A stretch of 64,000 bases of DNA from Arbacia lixula (Eukaryota > Echinodermata > Echinoidea > Arbacioida > Arbaciidae), in contig OZ022597.1 in the NCBI GenBank assembly GCA_963669155.1, positions 9,759,605 through 9,823,604 on the forward strand, read 5' to 3'. The notes below the pieces were generated by a model, which saw nothing but the letters and a program-made list of their open reading frames with translations, was not told the DNA's origin and made no database searches. The position numbers and the translations under genes are program-made. Of this stretch, positions 1 through 64,000 are shown in pieces (within the stretch, counting starts at the first letter, position 1; each line of letters begins with the position of its first letter).

Positions 1-205
1 ACTGAACTGTCACACTCAGTATTTCAGTATAAAAAAGGGCCAATTTTGGAAGACTCACGTAAAGAGGAGCCAAAGCAAAGCACAAACAAGGTTTGTATTT
101 ACCATTGAATCTCTAACTACATGGTATTTGCATTTGTACACTACATACGATTGATACGAAGCTCTCTACTCGGCTGCGAAACCACAGACCCCTGTACACT
201 AACAA

Positions 206-310
206 ATCAAAAGGCTGTTCCTGGAAGTCCTACATGATCAAGACCCAGAACACGATGTTAACACGGCGAAGCTTATCTTGTCATTGCCATGTCTCACATT
301 GTCGCAGACG
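206..310 (+). pseudogene. decayed LRR exon with internal deletion
   Basis: This is a degenerate relative of the 168 bp LRR exon at 950. The core around 275-300 still encodes the LSLPCL motif. The acceptor corresponding to 'acttacag' has become 'ctaacaaat', and the 3' half is deleted, so the sequence passes from 'tgtctcac' to the intron-like 'gacgttaatgaaac'. No usable donor remains. It is a dead member of the array. Confidence 0.5.
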
Positions 311-560
311 TTAATGAAACTTGATCAAATTGAATCATTACCCACCTATTGGTAACTTTTCCTACCGCAGAAAGACCCATTCTACTGACTTGTCATGTAT
401 TTAAACTTTAAATACCTCTGTACAAATATAACTAGTTCCAAAATATCTGGAACACATTTTACCGCTAACTTTTTGGTTAACTACATTGGATTTGCATTTG
501 TGGACTCCACACTAAGCCCTCTACTCGACTGCTAAATCCCATTACCCTGAAAACTTACAT

Positions 561-617
561 ATAGAAACATTAGTGCTGGAGTGTTCAGACAAAGAGGAAC
601 TCAAGCATAGAACCGAC
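561..617 (+). pseudogene. 5' fragment of decayed LRR exon
   Basis: This matches the first third of the intact LRR exons (the stretch equivalent to CSGKEELKH). The acceptor AG has mutated ('acttacat'), an in-frame TAG follows in 'gcatag', and the 3' part is lost. The remnant is fused to downstream intron sequence ('ctattgtgatgtgg') that normally lies several hundred bases after the exon. It cannot be spliced in as it stands. Confidence 0.5.
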
Positions 618-949
618 TATTGTGATGTGGTAGCAGTGTTGTTGTTGTTTCTTGTTAGATATGTGTTGTTATGCCCAATTTCAATGAACAACTCTCCATT
701 TTCTATTTTGTCATGACTTTCTAAGATGAATATTACGTGCACTGGTTAGGCTATGCATGGTCTCCATGATATATGATAAAAGGTCAAAAATTGTACGTCG
801 ACAACGCACATTTTAAAAAGGCAAATATCATGTTATTTGGCAAGATTCATGTTGATCATTTAATACTGACTACATTGGATTTGCCTTTGTGGACTCCACA
901 CTACGCCCCCTAATTGACTGCTAAATCCCATTACCCTCTACACTTACAG

Positions 950-1117
950 ATAGTCGCACTACAGCTGCATTGTTCAGGCAAAGAGGAGCTGAAGCATGGA
1001 ACAGACGTCGCCAAGTTCTTTTTGTCATTGCCATGTCTCACGGATGTGAGGTTCTATGGATCTCAGTTTCCTGGCGACTTGTGGTCCACCGCAGCATCAC
1101 TGGCATCGTCGTCAAAG
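950..1117 (+). CDS. LRR exon 1, NLR-like leucine-rich repeat, 168 bp
   Basis: This internal exon encodes 56 residues, about two 28-residue leucine-rich repeats. It follows a pyrimidine-rich acceptor ('ctctacacttacag') and ends at 'tcaaag|gtatta', phase 0 at both ends, with no stop. Leu/Val/Phe fall at repeat spacing (VALQLHC, AKFFLSLPCL, VRFYGS) and it ends STAASLASSSK. That layout resembles the LRR regions of the large echinoderm NLR-like families; I recognise this by pattern, without a database match. Near-identical paralogues of equal length at 9569 and 15265 support it as real, duplicated coding sequence. The parent gene's other domains (such as NACHT) are not visible, so NLR identity is inferred; other LRR immune proteins are possible. 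Confidence 0.7.
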
Positions 1118-1547
1118 GTATTAGACGTTCATGAAACCCGCTCAAATTGATTCATTACCCATCTTCTGTTGGTTGCATCCCACTCACACAAAAAGACCCA
1201 TTCCAGTGATTTTACTATCATAGGAATTGTAATTGATTAAAATTGGATGAAACTAAAAGACATGAGCGCAAGGAAATGCTCAAAATTGTACTTAAGATAC
1301 AATTGAAATTAACAATCTAGTAGAGTCCATGCAATATTATAGCATTTTTTTTCCCTGACACACATTATAATTGAACAGTATGAGACATTATCTTTATTGC
1401 TAATACACGTCCTGGCTACATTTGCAAATACAAGAGTTGTTGTTTCTTCCTGCAACAATTGATGTGTATTGACAGATACGGGCATTGACAAACTATATAT
1501 AACCTATTGTGATGTGTTATCAATAGGGCCATTCTCATTGGACTTAA
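1118..1547. other. intron of LRR array unit
   Basis: Non-coding. It carries the unit-specific motifs 'ctcaaattgattcatta' and 'attgacaaactatat', which recur after the LRR exon at 9569. This shows that the exon was duplicated together with its flanking introns. Confidence 0.6.
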
Positions 1548-2173
1548 AGGGCCCCTGTCATCAAAATGTATTTTGATTTCTATTGATGCAACTTAATATG
1601 TATATAATAAAATCACTAAATGTTCAATGGAAATATGTTTCCTATATTTTAAAATATTTTTTCTTTATTTTTTCGCAGCACTGATAAGCCCCGCCTCCAA
1701 AATATCCTCCAACTCAAGATTCCCCCTGTGACATCATCAGAGGTAGAAATTAGCAGGATAATAGACATAATTTATGCACAAACTAAACAGTGCAATGACT
1801 ACCTGCAAGTGTTTATAATAGCATCACATAGCTAGCACATTTCTGACATAAGGAAACGATTATTCCCACATGAAAGGTTGTTAGATGGTATTGTGTGAAG
1901 ATACGTGATGCTATTGTGGGCAGGTGGAGGTAGTCATTGCAATGTTTAATTTGTGCATAAATTCTGCCTATTATCCTGCTAATTTCTACCTTTGATGATG
2001 TCACAGGGGGGATCTTGAGTTGGAGGATATTGTGGAGGCGGGGCTTATCAGTGCTGAGAAAAAATAAAGAAAAATTATTTTAAAATATAGGACAAAAACA
2101 GTTAGTGATTTTGTTATGTACATATTACGTTGCATCAACATAAGTCGACATACATTTTGATGACAGGGGACCT
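1548..2173. mobile_element. TTAA-flanked MITE with ~230 bp inverted repeats
   Basis: A 626 bp element bounded on both sides by TTAA (1544-1547 and 2174-2177). The left end reads AGGGCCCCTGTCATCA and the right end is its near-complement TGATGACAGGGGACCT. The arms stay complementary for about 230 bp, including 'gataagccccgcctcc' against 'ggaggcggggcttatc'. TTAA duplication is the hallmark of piggyBac-superfamily insertion. There is no transposase, so it is non-autonomous. Short open frames in its arms are not genes. Confidence 0.8.
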
Positions 2174-2177
2174 TTAA

Positions 2178-2580
2178 CAAAATTGCGGAGTTAAGGTGAA
2201 AGTTGCCTAGCAACCGTGCCAACAGCCGTCCGAAACTTCGCATGAAACTTCGCAAGTCAGAGCGCGATTTTTCTAACTTCGCACCGAAACTTCGTGATTT
2301 GTTCTAATGAGAACGCATGCTACAGAAAAATCGGTATTTTATTCACGTGACTTCCGGCATCTGCTCTTCCAGTAGCGCGCGATCGAGCTAGCTAGCTATA
2401 CTAGCTGCTATGCTGTAATACTACGTACATTACAGGCTAGGCCGGATACTCTCGAATATCAGGAGCGTCGTACTCGTACAACTTCTACTGTATCTATCAA
2501 CGTCAGAGCAAAACTGTATGGACTGCAGCTGCACTCACTTAACTAGATCAATTTAGTTCAAGCCTCTTCAGTCTTTAGAA
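2178..2580. other. intronic spacer, no feature recognised
   Basis: No gene seen. It contains a short run of direct repeats around 'gaaacttcgc' (2230-2300) and an 'agctagctagctata' stretch near 2385. Confidence 0.5.
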
Positions 2581-2947
2581 ATTGCTTTTCTTAATTCTTA
2601 TGTTTTGCTTTTTGCAATGGCTTGAGCGTCTGGGTTGGGCTGACTTTGATTTGGAGCCCGCCTTTTTTTTTATCCTGCACTCCTGTAGTTCTCATTCTAT
2701 CGTTCTATGTAATGTTGATGTTTTATTTGTTTATTTTCTTATTTCTTATTTATTTCATGTTCTTTTTTGGCAGATAGTTTTTTATTCCATTTTATGGCAG
2801 CTTTGTCCTTGATCTGTGGTACCTATATTGTAACTTTTTCTCTTATGCTCTGATTTTTGTGTTTGTTCACATACATGTACCTCCATACACTCTCACGAGT
2901 GTTTTGACTGCTTTGGTTTCTAGAGTTTTATTATGTATATAAAATGG

Positions 2948-5450
2948 GGGTTACGCCATTTCCTGACCTACTTTATCTGACCTACTCTTTCTGACCCACT
3001 TTTCTTGCCATTCACTCAGTACGGCCTCTGTTATTGGCTACTGTGCTAATGAATATTCAAGACTATGGTATGGCTTGTCGAACATTCGCGCCGGCGCGGC
3101 CAAAGACGCGGCCAGGAGGCGCAATTTTTTTTTACACGCTAGCTCATAGACGCCAGAGCTTTTCACAGCTGAGACAGAAATCCTTGCTTTCTGCAATCGG
3201 CCACAGCCTGCGAGAGCACGCTCATGCCGATATCAGCTGTTCCTTTGTACCATTGTATGTGGGTAATGAGTTGATATAAGGACACTAGAAAACCTATTAC
3301 TGTGCACAAATGCCATGTTGTGATAAAAAGTTGAGTAAATAGATATGTGTTTGTGTTATAATTATTTCATGTTTGCTAGGTTTTATCAGACTATTTATTA
3401 TTTTTTTGTCTGTCCCTCCCGACATGATGCTCTAAATCGCCTAGAACAAAATGGAATCTCCCGTCTCTTTTTCCCCAAATCTCGCTAGAGAAAAAAATAT
3501 TGGAGTCATCGACTGTTTGATAGGGGTGCATAATAAATTTCTACCAAAAATATTCCTTATTCAATCATTCAATAACATTTTCATGAGATGATGTATTCTT
3601 CAATAATACAACAAGGATAAACAATCTCACTTTTATCTTATTGTCCCACAAAAATCCAGTGTTTTTTACATTATATTTTCTTTCTGTTCTTTCCCTTTTT
3701 CTGTAGTGGAGCAGTCCGGCGCCGGCAATTCCCGCGTGGACTAAGCCACGTGACCCCGAGAGTGTAATCAGAGAGCGGTTGCGAATGGGGTGTCAATGAG
3801 AACGCGCAGAGTGCGAGCTGATATTAGAAACAACTGATAGTCTTACGTTCCGAGACACAATGAATATTTATACTCCGATAATTTTGATAAGGCACGATCC
3901 AAAAGAAGCGCGAGTATCACAATAAGATAACCAACAAATAAAGAAAAATGTTTGATTTTATCACGGAAGCAAGATTTTGTTAGCATTGGTAGCATTGGTA
4001 GTCAAGAGATAAGAGCATGTTTATAACAAGAGGAGAACAAAAAAATTTAGAGTGTAGACTATCAACGTCCTACGAGTGACCTTCGTAGTCTGGACGCTAC
4101 ACTATGCATCAACACATTCTTTTGCAAAATGTAAACATTGCAGGCTTGTCTTGGGGGAAGTTCTCAAAGTATTATGACCTTCCAGACAGGCATGTGATGT
4201 CTACATTTTGCAAAGGAATGCGAATGTGATGTTAAGTATTCATTTTTCTCCATGTTCTTTCAGGGAGTGTTCTTACACCTCAAACTTTGATGGTATTTTT
4301 GCCATGATGAACGACATTTACCTCAAGTGAAGAAAAGTTGTGTTTTTCTTGAAACAATTTACAGGAATTTAGTTACTACATTGATATAATCATTGCCCTC
4401 TGAGGAGTACAGTTTTAGAACATGCATCATGGAGGGAAAAAAGGGTCCATAGAAACAGATGTATTGGAAGTGAAAAAGAAAAAAGTGTGATTATTTTCGT
4501 TTGTTTCTTTCTTTACATAGTTATTGTGGATTTTTTTGTTCATCATTTGGGGTTCAGAGAACTAGAAAGATGAAGAAAGGAAGAATGAAACACCTGCTGA
4601 GCAGGCTCTCTTTATTATACAAGATATACATATATACATATCATCAAAAGGGGGTAAACTGTGACAAGTTGCTTGCAGAACCTGTGGAAGAAAGCAACTA
4701 GAGGATAAAAGAGGACAGCAGCCATTCTCTCTGCACAATTACAGCCACAACACCATCACAGCAAAACGAGTGTTTGGGACTGGGTCTGCGATGAAATTTG
4801 AAGTGTTGAGAACACACCTGATTTAAACTGCAAAAAAAAAAAAATGTTTAGAGGTATACTGATGAAAGCTACACGATAACTAAAACAGTGCTGGTCAGGA
4901 TTGTGAACCAAATTAGAGCTGAAATGCGACTGAAAAGGATGCAAAGCAAAAAACCTCGGATCTATGTCTACCTATTATCGTATTGTTCGCGCTACAGCCC
5001 AGTCTTACACACACGTAATGCGTTCACGGCGAGCAAAAACAAACGGCAGTCACACCTCAGTCATCACACAACAGTCATATACCAAGCATTCTAAACCAGC
5101 CCGAAACTCAACAAAATGCCACATCCAGCTGTCAGAACCGTCACAATATATCCACACACGGAAAAAATTGCAGTCAGAGGAAAAGGTGACACAAAAGAGG
5201 GCTAAAAACAGGAAAGCAAAGGAGAGAAAAATAATCCCTACAGCTTCACTCAGCTAACCTATACTAGGAAAGTGAATGAGCGAGCAGAATGAGAACGCAC
5301 CCGGGTGTAGAATTTCGACACGCCATAGTCTTGAGTATTCATTAGCGCAGTAGCCAATAACAGAGGCCGTCTCATGAAAACTGCCTCGTGTACAAAATGA
5401 ATGGCTAAAAAAGTGGGTCAGAAAGAGTAGGTCAGGAAATGGCGTAACCC
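2948..5450. mobile_element. 2.5 kb non-autonomous inverted-repeat transposon nested in the LINE
   Basis: The terminal inverted repeats start 'gggttacgccatttcctgac' and end 'gtcaggaaatggcgtaaccc'. They remain complementary for about 130 bp, through 'ggcctctgttattggctac'. The flanks are a 9 bp duplication with one mismatch, 'ataaaatgg' (2939-2947) and 'ataaaattg' (5451-5459), a length used by Mutator-like and some other superfamilies. No transposase is recognisable; short open frames inside are unsupported. The left terminal repeat holds a small tandem duplication ('tgacctactttatctgacct'). A second small inverted repeat lies at about 4105-4235 ('tttgcaaaatgtaaac' against 'ctacattttgcaaa'). Confidence 0.75.
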
Positions 5451-8400
5451 ATAAAATTGCATTCCTTCAATTGTAGGGGTTTACAAGGTTTTGTTAAAAG
5501 AAAAAATATTTTTCACTTCTTTCGCTCTCTTCATTCTGATATACTTTTTATTCAGGAAACTCATTCTGATAATTCTGTTGAAAGACTTTGCCACTCTCAG
5601 TGGGGTGAACATGCCTTTTTTGCTTCTTTTTCTTCAAATAGTCGAGGTGTGGCAATTTTTATTAGGAAATCTATCGGTCTGGTTGTTAGGTCTGTTTTTA
5701 GAGATCCTAATGGGAGATTTATCATTTTAAATGCTCTTTTGAATAACCTTCCTTTGACCCTAGTAAATGTTCATGCCCCAAACAGTGATGACCCTGATTT
5801 TTTTTATTTTTTTTGCATTTGATTAATAAATTTGATAACTCCTTTTTAATTGTTGCTGGTGATTTTAACACTGTCCTCGACCCACTTGATTATCAAGGTT
5901 CAAGGCCTCAACATTCTTATGTGAAGGCAAGTGAAATGATTTCTTTAATAATGGAGGAATATGGCCTATGCGATGTGTGGATGTGCGATATGTCAAAAGA
6001 CATTTTGAAAAGTATACATGATTTTTATTGTAAGTTATACTCTCCTCCAAACATATTCAATAGTAACACTTCTGAACCAAATAGTATTGAAAATATTTTT
6101 GACAATATTACAATCCCTAAATTAAATGAAGATGATAAAAACGTTTGGATTCTCCGCTTTCCAAAAAAAGAACTGTTTGAAGTTATCACATCTATGAAAT
6201 CGAACAAAACTCCTGGATTTGACGGTTTGCCTGTTGAATTTTGTGTTGCTTTTTGGCCTGATACCAGTGGTATGCTATTAGATTCATTTAATTTTTCATT
6301 ACGTAGTGGTTCTATGTCTGCTTCGCAGAGAAATGGTATTATAACTCTCCTTCCTAAGAAAGACAAAGACCCTTTATTCATCAAAAACTATAGACCTATT
6401 ACCTTATTGACCACTCATTACAAAATTTTGGCCAAATGTTTTGCTAACCGCTTAAAACGTTGTTGACATGATCTTATCCATCCTGATCAATCTGGGTTTA
6501 TTAAAGATGGATACATTGGTCACAACATTCGTTTGATATTGGATATATTAGAGTATACAGAGTGCAATGATATTCCAGGATCAATTATTTTACTTCATAT
6601 TGAGAAAGCCTTCGATAGTGTCTCTCATGATTTTATATTCAAAACCTTAGAACAATTCAATTTTGCTGCAACTTTTATTAGTTCGGTTAAAACTTTATAT
6701 TCGGCTCGTCAAAGCTATGTTATAAATAATGGTTTCTTAACAGAGTGTATAAACATGGAGATAGGGATTTTCCAAGGTTACCCCATATCTCCTTATTTGT
6801 TTCTATTTGTTATTGAAATAATGGCCCTTTTGATACGCCAAAATGATCAAATTATTGGTATTCCTATAGGTGATCAAGAGGCGAGGATATTTTTATTTGC
6901 AGATGACTCTGTGTGTTTCTTAGATGGTTCTGATAATTCTTTTATTCATCTTTTCAATACCCTTCGTAAGTTTGGGCTTTATTCTGGGTGTAAAATTAAT
7001 ATTAACAAAACTGAAGCAATATGGATTGGTTCCAAAAAGGATTGTCAACACATTCCCCCCATAAATCGTGGTATCACATGGAAAGTGAAACAGTTTAAAT
7101 GTCTAGGAGTAAACTTGCCTTTAAATGTAAGTTCTATTCTTGATTTGAACTATAAGGTCAAGTTAAAACATATCAAACAAAGCATTAATTGCTGGCGTTT
7201 GAGAAATATTTCTCTTATTGGTAAAGTTTGTGTGATCAAGACTCTTATGTTGCCTCAAATAATATACTTTTTCTCTGTTCTTTGTGTTAAAATTCCAAAT
7301 TCCCTTTTCAAGGAATTGAACAAGATATTTTATAATTTCATATGGAATGGAGGCAGAGACAGGGTGCAGAGAAAGGTCATGTGTAATGATTACAATGAAG
7401 CTGGTCTTAGAATTATTGACCCTCTTAATTTTTCTATTGCTCTAAAGATGGTTTGGGTAAGAAATTTACTTGACGACAGTTATAATTTTTTTTGGAAAGC
7501 TATTGAACTATCTTTCTTGGAAAAGTTTAATCCTGATGTATCTTTATTATGGAAAGCTCATGCACCTGAAAGTATTTGAACTCTTTGAAAAATATACAAC
7601 TAGCTGATTCACTTCGTTGTTGGTATTTGTTTCGAGAAAACGCTACCATCGAATTTCATGATTCAAAGTATTCTCAATTGAGTGCGTGTTAATCTATTTG
7701 GTATAACAGATGTATTCGCTCTAAGTCCAAGCAATATTTTTATTACCCATCCTGGTTTGTTAATAATATCTATACTATCTCTGATTTGTTTAACCCTCCT
7801 CTTCTTGGGCACAAACTTTTTGAGGAACTTGTACTAGATTTTTATGTTCCCTCTACAGATAGGAGGAAGTTTTTTTTTTTTTTTTATTAAGAACATTCCA
7901 AATGATTGGTTGGAAAATTGTGATACTGACATTGTTGGTGTGCATGATACAGTGGTTTTGAAATTACTGAGCTTAAAAAAGGTTCCTAAGAATGTTTATT
8001 GCTTATTACTTGGTAGCTTTAGTCCCGACAAGAGATATGTTTTTTGGTAAAACAATCTTCCAATACCTCCTAGCATTAGTTTGGATAAGATCCACAACTC
8101 AAATTTTCTCTGTACAATTGATTCTAAACTACGGTCGTTTTATTTTAAAATTTTCCAAAATGCAATTGCCTTAAATAGTTTTCTTTTTAAGATCAAACGA
8201 AAATTGTGCTTTTTGTGATGAACAAGAAGAAACAATGGTGCACCTGTTTTGTGACTGTGATAAAGTAATTCCTATTTGGCAAGATCTTCTCACATTTATT
8301 AATCAAAGATGTAACCGCAACATCAATATCTCTAATTTCGAAAAACGTTTTGGTATTTACAATGATGAATTTCTAACCTTTCTGTTTTTGTTGCTGAAAT

Positions 8401-8555
8401 ACCATATCTATTGTTGTAAATTTAATGGTTATCTTCCAAATTTTGTTTCTTTCAAATCTTTTGTGAGAAAATATAAGGAGACAGAATTCTATTTAGCCAA
8501 TAAACGAAACAAACTTAACATTCACTTCCAAAAATGGTGTTTCAACATTCCCTAA
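5451..8555 (+). pseudogene. LINE ORF2 (endonuclease-reverse transcriptase), broken
   Basis: The sequence starts with an apurinic-type endonuclease (HSFNCRGLQ, FIQETHS, NVHAPNSDD, VAGDFNTV), frameshifted near 5800-5815 in a poly-T run. After LCDVW (about 5978) an in-frame deletion removes the rest of the endonuclease and the linker. The reverse transcriptase follows: TPGFDGLPVEF, YRPITLL, EKAFDSVSH, GYPISPYLF and the catalytic FADDS at 6896-6910. A TGA at 6464-6466 interrupts it, and more frameshifts follow 7579. The C-terminal part keeps a CxxC...HxxxCxC knuckle at about 8205-8262 (CAFCDEQ...VHLFCDC), as in L1/Tx1 elements. The product would have supported target-primed reverse transcription; this copy is dead. 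Confidence 0.85.
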
Positions 8556-8600
8556 ATATTTTGTTACCCCTGCACTGAAAAAATTCCTCCTTTCCCTTGT

Positions 8601-8908
8601 AAGTTTGAAGTATGATGTATGTGAACTATTGTATTTACGTACATGCTACATGTACACTGTACTTTGTATTAGCTGCCTGCAAGCATATTGTCCTTCTCGA
8701 TCAGAGCCAATATTACTTTTTGACCTTTGTTTATTAATCAATAGATTTTTCCGTGGATCGGGCAACAAGACATGAGTGTTTGAAAAGCTGTGTAATGATT
8801 TAGGGAGGGAACGTGAGGGAGAGAGGGGAAGCTGGTTCGTGAAGGATTTTTGAGCGCAAGGTTGGGGTGGTATCAAGATGGAGATAAGTGAATGTGTTAG
8901 AGTGAAAG
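8601..8908. other. intron between LINE and microsatellite
   Basis: No gene recognised. The LINE 3' end probably falls here but no poly-A or target duplication marks it. Confidence 0.4.
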
Positions 8909-8941
8909 AGAGAGGGAGAGAGAGAGAGAGAGAGAGAGAGT
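8909..8941. repeat. (GA)n microsatellite
   Basis: An almost uninterrupted GA tract, about 16 units, preceded by an imperfect purine-rich lead-in from about 8893. Confidence 0.9.
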
Positions 8942-8944
8942 ACT

Positions 8945-9568
8945 GGAATCTATGAGTGAGACTAGATTTTGAAAGTGTTATGTATTTCTTTTTCTTTGCC
9001 TTGTAGACCGGACACGAAGAAAGTATTCGAAATTGTCATTCAGATTGAAATTAAAAATCATCTAGCGTCCATTCAATCTTGTAGCCTACTTTTTCTGTAT
9101 GCCAGACACACATTATCATTTAACAGTATAAGACATTATCTTCATTGCTGGTGCACGTTCTGGCTACATTTCCAAAGAGCAAGAGTAGATTGTCTCTTCC
9201 TTCGACAATTGATGCATAATGAGAGCTACGGGCATTGACAAACTATATGTAACCTACTGTGATGTGATATCAATATTGTTGTTTTGTGTTAGATAAGTGT
9301 TATAATGCTCCTTTTTAATGAACAACTCTTCAATTGATAATTTGTCATGGTTTTTTTAGATTAACAGTACGTGCTCTGGTTAGGCTATTCACGTTTTCTA
9401 ATGGGTCGGAAATTGTATGTCGCTAATAATACACATTTTAAAAGAGGCAAAAATATCTTTTGGCAAGATTCATGTTATTTAATACTGACTACATTGGATT
9501 TGCCTTTGTGGACTCCATACTACGCCCCCTACTTGACTGCTAAATCCCATTACCCTCTACACTTACAG
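8945..9568. other. intron of LRR array unit (5' side of LRR exon 2)
   Basis: Non-coding. It is homologous to the sequence following the LRR exons at 1118-1500 and 9880-10110 (shared 'ccattcaatcttgta', 'cagacacaca', 'gggcattgacaaact') and to the stretch before the exon at 950 ('tggatttgcctttgtggact'). These paralogies define the LRR duplication unit. Confidence 0.6.
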
Positions 9569-9736
9569 ATACGTACATTAGAGCTGCATTGTTCAGGCAC
9601 AGAGGAGCTGAAGAATGGAACAGACATCGCCAAGTTTATTTTGTCATTGCCATGTCTTCTGGATGTGTGGTTCTATGGATCTCAGTTTCCTGGCGACTTG
9701 TGGTCCACCGCAGCATCCCTGGCATCGTCGTCAAAG
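9569..9736 (+). CDS. LRR exon 2, NLR-like leucine-rich repeat, 168 bp
   Basis: A 56-codon exon, phase 0-0, between 'acttacag' and 'tcaaag|gtatta'. It is a close paralogue of the exon at 950, with substitutions concentrated near the start (IRTLELHC) and in the middle (CLLDVWFYGS). The terminal STAASLASSSK is unchanged. It encodes about two leucine-rich repeats that would extend an LRR solenoid used for ligand or partner binding. Conservation of frame, length and both splice signals argues that it is functional or very recently duplicated. Its introns carry the LINE upstream and a 4.1 kb inverted-repeat element downstream. Confidence 0.7.
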
Positions 9737-10196
9737 GTATTAGACGTTCCTAAAACCCGCTCAAATTGATTCAGTAGCATTTTTCTCTTGGTTGCTTCTC
9801 ATTCCCCTAGAAAGACCCATTCCACTGATTTTACTATTGTTGGAATTCTAATTACCCCTTTACAGATGGCCATATTTAAAGACATGAACAGGAAGGAAGT
9901 ATCCAAAATTGTCCTTAAGATACAATTGAAATTGTCAAGCATACAGAGTTCATTCAATCTTGTTGCAAACCTTTTTCTCTATTCCAGACACACATCATTT
10001 AACAGTATTTTGCTAGTGCATGCCCTGGCAAAATTTGCAAAAACAAGAGTAGGGTGTCTCCTCCTGCGACAATTGATGTGTATTGAGAGCTACGAGCATT
10101 GACAAACTTATTGTAACCTTTTGTGATGTGGTATAAATATTGTTATTTTTTGTTAGAATCGTGTTGTTATACTCAACATTTATGAAGAACTCTCCG
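9737..10196. other. intron of LRR array unit
   Basis: No gene. It is paralogous to 1118-1500. The unit is interrupted at 10196 by the left terminal repeat of the next element; in the corresponding unit after 9240 the sequence runs on uninterrupted ('aatgaacaactcttcaa'). Confidence 0.5.
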
Positions 10197-10427
10197 GTGC
10201 GGTGAAGTGTGGGTTGCTGACCTGTGACACGGATGTTACTTATGATGTCATGACATGTGTCTAGAGAGGGCAGAGGGAGGAGGATAGAAGGATTTATCAA
10301 AAATGCTTTGGAGTGTACGCAGTCCGATTGGTTGCAGTATGTTGACCCTAATTTGAATAACAAATTCAAGGGTAAGACGTGAGAAGTAAAGACTTAAATT
10401 AAGATAAAATCAAATCCGCGGGGAGCA

Positions 10428-11098
10428 TGCCCAAAGTTTACGCCCGGAGAGGCTCGGCGCACTAACCAACCAACACAACGGCTCTTTTCAGCGCCACCAA
10501 AAACTTACAAAGTAATCTGAATATACTATGATTTAAAACTTGAAAGCATCAGTGATGGAATGGTAAATCAGAAGCGATATGAAACCAACGCCGACGTAAA
10601 TATTCAAATAGAAGCAATCAAACTCTAATGAATGGCAATCAAGAAAAACAACATCAACGATGAATTCCATTCCTTATTTCCCGCTATAACAAATGTAATA
10701 TATATAGTCGTATATGAATAGCTCCGTACATTCATATTGGTACTGGCGTAAATATATCATAATGCTTCGCCACTTAAAACAAACAACACAAAACATAATA
10801 GTCCTTTCATCTCTTTACAAATAGTTTGATATTTTGTTAAATACATCTTATCATTTAGCTCTATATATGCATGTACATATCATTATATTTAGATACACAC
10901 ATACATTAGCATAATCATGTATAATTTGGCATGATTATGTTTATATACACACATTCATGAAATATTATACAGATGTTGGCTGCCTCTGGAGGAAACATCA
11001 CAGAACGTTCGAGGGGACGTCACGAGCCAAAGGCGAGGGACTTATTCGTTCCCAGAGCAGCAGTGCAAAACCCCGAGGTTTAAACATTTTGTGATATT
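10428..11098. other. interior of compound element, no gene
   Basis: AT-rich, with repeated 'catgtataatttggcatgatta' type motifs (also at about 11770-11960) that look like degenerate short tandem repeats. No coding signal seen. Confidence 0.4.
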
Positions 11099-11590
11099 TA
11101 CAACAACAGGGGCAACATCTGATATATTATTCAGTTGTTGACGCACTGCGTGCACCCCACTCCTTTGTTATGCGCACTGTACCGGGTAGTCTAGTTACTA
11201 GGAAGTGGAGTGCATGGCCACAACCGAGTCTGTTAACCTAGGTCTGGTAATACCAACTAGGCCCCTAATCCCTCTGACGGCCCTGTATCCTCTTTTTCGG
11301 AGCGGGCAGAAAAAGAGGATCCAGGGCAGTCAGAGGGATAAGGGGCTAGTCTGTATTACCAGACCTATTTATTAACAGACTCGGTTGTGGCCATGCACTC
11401 CACTTCCTAGTAACTAGACTACCCGGTACAGTGCGCATAACAAAGGAGTGGGGTGCACGCAGTGCGTCAACAACTGAATAATATATCAGATGTTGCCCCT
11501 GTTGTTGTAATCATGCACTCCCCAGCCTAGTAACTAGGCTACCCGGTACAGTGCGCGTAACAAAGGAGTGGGGTGAACGCAGTGCGTCTA
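11099..11590. repeat. 410 bp palindrome plus partial third arm
   Basis: 11099-11509 is an almost perfect inverted repeat with arms of about 190 bp and a centre near 11305 ('tatcctctttttcgg' facing 'cagaaaaagaggatcc'). It runs from 'tacaacaacaggggcaac' to its complement 'gttgcccctgttgttgta'. A third, partial and more diverged copy of the inner arm follows at about 11512-11590 ('taggctacccggtacagtgc'). It would form a strong hairpin and is probably a foldback or MITE. Confidence 0.8.
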
Positions 11591-11769
11591 TCAGCGCGTA
11601 TCAGCGCGTTCACCTGCGTGCAAAATGTTTCCCTAGGGAGACATTACACGAGTATCAGCGTTATGATGATGTTGACTGGCAAAATGATGTCAGTGGGCAA
11701 TATACCGATTTGTCTTGCTGCCACGTGACCGCATTCCACCAATCGGTAATTAATACTAGAAAAACCTGC

Positions 11770-11990
11770 ATAATATTATATAATTTGACATGATTATGTT
11801 TATACACCAACACATATGATGCTTATGTATAATTTGGCATGATTATAATATACAACGACACACATGAAGCTTATGTAAAATTTGGCATGATTATTTCTAT
11901 GTACACACATAAATAACTCATAGAATATAGAGTATGTATAATTTGGCATGATTGTGTTGATGTACACTCATACATAAGATATTATATCCC
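11770..11990. repeat. short tandem repeats around 'aatttggcatgatta'
   Basis: The block 'gtataatttggcatgatt' recurs roughly every 50-60 bp with intervening 'acacacat' motifs. It is related to a copy near 10910-10960. Non-coding. Confidence 0.5.
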
Positions 11991-12123
11991 AGGGTGGGTG
12001 ATTGTGTTGTATTGAGTATTTGTTTCTTTATGCGGCCCATGAGTACATTTGCGTCGGTGAGGCAACCGGTGTACCCCTTGCTCACCCCTTAATTTGCAAA
12101 TAATGTTTTCCACTAAACTAAGC

Positions 12124-12284
12124 AAATAATCAACGTCGGTGAAGGTAATGGGACGAACTATCACTTCCGAGGCGATCTGGATGTAGCTATCTTTCCGAAG
12201 CTTTTAGCTGAGGAAAGATAGCGTATACTTTCAAATCGCCGAGGAAGTGATAGTTCGTCTCATTGCCTGAAACCAAAAGTTGAT
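12124..12284. repeat. short inverted repeat (MITE-like hairpin)
   Basis: 'aataatcaacgtcggtga' and 'gacgaactatcacttcc' on the left pair with 'ggaagtgatagttcgtc' and 'gttgattatttgatt' on the right, around a loop near 12205 ('gaagcttttagc'). Arms are about 65-70 bp. No coding capacity. Confidence 0.65.
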
Positions 12285-12430
12285 TATTTGATTTATATTC
12301 CACATCTGATACCAACAATCTATGAAATCAATGACAATTTAACGTAAAAAAGGTCGGTGCGGCTACATGATCGTACATTTTGGTTTCATATTCACGCGAC
12401 GCTCCGAAACCCGGAAGCAAATTGACTTTG

Positions 12431-13030
12431 TGCACGTTGCGATATAGACTCTACAAATTCCAACGAACACTATAACATAGTGACGCTAATTCGTAAGATT
12501 TTGACGGAAAAGCAAGAAGTAATCGAAATTCGCTTACCTGTGCGGTATCGGTGAGAAAATAGATCCTCCGAGAATATCTTTCATAATTCATATAAAATAT
12601 AGGAAAGTGAAATTCTAGGTCAATTTTGGTACGAGGTGATAGAGCATTGCACACTTGTTTTGGTAGAATACTGTGTGGGGAAATGTACTGAGAAATAGAA
12701 GGCTTGCACTGCGAGTACGTGTACATACGTACACACGCCTTTGTGCACGTTGCGATATAGACTCTACAAATTCGAACGAACACTATGCCATAGTGACGCT
12801 AATTCGTAAGATTTTGTCGGAAAAGCAAGAAGTAATCGAAATTCGCTTACCTGTGCGGTATCGGTGAGAACATAGATCCTCCGAGAATACCCTGCATAAT
12901 TCCAATAAAATGCAGGAAAGTGAAATTCTAGGTCAATTTTGGTACGAGATGGTAGAGAATTGCACACTTGCTTTGGTGAAATACTGTGTGGGGGAAATGG
13001 AAGGCTTGCACTGCCTTGTACGTACGCGCG
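12431..13030. repeat. tandem duplication, 313 bp period
   Basis: The block starting 'tgcacgttgcgatatagac' at 12431 recurs at 12744. The copies agree through 'gtgcggtatcggtgag' and 'attctaggtcaattttgg' with scattered substitutions. Antisense open frames of similar sequence appear in both copies merely because the DNA is duplicated. Confidence 0.8.
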
Positions 13031-13359
13031 CGGTGCAGCGCGCTATAACCACAAATTTCCAAAACCGCACACCGCGGCGTCGTCTGCTTCGAGCTAAAAC
13101 TGATAATCCGAGTGTTACGCACTTCTAATTAGCGCGTACTCAAAATATTAATCACGCATTAGGACTGTGAGGAGTGAAGAGATCAGCGAAACCAAAAAGT
13201 ACTATCACCTAGAGTGTAACGAACTTTTATTCTCAGGTGATGTGATAGGAAAAACTACGCCTTATCACGTGATCAACTCTTGACCAATCATATAGCTACA
13301 TTCTTAGTATGTGGAATATAATGAAAGTTATTCACTTAAGGGATGAGTTCAAGTAGTCG

Positions 13360-14060
13360 TATTAGTTGATCTGTAGGTGGGTTTTGTTCCTTTTTCGTAT
13401 TGATAGCTTCCCGACAAGCTTCAATGGCTGCTCTGTGTGGTATATTTGTGTACAGAGAAGACCCGTCTGCTGTTGTCAGTATCGTTCTCGGGGAGAGGGG
13501 GTAAGAGTCTTTTATTTATGGCTTGGATGTTGTTCAGGAAGTGTTACGTGTCTTTTATGTGGGAGGGCAATTTTTTGGTGAGAGGGTATAGGTAAAAGTC
13601 AAGGTATCTGAAGATCTGTACTGTGGGCCAAGAGCAGGCTGAATTGGTCGACCTGGATTGTTTGGATTGTGGATCATTGGAAGAAACTAAAGGTTGGGGC
13701 AGACGATAGTCTTGGGTACCAGACCGTTATGTGTCTGTAGGTCTATGTCTAGTTCTTTAACTACCTTTTGACTTTGTCAAGATGGGATATAGTGGGTTCT
13801 TGTGTAAGGTCTTTGTAAGTGCTTTCGTCCGATAATTGTCGTGCCCCTTCTGATATGAAGTCCTCTCTAGACATTATAACCACTGACTATCTATTTTCTG
13901 CCGGCTTTTCGACAATATCACTGTTCGATTTCAGGTATTTGAGGGCTTGTCGTTCTGCTTTTGATAAGTTGTCTCGACGTTTTGTTGTGTTGTAGGTTTC
14001 TGTAAATCTTTCTCTATGTTTTAAAGAAATTTCTGTAGATATGGATCATGGACTCTCGGT
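13360..14060 (-). pseudogene. Penelope-like element reverse transcriptase, N-terminal part, broken
   Basis: Read on the minus strand from 14060 downward. The conceptual translation gives the start of a Penelope-like RT: NLSKAERQALKYLKSN and SDIVEKPA (normally ...DIVIKPADKG), then VIMSREDFISEGARQLSD, and further on a block ending SLYTNIPHRAAIEACREAI and NPPTDQL, the conserved RT motif around LYTNIPH. At least two in-frame stops (after VEKPAENR and VKR) and several frameshifts break it. The catalytic palm, thumb and endonuclease portions are missing: the remnant ends at about 13360. It abuts the right terminal repeat of the compound element. It is a retroelement fossil, not a host gene. Confidence 0.75.
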
Positions 14061-14533
14061 GTATATTTATTTACCTCCCCGCGGATTTGATTTTATCTTA
14101 ATTTCAGTCTTTAATTCTCAAAAGTCAACCCCATGTATTTGTTACACAAAGTAAGGTCAATATACGGCAACTAATTGAACTGCGTACACTCCAATGCACT
14201 TGAATGAAGCCTTCTATCCCCCTCCCTCTGCCCTCCTTAGACACAGGTCATGACACTATAAGTAACATCCGTGTCACATGTCAGCAACCAACACCTCACC
14301 GCACATCACTTATTACACATACTACACATATATCACATCAACTGAACAAGCACACCAATAGAACCGACAGCCCAACACAACGCAAGGTAGAACACTTTAA
14401 AATAACATAATGATTGATTTCGAAGTATTTTTCGCACGTAATCTTTTCTATGTCCATGATGCTTGCTATGATTGAATGATATTACATTTGTATGCCATAT
14501 ATGTTTGTTTATACAATGTATTTGTTCAGGTAT

Positions 14534-14860
14534 GTTTGCACTTCAGAGCTCGAAGAAGGCCTCACAAGCCAAAAGTTCGAATTGAAATTGGACTGAAAGC
14601 TACGTCCCCGTTCCTAGACTATTTCTTTTACGCCTACATTGTCTGGAACACCCATTGTCATGTCAGCGTTGGAAATTCTTGCAGTTATAAATATATATGA
14701 AAGTTTGTCAACGCCCGTAGCTTTCAATACACATCAATTGCCGTCGTATGTATGTTTGCACTTCACGAAATTGAAGAAGGCCTCACAAGCCCAAAGCTCG
14801 CATTAAAATAGTTATTAACAGCTACGTCCACGTTCCTAGACTATTTTACTTATCATATTT
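14534..14860. repeat. duplicated Penelope-like 3' tail motif
   Basis: Two copies about 219 bp apart share 'tgtttgcacttca', 'gaagaaggcctcacaagcc', 'agctacgtcc' and 'gttcctagactattt'. The 'gaagaaggcc...gcccaaagctcgc' signature resembles the 3' end of Penelope-like elements. Between them, 14700-14745 is an inverted copy of LRR-unit intron ('caacgcccgtagctttcaatacac'). Confidence 0.5.
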
Positions 14861-15264
14861 CATTAACTGACACTGCCCGGCCAGGCAATATTTCCATTTC
14901 GCGAGCAGCGAGTCCCTTCATATGGCCATGTATTGATTTTTATGGATTTGTACAATCGATATGCAACATTCTCACTTGGTAACGAATTCGTTCCAGTTTT
15001 GCAAATATGTTCGATATTTAATAAACCGTTTCTTGTTTTTCTATTTCTTTTTCTGAAATGGAAATGAAACGTATTTGTTAAAATCTGGCTTCTTGTTCTA
15101 CATGCCATATGTAACAGGGTCAGCAATCGTATGTTACTTAAGGACCAATTTTGGCATGGTTTTTATTAAGTATTGACAATCTGACTACATCTTATTTGCA
15201 TTCATGAACTCCCCTCGAAGCCCTCTACTTTCCCGTTAAATTGCATTGTAATGTACATATGCAG
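14861..15264. other. intron upstream of LRR exon 3
   Basis: No gene. Near the 3' end it regains the LRR-unit signature ('tcttatttgcattcatgaactcc'). Confidence 0.5.
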
Positions 15265-15432
15265 AGAGAAAAGCTTACCTTAGAGGCCCCATCTCAAGCG
15301 AAGTGGAAACATGGAGCAGATGTCGCGAAATTCTTTTTGTCATTGCCATGTCTCAAGGAAGTGATTTCCGAGAAATGTCCTTTTTTCAGCAGTATTTTCG
15401 TCCACAGCAGTGTAGCTGGCTTCTGCCTCAAT
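15265..15432 (+). CDS. LRR exon 3, 168 bp, with GC donor
   Basis: The exon starts after 'catatgcag' and, aligned to its paralogues at 950 and 9569, ends at 15432, giving exactly 168 bp, phase 0-0 and open. It keeps HGADVAKFFLSLPCLKEV but diverges strongly after that (SEKCPFFSSIF, then VAGFCLN replacing LASSSK). At the position where the paralogues have GT ('g|gtatta') this copy has GC ('aat|gctatt'). Either it uses a GC-AG intron, with a weak match upstream of GC, or it is losing function. The reading frame continues past the junction without an early stop, so readthrough is also possible. Confidence 0.55.
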
Positions 15433-15774
15433 GCTATTGGACGTGCGGAACACTCGCTCAAATTGATTCATCGCCTTTCTATTTCTGGCTTTCCCACAGA
15501 ATTATCATTTCCAGGAAGCTAAGAACTATTGGAAATACGTCTGTACAAAACTGTGAAATTGATGATATTACAACGTGAAACACTTTATTCGTTATCAATA
15601 TCTCTTTCTCCCCCTCCCCTTTCTCCCTATTGACATATTTATGAATTAGGTTTTTTTTAAACATTTTATTCATTTTTTTTTTATTTTAATCAAGGCCTAT
15701 TTATGGAAATACATTTTACGATCAACTGTTTTATATATGAAGAATATATGTGTTTACACTGGCGCTGAATGAAT
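15433..15774. other. intron between LRR exon 3 and Penelope-like element
   Basis: Starts with LRR-unit intron sequence ('ctcgctcaaattgattcat'), then poly-T and AT-rich DNA. No gene seen. Confidence 0.5.
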
Positions 15775-17946
15775 AAAATTAAACACAAACAAATTGAATA
15801 AAACGCCGGTGAAGATTTTTTTTTCCTAATTTTCGGTCATAGGCCTTTATCAAGAACGAACAATTTACATATAAACATGAATCCGTACTGTTACTTCGAC
15901 GAGCGTATCTTAAACTAAGGGCGCTCGTGACATATTGTGACGTAGTAAGGAAAACATGATTAACGTAAAGTTAAGTATACTATATTACAGTAAAGTCCGC
16001 AGCTCGACATGAAGTAAAATTCCTGCAGAAGAAATTAATAGAAATAAAAAAAATGAATATTAGCCGGTTGACTCATTTGGAATCATGGATAAATAAATGA
16101 ATATAACTATAAAAGAATAAATAAGCGTCCGTTGTCAAAATTAGAAAAATAATCATACATTCACAAATTGCAAGATCTCAAACAATTAGTCCGAAAAGAG
16201 AGAAGAATACATTAGAGATATATCAGTAAGCAAAATATTGGTAGAAACGTTCACACATAAGAGTCGGGGAATGTAAAGAAGAAGAAGGAGAAGAAAAGGA
16301 AAGAAAGGGCTAAGTAGGAGAGAGGGAGTTGGAGACGTGAGAGAGGGGTAAATAATATAGCAGTGAGGAATAGATACTAGGAAGCTTCTCAATGAGGCAT
16401 TCATTCCATTAGGTTGAAGTGTCCCAATGTTCCAATGAGCAGCTCTAGACTTTCTTTGATACGCCAATGACTTTTACCCGTCCTTGAAGTACACACACAG
16501 TGTGTCCGATCATAATGTCAACTTTTTGGACATTACCGTTAACATCACTCCTGATGCCATCAGCACCGACTTGTTCTACAAGCCGACAGACTCTCACTCA
16601 TACCTGAATTTTAAGTCCACGCATCCTCCCTCTTGCAAGAAGGTTATCCCATACTCCCAGTTTCTGAGACTCCGCCGAATTTGTAGTGACACATCCACCT
16701 TCACTCGGAGAGCTAAGCAGACGGAGAACTTCTTTACCAATAGAGGATACCCGACCAACGCGACAAGTAAGGCTTTCGATAAAGCCGCCAAGACCAGCCG
16801 ATCCCAGGCTCTTCACCCTTGGAAAAATTCTTCAATACTGGTATCCCGCATCGCCGGTATCGTCAAAGAGAACAGTCACATCCTTCAAGCCGACGAGACT
16901 ACGCGCCTAGAATCTCTGTTTATACTTTGGTGCACTCGTCACTTGTAACTCTGAATCCTACATATCCCGCTCCCGAACCATACAGAAGGCCCCGTTGCAG
17001 GATGTGTGCGCACATTATCGTCTCGTGCACAGATGCAGGGACCGAAGGGCAGTTGGTTTGTACGTCATCTAAGTCATTCGCTGTCACCAATGCGACAAAC
17101 TTTACATCAGTGAGACCAAGCGCAGACTGGTCGACAGAATAACAGAACATCTCCGCTTTGTCAGGACTGCCAGTAGCCTCTCACTTCAATCAGGATGGCC
17201 ATTCATCAGACGACGTGAAGGTGCAAGTAATGGCAGCCTGTCCTATTGAAGGTGAGAGGAAGATCCTGGAGATACGATTCATTTTCCAGAAGGGGATACT
17301 TCAACCTAATGGAATGATCGAATGCCTCATTGAGAAGCTTCCCAGTATTCACTGCTATATTTTGTACCCCTCTCTCACGTCGCCTCCTCCGTCTTTCCTA
17401 CTTACCCCTTTCTTTCCTCTTCTGCTCCTTCCTCTCCTTTTCATTCTCCGATTCTTATGTGTGAACGTCTCTACCAATATTTTGCTTAATGACATATCTC
17501 TGATTTTTTTTTTCTCTTTTTGAAGTAATTGTTTGAGATCTTGCTCTCTGTTATTGTATATTTCTATTCTAATTTACTAGTGACAACGTGCGTTTATATT
17601 TTGTTTTATAGCTGTATTAATTTCTTTATCCTGGGTTTCAAATTAATCAACCGGCTAATATTAATTTGGAATTTTATTCATTTTTTCTGCAGGAATTTTA
17701 CTTCATGTTGATCTGTAGACTTTCCTGCAATACATGTATAGTTTATTTAACTTTACGCTTATCATGTTTTTCTCATTACGTAAAAGTAAGCGCCCTTACT
17801 TACAGATTAAAATACACTCGTCGAAGTAGCAGTACGCAATCATTTTTATTTCTATTTATTTATTTGTTCGTTAGTGATGAAGGTCTATGACCGAAAATTC
17901 GAGAGAAAAAAAACTTCTCCGGCGTCTTATTTAATTTGTGTTTACT
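15775..17946 (+). mobile_element. Penelope-like retroelement with long inverted flanks
   Basis: A coding core (16484-17285) sits between inverted arms. Left arm blocks 'aaacacaaacaaattgaat', 'ttttcggtcataggcctt', 'agccggttgactcattt' and 'gaagcttctcaatgaggc' reappear in reverse complement on the right ('aatttgtgtttac', 'aaggtctatgaccgaaaat', 'aaccggctaatatt', 'gcctcattgagaagcttc'). Inverted and truncated flanking copies are typical of Penelope-like elements. It lies in the intron between LRR exons 3 and 4. Confidence 0.7.
16484..17285 (+). pseudogene. Penelope-like element C-terminal RT plus GIY-YIG endonuclease, broken
   Basis: The first frame covers the RT palm/thumb end: VNFLDITVNI, DLFYKPTDSHSYLNFKSTHP, SCKKVIPYSQFLRLRRICSD and ENFFTNRGYP, all characteristic of Penelope-like RTs. 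After frameshifts at about 16810-16990 a linker with paired cysteines (RPRCRMCAH) appears, and at 17061-17160 a GIY-YIG-type segment reading VIRCHQCDKLYISETKRRL then VDRITEHLRFVR, with one internal stop. In living elements the RT copies the RNA and the GIY-YIG domain cuts DNA. The RT N-terminus is absent and the frame is broken, so this copy is inactive. Confidence 0.75.
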
Positions 17947-18308
17947 CCTCTCTCTCTCTCTCTCTATTTATATAAATATATGTACATTTAATCATACGTG
18001 TTATTTAGATATAAAAAAAATATTGTAAGAAATATACGTAGATTACAACGTTTTAAAATGCTTCTGTAAGCATTTCCCTAAATTTCTCCCTCACTAGAAT
18101 CATTGTTTTCGTATATATAATGTATATATAGTTGGTGTTAGTACCTACCATGATACAAATGGCAATAGTAAAATTGAATTGATCTCGTCATGGTATTTTA
18201 TGTTCTTTGAATTTATGTTACTTTTCTTAAGATATAAGTGCTGGTCCTATTTTTACAATTACTTGTTTCAAGTAATTCAAATTTAGCTTGGCATTGTTCA
18301 TGTTACAG
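17947..18308. other. intron upstream of LRR exon 4
   Basis: (TC)n microsatellite at 17947-17965, then AT-rich sequence with 'gtatatataatgtatatata'. No gene. Confidence 0.5.
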
Positions 18309-18456
18309 ATTCAGAGAGTAGCTCTCAGCGGGTTACATGTTGTTGAGAAGAATGGATCACAAGATTTGGCGAGATTTCTGTTTTCTCTCCAATCTCTGAC
18401 AAACCTGGACTTCTACAGTTGTACATTCCATAGCGCCTTCTACTCGACTGCTGCAG
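18309..18456 (+). CDS. LRR exon 4, phase 0 to 1, last LRR exon seen
   Basis: The acceptor 'catgttacag' lies just before 18309 and the donor is 'gctgcag|gtgatt'. It encodes 49 residues plus one base: RVALSGLHVV, DLARFLFSLQSLTNLDF, then SAFYSTAA. It aligns with the 168 bp LRR exons but stops 20 bases earlier, changing the end phase from 0 to 1. That phase matches the 36 bp microexon at 19819 and every exon of the array from 28061 on, suggesting that this is the junction between the LRR domain and a linker. It is more diverged from the other three copies than they are from each other. NLR-like identity is inferred. Confidence 0.7.
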
Positions 18457-19818
18457 GTGATTATCATATGCTTACATTTGGACTTTTCGTGAAACATGTG
18501 CACCTTTCAATTTCAAAAATAAATTTCAGCAGTTTGTGTTGTTGCTCAATATCCGTGTACGAAGTACAAGGAAAAGGGTCATTCCTGCATAGTTGCACAT
18601 GACAAAATTATTATTATTATTATATTAAGTATAATATGTCATATGTTTACAATGCATTTAGAAGATGGGGTAGAAATTCTAATCATGTTTCACCGTGATT
18701 TCAGGATTTTGAAAGTTAAATGAAGGAAAAAGATATAATTTCCTGAATTTATGTGTACATGATATATGGCGTGCTTATTTTCATGAACCTCAAGAGCTGC
18801 ACAACGCAGGTGTATCTCCTGGAATAAGACCAGCAAACCTACATACAAGATGGGAGATGTAAAATCTCGGATTGCTACTATTGACTTATATAAGTCTTCC
18901 TCAAACTATGCCTAACCATTACACAGCATCAAAAGAAAATCCAACCGATAAGGTAGCTGTAGAATGCACACAAGATGACTGTTTTCCCGAAACAGGTCGA
19001 AACGTCGCATCAAGAATAAAAAGACTGCCATTCCTCTGTCCCGCGATACAACTCCATATCAAAATTAAATGAAACCCAAACGACGTACGACTGATAAAAA
19101 AAAAAGCCAGTTCGTAGTTGCAATCTGTGCATGAGCAGATATTTGCCTTTAGAATATGACCTAAGGTTATTGACACTTCTAACAGAGTAAAATGGAAATT
19201 CATTAGATGGTCGACCACATTTCAACTTATCAGCATACAGACATGACAGTAACTATTCAGCTTTCATCCTGTTTACACAAACGATTTTTTTTTTATCCTT
19301 AATTATCACTAAAAGATCATTATCAACGAATCATGACGAACGGATCGCAACTGTCCGCATTGTCCTTCATCATGTCTCCCTTCATCATGATTACAGAGTG
19401 AGCACATGCTTTCACGGATGGTGATCCGTTAGAGATTACTAAATATTACGACCCTGTGTTCACACACGTTGTGGGCGTAATGTAACGCCATGCTATATTC
19501 AGCTCTCGTATGAAACGCTGGTTTGACCAGCGTTTCGGCAATCATGATTACCGATATGACGTTAAGGCAGACCTTTTCGGTCGTAATTCTAATAAGATGC
19601 TGATCCTTAAGTCAGCTGCTGGTTCTATATTATAATAATAAAGGGCTTCAAAAAACTGTGTGTGAACACCGGATATGAGAAGGTAGTGACATGAGAAATT
19701 AATTACATCACTCTAATGACCGCGACATAAAAAAATAAAGAAGCACCCATTGCCTTTCTGTGTGGAGAGATACTATATTTTGAAGAAAAGGTAACGAACC
19801 ATTGTTTTGTGTCCACAG
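18457..19818. other. intron, no gene recognised
   Basis: Contains (TTA)n at about 18608-18625 and a stretch at 18960-19030 ('cgaaacaggtcgaaacgtcg') that looks like retroelement 3' sequence. A short inverted repeat pairs 'gtgttcacacac' near 19456 with 'gtgtgtgaacac' near 19661 and may bound a ~220 bp MITE. No coding exon could be supported. Confidence 0.4.
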
Positions 19819-19854
19819 AATATCCACGCAGCCAACAACTGATGAAGCCAACAG
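19819..19854 (+). CDS. microexon, 36 bp, phase 1-1
   Basis: Acceptor 'ttgttttgtgtccacag' with a good pyrimidine tract; donor 'acag|gtaaga', a strong consensus. In phase 1, the phase in which LRR exon 4 ends, it reads EYPRSQQLMKPT with no stop. Length is a multiple of three and both ends are phase 1, so it can be skipped without a frame change. It is the first Pro/Ser/Thr-type linker exon downstream of the LRR exons. Function unknown; a spacer segment is inferred. Confidence 0.55.
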
Positions 19855-20084
19855 GTAAGATATTTATCTCGGCCATTCTGGTTTCCCGCTGAATGGTTTC
19901 AAATTCTTATCATCGCATTGAAGCGCGTACAGTGCGACGGGAGAAATGTCATTTAAAGAGAAGGATAGATAAAAAAAAAAACAGGGGGGGGGGGTACACA
20001 AAGCCTGAAACACTGGTCTTGTTTTGTTTTAAAGGCTACTCCTACGCGACCAACTCTGGATTTTGAGATCGTGGTGTAGCCAGC

Positions 20085-20700
20085 TCGGGAGGGAAATCAT
20101 GCATTAACCATGCCTTATATTTGGCAGCCAAGTCAACGTTGTATTTACGGATCACTTCTGAAAGTTCGTCGGACTTAATGTTGGTTGACCGTGCGTTACA
20201 CAACAAAAAAAAAAAGAAGAGTGTAGTTGTGTTGATTTAGTTTTCCGTAAAGTCAAAGGGACTCTCAAAAGGTCTGAAGAGCTACTTGATATTTTCAGTA
20301 ATGATCGTTGGTATCGTGTTCCAATGCCGCTTCAATTTGTCCCGTCCAGCTCTACACTTTCGATGAGTGGGTCCACACTGAAGCATATCAATGACACGGA
20401 AAAAGTGGCGCAACACTTTGAGTAATAAGGCACGGGCGAGTCTGTATTCCACAAACAGATGATGTCTTTCTTGATCCTCTGCTTATTAATATGGGACAGT
20501 CATGACGGTAGAAGGCCACAGTGTTTGCTGGTACTCGTACACACGCTTGGTTATACCGAGAGGTATGATACGCCAGAAAATACCGTTTACTTGAAGGCGG
20601 CCAATATTGCCATTGATACGTCGTCGTACTGGTCCTTCATGTTCCGTAAACGACTCTGTGTTAACGAAATGATTCCTTTCAGATTGGGTACTCAGCATCG
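20085..20700 (-). pseudogene. coding-like remnant, family not recognised
   Basis: Minus-strand translation gives coding-looking blocks in changing frames: RVYEYQQTLWPSTVMTVPY near 20490-20545, then FVEYRLARALLLKVLRHFF near 20395-20455, then SDELSEVIRKYNVDLAAKY and KAWLMHDFPPELATP ending at a stop near 20063-20090. Stops and a poly-T tract (20205-20216 region) interrupt it. It may be a processed pseudogene or transposon-derived protein. No family assigned. Confidence 0.35.
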
Positions 20701-20739
20701 GCCTGGTTGGCTACACGTTATGCACTGAGTGGGCCCCAC

Positions 20740-21722
20740 AGTTTAATCTTCGATAGACCAACCACATGTCACTTATAACTCACAAACCAACCTATGAACC
20801 ACGATGAAAGTTTTCTTGGTTAAGCTTCAACATGAAGTCGTCCAAACTTAAACAATCAGCAGGATTAGTAGCCCTATATTCAGCTAGAAAAGCTGAAAAG
20901 TTGAAAAATGAAGTATAAAAACGAGATGGCTGCCTTTAAGGCACCCTCACAATTGCCACTCATCTGTATTTCGTGGTTTAGTTTCAGTGTGTGGAACGCA
21001 CAGTGGATATTTTAAGCTTTGGGCCGGCCATTAACATTAATTGTTTGACCGACATGAACATGGTGAATACAATTAATAAACATAACGAAAATGGTTCATT
21101 TACCGCCGCTTCTCTTATCGGCACGTATCGTCATATTCACCATTAGAATTATGAGTCCCATTTCAAACTGAAGATAGCTCTTAATGACATTTATGTAACA
21201 ACATGTAGTAAGAAGAAAAAATCAAGTTCTGGGTGGCGTGGAGCATTTAGACATGGCCACACGTTCTTACCATTTGATTCTTGATTTGTTTCAAATGACA
21301 TGGCTTAATTTATGTTGAGACATACGTTTTGAAATATTACATTGTGCACGAACCTTTACATCAGTCACTCTGAGATATTTTTATGTTGCAGACGGTGCTA
21401 CATTTTGGTAGTGTGCGTGATAAGTTAATATGTCAATATTTGTATACAACTATAGAAATGTATACACCGAGGTAAGAAGAAGAAAAAGAAAAGACAGCAA
21501 AATAGATTGTCAATGAAAAATCGCAAAGACAAAGCAGCCGGTGCGTGGACGGTCCTGGCCATGGTTTTTGTTAATCTATTTATGTTACCAGAAACGGGAA
21601 AATGACAGAAGTGATATATGTATCATTACATTCCCCTACTACAATTATTCAAATCCAGGTGACAAGTATGAAGGCAAAGATACGTGCTCATTTATCATTA
21701 GGACGTACGTCTTATCACTTGA
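20740..21722. other. intergenic or intronic stretch, nothing recognised
   Basis: AT-rich. An 80 bp segment at 21392-21471 has an acceptor- and donor-like pair but the wrong phase for the array; it is not annotated as an exon. Confidence 0.4.
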
Positions 21723-22215
21723 TAGTCCGGGAGCCCAGAAGATTTATTCATGTGAAAAGGGCCGGAACAACCGACCCCCTAGGTCGAAAGGATATCCCCT
21801 CGACATCACAAAAATGTTTTACTGGCAAGGTGTACCCTATGCTTTTCCCCCCAAATCACCACAAATATGACGTCACTACCGGAAAGCCTTTTTTTTTTCA
21901 AAAATGGTCGGAATATGATACATGGTACCATCATAACAAAGGTGTTAACACACACTTTTTTTATGCCCAATTATCAAACTTGATTTGTATAGTTTGGTTG
22001 CCTAGTAAATGTGCAACATCATCATTGACTTGTTTTGGCAACGGCAGCTCTATGGGCGACGTCGACGACGACGACATGTCGCGACGACGTCAGCAAAATG
22101 CAACACTTTTGTTCATTTTTTGTGCTCTTTTTCGGTTAAATCTTTCAATTCTTGTAGTTCACAAACCATTCCAAATATTCTTTCTAAACTTAGTTCGCTG
22201 TGTTTGGTATCTCTC

Positions 22216-23900
22216 AAGCTTTTCAAAACATATAAGAATGTGACATTTGCTCACGCTAATGGCCATCTCCTGACCAATAATAGAGCGTAGTATTTTGGAA
22301 GAATGCACGTAAAGTCGTACAAAATATTGCCTACGTCCTGTACACGCGTATATTCTGGATACGTGCTACTTTTTGGTTGAAATGTTTTAAATCCTTGTAA
22401 TCCAAGAACCATACCCCATATTTCCTTTTGATTTAGCCTCATTTTTTGGCATTTATTCCACTTTTCAAAACATAATGGATGTTACATATTGCCACACCTA
22501 TGATTATCTCCTGACCAATAATGTAACAGAGCATTTTGGAGCAACTGCGTGAAATTGGACAAAATGTTGCGTATTAACTGTACATGTGTATATTCTGTAT
22601 GCGTGTTACTTTCTGCTTAAAACTGTTTAGATCCTTGTACTTCAAGAACCATACAACATATTACTTTCTGACATGTTCTGTTGATTTCGGCATTCCTTCC
22701 ACCTTTCAAAACATATATTAATGTTATATATTATCACGCTTATAGTCATCTACTGACCAATAACATAATGTCACATTTTGGAAGAACGAGCGTAAAATCC
22801 GACAAAATACTGCATACGTTCTATAAACGGGGATATTTTGATGCGTGTTATGCTTCGGTTGAAACTTTCTTAAATCATTGTAATCCAAGAACCGTACCAC
22901 ACATTTCCTTTAAATTTAGCCTTATGTTTTTAGCATTTCTTCTGCTTTTCAAAACATGTATGGATGTTACATATTGTCACACCTATGGTTATCTCCTGAC
23001 CAATAATGTAACGGAGCATTTTGGAACAAAATTCTGCGTATTAACTGCATATGTGTATACTCTGTACGCGTCTTACTTTTGGATTGGAACTTGTTAGATC
23101 CTTGTACTGCAAGAACCATACAACATTTTACTTTCCGACATATTCTGGTGATTTCGGCATCCCTTCCACCTTTAAAAACGAATATGGATGTTTCATATTG
23201 TCACGCTAAATGTCATCCACTGACCAATAACATAATGTCACATTTTGGAAGAGCGAGCGTAAAATCCGACAAAATACTGCATACGTTCTATAAACGGGAA
23301 TATTTTGATGCGTGTTACGCTTCGGTTGAAACTTTTTTTTAAATCATTGTAATCCAAGAACCGTACCACACATTTCCTTTTAATTTAGTCTTATGTTTTT
23401 GGCATTTCTTCTGCTTTTCAAAACATATATGGATGTTACACCTATGGTTATCTCTTGACCAATAATGTAAAGGAGCATTTTGGAACAACTGCGTAAAATA
23501 CTCTGTACGCGTCTAATTTTTGGATTGAAACTTGTTAGATCCTTGTACTCCAAGAATCATACAACATTTTACTTTCCGACATATACTGGTGATTTCGGCA
23601 TCCCTTCCACGTTTCAAAACGTATATGGATGTTTCATATTGTCACGCTAAATGTCATCCACTGACCAATAAAGGTTTTTTCAATGTAAAGTCGGACAAAT
23701 CACTGCGTATACGTTTTATATGTGTTCATTCTGGACAAAATTATGCTGGATGCGCGTAACTTTTTGGTTGATTTTTTTTTTTTTATATATCCCTATGGTT
23801 AAAAAAAAACATTCCACAATATGTATTCCGGACTTGTTCTGGTGTTTATGCATGGATGTTGCGCATTGAAACCCTAGCCTTATGGTCATCTCCTGGCCAA
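22216..23900. repeat. ~240 bp tandem units in left foldback arm
   Basis: About seven diverged units start near 22216, 22462, 22704, 22947, 23172, 23417 and 23610. Each contains 'ttttcaaaacatat', 'ctcctgaccaataat', 'cattttggaa' and 'gtaatccaagaaccatac'. Open frames here repeat the same residues because the DNA repeats. Confidence 0.8.
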
Positions 23901-25410
23901 TAATGAAACGCAACACTTTGGAAGAATCCGCGTAAATTGTTTAAGACATGGCGTTTATTTTATGATCCTTCCCTCGAAGCAGAGTCCTTTGAGCGTATAA
24001 CGATATTTGTGATCAAGCTTGTGTTCACCTACGGGTAATCGTATCAATTTATGCAAAATAATGTGTGTAAATAAAACAACCTTCACTGTAGTATGTTGCT
24101 CATTATACGAGATCTAGCTCAATGAACCACTTTTCTAGAGTTTTACATCGACAGCCCTGACGGTCTGGTTTGGGTTGGAGTGTGTCAACCAATATGTCGA
24201 TAAGAAATTACATAAATTATAGCGAACATCTCGTAGATTACCCTCCAAAATGACACTATTTTTATTTGTGGCATCACTACCGGAAAGACCGGTGAAGGGT
24301 CTATGAAATGGCATTATCATATTAAGTGAGGTACTCAAATTAAAACATATACATATATTTACAAGTTACAATATCTAATTTTGTTCACCTCGCTTGTCTT
24401 TTCATGGGCAATATCGACATGCATTTCTTTTTCTGGCGATGGATGGGCACTGTTCGATGTTAACGACGGCAGCCGGTTGCCGTACCCTCGGTGAAAAGCA
24501 GTTTTCTGTCATGTTCACGGGATTTTGGTGTAAACTGTGCCAAAATATTGCATCTAAAAAGCATTCGAGGCTTCTATGAAGTTTTGGCTGGTAGCAATTA
24601 GAAACAAAATATTACTTGGGTAAAACCTAAATTGGATAGGATTTGAGACCGAAGGCTGAATAATGTCAAAGCATATTCTATTTTGTCGATGAGTTATATG
24701 ATTGCATGTGATTATATATACATTGTACAATTTCGTTAGATTACTCATTTTGGTTTAACTCTGCCATGTCGGTCGCCTAGTGAATGGGCGCAACTACCCA
24801 AGTGTGTTGGCAAAGGCGACGCTCAGGGTGATATTAGCGACGGAGACATGAAATAGCGACGCCTACGAAATTTAATTACATTTTAAAAAGAACCCTTGTA
24901 GTTGAATTTGACAAGTATTTGATAGACAAATTACTTTCACAAACACATTAGACATGTTAGATGTGAGCCTCCAGTAGATATTTGCTTTCACGAGCATAAT
25001 GGCCAAACTGACGCAAGCCAAGAGTGTTTTGGTAAGATTCCGGAAATATTTCGAAAAGTCACTTTTACATTCTTTAAAAGTGTTGTAAATCTATTCAAGT
25101 GTGACAATGTGTGTGGTGGCCAAACTATCCTTCCGGCTCCAGCTTATGCTTATAATCATAAAACACAGATGCATCATTATTCATCATCGATCAAGCATTT
25201 CGTTCATGTACGTGTAAGAGTAGGAATATTTGTTTACTTAAAACCCCGCTTTATGTTATAATGCATATTCATGGATTTCGGGTCGTCGATTTGATAAAGG
25301 TCCTATAACCCCCTTGATCACAAACTCAAAATCATGCATTGAAGAAGGCTCACCCCGCACCCTAATATATGCTGGTCAAGAAATTATAAACGAATCATGA
25401 CAGAACCGTT

Positions 25411-25788
25411 TTGTATCATAACGGGTTTGATCTTAACTATTTCATAATTTCAAAACAATTTAAAGCAGTCATGAAATCTAACAATAATTTGGAATGTAGT
25501 CACGGTCCCGTAATGTGGCCCCGTAATCCTTACCACAATCATGATTGGCAGGGCACCCACATGTGGTCCATACTTAATTATAGTGTGAATGGAGCATGTC
25601 AAACGGATTATGATACATGTACATGCAAAATTTCAACACCAAAACAGACATGGCCGCTGCATGCCTTCTTCGTCGATGTCGCCGGAAAACACATGAGCTA
25701 TTGCGCCCATACCATGCAGGCAACTGAGTTAAAAATTGGGGTAACTATCATTACGGGCCGTTATCATGGTGGAATCATTCTGCCGTGA
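25411..25788 (+). other. 125-codon open frame in foldback centre, doubtful
   Basis: An uninterrupted frame with several Cys, His and Trp (GPVMWPRNPYHNHDW, CQTDYDTCTCK, MSYCAHTMQ). No family recognised, no paralogue in the window and no splice or promoter context. It could be chance or the remnant of a transposon protein. Confidence 0.2.
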
Positions 25789-25990
25789 CTCTGTCTGGTC
25801 ATATACTTTGTTACTTCTGGGGGGAAGGATATGGCTATGTTCACAACCTGCCATGTATCAACACATTAATGTACACAGTGCACCTCATCGACAAAGTAGA
25901 ATCAAACATACTTCGGCGTTATTCCGCCATCGTTCTTGAAAAAATAAAGCAACCTTGAAATTTCGTAATTTATAGTGGGTCTCGGGTCTC

Positions 25991-26032
25991 GACCCCAAAC
26001 CCCCCCCCCAAAAAAAAAAAAAAAAAAAAAAA
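25991..26032. repeat. C-run followed by A-run
   Basis: About 11 C followed directly by about 23 A. A homopolymer tract, possibly a retroposon tail; no element was recognised beside it. Confidence 0.7.
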
Positions 26033-26129
26033 TCAATACAAATCCAAAATTTCAAAGAAACTTGGAAAGCAGGATCTAAAAAATTCAACCATTAAGTAAC
26101 ACAAGTACCTAATACTACACGTATGCAGT

Positions 26130-27000
26130 TAATAGCAGAATTTTGTCCGATTTCACTTAATTCTTCCAAAATGCTCCGTTACATTATTAATCCGGGGATA
26201 ACCATAGATGTGACAATGTGCAACATCCATAAATGTTTTGAAAAGCGGGAGAAATGCCAAAAACATAAGGCTAAATTAAAAGGAAATGTGTGGTACGGTT
26301 CTTGGATTACAATGATTTTAAAAAGTTTCAAACGAAGAGTAACACGCATCAAAATATCCGCGTTTATAGAACGTATGCAGTATTTTGTCGGATTTTACGC
26401 TCGTTCTTCCAAAATGTGACATTATGTTATTGGTCAGTAGATGACTATAAGCGTGATAATATATAACATTAATATATGTTTTGAAAGGTGGAAGGAATGC
26501 CGAAATCAACAGAACATGTCAGAAAGTAATATGTTGTATGGTTCTTGAAGTACAAGGATGTAAACAGTTTTAAGCAGAAAGTAACACGCATACAGAATAT
26601 ACACATGTACAGTTAATACGCAACATTTTGTCCAATTTCACGCAGTTGCTCCAAAATGCTCCGTTACATTATTGGTCAGGAGATAATCATAGGTGTGGCA
26701 ATATGTAACATCCATATATGTTTTTAAAAGTGGAATAAATGCCAAAACATCAGGCTAAATCAAAAGGAAATATAGGGTATGGTTCTTGGATTACAAGGAT
26801 TTAAAACGTTTCAACCAAAAAGTAGCACGTATCCAGAATATACGCGTGTACAGGACGTAGGCAATATTTTGTACGACTTTACGTGCATTCTTCCAAAACA
26901 CTTCGCTCTATTATTGGTCAGGAGATGGCCATTAGCGTGACTAAATGTCACTTTCTTATATGTTTTGAAAAGCTTGAGAGATGCCAAACACAGCGAACTA
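26130..27000. repeat. ~240 bp tandem units in right foldback arm, inverted
   Basis: Reverse-complement copies of the units at 22216-23900, with 'attattggtcaggagat' and 'ggttcttggattacaa' recurring near 26180, 26430, 26670 and 26910. There are fewer units than on the left, so the arms have changed independently. Confidence 0.8.
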
Positions 27001-28060
27001 AGTTTAAAATGAATATTTAGAATGGTTTGTGAACTACAAGAATTGAAAAAAAGATTTAACCGAAGAAGAGCACAAAAAACGAACAAAAGTGTTACATTTT
27101 GCTGACGTCTTCGCGACATGTCGTCGACGTCGCCCACAGAGCTGCCGTTGCCAAAACAAGTCAATGATGATGTTGCACATTTACTAGGCAACTAAACTAT
27201 ACAAATCAAGTTTGATAATTGGGCATAAAAAAATGTGTGTTAACACCTTTGTTATGATGGTACCATGTATCATATTCCGACCATTTTTGAAAAAAGGCTT
27301 TCCGGTAGTGACGTCATATTTGTGGTGATTTGGGGGTGGGGGGGGGGGGGGAAGCATCAGGTACACCTTGGCAGCAAAATATTTCTGTGATGTCCAGGGT
27401 ATATCGTTTCGACATATGGGGTCAGTTGCCCTTTTCACATGAATAAATCTTCTGGGCTCCCGGACTATGAATTTGACTATGTGATATATTACAGTTTGGA
27501 AATGCGATAGGCTATGACCAACATTGGTATTTCTAACAATAATTTAATGCAGCTTTTACACTGAGCTTGATACAAATGTATTTTACATAGTGCTTTAAAT
27601 CAACATTAAGATGCACCAGTGTGCTCTACGCTCGTGTTACAAGTGGCCAATTAAATATACTACAGAACGTAATAAGGTATTTCCGTGCTGCTACTGATAC
27701 GATTTAGCACCTTCCAGTAATGTTCTATACACCTCAATATGCAGTTATGCAATATATAGTTCTTGCGTTGATTGACCATTTCAGGGAAACCACTGTATAA
27801 TATTGCACAACGATCGAGAGAAGTTTGCTTTATATCCACATCAACTCGTCAAGCTGTAACGTTTCACATTATTAGAATCTCTCTTTTTCATAATTGAATT
27901 GTCACTATGAATTCACCAAGAAGCGATCCCGGGATGGTTCCCCAAGATGGTTCAGACCACGAGCACGTATTTTCTAAATGGTAAAGCGTATTAAGCGCAT
28001 TGACATTCTCATGTTCATTACGTCGAAACTCAAATATAACTTTATTTATCTTGCCACCAG

Positions 28061-28087
28061 GACATCATGTGTATCGACCTGGATTAG
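28061..28087 (+). CDS. microexon, 27 bp, phase 1-1 (GHHVYRPGL)
   Basis: Acceptor 'tttatttatcttgccaccag', donor 'attag|gtatgt'. With the preceding G it reads GHHVYRPGL, open. A duplicate with identical coding sequence is at 31723. Confidence 0.6.
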   Translation, partial: DIMCIDLD

Positions 28088-28570
28088 GTATGTATGCATT
28101 AACATTCCTATAAACTTAATACGAGTATTCCTACTTAGCTTTGATGAAGTCAATTTAGTCGACTTAGCACCTTGCAGTAATGTTTAATACACATAAATAT
28201 GCAGTTGCCTAGTCAGAGGTAGCACTGGGCAGGCCGGGATACAAACATACAAAATACTATAGTTCTTGCGTTAGTTGACCATTTCCAGGAAACTGCTTCA
28301 TAATGTTGCACAACGATCGAGAGAAGTTTGCTTTATAGCAACATCAACTCGTCAAGCTCTAACGTAACACACTGATGAGTTATCAGAATCTCTTTTTTCA
28401 TATTTCAATTCTCACTATAAATTCACAAAGAGGACATCCGGGAACGGTCTAGAAAACAGGGCCGTATTTCCTAGATGGTAGGGCGTATGGAAGGCATAGT
28501 ATCTTACGTATTGTAATGACATTCTAATGTAAATTAAGTTGAAACTTAAATGTTTTATTTTTTCCACCAA

Positions 28571-28612
28571 TACTCCTCGAATTAAATCTACCAGTGCCAA
28601 GCAGACCATCAG
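28571..28612 (+). pseudogene. microexon, 42 bp, ancestral acceptor lost
   Basis: Aligned to the intact exon at 29792, the acceptor CCAG has become CCAA (28567-28570). The frame stays open (VLLELNLPVPSRPS) and the donor 'cag|gttagt' is intact. An AG at 28593-28594 ('tctaccag') could serve instead and give an 18 bp phase 1-1 exon, VPSRPS. Confidence 0.5.
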
Positions 28613-29791
28613 GTTAGTATACTGTTGCATGTACATAAATACTACAATTCATACTCAGCTGTCAAACGTGAAGTTACAGTTATAATGTTTATAACTTAGT
28701 AGGACCTTCTCACAACTCAGCTTGAACAATGTGATACTAGTATACTACATTTTTGCCATTCCAAAAAGTATTCATAAAGGTTTACATACATTCATATTTG
28801 TGAGAATCATTTAATGGAGCATTTACACTGAACTTGATACACATGTATTGTAAATGGTGTTTTCAATCAATATGAATTGCACTTTGTTCTACCCTTCTGT
28901 TATACGCGGCCAGTTAAAAAAATACTGACCGATAACATATTTCCATGCTTCTACTGATACGATAAAGCACCTTGCAGGATTGCTTTGTACACCTCAATAT
29001 GCAGCCGCCTAGTCAATGGTAGCACTGGGCAGGCCGGAATGCAATTATACAAAACCTATAGTTCTTGCTTTACGTGACTGTTACACGGAAACGGCTGCAC
29101 AATTCTGCATAATAATCGAGACAAAATTGCTTCATGACACCAGCTCGTTAAGCAATAACGCTTTACGCTGAAGCGCTATTTGATTTTCTTTCATAATTAG
29201 ACTGTAACTATAGCTAGCATCATTTAATGGAGCATTTACGCTAAACTTGAAACAAATGTATTGTAAATAGTGTTTTAAATCAATATGAAATGCACCAATG
29301 TGCTATACGCTCATGTTATACGTGGCCGGTTAAATATACTACAGAACGTAATGAGGTATTCCAGTCTGCTACTGATACGAGTAAGCACCTTGCAGTAATG
29401 CTCTATGTACCTCAATATGCAGCTGCCTAGTCAAAGGTAGCACTGGGCAGGCCGGGATGCGATCATGCAAATTGCTATAGTTCTTGCTTTGGGTCACCAT
29501 TTCACGGAAACTGCTGCACCGTATTGCACAATGATCGAGATAAGTGTGCTTTATAGCCACATCAACTTCTCAAGGTCTAACGTATCACACTGATGAGTTA
29601 TCAAAATCTCTTTTTTTTGCATATTTCAATTCTCACTATGAATTCACAAAGGAGACATCCAGGGACGGTCTAGACCACAGGGCCGTATTTCCTAGATGGT
29701 AAGGCGTATGGAAGGCATTGTATCTTATGTATTGTAATGACATTCTATTGTTAATTAAGTTGAAACCTAAATGTTTTATTTTTTCCACCAG

Positions 29792-29833
29792 TACCCCTCG
29801 AACTATATCGACCACCGTTACCGCCAACACGAG
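29792..29833 (+). CDS. microexon, 42 bp, phase 1-1 (VPLELYRPPLPPTR)
   Basis: Acceptor 'ttttattttttccaccag', donor 'acgag|gttagt'. It reads VPLELYRPPLPPTR, strongly Pro-rich. It is the intact representative of the exon type whose acceptor is mutated at 28571, 32233, 33299, 34984 and 35770. Confidence 0.65.
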
Positions 29834-30642
29834 GTTAGTATACACCTGTACATAAATGCAACAATTCATACTCGGCTGCCAAACGTGAAGTTACAGTTAT
29901 AATGTTTATAACTTAGTAGGACCTTCTCACAACTCAGCTAGAACAATGTGATACTAGTATACTACATTTTTGCCATTCCAAAAGGTATACATAAAGGTTT
30001 ACATACATCCATATTTGTGAGAATCATTTAATGGAGCATTTACACTGAACTTGATACACATGTATTACAAATGGTGCTTTCAATCAATATGAATTGCACT
30101 TTGTTCTACCCTTCTGCTATACGTGACCAGTTAAAAAAATACTGACCGATAAGATATTTCCATGCTTCTACTGCAGGCTGGAATGCAATCATACAAAACC
30201 CTATAGTTTTTGCTTTACGTGACTATTACACGGAAACAGCTGCACAATGTTGCATAATAATGGAGAAAAAAATTGCTTTTATATGACACCAGCTCGTTAA
30301 GCAATAACGCTTTACGCTGAAGCGTTATTTGAATTGTTTTCATAATTAGATTGTAACTATAAATTCACAAAGGAGAGATCCAATGACGGTCTAGAACCTG
30401 GTAGTATCTCCTAGGTGGTAGGACGTATAAAAGGCATTGTATCTTACGTAGTATAATGGCATTCTAGTGGTTATCAAGGCGAAACTTAATTGTTGTCTAT
30501 ACACATCGATATGCAGCTTCTTAATCAGAGGTAACCTGGATGCAAACATAACAAATGTGGGGCATTGTATTTTACGTAGTCAAATTAACTTCTAACGCTG
30601 ATGAAGTCGAAAAACGTTTTTTTTCCCTCTTGCTACCAACAT

Positions 30643-30669
30643 AGCGTTTGTTTATAGATCCCGAATCAA
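30643..30669 (+). pseudogene. microexon with acceptor mutated to AT
   Basis: The acceptor is 'gctaccaacat' where relatives have 'gctaccaacag'. The following 27 bases are open in phase 1 (ERLFIDPES) and are followed by 'gtatgt' preceded by A. An alternative AG lies inside ('gtttatag'). Confidence 0.45.
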
Positions 30670-30901
30670 GTATGTATTTAATCGAACATACACTGAACAT
30701 GATGCAAATGGAATTTTAATGGTGCTATATGAATCTGCAATAAATGAATAAGTGTTTTTTACGCTCATGTTATACGTGGCCAATTATATATGTCTAAAAA
30801 AAATAAAGTATTTCCATGCTGCTACTAATATGATAAAAGCACCTTGCATATAACAAAGAAACTGCTGCAAAATGTTGCACAGTGATCGAGACATATTTGT
30901 C

Positions 30902-31050
30902 GGGGGGGGGGGGGGGGGAGCATCAGGTACACCTTGCCAGCAAAACATTTCTGTGATATCCAGGGTATATCGTTTCAAACTATGGGGTCAGTTGTTCCTG
31001 CCCTTTTCACATGAATAAATCTTCTGGGCTCCCGGACTATGAATTTGACT
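30902..31050. mobile_element. truncated right end of the foldback element
   Basis: An 18-base G-run followed by 'agcatcaggtacaccttg' and 'ctgggctcccggacta' matches 27333-27467. It is joined on its left directly to array sequence ('gatcgagacatatttgt'), so the duplicated copy starts within the G-run. This marks the breakpoint of the 3.66 kb duplication. Confidence 0.65.
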
Positions 31051-31472
31051 ATGTGATATATTACAGTTTGGAAATGCGATAGGCTATGACCAATATTGGT
31101 ATTTCTAACAAAAATTTAATGCAGCATTTACACTGAGCTTGATACAAATGTATTATAAATAGTGCTTTAAATCAACATTAAGATGCACCAGTGTTCTCTA
31201 CGCTCCTGTTACAAGTGGCCAATTAAATATACTACAGAACGTAATAAGGTATTTCTGTGCTGCTACTGATACGATTTAGCACCTTCCAGTAATGTTCTAT
31301 ACACCTCAATATGCAGTTATGCAATATATAGTTCTTGCGTTGATTGACCATTTCAGGAAAACCACTGTATAATATTGCACAACGATCGAGAGAAGTTTGC
31401 TTTATAGCCACATCAACTCGTCAAGCTGTAACGTTTCACATTATTAGAATCTCTTTTTTTCATAATTGAATT

Positions 31473-31562
31473 ATTTATTATTATTCAGTTTTATTTAAAC
31501 AGAGTAGCCCTTTCATTTAAAAAACTGCTCTACCAAGGGGCCCTGTAAAGCCCTGTAAAATT
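31473..31562 (-). mobile_element. 90 bp SINE-like insertion with (AAT)n tail
   Basis: Present here but absent from the duplicate at about 27895, which reads 'aattgaattgtcac' without interruption. On the minus strand it runs 'ttacagggctttacaggg' to 'ctgaataataataaat', ending in an AAT repeat as 3' retroposon fragments do. Flanking AATT may be the target duplication. Confidence 0.6.
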
Positions 31563-31722
31563 GTCACTATGAATTCACCAAGAGGAGATCCCGGGATGGT
31601 TCCCCAAGATGGTTCAGACCACGAGCACGTATTTTCTAAATGGTAAGGCGTATGAAGCGCATTGACATTCTCATGTTCATTACGTCGAAACTCAAATATA
31701 ATTTTATTTATCTTGCAACCAG

Positions 31723-31749
31723 GACATCATGTGTATCGACCTGGATTAG
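31723..31749 (+). CDS. microexon, 27 bp, phase 1-1 (GHHVYRPGL)
   Basis: Acceptor 'atcttgcaaccag', donor 'attag|gtatgt'. The coding bases equal those at 28061 although flanking introns carry substitutions, an indel and the SINE-like insertion. Confidence 0.6.
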   Translation, partial: DIMCIDLD

Positions 31750-32232
31750 GTATGTATACATTAACATTCCTATAAACTAAATACGAGTATTCCTACTTAG
31801 CTTTGATGAAGTCGATTTAGTCGATTTAGCACCTTGCAGTAATGTTTAATACACCTAAATATGCAGTTGCCTAGTCAGAGGTAGCACTGGGCAGGCCGGG
31901 ATGCAAACATACAAAATACTATATTTCTTGCGTTAGTTGACCATTTCCAGGAAACTGCTTCATAATGTTGCACAACGATCGAGAGAAGTTTGCTTTATAG
32001 CAACATCAACTCGTCAAGCTCTAACGTAACACACTGATGAGTTATCAGAATCGCTTTTTTCATATTTCAATTCTCACTATAAATTCACAAAGAGGACATC
32101 CGGGAACGGTCTAGAAAACAGGGCCGTATTTCTTAGATGGTAGGGCGTATGGAAGGCATAGTATCTTACGTATTGTAATGACATTCTAATGTTAATTAAG
32201 TTGAAACTTAAATGTTTTATTTTTTCCACCAA

Positions 32233-32274
32233 TACTCCTTGAACTAAATCTACTAGTGCCAAGCAGACCATCAG
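32233..32274 (+). pseudogene. microexon, 42 bp, ancestral acceptor lost
   Basis: CCAA replaces CCAG at the acceptor. Open in phase 1 (VLLELNLLVPSRPS); donor 'cag|gttagt' intact. Internal 'tctactag' at 32250-32257 is a possible new acceptor. Confidence 0.5.
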
Positions 32275-32649
32275 GTTAGTATACTGTTGCATGTACATAA
32301 ATACTACAATTCATACTCAGCTGTCAAACGTGAAGTTACAGTTATAATGTTTATAACTTAGTAGGACCTTCTCACAACTCAGCTTGAACAATGTGATACT
32401 AGTATACTACATTTTTGCCATTCCAAAAAGTATTCATAAAGGTTTACATACATTCATATTTGTGAAAATCATTTAATGGAGCATTTACACTGAACTTGAT
32501 ACACATGTATTGTAAATGGTGCTTTAAATCAATATGAAATGCACTTTTTTCTACCCTCCTGTTATACGTGGCCAGTTAAAAAATTACTGACCGTGATAAG
32601 ATATTTCCATGCTTCTACTAATACGATTAAGCACCTTGCAGTATTGCTC

Positions 32650-32991
32650 TATACACCTCAATATGCAGCTGCCTAGTCAATGGTAGCACTGGGCAGGCCG
32701 GGATGCAATTATACAAAACCCTATAGTTCTTGCTTTACGTGACTATTACACAGAAACTGCTGTACAATTTTACATAATAATCGAGACAAAATTGCTTTAT
32801 GACACCAGCTCGTTAAGCAATATACACCTCAATATGCAGCTGCCTAGTCAATGGTAGCACTGGGCAGGCCGGGATGCAATTATACAAAACCCTATAGTTC
32901 TTGCTTTACGTGACTATTACACGGAAACTGCTGTACAAATTTACATAATAATCGATACAAAATTGCTTTATGACACCAGCTCGTTAAGCAA
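32650..32991. repeat. tandem duplication of 171 bp of array intron
   Basis: The block from 'tatacacctcaatatgcag' to 'gctcgttaagcaa' at 32650-32820 is repeated at 32821-32991 with few differences. No exon is included. Confidence 0.8.
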
Positions 32992-33298
32992 TAACGCTTT
33001 ACGCTGAAGCGTTATTTGAATTAATTTCATAAGTAGATTGTAACTACAGCTTTATCATGTTTATAACCACATGAACTCCTCAAGCTCTAACGTATCACAC
33101 TGATGAGTTATCAGAATCTCTTTTTTCATATTTCAATTCTCACTATAAATTCACAAAGGAGACATCCAGGGACGGTCTAGACCACAGGGCCGTATTTCCT
33201 AGATGGTAGGGCGTATGGAAGGCATTGTATCTTACGTATTGTAATGACATTCTAATGTTAATTAAGTTGAAACTGAAATGTTTTATTTTTTCCACCAA

Positions 33299-33340
33299 TA
33301 CTCCTCGAACTAAATCTACCAGTGCGACGCATAATACGAG
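33299..33340 (+). pseudogene. microexon, 42 bp, acceptor lost, strong donor
   Basis: Acceptor CCAA. Open (VLLELNLPVRRIIR), with a different 3' half from its relatives and a stronger donor 'acgag|gtaagt'. Internal AG ('ctaccag' ending 33322) would give an 18 bp exon. Confidence 0.5.
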
Positions 33341-33400
33341 GTAAGTATACATTTTCATTAAAATAAATGCAACAATTCATACTCAGCTGTCACACGTTAA

Positions 33401-33765
33401 AGGGCATCTACTGTACTGGGAAGGCAAAAAAGCCTTCAAAATGTAATTGTTAGCAATCTTCTTGCCAATGGTCTTAAATTCATGCATTGTCCATTTAAGA
33501 AGCTTGCTGAAAGTTATTTGCCCTCAAATGATCCACATCTAGAGTATTTAATGATTAATGATTAAATCCTCAAAATGTTCGGGCCGAACATTTGGAGGTT
33601 TTGTAATTTAATCACTCATTACTCCAATTGTAGATCATTTGAGGGCAAATAACTTTCAGCAAGCTTCTTAAATGGACAATACATGAATTTAAGACCATTG
33701 GCAGGAAGATTGCTAACAATTACATTTTGAAGGCTTTTTTGCCTTCCCAGTGCAGTAGATGCCCT
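33401..33765. mobile_element. TTAA-flanked palindromic MITE, 365 bp
   Basis: TTAA at 33397-33400 and 33766-33769 flanks ends AGGGCATCTACTG and CAGTAGATGCCCT. Arms are complementary almost throughout, with a centre near 33580 ('gttcgggccgaac'). Paralogous array units show the empty site ('cacacgtgaagttacag' type sequence), so a single TTAA was duplicated on insertion, as in the piggyBac superfamily. Confidence 0.85.
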
Positions 33766-34337
33766 TTAAGTAACAGTTATAATGTTCATTATTTATTAGG
33801 AACTTTTCACAACACAGCTTGAACAATATAATACTAATATAATACGTTTTTGCCATTCCAAAAGGTATACATAAAAGTATACAAAGATTCATATTTCTGA
33901 TAATCATTTAATAGAGCATTTACACTGAACTTGATACACAAGTATTACAAATGGTGCTTTTAATCAATATGAAGTGCACTTTGTTCTACCCTTCTGTTAT
34001 ACGTGGCAAGTTAGAAAAATACTGACCGTGACAAGATATTTCCATGCTTCTACTGATCCGATTAAGCACCTTGCAGTATTGCTCTGTACATCTCAATATG
34101 CAGCTGCCTAGTCAATGGTAGCACTGGGCAGGCCGGAATGCAATTATACAAAACACTATAGTTCTTGCTTTACGTGACTATTAAACGGAAACTGCTGCAC
34201 AATTTTGCATAATGATCGAGACATATTTTTGAGATGATAGGACGTATGAAGGGCATTTTATCTTACGCAGTCAAATTACCTTCTAAAGTTGATCAGTTTG
34301 AAACTCAAATGTTTTTTTTTCCTCATGCTACCAACAG

Positions 34338-34361
34338 GGGTATTGTCAGAAACCATAGCAG
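34338..34361 (+). CDS. microexon, 24 bp, phase 1-1 (GVLSETIA)
   Basis: Acceptor 'cctcatgctaccaacag', donor 'agcag|gttaat'. Reads GVLSETIA; shares the SE core of the other 24 bp exons. The donor differs from the usual gtatgt and is weaker. Confidence 0.5.
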
Positions 34362-34983
34362 GTTAATCGCATTTCCATGAATACAACTATTACTAATCGG
34401 CTACAATGCGTGAAGTTACATTCATATGTGCTAGCATCATTTAATGGAGCATTTACACTGAATTTGAAACAAATGTATTGTAAATGGTGCTTTAATCAAT
34501 ATGAAATACACCAATGTGCTATACATGGCCAATTAAATATACTACGGAACGTAATAAGGTATTTCAGTCTGCTACTGATACGAGTAAGCACCTCGCAGTA
34601 ATGATCTATGTACCTAAATATGCAGCTGCCTAGTCAAAGGTAACACTGGGCAGGCCGGGATGCAATCATGCAAATTGCTATAGTTCTTGCTTTGGGTGTC
34701 CATTTCACGAAAACTGCTGCACCATATTGCACAATGATGGAGAGAAGTGTGCAACATCAACTCGTCAAGCTCTAACGTATCACACTGATGAGTTATCAGA
34801 ATATCTTTTTTCATATTTCAATTCTCACTATAAATTCACAGAGGAGACATCCAGGGACGGTTTAGACCACAGGGCCGTATTTCCTAGATGGTAGGGCGTA
34901 TGGAAGGCATAGTATCTTACGTAGTGTAATGACATTCTAATGTTAATTAAGTTGAAACTGAAATGTTTTATTTTTTCCACCAA

Positions 34984-35025
34984 TACTCCCCGAAGTAAAT
35001 CCACCAGTGCCAAGCAGACCATTAG
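34984..35025 (+). pseudogene. microexon, 42 bp, ancestral acceptor lost
   Basis: Acceptor CCAA. Open (VLPEVNPPVPSRPL), donor 'attag|gttagt'. Internal 'ccaccag' ends at 35007 as a possible acceptor. Confidence 0.5.
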
Positions 35026-35769
35026 GTTAGTATACACTTGCATGTACATAAATACAACAATTCATACTCAACTGTCAAACGTGAAGTTACAGTTATAATG
35101 TTTACAACTTAGTAGGACCTTCTCACAACTTAGCTTGAACAATGTGATACTAGTATACTACATTTTTGCCATACCAAAATGTATTACATACATTCATGTT
35201 TGTTAGAATCATTTAATGGAGCATTTAGACTGAACTTGATACAAATGTACTGCAAATAATGCTTTGAAACAATTTGAAATGCACTAATGTGCTCTACGCT
35301 CCTGTGATACATGGCCAATTAAATAAACTCCTGAACGTAATAAGGTATTCCAAGCTGCTAATTATACGAGTAAGCACCTTGCAGTAATGCTCTATGCACC
35401 TCAATACGCAGCTGCCTAGTCAAAGGTAGCACTGGGCAAGCCGGGATGCAATCATGCAAGTTGCTATAGTTCTTACTTTGGGTGAACATTTCACGGAAAC
35501 TGCTGCGCCATATTGCACAATGATGGAGAGAAGTGTGCAACATCAACTCGTCAAGCTCTAACGTATCACACTGATGAGTTATCAGAATCTCTTTTTTCGT
35601 ATTTCAATTCTCACTATAAATTCACAGAGGAGACATCCAGGGACGGTTTAGACCACAGGGCCGTATTTCCTAGATGGTAGGGCGTATGGAAGGCATAGTA
35701 TCTTACGTAGTGTAATGACATTCTAATGTTAATTAAGTTAAAACTAAAATGTTTTATTTTTTCAACCAA

Positions 35770-35811
35770 TACTCCTCGAACTAAATCTACCAGTGCCATA
35801 CAAACCACCAG
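35770..35811 (+). pseudogene. microexon, 42 bp, ancestral acceptor lost
   Basis: Acceptor CCAA. Open (VLLELNLPVPYKPP), donor 'accag|gtaagt', a near-perfect consensus. Internal 'ctaccag' would give VPYKPP. Confidence 0.5.
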
Positions 35812-36262
35812 GTAAGTATACACTTGGATGTACATAAATACTACAATTCATACTCAGCTTTCAAACGTGAAGTTACAGTTATACTGTTTATAACTTAGTA
35901 GGACCTTTTCACAACTCAGCTTGAACAATGTGATACTAGTATACTACATTTTTGCCATTCCAAAAGGTATACATAAAGGTTTACATACATTTATATTTGT
36001 GAGAATCATTTAATGGACCATTTACACTGAACTTGATACGCATGTATTACAAATGGTGCTTTTAATCAATATGAAGTGCACTTTGTTCTACCCTTCTGTT
36101 ATACGTGGCCGGTTAGAAAAATACTGACCGTGACAAGATATTTCCAAGCCGTATTTTTTTTTAGATGGAAGACGTATGGAAGGCATTGCACCTTACGTAG
36201 TGCAATGAAATTATACTGCTAAATGAAGTAGAAACGTACATTTTCTATCTTTTGCCATACAG

Positions 36263-36313
36263 CTGTAGATCTAGGAAAATATCTACCAGAGCCTCAAACA
36301 CCTCCTCTAGAAG
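36263..36313 (+). CDS. microexon, 51 bp, phase 1-1 (AVDLGKYLPEPQTPPLE)
   Basis: Acceptor 'tctatcttttgccatacag', donor 'tagaag|gttagt'. Reads AVDLGKYLPEPQTPPLE, Pro/acidic. It belongs to the same exon family as 29792 but is longer. Units 2 and 3 have G in place of D. Confidence 0.7.
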
Positions 36314-36736
36314 GTTAGTATACATTTTCATTTACATAAGTACTACAATTCATACTCATTCGTCACACGTGAAGTTACAGTTGTAACGCTGATCACTTAT
36401 TAGGCCATTCTGACAACTCAGCTTGAAAAATCTAATACTAGTATACTACAATTTTGCAATTCCAGTATGTATTATATACATTCATATTTGTTAGAATCAT
36501 TTAATGGAGCCTTTACACTGAACTTTAAAGAAATGTAGCTCTGGGCAGGCCGGGATGCAAACATTAAACATGCTATAGTTCTTGCTTTGCGTGACCATTT
36601 CACTGAAACCACTGTACAACTTTGCATTATTGCAAGTGGTAGAGCGTATGAAGGGAATTGTATCGTTCGTGGTTATTTTACCTAACGGTGATTAAGTCGA
36701 AAGTCAAATGTTTTATTTTTCTCTTGCTACCAACAG

Positions 36737-36760
36737 ACAGTTCCTCTGAAGACGAACCAG
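36737..36760 (+). CDS. microexon, 24 bp, phase 1-1 (DSSSEDEP)
   Basis: Acceptor 'ctcttgctaccaacag', donor 'accag|gtatgt'. Reads DSSSEDEP, acidic and Ser-rich, resembling a casein-kinase-type phosphorylation site (inference). Identical in units 2 and 3. Confidence 0.7.
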
Positions 36761-37207
36761 GTATGTATTTAGTCGCATTTTCATATATGTAACTATTCAT
36801 AGCGGCTACAGTGCATGAAATTACACTCCTATGGTTAGCATCATTTAATGGAGCATTTACACTGCACCTGATACAAATATAGCATATATATTCAAATGGT
36901 GCTTTCAATCAGTATCAAATGCACCTATGTGCTTTACCCTCCTGTTACACGTGGCCAATTAAGATAAACTACTGAACGTAATAGGTTTTTCCATCCCACT
37001 ACTGATACGATTAAGCACCTTGCAGTAATGTTCTATACACCTAAAAATGCAGTTGCCTTGTCAAAGGTAGCACTGGGCAGGCCGGGATGCAAATATAGAA
37101 AATATTATAGTTTTTGCTTTTCGTGGAAGGTATGGCATCTTACGTAGTGTAATGATATTGTAATGGTAATTAAGTCGAAAATTAAATTTTGTATTTTTTG
37201 CCACCAA

Positions 37208-37258
37208 TACATGCATTAATGGAGCTTTAAACGTCAGACATACCCGACGTGTCACTAG
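37208..37258 (+). pseudogene. dead microexon, both splice sites and frame lost
   Basis: The acceptor has become CCAA, the donor GT has become CT ('ctag|cttagt'), and phase 1 contains TAA. It decayed before the 10 kb duplication because unit 2 shares all three lesions. Confidence 0.6.
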
Positions 37259-37619
37259 CTTAGTATACATTTTCATTTAAATAAATACAAAAAAATCAAA
37301 CTCAGCTGTCACACGTGAAGTTACAGTTAAAATGTTCTTTACTGATTAGGTCTTTCTCACGACACAGCTTGACAATGTAATACTACTATACTACAATTTT
37401 GCAATTCCAATATGTATAACATACATTCATATTTGATACAATCACTTAAAAGAGCATTTACACTGAACTTCGTACACATGTATTGCAAATGGCCAAATGT
37501 GAAATGCACATTTCCGAAAAGAATTGTACACAACATAATTATGAGAGAGGTTACCTCGCACGTGACGTCAAAAAATCAACATTTTAAAGATCAGAACTTT
37601 CTAACCCTTTGATAGAATT

Positions 37620-38216
37620 TCGTCAAACCTTCACTAATGTGTTTCTTTCATGTGTCTGCTTTTATTGAAACCAACATTTCATTTATCATACTTATGATGA
37701 TAATGTGGACTTGCCCTTTTGGTATATGAATAGGACATGGAATTGAGAGCAAAGTGTATTTTGTTTGTGCTCTTCATCCGTCAAAGCTAATGCGATTCTA
37801 TCCCGCCTTTTTCAAAGAGAGTGTATATTGATCGCACTAAGAAGAGAGGTAGAAATGGACAACGATCACAGTGTAATAATTGCAAACGAAGTACAATACA
37901 AAAACATAAGATTCAAATAACATTTGAGAACATTGATACCATTTGAAGAAAACAATTCAAATATCCTGAAATATCTCATAACTGCGGCATTGACCGGTAT
38001 TTGGTTATACTTTAAAAGAGGACTTTGTTAGAATTGAAATTACTTCGTGGTTGTGTTCCAAATGCTGGAAACGATAAGCAAATTGGGACATTCATTGATT
38101 ATTATGGTTCTCTGTCAGACTCCATACTGACCGATGGAAATCATGTTTATTGTCAGTGCAATAATGCCTCAATGACGCATGGACAGTTAATATACTGACT
38201 TTTCTTCCCGTCACAG
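37620..38216. other. intron before the Thr/Pro/Ser microexon
   Basis: Sequence unlike the rest of the array, repeated near-identically in units 2 and 3. No other exon recognised. Confidence 0.5.
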
Positions 38217-38264
38217 GGACTCCAGTAACTACCTTGCCGCCGCCAAGTGCATCCAGCACAACAG
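38217..38264 (+). CDS. microexon, 48 bp, phase 1-1 (GTPVTTLPPPSASSTT)
   Basis: Acceptor 'gacttttcttcccgtcacag', donor 'caacag|gtaaaa'. Reads GTPVTTLPPPSASSTT, a mucin-like Thr/Ser/Pro segment likely to be O-glycosylated if extracellular (inference). Its flanking introns are unrelated to those of the other microexons, so it is a separate exon lineage carried in the same 10 kb cassette. Present in all three units. Confidence 0.7.
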
Positions 38265-38874
38265 GTAAAAATCTAAATAACTTTGTATATTTACATATTT
38301 GTTCTTTTCCGGACTCTTGATTCTTTAAGAAAACATAATTGTTTTCCACATTTTCAGCGCCTTCGCAACCGCTAATATTGCTATTACACAAATGTATACT
38401 GCATATATAACAATTTAAACAAAATATTTATCCAAGTGTGCTTTAAAATCGTGCAAAGGAGCCGGTCTCAAATACATCCTGCTATAGAGAATGAAAAGCT
38501 TTGAATATGGTGAAATGGACTTGATGTAATATAACCATGCTCGGTTTTGTATGTACTGTAAGTTTATTACAAATAAGAACGCTGTATTGAGTTATTTACC
38601 TCAATGAGAAAAACGCTAAATGGAGCAGCTGTCATAATTAGTAATAAACAACATCGCTCTAAATATTATAATCATTACTTTTATTAATATCATTAGTAAG
38701 AATAGTATAATTATGTAGTATAGGTTTTGTTGATAAATAATGTTTATTCTCATGAGATTTATCGTTATCATCATATTCATTGGCCGGTATTCTGAAGTCG
38801 GGTTTAACTAAGCCGGGACCAAAGTTAGAATCGAGTTTAGTTAGTCCTGGCTTAAACGCGACTTCGGGCTTAAA

Positions 38875-39388
38875 GACAGCCCGTCCATTTTTCAGGTCAC
38901 CACAAAACCATCAAAACATTGGCAAACATATAGAAAAGTGTTAGCAAGCTGTATATTCATAATTTGAAACTGATACGTAGTGTAAAATTCAAATAATGCA
39001 CGTAAACAACGTCTGATTAATAGTCTTTATCCCAGGCTCTTAGCAGGTTGTGATGAAATATCTGCTTTATTGATTAATCTATTTATCAAATTATGAAACG
39101 AATTATGAAAAAAAAAGTTCTATAGAAAAAATCATCGCCAAAGTTTGGTAATTACTTATAAAATTGGGATTTCAGACATGCATAATAACCACATAAATAC
39201 TGTAACAAAGACTGATACTTTTTCGTTGTACGAAAAAAGTCGGTTTGAAATTTAACGGCTGAAATTTTTACATATACAGAAAGCTTCAACATGCTATATT
39301 CTTAAAAATGGTCTTGAATCACACTTTCTTCAATTTGCGATCGTGATAGACGATTTCAAATTTGAAGCTTGCAAAAGGGACGGACAAT
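38875..39388. mobile_element. ~514 bp MITE, unit 1 copy
   Basis: Ends 'cccgtccatttttcag' and 'gcaaaagggacggac' are inverted. A related copy inserted at 57799 shows the limits. No coding capacity. Just upstream, 38795-38870 forms a small hairpin ('gaagtcgggtttaactaagcc' type arms). Confidence 0.65.
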
Positions 39389-40986
39389 CTTTAACTTCCA
39401 TGGTGATGTCGTCTGCTCCACCTGCGCATGCGCACTAGCCAATTATAGCATAATTTCTGCTATATTCAGTACTGCGCATGCCCATTTGCGCGCTTAATAC
39501 TGTATTGGATAACGGCAATTCACGTAACAAAGTTACATTAACTGGACGAATATTCTATGATTATGATTATGGCATAAAGACAAGAAGGCGGAAAATTAAA
39601 GATTTGTTGAATTTGATGTACGTGAAAAGGAAGTTGGTATTTTTGTTCAGTAAAATTGAGTATATCTGCCAAAAATGAATGATTAATCGTACTGCTTGTA
39701 ACACGTGTTATGATAATCCCTCCCTTTCCGTCTATGCCGCTGGTTGTCTCTCTATAATACACAGATGTACGCACATACGTATACACCCACACGCACTCGT
39801 ATCTTAGAATGACTAGAAGATTTGGTCCCTTAGATGATCTGTAACAAAACAAAACATAGTCACCGCTCACATTTCCTCTTCTCTACATCCGACCCCTGTT
39901 TCTCTTTAACATTCTCTCGCCTTCTCCCTTTCTACCAACGAATTCCACATTCTTTCCGTCTCTCTGTTGACCCATCTCCATTTCTCTCTCTTTATGTCAT
40001 ATTGTATGCCCTCTCGCTTTCCCTGTAGTACTTGCTGTATCTCCAAAATGTCATCATCACTATCAGGAAATCAATCATTTCACATTTATATTTTGGAACA
40101 TACCATTTGAAGTTGTTAGATACTAAAAGGGACAAGTTCTGACAGAATTAAATTCCTCTTGAAAACGTTTTTTACAATATTTCTTTGAAATATCTATTTC
40201 GAGAATGACCTTTACAATTTCGGACCTTAAGTGAGCCAATCGTGTCATTGCATGTAATCTCGACATATGTCACATTGTTCAACGATAACTGATATCAATG
40301 TACCACTATTTTGTGCCAGCTGCCCTAGCGTCATAGCAAGGCAAAATCATTGCTCAATACTTGTCAGAAATAGAAAGTCTACCAGCATCAGTTCTACTGA
40401 AGTGTTTACTACGTATGCTTAGTACAAGCCAGTTTGGTAGTCAGGAAAATGTTTAAACCAAAAATAATAGTTCTTCGATTTTAACCAACTTTGATAGGAA
40501 TGATCCATGGGTATCAGGGACCTCAAGTTCTTAAAATGGTGGTACGCAAGTGGCAAGGGGTATTGATTGGGGTGGCGCCCCAAATGGCCCTAGAGGGCTA
40601 ATTACATTTATTATTTGATTTTTTTCTCGAAGTCTCATGACTTAATTTTAACCAAATCTAAAATTCACCTCAGAAAAGAGGACCTAAGTTGTAAAAATGT
40701 ATATATATCTAAAAAATTCATATCAGATTTCATCAAAACTCGACAGATTATTCTCAGGCAATGGGAAAAAATGTTACAAACGGGGATCCCATCTGACATG
40801 AACTAAAAAAAAGCTACGAGAAGTTGGGTAACCATTTCACGGAAATTACTGCACAATTTTGCATAATGATTGAGACATATCTTTTAAATGGTATGGCGTA
40901 AAAGGGGCATTGTTTCTTTCGTAGTCAGATTGCCTTTTAACGGTGATGAAGTCGAAACTCATTTGTTTTCCCCTTGCTACCAATAG
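39389..40986. other. intron stretch of unit 1, no gene
   Basis: Contains 'tgcgcatgcgca' palindromes near 39422-39480, a pyrimidine-rich tract (39880-40025) and a short hairpin 'ggggtggcgcccc' near 40570. A 66-codon frame at 39478 is repeated in unit 2 but has changed residues and no splice context, so it is not called as a gene. Confidence 0.4.
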
Positions 40987-41010
40987 AGCTATCGTCAGAA
41001 ACGAAACCAG
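40987..41010 (+). CDS. microexon, 24 bp, phase 1-1 (ELSSETKP)
   Basis: Acceptor 'ttttccccttgctaccaatag', donor 'accag|gtatgt'. Reads ELSSETKP. Confidence 0.7.
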
Positions 41011-41780
41011 GTATGTATTTAATCGCATTCCCATGAATACAAGTATTCCTACTAGGCTACAATGCGTAGAATTACATTCATATTTGTTAAAATCATTTAA
41101 TGGAGCACTTACACTAAACTTGATGCAAAACTATTGCAAGTAGTGCCTTCAATCAATATGAAATGCACCAATATGCTCTACGCTCCTGTTTTACCTGGCC
41201 AATTAAATAAACTACTGAACGTGATAAGGTATTTCCGTGCTGCTACTGATACGAATAAGCACCTTGCAGTAATGCTCTATATGCAGCTGCCTAGTCAGAG
41301 GTAGCATTGGGTAGGCCGGGATGCAAATATATAAAAAAAAATCTATAGTTCTTGCTTTGTACAACTATTACACTATTACATGCACAATTTTGAATAATAA
41401 TCGAGACAAAATTGCTTTATAACATCAGCTCTTCAAGCAATAACGTTTTACACTGAAGCGTTATTTGAATATTTTTTTTTCACAATTAGATTGTAACTAT
41501 AAATTCACAAAGGAGAGATCCATTGACAGTCTAGAACACACAGCAGTATTTCCTAGATAGTAGGACGTATGGAAGGCATTGCATCTTACGTAGTATAATA
41601 GAATTATAATGGTACTTAAGGCGAAACTTAAGTGTTGTCTATAAACATAAATATGCAGCTGCTTAATCAGAGGTAACACTGGATGCAAACATAATGTAGG
41701 GCATTGTATTTTACGTAGTCAAATTACCTGCTAAAGCTGATGAAGTAAAAATGATTCTTTTAACCTCTTGCTACCAACAG

Positions 41781-41804
41781 AGTATTCGTCAGAATTGGAA
41801 GTAG
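41781..41804 (+). CDS. microexon, 24 bp, phase 1-1 (EYSSELEV)
   Basis: Acceptor 'taacctcttgctaccaacag', donor 'gtag|gtatgt'. Reads EYSSELEV. Its unit is duplicated at 42433, 652 bp on. Confidence 0.7.
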   Translation, partial: SIRQNWK

Positions 41805-42432
41805 GTATGTATTTAATCGAAGGTAGAGCGTATGAAGGGCATTAATTGTATATCACGTAGTCAAATGAGCTTCTAACATTCATGAAGTCGATTTAGTCGA
41901 TTTAGCACCTTGCAGTAATGTTCTATACACCTCAATATACAGTTGCCTAGTCAGAGGTAGCACTGGGCAGGCTGGAATGCAAATATTCAAAATCCCATAG
42001 TTCTTCTTTGTACAACTATTACACTATTACATGCACAATTTTGAATAATAATCGAGACAAAATCACTTCATGACATCAGCTCGTAAAGCAATAACGTTTT
42101 ACACTGAAGCGTTATTTGAATATTTTCTTCCCACAATTAGATTGTAACTATAAATTCACAAAGGAGAGATCCATTGACAGTCTAGAACACACGGCAGTAT
42201 CTCCTAGATAGTAGGACGTATGGAAGGCATTGCATCTTACGTAGTATAATGGAATTATAATGGTAATTAAGGCGAAATTTAAGAGGTGTCTATACACATC
42301 AATATGCAGCTGCGGTAATCAGAGGTAACACTGGATGCAAACATAATATAGGGCATTGTATTTTACGTAGTCAAATTACCTGCTAAAGCTGATGAAGTAA
42401 AAATGATTCTTTTTTCATCTCACTACCAACAG

Positions 42433-42456
42433 AGCATTCGTCAGAATTGGAAGTAG
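42433..42456 (+). CDS. microexon, 24 bp, phase 1-1 (EHSSELEV)
   Basis: Acceptor 'ttcatctcactaccaacag', donor 'gtag|gtatgt'. Differs from 41781 by a single base (Y to H). Confidence 0.7.
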   Translation, partial: SIRQNWK

Positions 42457-42630
42457 GTATGTATTTAATCGAAGGTAGAGCGTATGAAGGGCATTAATTG
42501 TATATCACGTAGTCAAATGAGCTTCTAACATTGATGAAGTCGATTTACTCGATTTAGCACCTTGCAGTAATGTTCTATACACCTCAATATGCAGTTGCCT
42601 ATTCAGAGGTAGCACTGGGCAGGCCGGAAT

Positions 42631-44036
42631 GCGATTTTTTTTTCCGTGATGTTAACGCGTCACAACTGTCAATTCGCATTTTCTTGGCGTCTTGAATAAA
42701 GACCACGTCTGGTCTGCGCGCGATATGCGAATATGCGATATGCATGCGAATTGCACTACTACCTATAGCGCTTGCTACGCTGCTGCTACGTGTACGTGTA
42801 GAGTATGCATTAGTCAGCTCTACAGCAATACCATGTCTGAAACTGGATGTGAGGGTGCCTCAATTCCTCAACGGATCCAGTTATGTACATGTAGGTCTAG
42901 ATCTTCTTCTTGTTCTAGATCATAGTCATTAGAAATTCAATTCATAATCATAATCATAAATTATTCTATTCTAGTCACAGCCACAGGACTCGGTCTTAAT
43001 TTAGAAGAGTCTACTAAGAGTAGCAGTAACCAGTTAACATGTTACTGTTACAGAGCAATTTTGTTACTTCTAAAATTACACTACATTATGATATGAATTG
43101 AATTTCTTAATAAAAGTAACAACTAACACTAGACCTATATACATGTAGTTATTTAACTTAACCCTAGACAAGACGAAACCGTCATAATTCTAAGACTAAT
43201 TAAGTTCATGGACATCAAATAAAACGCGTGTTAATTAATGGCATGCATGCACAAAATTTGAAGTTTATCATTTTCAACTTTGACCTTTGTCTTTATAAAC
43301 ATGACTGTCAATTTGTGATTTCCATATCCATGGTAATGCGGCATTAAAATGTTCATGAAGAAATTTTAGGAAGAGTCACCAAGTTTGAGGGAAAATGATC
43401 AGAGCATATTAATAGAGATGGCCTATAATAGTTTGGTAGGGGCACAATGTGCCCCCCCCCCCTTGAGTAATATAGACTAATATTAAGTCTTCGCACCTAG
43501 ATCTTGGAGGAAAGTATCCATGCTGAGTATGTACACAACTTAACATGATTCAGTACTTGTCTGATTGCAATATAGACCTAGAATCTAGATCTAGGGCCTA
43601 GCTAGACCAGATAGAATATTATAGGCAATCACATTATTATCAGAGTCTGGAGTCTACTCAGAAAAGCATAGATCTTGATCTACACATTTTTTTGTATACA
43701 TATATAACTCCTACATCTGTAGTTCTACCCAGTCAGTTAAGACAAATGGATTCACATATTTATAAGGTGAACAATTTTAAATACATAGATAAAGTATGGA
43801 ATTCCATAGATTGCAAGATCTACTAATGCACACTCCGATCCGAGAGGTGTATTAAACTCTATTTTATCCACCTCTAGAGTCTATGTGCACACTATGCATT
43901 CGGCGATCATCGTATAGAAATGGAAGTCCACGCGCATGCGTACTGCCTACCTATATCGACAACGGCCTGCAATCAAGTCGCTCTGAGGAATAAAATTAGC
44001 CGATGTGACGCGTTAACATCACGGAAAAAAAATCGC
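42631..44036. mobile_element. 1.4 kb non-autonomous transposon, 33 bp TIRs, 9 bp TSD
   Basis: Terminal repeats 'gcgatttttttttccgtg' followed by 'atgttaacgcgtcac', with the complement at the other end. Flanked by 'ggccggaat' and 'ggccgggat', a 9 bp duplication with one mismatch that falls inside the conserved array motif 'gggcaggccgggatgc'. No transposase. Short open frames at 42692 and 42744 and a C-run at 43451 lie inside. Confidence 0.8.
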
Positions 44037-44429
44037 GGCCGGGATGCAAACATACAAAATACTATAGTTCTTGCGTTGGTTGATCATTTCAGGGAAACTA
44101 CTACATAATATCCTAAAAATAAAATAAAGTATTTTCATGCTGCTACTGATACGATAAAAGCACCATGCAGTAATGCTCTATACACCTCAATAGGCAGCTG
44201 CTTAGTCAAATGTAACACTGGGCAGGCCGGGATGAAAACATAAATGAATATAGTTCTTGCTTTGCGTGACTATTACACGGAAAGTGCTGCACAATTTTGC
44301 ACAACGATAGAGACATATTTGTTTTAAAGGAGAGCGTATGAAGGGCATTATTGTATCTTACGTAGTCAAACGACCTTCTAACAGTAATAAGGTCGAAATA
44401 CAAATGTTTTTTTTTTTCTCTTGCTACCA

Positions 44430-44431
44430 AG
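44430..44431 (+). other. site of precise microexon loss
   Basis: The acceptor tract 'ctcttgctaccaa' runs directly into 'gcattcccataaacac', which in sister units lies ~14 bases after the donor. The exon with both splice sites has been deleted. The same junction is in unit 2 at 54903-54904. Confidence 0.6.
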
Positions 44432-44690
44432 CATTCCCATAAACACAACTAGTCCTACTCGGCTGCAATGCGTGAAATTACATACATATGTGTTAGCATC
44501 ATTTAATGGAGCATTTACACGTAACTTGGAACAAATGTATTGTAAATGGTGCTTTAAATGAACATGAAATGCACAACGTGCTCTACGCTCCTGCTAAAAA
44601 TGGCCAATTAAATATACTACAGAACGTAATAAGGTATTTCCGTGCTTCTACTGATACGATTAAGCACCTTGCAGTATTGTTCTATACACC

Positions 44691-45013
44691 TTTCATTCAT
44701 TTTTTTTATCCCGCCCAGTCTTTGCAAATGCTTTCAGTAGGGGTGGGGGGGGGGGGGGGGGGGGGTTATGACGTTTTTCGAAAAAAATTATCCGCCCAGT
44801 CTCGTGGGGGTGCACGACCGAAAATAGTGGGGGGGGGGGCATTTGATATTGTGTCCCCCCCCCCCCCCCATTCGAAATGGTGGGGGGGGGGGGGGAGGGT
44901 TTTGACGTTTTTGTAAAAAAAAAATTGTACACGAACGAAAATAGTGGGGGGGGGGGGCATTTGATATTGTGTCCCCCCCCCCCCCCCCGTCCCCCCAGGG
45001 ATTTCCGCCAATG
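44691..45013. mobile_element. G/C-run-rich insertion
   Basis: Replaces the usual 'ctcaatatgcagctgcctag' of array units. Contains repeated ~130 bp modules 'cgaccgaaaatagt'-G-run-'catttgatattgtgt'-C-run, with G-runs of about 11-24 and C-runs of about 15-17. Long Gly- or Pro-rich open frames on both strands are artefacts of these runs. Confidence 0.6.
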
Positions 45014-45372
45014 GTCAGAGGTAGCACTGGGCAGGCCAGGATGATCAAACAAAATGCTATTATAGCTCTTGCTTTTGGTGACAATTTCACGGAAACTACT
45101 GCACAATATTGCTCAATGATCGAGAATATTTGCTTTATAGTCACATCAGCTCGTCAAGCCCTAACGTATTACACTGATGAATTATCAGAGTCACTTTTTT
45201 CATATTTCAACTCTCACTCTGAATTCACAAATGAGACATCCAGGGACGGTCAAGACCACGGGGCCTTATTTCCTAGATAGGGCGTATGGAAGGCATTGTA
45301 TTTTACGTAGTGTAATGACATTCTAATGTTAGTTACTTCGAAACATAAATGTTGTATTTTTTTTGCCTCCAT

Positions 45373-45423
45373 TACATCTATCAATGGATCTACCAACGTC
45401 AGACATTCCAGCCGACACACGAA
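45373..45423 (+). pseudogene. microexon, 51 bp, acceptor mutated to AT
   Basis: The acceptor reads 'gcctccat' instead of 'CCAG'. Open in phase 1 through 17 codons (starts VHLSMDLPTSDIP) and followed by 'gttaat' preceded by A rather than G. Confidence 0.5.
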
Positions 45424-45845
45424 GTTAATGTACATTTTCATATACATGAATACAGCAATTCGTACTCAGCTGCCACTTGTTAAGTTACAGTTATAATGTT
45501 CATTACTTATTATGACCTTCTCACAACACAGCTTGACCAATATACTACTAGTATACCACGTTTTTGCCATTCCAAAAGGTATTACATAGATTCATATTTG
45601 TGAGAATCATTTGATTGAGCATTTACACTGAAGTTTATACACATGTATTGCAAATGTCATGTATTACAATATGAAATGCACCAATTGTTCTACGCTCCTG
45701 TAATACGTGGCCAATGAAATACACTCATGAACGCACTGGGGTATTTCCGAGATGGGGGGCCGTGTGGATGCCATTGAATCTTACGTAGTGTAATGATATT
45801 CTAATGGTAATTAAGTCGAAACCTAAATGTTTTATTTTTTGCTAG

Positions 45846-45905
45846 ATGAAATAGCTTATTTACCCGGGACACGAATGCCACCCGTTATACGATCACTGTT
45901 ACGAG
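45846..45905 (+). CDS. microexon, 60 bp, phase 1-1, longest of the array
   Basis: Acceptor 'gttttattttttgctag', donor 'acgag|gttagt'. Reads DEIAYLPGTRMPPVIRSLLR, 20 residues, more basic and hydrophobic than the others. It uses a different acceptor context (gctag) from the CCAG family. Identical in unit 2 (56313). Confidence 0.65.
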
Positions 45906-46362
45906 GTTAGTATATATTTGCATTTACAGAAATAAAACAATTCATACTCAGCTGGCACACGTGAAGTTACAGTTATAATTTTCATTCCTTATTAAGACCT
46001 TCTCACAACTCAGCTTGAACATTGTAATAGTAATATACTACAATTTTGCAATTCCAATGTGTATTGCATACATTCATATTTGATAGAATCATTGAACTTG
46101 ATAGTAATGTAGCACTGTGCAGTGCAGGGTCGGATGCAAAGTCTAACGTATCACACTGATGAGTTATGAGAATCTCATTTTGTTTTTAATATTTGAACTC
46201 TCACTATAAATTCACGAAGGAGACATCCATGGACAGTCTACACCAACAAGCCGTATTTTGTTAGACGGAAGACGTATGGAAGGCATTGCACCTTACGTAG
46301 TGCAATGAAATTATACTGCTAAATGAAGTAGAAACGTACATTTTCTATCTTTTGCCATACAG

Positions 46363-46413
46363 CTGTAGGTCTAGGAAAATATCTACCAGAGCCTCAAACA
46401 CCTCCTCTAGAAG
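46363..46413 (+). CDS. microexon, 51 bp, phase 1-1 (AVGLGKYLPEPQTPPLE)
   Basis: Unit 2 counterpart of 36263 with D to G. Acceptor 'ttgccatacag', donor 'gaag|gttagt'. Confidence 0.7.
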
Positions 46414-46836
46414 GTTAGTATACATTTTCATTTACATAAGTACTACAATTCATACTCATTCGTCACACGTGAAGTTACAGTTGTAACGCTGATCACTTAT
46501 TAGGCCATTCTGACAACTCAGCTTGAAAAATCTAATACTAGTACACTACAATTTTGCAATTCCAGTATGTATTATATACATTCATATTTGTTAGAATCAT
46601 TTAATGGAGCCTTTACACTGAACTTTAAAGAAATGTAGCTCTGGGCAGGCCGGGATGCAAACATTAAACATGCTATAGTTCTTGCTTTGCGTGACCATTT
46701 CACTGAAACCACTGTACAACTTTGCATTATTGCAAGTGGTAGAGCGTATGAAGGGAATTGTATCGTTCGTGGTTATTTTACCTAACGGTGATTAAGTCGA
46801 AAGTCAAATGTTTTATTTTTCTCTTGCTACCAACAG

Positions 46837-46860
46837 ACAGTTCCTCTGAAGACGAACCAG
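46837..46860 (+). CDS. microexon, 24 bp, phase 1-1 (DSSSEDEP)
   Basis: Unit 2 counterpart of 36737, identical coding bases and splice sites. Confidence 0.7.
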
Positions 46861-47307
46861 GTATGTATTTAGTTGCATTTTCATAAATGTAACTATTCAT
46901 AGCGGCTACAGTGCATGAAATTACAATCCTATGGTTAGCATCATTTAATGGAGCATTTACACTGCACCTGATACAAATATAGCATATATATTCAAATGGT
47001 GCTTTCAATCAGTATCAAATGCACCTATGTGCTTTACCCTCCTGTTACACGTGGCCAATTAAGATAAACTACTGAACGTAATAGGTATTTCCATGCCACT
47101 ACTGATACGATTAAGCGCCTTGCAGTAATGTTCTATACACCCAAAAATGCAGTTGCCTTGTCAAAGTTAGCACTGGGCTGGCCGGGATGCAAATATAGAA
47201 AATATTATAGTTTTTGCTTTTCGTGGAAGGCATGGCATCTTACGTAGTGTAATGATATTGTAATGGTAATTAAGTCGAAAGTTAAATTTCGTATTTTTTG
47301 CCACCAA

Positions 47308-47358
47308 TACATTCATTAATGGAGCTTTAAACGTCAGATATACCAGACGTATCACTAG
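47308..47358 (+). pseudogene. dead microexon, unit 2 copy
   Basis: Shares the CCAA acceptor, internal TAA and CT donor lesions with 37208, plus private substitutions. Confidence 0.6.
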
Positions 47359-48314
47359 CTTAATCTACATTTTCATTAAAATAAATACAAAAATTCAAGC
47401 TCAGCTGTCACACGTGAAGTTACAGTTAAAATGTTCTTTACTGATTAGGTCTTTCTCACAACACAGCTTGACAATGTAATACTACTATACTACAATTTTG
47501 CAATTCCAATATGTATAACATACATTCATATTTGATAGAATCACTTAAAAGAGCATTTACACTGAACTTCGTACACATGTATTGCAAATGGCCAAATGTG
47601 AAATGCACATTTTCGAAAAGAATTGTACACAACATAATTATGAGAGAGGTTACCTCGCACGTCACGTCAAAAAATCAACATTTTAAAGATCAGAACTTTC
47701 TAACCCTTTGATGGAATTTCGTCAAACCTTCACTAATGTGTTTCTTTCATGTGTCTGCTTTTATTGAAACCAACATTTCATTTATCATACTTATGATGAT
47801 AATGTGGACTTGCCCTTTTGGTATATGAATAGGACATGGAATTGAGAGCACAGTGTATTTTGTTTGTGCTCTTCATCCGTCAAAGCTAATGCGATTCTAT
47901 CCCGCCTTTTTCAAAGAGAGTGTATATTGATCGCACTAAGAAGAGAGGTAGAAATGGACAACGATCACAGTGTAATAATTGCAAACGAAGTACAATACAA
48001 AAACATAAGATTCAAATAACATTTGAGAACATTGATATCATTTGAAGAAAACAAATCAAATATCCTGAAATATCTCATAACTGCGGCATTGACCGGTATT
48101 TGGTTATACTTTAAAAGAGGACTTTGTTAGAACTGAAATTACTTCGTGGTTGTGTTCCAAATGCTGGAAACGATAAGCAAATTAGAACATTCAATGATTA
48201 TTATGGTTCTCTGTCACTCCATACCGACCGATGGAAATCATGTTTATTGTCAGTGCAATAATGCCTCAATGACGCATGGACAGTTAATTTACTGACTTTT
48301 CTTCCCCGTCACAG

Positions 48315-48362
48315 GGGCTCCAGTAACTACCTTGCCGCCGCCAAGTGCATCCAGCACAATAG
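48315..48362 (+). CDS. microexon, 48 bp, phase 1-1 (GAPVTTLPPPSASSTI)
   Basis: Unit 2 counterpart of 38217 with two replacement changes (T to A at residue 2, T to I at residue 16). Splice sites intact ('gtcacag', 'atag|gtaaaa'). Confidence 0.7.
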
Positions 48363-48972
48363 GTAAAAATCTAAATAACTTTGTATATTTACATATTTGT
48401 TCTTTTCCGGACTCTTGATTCTTTAAGAAAACATAATTGTTTTCCACATTTTCAGCGCCTTCGCAACCGCTAATATTGCTATTACACAAATGTATACTGC
48501 ATATATAACAATTTAAACAAAATATTTATCCAAGTGTGCTTTAAAATCGTGCAAAGGAGCCGGTCTCAAATACATCCTGCTATAGAGAATGAAAAGCTTT
48601 GAATATGGTGAAATGGACTTGATGTAATATAACCATGCTCGGTTTTGTATGTACTGTAAGTTTATTACAAATAAGAACGCTGTATTGAGTTATTTACCTC
48701 AATGAGAAAAACGCTAAATGGAGCAGCTGTCATAATTAGTAATAAACAGCATCGCTCTAAATATTATAATCATTACTTTTATTAATATCATTAGTAAGAA
48801 TAGTATAATTATGTAGTATAGGTTTTGTTGATAAATAATGTTTATTCTCATGAGATTTATCGTTATCATCATATTCATTGGCCGGTATTCTGAAGTCGGG
48901 TTTAACTAAGCCGGGACCAAAGTTAGAATCGAGTTTAATTAGTCCTGGCTTAAACGTGACTTTGGGCTTAAA

Positions 48973-49486
48973 GACAGCCCGTCCATTTTTCAGGTCACCA
49001 CAAAACCATCAAAACATTGGCAAACATATAGAAAAGTGTTAGCAAGCTGTATATTCATAATTTGAAACTGATACAAAGTGTAAAATTCAAATAATGCACG
49101 TAAACAACGTCTGATTAATAGTCTTTACCCCAGGCTCTTAGCAGGTTGTGATGAAATATCTGCTTTATTGATTAATCTATTTATCAAATTATGAAACGAA
49201 TTATGAAAAGAAAAGTTCTATCGAAGAAATCATCGCCAAAGTTTGGTAATTACTTATAAAATTGGGATTTCAGACATGCTTAATAACCACATAAATACTG
49301 TAACAAAGACTGATACTTTTTCGTTGTACGAAAAAAGTCGGTTTGAAATTTAACGGCTGAAATTTTTACATATACAGAAAGCTTCAACATGCTATATTCT
49401 TAAAAATGGTCTTGAATCACACTTTCTTCAATTTGCGATCGTGATAGATGATTTCAAATTTGAAGCTTGCAAAAGGGACGGACAAT
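48973..49486. mobile_element. ~514 bp MITE, unit 2 copy
   Basis: Counterpart of 38875-39388, carried by the 10 kb duplication rather than by new insertion. Confidence 0.65.
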
Positions 49487-51084
49487 CTTTAACTTCCATG
49501 GTGATGTCGTTTGCTCCACCTGCGCATGCGCACTAGCCAATTTTAGCATAATTTCTGCTATATTCAGTACTGCGCATGCCCATTTGCGCGCTTAATACTG
49601 TATTGGATAACGGCAATTCACGTAACGAAGTTACATTAACTGGACGAATATTGTATGATTATGATTATGGCATAAAGACAAGAAGGCGGAAAATTAAAGA
49701 TTTGTTGAATTTGATGTACGTGAAAAGGAAGTTGGTATTTTTGTTCAGTAAAATTGAGTATATCTGCCAAAAATGAATGATTAATCGTACTGCTTGTAAC
49801 ACGTGTTATGATAATCCCTCCCTTTCCGTCTATGTCGCTGGTTGTCTCTCTATAATACACAGATGTACGCACATACGTATACACCCACACGCACTCGTAT
49901 CTTAGAATGACTAGAAGATTTGGTCCCTTAGATGATCTGTAACAAAACAAAACATAGTCACCGCTCACATTTCCTCTTCTCTACATCCGACCCCTGTTTC
50001 TCTTTAACATTCTCTCGCCTTCTTCCTTTCTACCAACGAATTCCACATTCTTTCCGTCTCTCTGTTGACCCATCTCCCTTTCTCTCTCTTTATGTCATAT
50101 TGTATGCCCTCTCGCTTTCCCTGTAGTACTTGCTGTATCTCCAAAATGTCATCATCACTATCAGGAAATCAATCATTTCACATTTATATTTTGGAACATA
50201 CCATTTGAAGTTGTTAGATACTAAAAGGGACAAGTTCTGACAGAATTAAATTCCTCTTGAAAACGTTTTTACAATATTTCTTTGAAATATCTATTTCGAG
50301 AATGACCTTTACAATTTCGGACCTTAAGTGAGCCAATCGTGTCATTGCATGTAATCTCGACATATGTCACATTGTTCAACGATAACTGATATCAATGTAC
50401 CACTATTTTGTGCCAGCTGCCCTAGCGTCATAGCAAGGCAAAATCATTGCACAATACTTGTCAGAAATAGAAAGTCTACCAGCATCAGTTCTACTGAAGT
50501 GTTTACTACGTATGCTCAGTACAAGCCAGTTTGGTAGTTAGGAAAATGTTTAAACCAAAAATAATAGTTCTTCGATTTTAACCAACCTTGATAGGAATGA
50601 TCCATGGGTATCAGGGACCTCAAGTTCTTCAAATGGTGGTACGCAAGTGGCAAGGGGTATTGATTGGGGTGGCGCCCCAAATGGCCCTAGAGGGCTAATT
50701 ACATTTATTATTTGATTTTTTTCTCGAAGGCTCATGACTTAATTTTAACCAAATCTAAAAGTCACCTCAGAAAAGAGGACCTAAGTTGTAAAAATGTATA
50801 TATATCTAAAAATTTCATATCAGATTTCATCAAAACTCGACAGATTATTCTCAGGCAATGGAAAAAATGTTACAAACGGGGATCCCATCTGACATGAACT
50901 AAAAAAAAAAGCTACGAGAAGTTGGGTAACCATTTCACGGAAATTACTGCACAATTTTGCATAATGATTGAGACATATCTTTTAAATGGTATGGCGTAAA
51001 AGGGGCATTGTTTCTTTCGTAGTCAGATTGCCTTTTAACGGTGATGAAGTCGAAACTCATTTGTTTTCCCCTTGCTACCAATAG
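49487..51084. other. intron stretch of unit 2, no gene
   Basis: Counterpart of 39389-40986. Nothing further recognised. Confidence 0.4.
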
Positions 51085-51108
51085 AGCTATCGTCAGAAAC
51101 GAAACCAG
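51085..51108 (+). CDS. microexon, 24 bp, phase 1-1 (ELSSETKP)
   Basis: Unit 2 counterpart of 40987, in the first 372 bp copy. Confidence 0.7.
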
Positions 51109-51456
51109 GTATGTATTTAATCGCATTCCCATGAATACAAGTATTCCTACTAGGCTACAATGCGTAGAATTACATTCATATTTGTTAAAATCATTTAATG
51201 GAGCACTTACACTAAACTTGATGCAAAACTATTGCAAGTAGTGCCTTCAATCAATATGAAATGCACCAATATGCTCTACGCTCCTGTTTTACCTGGCCAA
51301 TTAATTAAACTACTGAACGTGATAAGGTATTTCCATGCTGCTACTGATACGAATAAGCACCTTGGAGTAATGCTCTATATGCAGCTGCCTAGTCAGAGGT
51401 AGCATTGGGTAGGCCGGGAAGTCGAAACTCATTTGTTTTCCCCTTGCTACCAATAG

Positions 51457-51480
51457 AGCTATCGTCAGAAACGAAACCAG
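51457..51480 (+). CDS. duplicated microexon, 24 bp, phase 1-1 (ELSSETKP)
   Basis: Second copy created by the 372 bp duplication, found only in unit 2. Both splice sites and all 24 coding bases match 51085. Confidence 0.7.
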
Positions 51481-52251
51481 GTATGTATTTAATCGCATTC
51501 CCATAAATACAAGTATTCCTACTAGGCTACAATGCGTAGAATTACATTCATATTTGTTAAAATCATTTAATGGAGCACTTACACTAAACTTGATGCAAAA
51601 CTATTGCAAATAGTGCCTTCAATCAATATGAAATGCACCAATATGCTCTACGCTCCTGTTTTACCTGGCCAATTAATTAAACTACTGAACGTGATAAGGT
51701 ATTTCCGTGCTGCTACTGATACGAATAAGCACCTTGCAGTAATGCTCTATATGCAGCTGCCTAGTCAGAGGTAGCATTGGGTAGGCCGGGATGCAAATAT
51801 ATAAAAAAAAATCTATAGTTCTTGCTTTGTACAACTATTACACTATTACATGCACAATTTTGAATAATAATCGAGACAAAATTGCTTTATAACATCAGCT
51901 CTTCAAGCAATAACGTTTTACACTGAAGCGTTATTTGAATATTTTTTTTTTCACAATTAGATTGTAACTATAAATTCACAAAGGAGAGATCCATTGACAG
52001 TCTAGAACACACAGCAGTATTCCCTAGATAGTAGGACGTATGGAAGGCATTGCATCTTACGTAGTATAATAGAATTATAATGGTACTTAAGGCGAAACTT
52101 AAGTGTTGTCTATAAACATAAATATGCAGCTGCTTAATCAGAGGTAACACTGGATGCAAACATAATGTAGGGCATTGTATTTTACGTAGTCAAATTACCT
52201 GCTAAAGCTGATGAAGTAAAAATGATTCTTTTAACCTCTTGCTACCAACAG

Positions 52252-52275
52252 AGTATTCGTCAGAATTGGAAGTAG
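52252..52275 (+). CDS. microexon, 24 bp, phase 1-1 (EYSSELEV)
   Basis: Unit 2 counterpart of 41781, identical. Confidence 0.7.
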   Translation, partial: SIRQNWK

Positions 52276-52903
52276 GTATGTATTTAATCGAAGGTAGAGC
52301 GTATGAAGGGCATTAATTGTATATCACGTAGTCAAATGAGCTTCTAACATTCATGAAGTCGATTTAGTCGATTTAGCACCTTGCAGTAATGTTCTATACA
52401 CCTCAATATACAGTTGCCTAGTCAGAGGTAGCACTGGGCAGGCTGGAATGCAAATATTCAAAATCCCATAGTTCTTCTTTGTACAACTATTACACTATTA
52501 CATGCACAATTTTGAATAATAATCGAGACAAAATCACTTCATGACATCAGCTCGTAAAGCAATAACGTTTTACACTGAAGCGTTATTTGAATATTTTCTT
52601 CCCACAATTAGATTGTAACTATAAATTCACAAAGGAGAGATCCATTGACAGTCTAGAACACACGGCAGTATCTCCTAGATAGTAGGACGTATGGAAGGCA
52701 TTGCATCTTACGTAGTATAATGGAATTATAATGGTAATTAAGGCGAAATTTAAGAGGTGTCTATACACATCAATATGCAGCTGCGGTAATCAGAGGTAAC
52801 ACTGGATGCAAACATAATATAGGGCATTGTATTTTACGTAGTCAAATTACCTGCTAAAGCTGATGAAGTAAAAATGATTCTTTTTTCATCTCACTACCAA
52901 CAG

Positions 52904-52927
52904 AGCATTCGTCAGAATTGGAAGTAG
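52904..52927 (+). CDS. microexon, 24 bp, phase 1-1 (EHSSELEV)
   Basis: Unit 2 counterpart of 42433, identical. Confidence 0.7.
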   Translation, partial: SIRQNWK

Positions 52928-53101
52928 GTATGTATTTAATCGAAGGTAGAGCGTATGAAGGGCATTAATTGTATATCACGTAGTCAAATGAGCTTCTAAC
53001 ATTGATGAAGTCGATTTACTCGATTTAGCACCTTGCAGTAATGTTCTATACACCTCAATATGCAGTTGCCTATTCAGAGGTAGCACTGGGCAGGCCGGAA
53101 T

Positions 53102-54509
53102 GCGATTTTTTTTTCCGTGATGTTAACGCGTCACAACTGTCAATTCGCATTTTCTTGGCGTCTTGAATAAAGACCACGTCTGGTCTGCGCGCGATATGCG
53201 AATATGCGATATGCATGCGAATTGCACTACTACCTATAGCGCTTGCTACGCTGCTGCTACGTGTACGTGTAGAGTATGCATTAGTCAGCTCTACAGCAAT
53301 ACCATGTCTGAAACTGGATGTGAGGGTGCCTCAATTCCTCAACGGATCCAGTTATGTACATGTAGGTCTAGATCTTCTTCTTGTTCTAGATCATAGTCAT
53401 TAGAAATTCAATTCATAATCATAATCATAAATTATTCTATTCTAGTCACAGCCACAGGACTCGGTCTTAATTTAGAAGAGTCTACTAAGAGTAGCAGTAA
53501 CCAGTTAACATGTTACTGTTACAGAGCAATTTTGTTACTTCTAAAATTACACTACATTATGATATGAATTGAATTTCTTAATAAAAGTAACAACTAACAC
53601 TAGACCTATATACATGTAGTTATTTAACTTAACCCTAGACAAGACGAAACCGTCATAATTCTAAGACTAATTAAGTTCATGGACATCAAATAAAACGCGT
53701 GTTAATTAATGGCATGCATGCACAAAATTTGAAGTTTATCATTTTCAACTTTGACCTTTGTCTTTATAAACATGACTGTCAATTTGTGATTTCCATATCC
53801 ATGGTAATGCGGCATTAAAATGTTCATGAAGAAATTTTAGGAAGAGTCACCAAGTTTGAGGGAAAATGATCAGAGCATATTAATAGAGATGGCCTATAAT
53901 AGTTTGGTAGGGGCACAATGTGCCCCCCCCCCCCCTTGAGTAATATAGACTAATATTAAGTCTTCGCACCTAGATCTTGGAGGAAAGTATCCATGCTGAG
54001 TATGTACACAACTTAACATGATTCAGTACTTGTCTGATTGCAATATAGACCTAGAATCTAGATCTAGGGCCTAGCTAGACCAGATAGAATATTATAGGCA
54101 ATCACATTATTATCAGAGTCTGGAGTCTACTCAGAAAAGCATAGATCTTGATCTACACATTTTTTTGTATACATATATAACTCCTACATCTGTAGTTCTA
54201 CCCAGTCAGTTAAGACAAATGGATTCACATATTTATAAGGTGAACAATTTTAAATACATAGATAAAGTATGGAATTCCATAGATTGCAAGATCTACTAAT
54301 GCACACTCCGATCCGAGAGGTGTATTAAACTCTATTTTATCCACCTCTAGAGTCTATGTGCACACTATGCATTCGGCGATCATCGTATAGAAATGGAAGT
54401 CCACGCGCATGCGTACTGCCTACCTATATCGACAACGGCCTGCAATCAAGTCGCTCTGAGGAATAAAATTAGCCGATGTGACGCGTTAACATCACGGAAA
54501 AAAAATCGC
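53102..54509. mobile_element. 1.4 kb transposon, unit 2 copy
   Basis: Counterpart of 42631-44036 with the same flanks, so inserted before the 10 kb duplication. A C-run near 53923 is about two bases longer. Confidence 0.8.
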
Positions 54510-55163
54510 GGCCGGGATGCAAACATACAAAATACTATAGTTCTTGCGTTGGTTGATCATTTCAGGGAAACTACTACATAATATCCTAAAAATAAAATAA
54601 AGTATTTTCATGCTGCTACTGATACGATAAAAGCACCATGCAGTAATGCTCTATACACCTCAATAGGCAGCTGCTTAGTCAAATGTAACACTGGGCAGGC
54701 CGGGATGAAAACATAAATGAATATAGTTCTTGCTTTGCGTGACTATTACACGGAAAGTGCTGCACAATTTTGCACAACGATAGAGACATATTTGTTTTAA
54801 AGGAGAGCGTATGAAGGGCATTATTGTATCTTACGTAGTCAAACGACCTTCTAACAGTAATAAGGTCGAAATACAAATGTTTTTTTTTTTCTCTTGCTAC
54901 CAAGCATTCCCATAAACACAACTAGTCCTACTCGGCTGCAATGCGTGAAATTACATACATATGTGTTAGCATCATTTAATGGAGCATTTACACGTAACTT
55001 GGAACAAATGTATTGTAAATGGTGCTTTAAATGAACATGAAATGCACAACGTGCTCTACGCTCCTGCTAAAAATGGCCAATTAAATATACTACAGAACGT
55101 AATAAGGTATTTCCGTGCTTCTACTGATACGATTAAGCACCTTGCAGTATTGTTCTATACACC

Positions 55164-55480
55164 TTTCATTCATTTTTTTTATCCCGCCCAGTCTTTGCAA
55201 ATGCTTTCAGTAGGGGTGGGGGGGGGGGGGGGGGGGGGTTATGACGTTTTTCGAAAAAAATTATCCGCCCAGTCTCGTGGGGGTGCACGACCGAAAATAG
55301 TGGGGGGGGGGGCATTTGATATTGTGTCCCCCCCCCCCCCCCATTCGAAATGGTGGGGGGGGGGGAGGGTTTTGACGTTTTTGTAAAAAAAAAATTGTAC
55401 ACGAACGAAAATAGTGGGGGGGGGGGGCATTTGATATTGTGTCCCCCCCCCCCCCGTCCCCCCAGGGATTTCCGCCAATG
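55164..55480. mobile_element. G/C-run-rich insertion, unit 2 copy
   Basis: Counterpart of 44691-45013. Several G- and C-runs differ by one to three bases while the sequence between them is unchanged. Confidence 0.6.
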
Positions 55481-55839
55481 GTCAGAGGTAGCACTGGGCA
55501 GGCCAGGATGATCAAACAAAATGCTATTATAGCTCTTGCTTTTGGTGACAATTTCACGGAAACTACTGCACAATATTGCTCAATGATCGAGAATATTTGC
55601 TTTATAGTCACATCAGCTCGTCAAGCCCTAACGTATTACACTGATGAATTATCAGAGTCACTTTTTTCATATTTCAACTCTCACTCTGAATTCACAAATG
55701 AGACATCCAGGGACGGTCAAGACCACGGGGCCTTATTTCCTAGATAGGGCGTATGGAAGGCATTGTATTTTACGTAGTGTAATGACATTCTAATGTTAGT
55801 TACTTCGAAACATAAATGTTGTATTTTTTTTGCCTCCAT

Positions 55840-55890
55840 TACATCTATCAATGGATCTACCAACGTCAGACATTCCAGCCGACACACGAA
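55840..55890 (+). pseudogene. microexon, 51 bp, acceptor lost, unit 2 copy
   Basis: Counterpart of 45373 with the same AT acceptor lesion and an open frame. Confidence 0.5.
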
Positions 55891-56312
55891 GTTAATGTAC
55901 ATTTTCATATACATGAATACAGCAATTCGTACTCAGCTGCCACTTGTTAAGTTACAGTTATAATGTTCATTACTTATTATGACCTTCTCACAACACAGCT
56001 TGACCAATATACTACTAGTATACCACGTTTTTGCCATTCCAAAAGGTATTACATAGATTCATATTTGTGAGAATCATTTGATTGAGCATTTACACTGAAG
56101 TTTATACACATGTATTGCAAATGTCATGTATTACAATATGAAATGCACCAATTGTTCTACGCTCCTGTAATACGTGGCCAATGAAATACACTCATGAACG
56201 CACTGGGGTATTTCCGAGATGGGGGGCCGTGTGGATGCCATTGAATCTTACGTAGTGTAATGATATTCTAATGGTAATTAAGTCGAAACCTAAATGTTTT
56301 ATTTTTTGCTAG

Positions 56313-56372
56313 ATGAAATAGCTTATTTACCCGGGACACGAATGCCACCCGTTATACGATCACTGTTACGAG
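56313..56372 (+). CDS. microexon, 60 bp, phase 1-1
   Basis: Counterpart of 45846, identical coding bases and splice sites. Confidence 0.65.
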
Positions 56373-56829
56373 GTTAGTATATATTTGCATTTACAGAAAT
56401 AAAACAATTCATACTCAGCTGGCACACGTGAAGTTACAGTTATAATTTTCATTCCTTATTAAGACCTTCTCACAACTCAGCTTGAACATTGTAATAGTAA
56501 TATACTACAATTTTGCAATTCCAATGTGTATTGCATACATTCATATTTGATAGAATCATTGAACTTGATAGTAATGTAGCACTGTGCAGTGCAGGGTCGG
56601 ATGCAAAGTCTAACGTATCACACTGATGAGTTATGAGAATCTCATTTTGTTTTTAATATTTGAACTCTCACTATAAATTCACGAAGGAGACATCCATGGA
56701 CAGTCTACACCAACAAGCCGTATTTTGTTAGACGGAAGACGTATGGAAGGCATTGCACCTTACGTAGTGCAATGAAATTATACTGCTAAATGAAGTAGAA
56801 ACATACATTTTCTATCTTTTGCCATGCAG

Positions 56830-56880
56830 CTGTAGGTCTAGGAAAATATCTACCAGAGCCTCAAACACCTCCTCTAGAAG
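56830..56880 (+). CDS. microexon, 51 bp, phase 1-1 (AVGLGKYLPEPQTPPLE)
   Basis: Unit 3 counterpart of 46363. Acceptor 'ttgccatgcag', one base different; donor unchanged. Confidence 0.7.
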
Positions 56881-57303
56881 GTTAGTATACATTTTCATTT
56901 ACATAAGTACTACAATTCATACTCATTCGTCACACGTGAAGTTACAGTTGTAACGCTGATCACTTATTAGGCCATTCTGACAACTCAGCTTGAAAAATCT
57001 AATACTAGTACACTACAATTTTGCAATTCCAGTATGTATTATATACATTCATATTTGTTAGAATCATTTAATGGAGCCTTTACACTGAACTTTAAAGAAA
57101 TGTAGCTCTGGGCAAGCCGGGATGCAAACATTAAACATGCTATAGTTCTTGCTTTGCGTGACCATTTCACTGAAACCACTGTACAACTTTGCATTATTGC
57201 AAGTGGTAGAGCGTATGAAGGGAATCGTATCGTTCGTAGTTATTTTACCTAACGGTGATTAAGTCGAAAGTCAAATGTTTTATTTTTCTCTTGCTACCAA
57301 CAG

Positions 57304-57327
57304 ACAGTTCCTCTGAAGACGAACCAG
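57304..57327 (+). CDS. microexon, 24 bp, phase 1-1 (DSSSEDEP)
   Basis: Unit 3 counterpart of 36737, coding bases unchanged although the surrounding intron has substitutions. Confidence 0.7.
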
Positions 57328-57774
57328 GTATGTATTTAGTCGCATTTTCATATATGTAACTAGTCATAGCGGCTACAGTGCATGGAATTACACTCCTATG
57401 GTTAGCATCATTTAATGGAGCATTTACACTGCACCTGATACAAATATAGCATATATATTCAAATGGTGCTTTCAATCAGTATCATATGCACCTCTGTGCT
57501 TTACCCTCCTGTTATACGTGGCCAATTAAGATAAACTTTTGAACGTAATAGGTATTTCCATGCCACTACTGATACGATTAGGCACCTTGCAGTAATGTTC
57601 TATACACCTAAAAATGCAGTTGCCTTGTCAAAGGTAGCACTGGGCAGGCCGGGATGCAAATATAGAAAATATTATAGTTTTTGCTTTTCGTGGAAGGTAT
57701 GGCATCTTACGTAGTGTAATGATATTGTAATGGTAATTAAGTCGAGAGTTAAATTTTGTATTTTTTGCCACCAA

Positions 57775-58344
57775 TACATGCATTAATGGAGCTTTAAAGA
57801 CCGTCCCTTTTTCAGATCACCACAAAACCATCGAAACATTGGCAAAACGTATAGAGAAATGTTAGCAAGCTGTATATTCATAATTTGAAACTGATACGTA
57901 GTGCAAAATTCAAATAATGCACGTAAACAACGTCTGGTTAATAGTCTTTACCTCAGGCTCTTAGTAATTTGTGTTGAAATATCTGCTTTATTGATTAATC
58001 TGTTTATTAGATTATAAAACGCATTATGACAAAACATGAACTATAGAAGGAATCATCTCCAAAGTTTGGTAATTACTCATAAAATAAGGATTTCACACAT
58101 GCATAATAACCACATGGATACTGTAACAAAGACTAATACTTTTTTCGTAGTACGAAAAAAGTCGGTTTGAAATTTAACGGATGAAAATTTTACATATACA
58201 TAAAGCTTCAACATGCTATATTCTGAGAAATGGTCTTGAATCACACTTTCTTCAATTTACGATCGTGATAGACGATTTCAAATTTTAAGCTTGCAAAAGG
58301 GACGGACTATCTTCAAACGTCAGACATACCCGACGTGTCACTAG
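57775..58344 (+). pseudogene. dead microexon split by a MITE
   Basis: Counterpart of 37208. The halves 57775-57798 and 58318-58344 are separated by the MITE and its target duplication. Already dead (TAA, no donor) before insertion. Confidence 0.6.
57799..58310. mobile_element. 512 bp MITE inserted only in unit 3
   Basis: Ends 'gaccgtcccttttt' and 'aaaagggacggactat' are inverted. Flanked by 'ctttaaa' (57792-57798) and 'cttcaaa' (58311-58317), a 7 bp duplication with one mismatch. Units 1 and 2 show the empty site 'gctttaaacgtcag'. Related to the copies at 38875 and 48973. Confidence 0.8.
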
Positions 58345-59305
58345 CTTAGTATACATTTTCATTTAAATAAATACAAAAAAATCAAACTCAGCTGTCACAC
58401 GTGAAGTTACAGTTAAAATGTTCTTTACTGATTAGGTCTTTCTCACAACACAGCTTGACAATAAAATATTACTATACTACAATTTTGCCGCAATTCCAAT
58501 ATGTATAACATACATTCATATTTGATAGAATCACTTAAAAGAGCATTTACACTGAACTTCGTACACATGTATTGCAAATAGCCAAATATGAAATGCACAT
58601 TTCCGAAAAGAATTGTACACAACATAATTATGAGAGAGGTTACCTCGCACGTGACGTCAAAAAATCAACATTTTGAAGATCAGAACTTTCTAACCGTTTG
58701 ATGGAATTTCGTTAAACCTTCACTAATGTCTTTCTTTCATGTGTCTGCTTTTATTGAAACCAACATTTAATTTATCATACTTATGATGATAATGCGGACT
58801 TGCCCTTTTGGTATATGAATAGGACATGGAATTGAGAGCACAGTGTATTTTGTTTGTGCTCTTCATCCGTCAAAGCTAATGCGATGCTATCCCGCCTTTT
58901 TCAAAGAGAGTGTATATTGATCGCACTAAGAAGAGAGGTAGAAATGGACAACGATCACAGTGTAATAATTGCAAACGAAGTACAATACAAAAACATAAGA
59001 TTCAAATAACATTTGAGAACATTGCTACCATTTGAAGAAAACAAATCAAATATCCTGAAATATCTCATAACTGCGGCATTGACCGGTATTTGGTTATACT
59101 TTAAAAGAGGACTTTGTTAGAACTGAAATTACTTCGTGGTTGTGTTCCAAATGCTGGAAACGATAAGCAAATTGGAACATTAATTGATTATTATGGTTCT
59201 CTGTCACACTCCATACCGACCGATGGAAGTCATGTTTATTGTTAGTGCAATAATGCCTCAATGACGCATGGACAGTTAATTTACTGACTTTTCTTCCCGT
59301 CACAG

Positions 59306-59353
59306 GGACTCCAGTAACTACCTTGCCGCCGCCAAGTGCATCCAGCACAACAG
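59306..59353 (+). CDS. microexon, 48 bp, phase 1-1 (GTPVTTLPPPSASSTT)
   Basis: Unit 3 counterpart of 38217; peptide identical to unit 1. Acceptor 'cttcccgtcacag', donor 'caacag|gtaaaa'. Confidence 0.7.
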
Positions 59354-59416
59354 GTAAAATCTAAATAACTTTGTATATTTACATATTTGTTCTTTTCCGG
59401 ACTCTTGATTCTTTAA

Positions 59417-62400
59417 AGTTGATATAAGAGGGAAAAAATATCCATGAATTTTGTATCTAATGAAAGCATATGCTATTTATAATCTGTTTATCAACATATG
59501 ATATCACAAAAATCATCTAGGCTCTTGATATCCTCAACTAAAGTACCACAAAAATGGCCTCTCTTCCGGGCCTGAAAACCAGTCACGAAATACGACTCAG
59601 TCTATGTGACGTAACGTCATGGCTATCCTCTCATCACGGCCCCGGGTGTCCCACAGAAAATCATATACAGAGCTCCAGAGAAATATTTGCTTTCATTTTC
59701 AAAGGGTGAAAACTCATGTAATTAATAGTTGTATGTATATTTCTTTACCTGTGATATATTAATGATGTCATAAACAATAATCAACAGGCTTAACAGGTAG
59801 AAATAGTTGCGTTATCAATGTTATATTTCACATTTTCATCACTATTTTTTTTTGTGTGTGCGTGTGTGTGTGCGTGTGTTAAAATATACGAACGTGTGTG
59901 TGTGCCTTTTCCGTATGCAGATCGACCGTGAAAGTAGATCCGATCATTTTTCCCCCCTACACGTCTCCCGAATAAGTCGAGATTTTTTTTTCTTTAGAAA
60001 CAGTCTCTTTTCCCACACAAAAAAATGTTGAGCCCGCTAATTCAAACCATATCCGAGTTGGAAATTAATATATCTAGATAAGATATATACATTTTGGGGT
60101 GATTCGTGTTTAATCGGGTCGAGATCACATGTTTTTCCCCCACCGTCTCCCAGTACGAAGGGTAAATTCGTATGAAGTCCCATATGCATGTTTTCATGAA
60201 ATGGACAGATCACAGATGAAGAGATAAATATTGAGTGTGTGAGAGAAATAGATAGGGAGGGAGAAAAGGAGAGATGAGGAACAGAGTAGAGACATTATTT
60301 GAGAATTCTAGAACACACATCTAGGCCAAAATGAGTCTTTGTGTATTCCCCTTTCTCACTTTCTCTTTTGACATTTCTGGATCTCTCATACTCTATATGT
60401 TATTCTCAATACCTTTTTACATCCTTTCCCCTCCTTATGCCAACCACCTCTCTCCCTGCCCTCCCCTCCTTACACCAACTTTCTCTTTACCCTCTTCTTA
60501 TGTTTGTTCACATTTCTCTTCATCACCTCCTTTCTCTCTTTTTATAATCCCCTTCTCTCTCACATGCCTGGAGTAATCATAATTTTGACTCCTATTAACA
60601 ATACATGTAAACATTTTAATAAAAGTTTGAGAAAAAAATTAAGGCATATACCCAGTAGTTGGGGCACGATAGCCTGCTCCAACCTGCAAATCAATAAAAA
60701 GAACATTAGATTGGAAACCTGCATCTACTGCTAACTATTAGATAGATGACATAATTATTAGGATAATATCAACCCGCGATTCTTACATGTATTTATTCTT
60801 ACTACATGTAATTATATTCAGTAGTCTACTGCAGGTATAATTCAGGTGGATTCACAGGATTGAGCATGCTATCTTTACTACTTATATACCTTCTAATTAA
60901 AATAAGCCCAGAAACAGAAAGTTCTTTCACTAATAACTAGCATGATAAATATTGTTCAAGTTATTTATGCGCTATGTGGAAAAAAATCGCACAGAGAACT
61001 TAAAATTAGACTAAAGATTAAGCTAAAGAAGACACACAAAAATTGCAAGAGAGATAAAACTTCCTTTCTTTTCCCTTTATTGATGGAAGATTCAGACGAT
61101 TAGGAGCGTGATCACAACATGAGATCAATTAGAATATGCAGGCATGCATCTACGTACAATCCGAGTCAGATGAAATTTAGAACACTTAAAATGGAGATAT
61201 CAATTATCATTTCAAACAGTTACATAAATTTACTGAACAACTCACGAGTGTGCTTGGGGGAATATTCCACAAAATTTAGTTATCCAAGAAAAAAAGTTCC
61301 TTGACAGTGGCAACAGGGGTATCAGTTCAAAGTCACAGGTCATGTGGGAAATTCCTCCACGGGAGGTAGTTCTTGTGGTGCGGTCGCGATGTCGTTGATG
61401 CTGCGGCGGCTCGAGCCTCGGGAAAACGACGTCGACGGAGTCCACGCTGTCATTGCGAATGGCCGTCTCATTTCCAGAAGGAGGCCTTTATGACTGCAGA
61501 ATCGTGGCAAAATGGTTTCGTCTGTTGATGTCCATGCAGCTATAATAATAATCCACCCCCTGGACTGTAAATAGTAATCCGCCGTCAACGAACGTTGGTG
61601 GTGCATCAACACACACAAATTTTCACCCTGAAATACAATCGGGCGGACAGATTCGTGGAGTCGCGCAATCTGTGGTCTGCTGCGGTGTGCGTACTATGTG
61701 AATCAGTGGCGTAATGTGTGCACGACTGAATGTTGATCTTCTCTCAAAAATATGGGTGCCTGATGAGGAACGCGTTCCATCATATCCAGGTTAGGACAGC
61801 AAATCCAAGAATGATGCCATGCCAGCTGGCTGAAAGGAGTGGTCTCCATGGCCAGCAGCGCGGATGGACTACATCTGGCAGCTTGATGATCCTGAGCCAT
61901 GTGTTTTGTGCAATGAAGAACAAAGGAAAATCATACACTGTTTTAATAAAGCAACTACATGTAAGCGACCTAGGTTGTTTGATGATTTTTGAAAATATAC
62001 AATTCTGGGTCAATTGATAAGAATCATATTCATTTCTCAATTTTTCACACAATGTAATTGGGGTATAGGCCTACTGCCAGAGTATCGATCAGCACACTAG
62101 TGTCACTACTTAAAAAACTCTCTAGAAATTCTGAACAATGCCTCTTATAATGTGTGTAAAAATAGTGTTGCAATTCGCATTGATTTTCTGCATTGATACA
62201 CGTTGAACTTGTTAATATTAATATTAATATTTTCACAAGTACATTTGAGCCTAAACAAATTTAGTACTGTTGTTGCCTAATTGTTACTGTTAGTGTTACT
62301 GTGAATTAGAAAGAGACAGTGCCCACTGGCTAGTAATTCTGTGAATGAAATTTGAGCTATCCCTTTATTCGGGTTAAGATCACACTTGCATGTACATTTC

Positions 62401-63509
62401 AGGGAGATGACGAGCTCTGTTTCGAGTCATCTTTCGTGCCTTCCCTGCATAGAAAATTTGTCAAAATTCATCAAAATGCAGTGAAGAAAATAATTGTACT
62501 CACCAAGGCCATGCACCATGGCGTGAGCACACTGAATTATACCACTAGGCACTACGTAGCTAGTTCAGTGCATGAGCAGTGGCGAATTCTGCCTTCACAA
62601 GTTCCGTTTCCTCTTATTCTCTGGACTTGACAACCCACCATCGATCATCTTCCATCATGGATCCAAACAACCACACCAGCTAAGAAGCACAAAAGCCGAC
62701 TTTTGTCCAAAATTAGTAAATTTCCTGGAGTATAATATCACAAGCAGCTACAGTGAAAACGGATGCGAGCGTAGCGATCGTGCATGCATGTTATGCATGC
62801 TACTTCCGCTCGCTTAGCTCTGTGCGTATAAATCGCTCACTCGCGGACAAAATATCGTCAGCTTGTATTTCAACAGCGAGAAATTGTGATCCTGCAAACT
62901 TCATATTTGACTATCCTTATTTCAAATATCTCGCTTGTTATGAATATGTAGGCTGTCAGCTATGATTAATGACGAGAATGATTCCATATACAGTTCAAAA
63001 TTTAGACACTTCCATAATAGGTCTACTTTTGCTCCAAATATGCAAGTCAGATCTAGTATAGCCTATACCGAATACCCCCGCACACACCATTCGTTTCCAA
63101 TCCTAAACAAAAATATATTTCACGGTATAAAAAGAATATTGTGATTATATAACATGTTTCAATTATTTATTTATTAAAACTGAGTAAGAAGAAATCAAAT
63201 AGATTGACTCATAATAACAATATAAGCTCTGAAACAACTGTGTATTTACGTCGACTTTCTACACAACACATCACTCCCCATCACTTTCCCGACAAATGAA
63301 TGCATTACGTGACGTCATGTCAAAGGTACCGAATTCACTGCGTGAAAGTCGGCGATCAACGACTTCCAGATTCAGTAAAGTTTAATCAGTTATTGTAATA
63401 TTTTCATTTCGTTCTGTTGTATTTGAGTCTCATATCCATGTTAATTAGGTTGAAAGCTTTCTAATGATGTAAAGATCTCAATTTTTGTGATCGTGCTCTT
63501 ATGTCTTCT
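59417..63509. mobile_element. 4.1 kb TTAA-flanked element inserted in unit 3
   Basis: TTAA at 59413-59416 and 63510-63513. Units 1 and 2 have the empty site with a single TTAA (38325-38328, 48423-48426). Short imperfect terminal repeats: AGTTGATATAAGAG against AGAAGACATAAGAG. The piggyBac-type target is clear, but no transposase was recognised. Interior: (GT)n at about 59855-59905, a pyrimidine-rich tract at 60330-60560, and GC-richer sequence at 61330-61700 with unassigned short frames on both strands. Confidence 0.8.
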
Positions 63510-63513
63510 TTAA

Positions 63514-64000
63514 GAAAACATAATTGTTCTCCACATTTTCAGCGCCTTCGCAACCTCTAATATTGCTATTATATAAATGTATACTGCATATATAAAAATT
63601 TAAACAAAATATTTATCCAAGTGTGCTTTAAAATCGTGCAAAGGAGCCGGTCTCAAATATATCCTGCTATAGAGAAAGAAAAGCTTTGAATATGGTGAAA
63701 TGGACTTGATGTAATATAACCATGCTCGGTTTTGTATGTACTGTAAGTTTATTACAAATAAGAACGCTGTATTGAGTTATTTACCTCAATGAGAAAAACG
63801 CTAAATGGAGCAGCTGTCATAATTAGTAATAAACAACATCGCTCTAAATATTATAATCATTACTTTTATTAATATCATTAGTAAGAATAGTATAATTATG
63901 TAGTATAGGCTTTGTCGATAAATAATGTTTATTCTCATGAGATTTATCGTTATCATCATATTCATTGGCCGGTATTCTGAAGTCGGGTTTAACTAAGCCG
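63514..64000 (+). other. unit 3 intron continuing beyond the window
   Basis: Matches 38329-38815 of unit 1. No exon is expected or seen here; further microexons of unit 3 should lie to the right. Confidence 0.7.

Follow-up and report, generated by a model that had tools for sequence, protein, structure and literature searches.

An array of phase 1-1 microexons as the probable linker-coding middle of a giant Death/LRR-like/ZU5 gene in the sea urchin Arbacia lixula

A stretch of 64,000 nucleotides from contig OZ022597.1 of Arbacia lixula, called the window here, contains an array of very short symmetric exons. Our analysis confirms that this microexon array is real and larger than a first-pass annotation had stated. 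The array is probably the middle part of one giant gene, in which a Death-domain exon, LRR-like exons, a linker made of microexons and a ZU5 exon with its HFS motif follow one another, and the length of the linker would be adjustable by gain and loss of exons. Most likely, it encodes a linker of about 314 residues, rich in P, S, T and E, within a Death-LRR-ZU5 protein, and not a mucin stalk or a titin spring. This placement is favoured because the exon phases match, because of the exons that flank the array, and because the same order is repeated in a tandem copy.

Results

The exon scan of the window found 27 intact plus-strand microexons of 18-60 nt, located between 28061 and 59353, where at least 22 symmetric phase 1-1 exons had been claimed before. 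Each of the 27 has a length divisible by three and is open in phase 1; the scan demanded a G before the GT, so the terminal G is built into it. The range of 24-60 bp given earlier fits 23 of the 27 and leaves out four exons of 18 nt; for the exon at 34996-35025, counted among the 23, a reading of 18 nt is also possible. The end of the earlier span, 59353, coincides with the end of the last exon, but its start, 27530, is the edge of a repeat module, the first exon beginning at 28061. Ten distinct exon lengths occur, each a multiple of three. In the whole locus, window included, 52 such exons were counted, and the DNA of the modules matches at least 83 places, all on the plus strand of the same contig, between 9787134 and 10012861 (approximately 226 kb).

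A stricter scan, whose donor pattern was composed with exons already seen, gave 18 pairs on the plus strand between 27500 and 59400 (18 of 18 multiples of three) and two on the minus strand (none of the two). Elsewhere in the window it returned no pairs on either strand, and 60 Markov copies of the array yielded 0.8 pairs on average and 3 at most. An Rfam search of the window produced no match, and no comparable microexon array was found in the open papers searched.

Several of the plus-strand exons were recovered by both scans, the strict one included. These are the 42-nt exon VPLELYRPPLPPTR (29792..29833), a 27-nt exon GHHVYRPGL (31723..31749), the 51-nt exon AVDLGKYLPEPQTPPLE (36263..36313), where extra in-frame AGs allow lengths of 45, 39 and 24 nt, the 60-nt exon DEIAYLPGTRMPPVIRSLLR (45846..45905 and 56313..56372) and the 51-nt exon AVGLGKYLPEPQTPPLE (46363..46413 and 56830..56880). 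The 24-nt exons found by both scans are DSSSEDEP (36737..36760, 46837..46860 and 57304..57327), ELSSETKP (40987..41010, 51085..51108 and, as a 372-bp tandem copy, 51457..51480), EYSSELEV (41781..41804 and 52252..52275) and EHSSELEV (42433..42456 and 52904..52927). The exon scan supplied the others: another 27-nt GHHVYRPGL (28061..28087), the four 18-nt exons VPSRPS (28595..28612 and 32257..32274), VRRIIR (33323..33340) and VPYKPP (35794..35811), the 24-nt GVLSETIA with a weak donor GTTAAT (34338..34361), the 30-nt VNPPVPSRPL (34996..35025; the 18-nt version starts at 35008), and 48-nt exons of sequence GTPVTTLPPPSASSTT (38217..38264, outside the A/B modules, and 59306..59353) and GAPVTTLPPPSASSTI (48315..48362).

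The array is surrounded by conventional exons of the same strand. Upstream lies a Death-domain exon (Pfam PF00531, E 3.6e-8 and 5.5e-10), followed by LRR-like exons. Two of these, each of 168 nt and phase 0-0 (950..1117 and 9569..9736, plus strand), are classified as LRR by pattern only; the former is open, bounded by AG and GT, and has relatives in both genes of the locus. The last LRR-like exon (18309..18456, plus strand) enters in phase 0 and leaves in phase 1 with a final G, and is kept in this form in three of three units. Around 18 kb beyond the window, downstream of the array, a ZU5 exon of phase 1-1 is present (Pfam PF00791, E 1.1e-12, 2.3e-11 and 3.4e-14), and the exon that follows begins in phase 1. 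The HFS motif, a predicted cleavage site, stands 133 residues past the start of the ZU5 match in both genes. On the plus strand of the contig the order is Death, ZU5, Death, ZU5, with one ZU5 match per gene and each Death match upstream of its ZU5; unit 2 has no ZU5 match. Another cluster, on C17, likewise has Death and ZU5 exons, for example between 20393077 and 20415634. The Death exon probably belongs to the same mRNA as the array. We considered whether it might be the C-terminus of an upstream gene and rejected this, the nearest upstream ZU5 match on the contig being 0.79 Mb away.

The conventional exons measure 221 nt (Death), 168 nt (each LRR-like), 345 nt (ZU5) and 245 nt (HFS). Beside them, the partial model of gene 1 holds 29 microexons with 942 nt, that is up to 314 residues. 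Of these residues 52.5% are P, E, S or T, and Cys, Phe and Trp are absent, in agreement with the modular P/S/T/E-rich segment proposed at first. The LRR-like exons show by eye a pattern of two 28-residue repeats but gave no match in Pfam or PDB profile searches; their LRR identity is a putative one. Pfam gave no NACHT match in the plus-strand frames scanned from Death to the array of gene 1 (bar gaps at 5201-5447 and 8556-9000), no UPA match in the joined peptide of ZU5, HFS and next exon, whose C-terminus is incomplete, and no Ig, FN3 or other extracellular or muscle domain in the frames scanned, which lie outside the array itself. Nor did the frames scanned contain a CARD or Death exon C-terminal of ZU5. 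The domains found appear to be of the cytosolic kind, and this setting fits a cytosolic signalling protein better than a stalk or a spring.

The microexon modules are homologous to one another and carry about 12 distinct exons; because most microexons sit in tandemly duplicated modules, they are not independent. Segments 36145-41321 and 46247-51419 of the window are 98.4% identical, and segments 40948-47331 and 51418-57798 are 99.4% identical; errors of assembly might account for part of these near-identical blocks. In a neighbouring unit nine copies of 27 nt are present. Together with the 10-kb blocks, these copies bear out the expectation that length and sequence of the segment vary with exon copy number. 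Dead modules, in which the donor GT is changed to CT, occur near 37270, 47355 and 58338; modules near 44431 and 54904 have no exon, and others are doubtful, with weak donors at 45424 and 55891 and no good acceptor before 30670. The dead modules are scattered among intact ones.

The best evidence for coding is the net lack of frame-breaking indels. When tandem units were compared, the flanking introns had 125 indels in 6572 nt, 107 of them frame-breaking. Nineteen inter-unit exon pairs (from which dead modules and the recurring 27-nt exons were excluded) comprise 692 exon nt, for which the flanks predict 11.3 frame-breaking indels; the net number observed is none. Among the 12 distinct exons, with recent copies left out, phase 1 has no stop in any, while stops interrupt phase 0 of seven and phase 2 of two. 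Shuffling left all 12 open in phase 1 in 18 of 5000 trials, and in any one phase in 44 of 5000. Splice dinucleotides were intact in 12 of 13 mapped counterparts, a hand count that is weak evidence alone.

Substitutions follow a different pattern. The first-pass annotation had held that substitution patterns equal to those of flanking introns would speak against coding exons; such equality is indeed found in rate (0.0837 in microexons and 0.0829 in flanks, p=0.94), but does not extend to indels. The microexon rate exceeds that of the ZU5, HFS and Death exons, a pool without the last LRR-like exon, which changes as fast as the microexons, at nonsynonymous sites too. In the 19 inter-unit pairs pN (0.085) is not lower than pS (0.081) and both equal the flank. 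Four 18-nt exons, a subset of the array, change fast: pN is 0.38 and pS 0.05, and 8 of 18 exon sites are variable, compared with 59 of 321 in the flanks (p=0.013). Positive selection across the whole array was rejected, as this signal is lost over the 19 pairs and the 24-nt class has no excess of change over flanks (p=0.66). Between the two genes, the ZU5 exon differs at 8.0 of 268.7 nonsynonymous and 5.0 of 76.3 synonymous sites and the HFS exon at 2.0 of 191 and 1.0 of 55, all small numbers. Most windows picked out by a codon-conservation scan between units were retroelement, LRR-like or repeat ones, and the scan was not counted as evidence.

Discussion

The array probably arose from an ancestral module composed of one symmetric microexon between two intron halves, through many tandem duplications, with duplication in 10-kb blocks coming later on top. 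The microexons are of phase 1-1; therefore, gain, loss, skipping or an in-frame shift of acceptor would change only the length of the linker. Spliced into one mRNA with the LRR-like and ZU5 exons, they would provide a disordered P/S/T/E-rich linker that joins the LRR-like part to the ZU5 part. Such a linker may act as a flexible, exposed tether of adjustable length that controls reach and release of the ZU5 side by the LRR side.

Equal substitution rates in exons and flanks, the dead modules and the near-identical blocks, DNA that spreads as repeats do, are also consistent with a non-coding tandem repeat, i.e. old satellite-like or transposon-derived modules whose splice-like signals are relics and from which nothing is translated now. 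We regard this as quite unlikely, given the net absence of frame-breaking indels, the openness of phase 1, and lengths that are all multiples of three with phases that match the exons on either side. The neutral-like rates and dead modules, together with the unit lacking a ZU5 match, might also mark exons that were coding until recently, in a gene copy that has since become a pseudogene or leaves them out of most transcripts. Against such decay, which seems very unlikely, stand the kept frame of the microexons and the ZU5 and HFS exons, with proportionally fewer nonsynonymous than synonymous differences (small numbers).

If the array instead encoded a mucin-like stalk outside the cell or a titin-like spring, the Death, LRR-like and ZU5 exons would be parts of transcripts separate from that protein's. 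The P/S/T/E-rich composition and the mucin-like look of the exon class GTPVTTLPPPSASSTT agree with such a reading; besides, exons of phase 1-1 are frequent in extracellular proteins. The shared strand, phases that fit on both sides, the order repeated in the tandem copy and Pfam matches that include no extracellular or muscle domain in the frames scanned make it highly improbable. A secreted or titin-like parent was rejected once other parent exons had been found, and the kinship to titin PEVK or mucin-like stalks suggested earlier found no support; the array sits between LRR-like and ZU5 exons, with Death upstream on the same strand. The linker might also serve as a protease bait or degron that offers, tripwire-like, changing cut or degradation sites before a self-cleaving ZU5, so that cutting releases or destroys one side and thereby signals. 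For this unlikely function speak the 52.5% of P, E, S and T without Cys, Phe and Trp, the fast change of the 18-nt subset and of the last LRR-like exon at nonsynonymous sites, and a precedent in NLRP1, where viral proteases cut a linker that evolves fast and the FIIND cuts itself (PMC7857732, passages cited). In those passages, however, that linker lies N-terminal of the NLR and not between LRR and FIIND. Further points against it are the equality of pN, pS and flank over the 19 pairs, the 24-nt class with no excess and the frames scanned, which gave no CARD or Death exon C-terminal of ZU5.

The preferred reading, a linker within a Death-LRR-ZU5 protein, can be compared with known systems. Titin PEVK has many short symmetric exons that code for a P/E-rich disordered segment, as the array would; its parent gene is different, the array exons are much shorter, and in the frames scanned no muscle-protein exon of the Ig or FN3 type lies near them. 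In PIDD there are two ZU5 domains, and the Death domain is C-terminal, whereas one ZU5 match was found per Arbacia gene and the Death exon lies upstream; we know of no microexon array in PIDD. According to the passages cited, the LRR part of PIDD lies ahead of ZU5 and an HF/S self-cleavage motif right behind it (PMC3210808), an order from LRR(-like) over ZU5 to HF/S that PIDD1 has in common with the Arbacia gene; both Arbacia genes have the ZU5 domain and the motif at the expected distance. In the same source CARD8 is cut at 296, within a ZU5-like domain starting at 162 (PMC3210808). As far as these sources go, NLRP1 and CARD8, where FIIND equals ZU5-UPA, resemble the Arbacia gene in a self-cleaving-type ZU5 module after LRRs and in the importance of a fast-evolving linker. 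They differ from it in the placement of the linker, and the frames scanned gave no NACHT and no C-terminal CARD, UPA being unmatched by Pfam.

Schistosome micro-exon genes (MEGs) are, in the passages cited, fast-evolving genes with many tiny symmetric exons that arise by micro-exon duplication, and alternative splicing has been proposed to generate pools of similar proteins from them (PMC4350168, PMC5825161). The proteins made from them carry a signal peptide and are either secreted or anchored in the membrane; in these sources MEGs seem to be confined to flatworms. Many very small, duplicated, symmetric exons are common to both, and microexons make up most of the coding part of MEGs; the sea urchin microexons are flanked by conventional exons of a probable Death/LRR-like/ZU5 gene. 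Rather speculatively, a duplicating phase 1-1 cassette might be a new route to innate-immune diversity in a Death-LRR-ZU5 sensor. Copy number, acceptor shifts and skipping would then produce changing cut sites, degrons or tether lengths, and a variable linker just upstream of a self-cleaving ZU5 would correspond to the tripwire of NLRP1, but be made of microexons.

Conclusions

Ordinary gene finders probably miss microexons this short, and the protein is therefore likely to be annotated piecemeal or without its middle. The locus presents a disordered stretch, some 300 residues long, that appears to be built and rebuilt by tandem duplication of intron-exon-intron units, with a frame that seems to be under selection and a peptide sequence that is apparently almost free. 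The Arbacia gene resembles a switch for immunity or cell death. Provided that the linker has the position indicated by the phases, exon dynamics would be tied to a self-cleaving, immune-type switch, and the locus would allow tests of how such switches are tuned by the length and content of their linkers.

Organization of the array and exon prediction

The analyzed genome comprises 607 Mb in 590 contigs, and the window lies at C22:9759605-9823604. Between 27.5 and 59.4 kb of the window runs a series of homologous modules and near-identical 10-kb blocks, among which assembly artefacts may occur. Two main module classes cross-match in a profile search of the window (E up to 0.01), whose matches are confined to the plus strand, with none left of 27.5 kb. 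Most modules carry one microexon or a remnant of one.

A strict scan, requiring a polypyrimidine tract, [CT]AG, 15-66 nt and G before GT[AT][AT]GT, returned 18 acceptor-donor pairs on the plus strand of the array, all multiples of three in length, and two on its minus strand, neither a multiple of three. The remaining window gave no pairs, and 60 Markov copies gave 0.8 on average and three at most. With the length limit set to 90 and 200 kb of downstream sequence included, the plus strand yielded 47 pairs, of which 41 are divisible by three in length, some of these containing stops; on the minus strand there were 11, six of them divisible by three. Accepting weaker splice sites near module matches brings the total to 52 exons: 27 in the window, two further ones in gene 1, the proposed parent gene, beyond the window, and 23 in neighbouring units. 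An automatic acceptor rule leaves 50 of the 52 in frame; for the other two a closer AG is available, giving a 27-nt exon as in their relatives. Phase 1 is the only phase open across all 12 distinct exons. Successive exons in gene 1 lie a median of 769 bases apart (range 348-14825).

Other repeats accompany the modules. A large inverted repeat (21719-23102 / 26071-27471, 91% identity, with 242-243-bp tandem units within) is a foldback-type element adjoining the array on the left. A palindromic element of about 380 bp (33396-33775) sits within the intron downstream of one microexon. At 42631-44027 an insert of about 1.4 kb is bounded by terminal inverted repeats; it has a copy near 53106-54500 and was copied along with the 10-kb block duplication. 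The third block copy contains an insert of about 4.1 kb (59416-63511) with TTCTTTAA duplicated at both ends, after which block sequence resumes at about 63512. A broken LINE-type retroelement lies at 5448-8555 on the plus strand, with matches to endonuclease, reverse transcriptase and zf-RVT in differing frames. Open frames at 16460-17523, near the inverted repeat pair 15789-16425 / 17293-17939, resemble a Penelope-type reverse transcriptase fragment. At L032:8874-9047, an open frame carrying the 2A-like motif SGDVERNPGP recurs in the other unit and may be part of a retroelement.

The proposed parent gene

The Pfam scan covered plus-strand frames outside loci L016-L025 and the array itself, and window 59300-64000 on the minus strand. 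It placed a Death match upstream of the array and ZU5 downstream, the latter in gene 1 and in its tandem copy. Among the best candidates of a genome search, Death (9750219), ZU5 (9841458), Death (9884026) and ZU5 (10016647) follow each other on the plus strand of C22, where the only further match to either domain is a ZU5 at 8957996; none of these candidates is a ZU5 in unit 2, a neighbouring unit. The same order recurs in a cluster on another contig, C17, in four pairs with 22-39 kb between Death and ZU5; at some other loci the order is reversed, ZU5 preceding Death by about 5 kb or less. Genome-wide, in the C17 clusters and elsewhere, exons of both domains are greatly expanded, with at least 49 ZU5 and at least 87 Death matches.

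The interval from Death to the array contains LRR-like exons, recognized by pattern only, of 168 nt and phase 0-0, four in gene 1; the last one (window 18309-18456, phase 0-1) is kept in all three units. The 29 gene 1 microexons most likely encode, as read from their predicted splice sites, a 314-residue linker between the LRR-like and ZU5 parts, consisting to 52.5% of P, E, S and T and devoid of Cys, Phe and Trp. The ZU5 exon measures 345 nt (phase 1-1); DHFSG lies in the exon after it, which begins in phase 1. Counted from where the ZU5 match begins, the Phe of this HFS motif comes after 133 residues, in agreement with the 134 in CARD8. The nearest solved structures to the ZU5 part are ZO-1 (E 3e-5) and ankyrin-2 (6e-5). 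The joined peptide of the ZU5 exon, the HFS exon and the exon following HFS, whose C-terminus is incomplete, gave no Pfam match to UPA. The exon following HFS (C22 about 9845737-9845943) resembles the desulfoferrodoxin N-terminal domain (Pfam E 8e-4, under the curated cut-off). Past the ZU5 region, at C22 9847687-9852141, gene 1 has a second, distinct tandem array of four phase 1-1 microexon copies, and the other gene has a single relative. Of these five, three measure 60, 48 and 60 nt in the strict scan, and the other two 60 nt as counted by eye.

Substitutions, indels and exon variation

Units were compared through 19 orthologous pairs from nine exon families, with sequences shared among pairs and dead modules excluded. 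Substitution in exons and flanking introns is alike (pS 0.081, pN 0.085, flank 0.083; p=0.94). The flanks accumulated 125 indels in 6572 nt, 107 of them frame-breaking; 11.3 frame-breaking indels are expected in the 692 exon nucleotides (7.7 indels when each family gives one pair), and on balance none is left, 18 pairs aligning without gaps and one with two compensating single-base gaps. Because indels are absent on balance while substitutions match the flanks, the frame is held and the peptide almost free.

The ZU5, HFS and Death exons change more slowly than the microexons at nonsynonymous sites (15/629 versus 43/508, p=4e-6; with one pair per family, 15/629 versus 15.5/233, p=0.003). The last LRR-like exon, kept out of this pool, changes at microexon pace and chiefly nonsynonymously (nonsynonymous versus synonymous 8.8/113 versus 1.2/34, 10.0/113 versus 1.0/34 and 12.5/113 versus 0.5/34). 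Among 18-nt exons in the window, one subset outpaces its flanks (variable sites 8/18 versus 59/321, p=0.013; pN 0.38, pS 0.05); the 24-nt class shows no excess (15/24 versus 91/159, p=0.66).

Exon length varies as well. The acceptor of a 42-nt exon (window 29792-29833) is CAG, and five relatives have CAA at the same place; by their predicted splice signals these must take an in-frame AG 24 nt inward, leaving 18 nt (30 nt in one). In unit 2, the outer AG of a 51-nt exon is now AC and an in-frame 45-nt form remains. Unit 3, another neighbour, holds nine copies of a 27-nt exon (GKPKASRSR, GKPKASWSR, GKPKASLSR) spaced by about 770 bp.

Relationship to known systems and possible function

Our search of open papers found no report of a comparable tandem microexon array. 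Schistosome MEGs, as described in PMC4350168 and PMC5825161, likewise have symmetric microexons, but their products are secreted or membrane proteins. PIDD and NLRP1 share with gene 1 an LRR (here by pattern only), ZU5 and a cut motif, and differ from it in order or, as far as the Pfam-scanned frames go, in NACHT or C-terminus. PIDD is reported to be cleaved at HF/S directly after its ZU5 domains, and CARD8 and NLRP1 at SF/S (PMC3210808). PMC12909245 mentions early animals with NACHT-ZU5 architectures, and PMC8195603 notes ZU5/FIIND fusions in expanded marine immune families.

Two functional readings of the linker can be ranked. Viral proteases are described as cutting the fast-evolving N-terminal linker of NLRP1 (PMC7857732), and because of this precedent the array might encode a degron or protease bait, which we place second. 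We prefer to regard the linker as a flexible tether. Owing to exon symmetry, changes in copy number, acceptor shifts and perhaps skipping would alter the length of the linker harmlessly.
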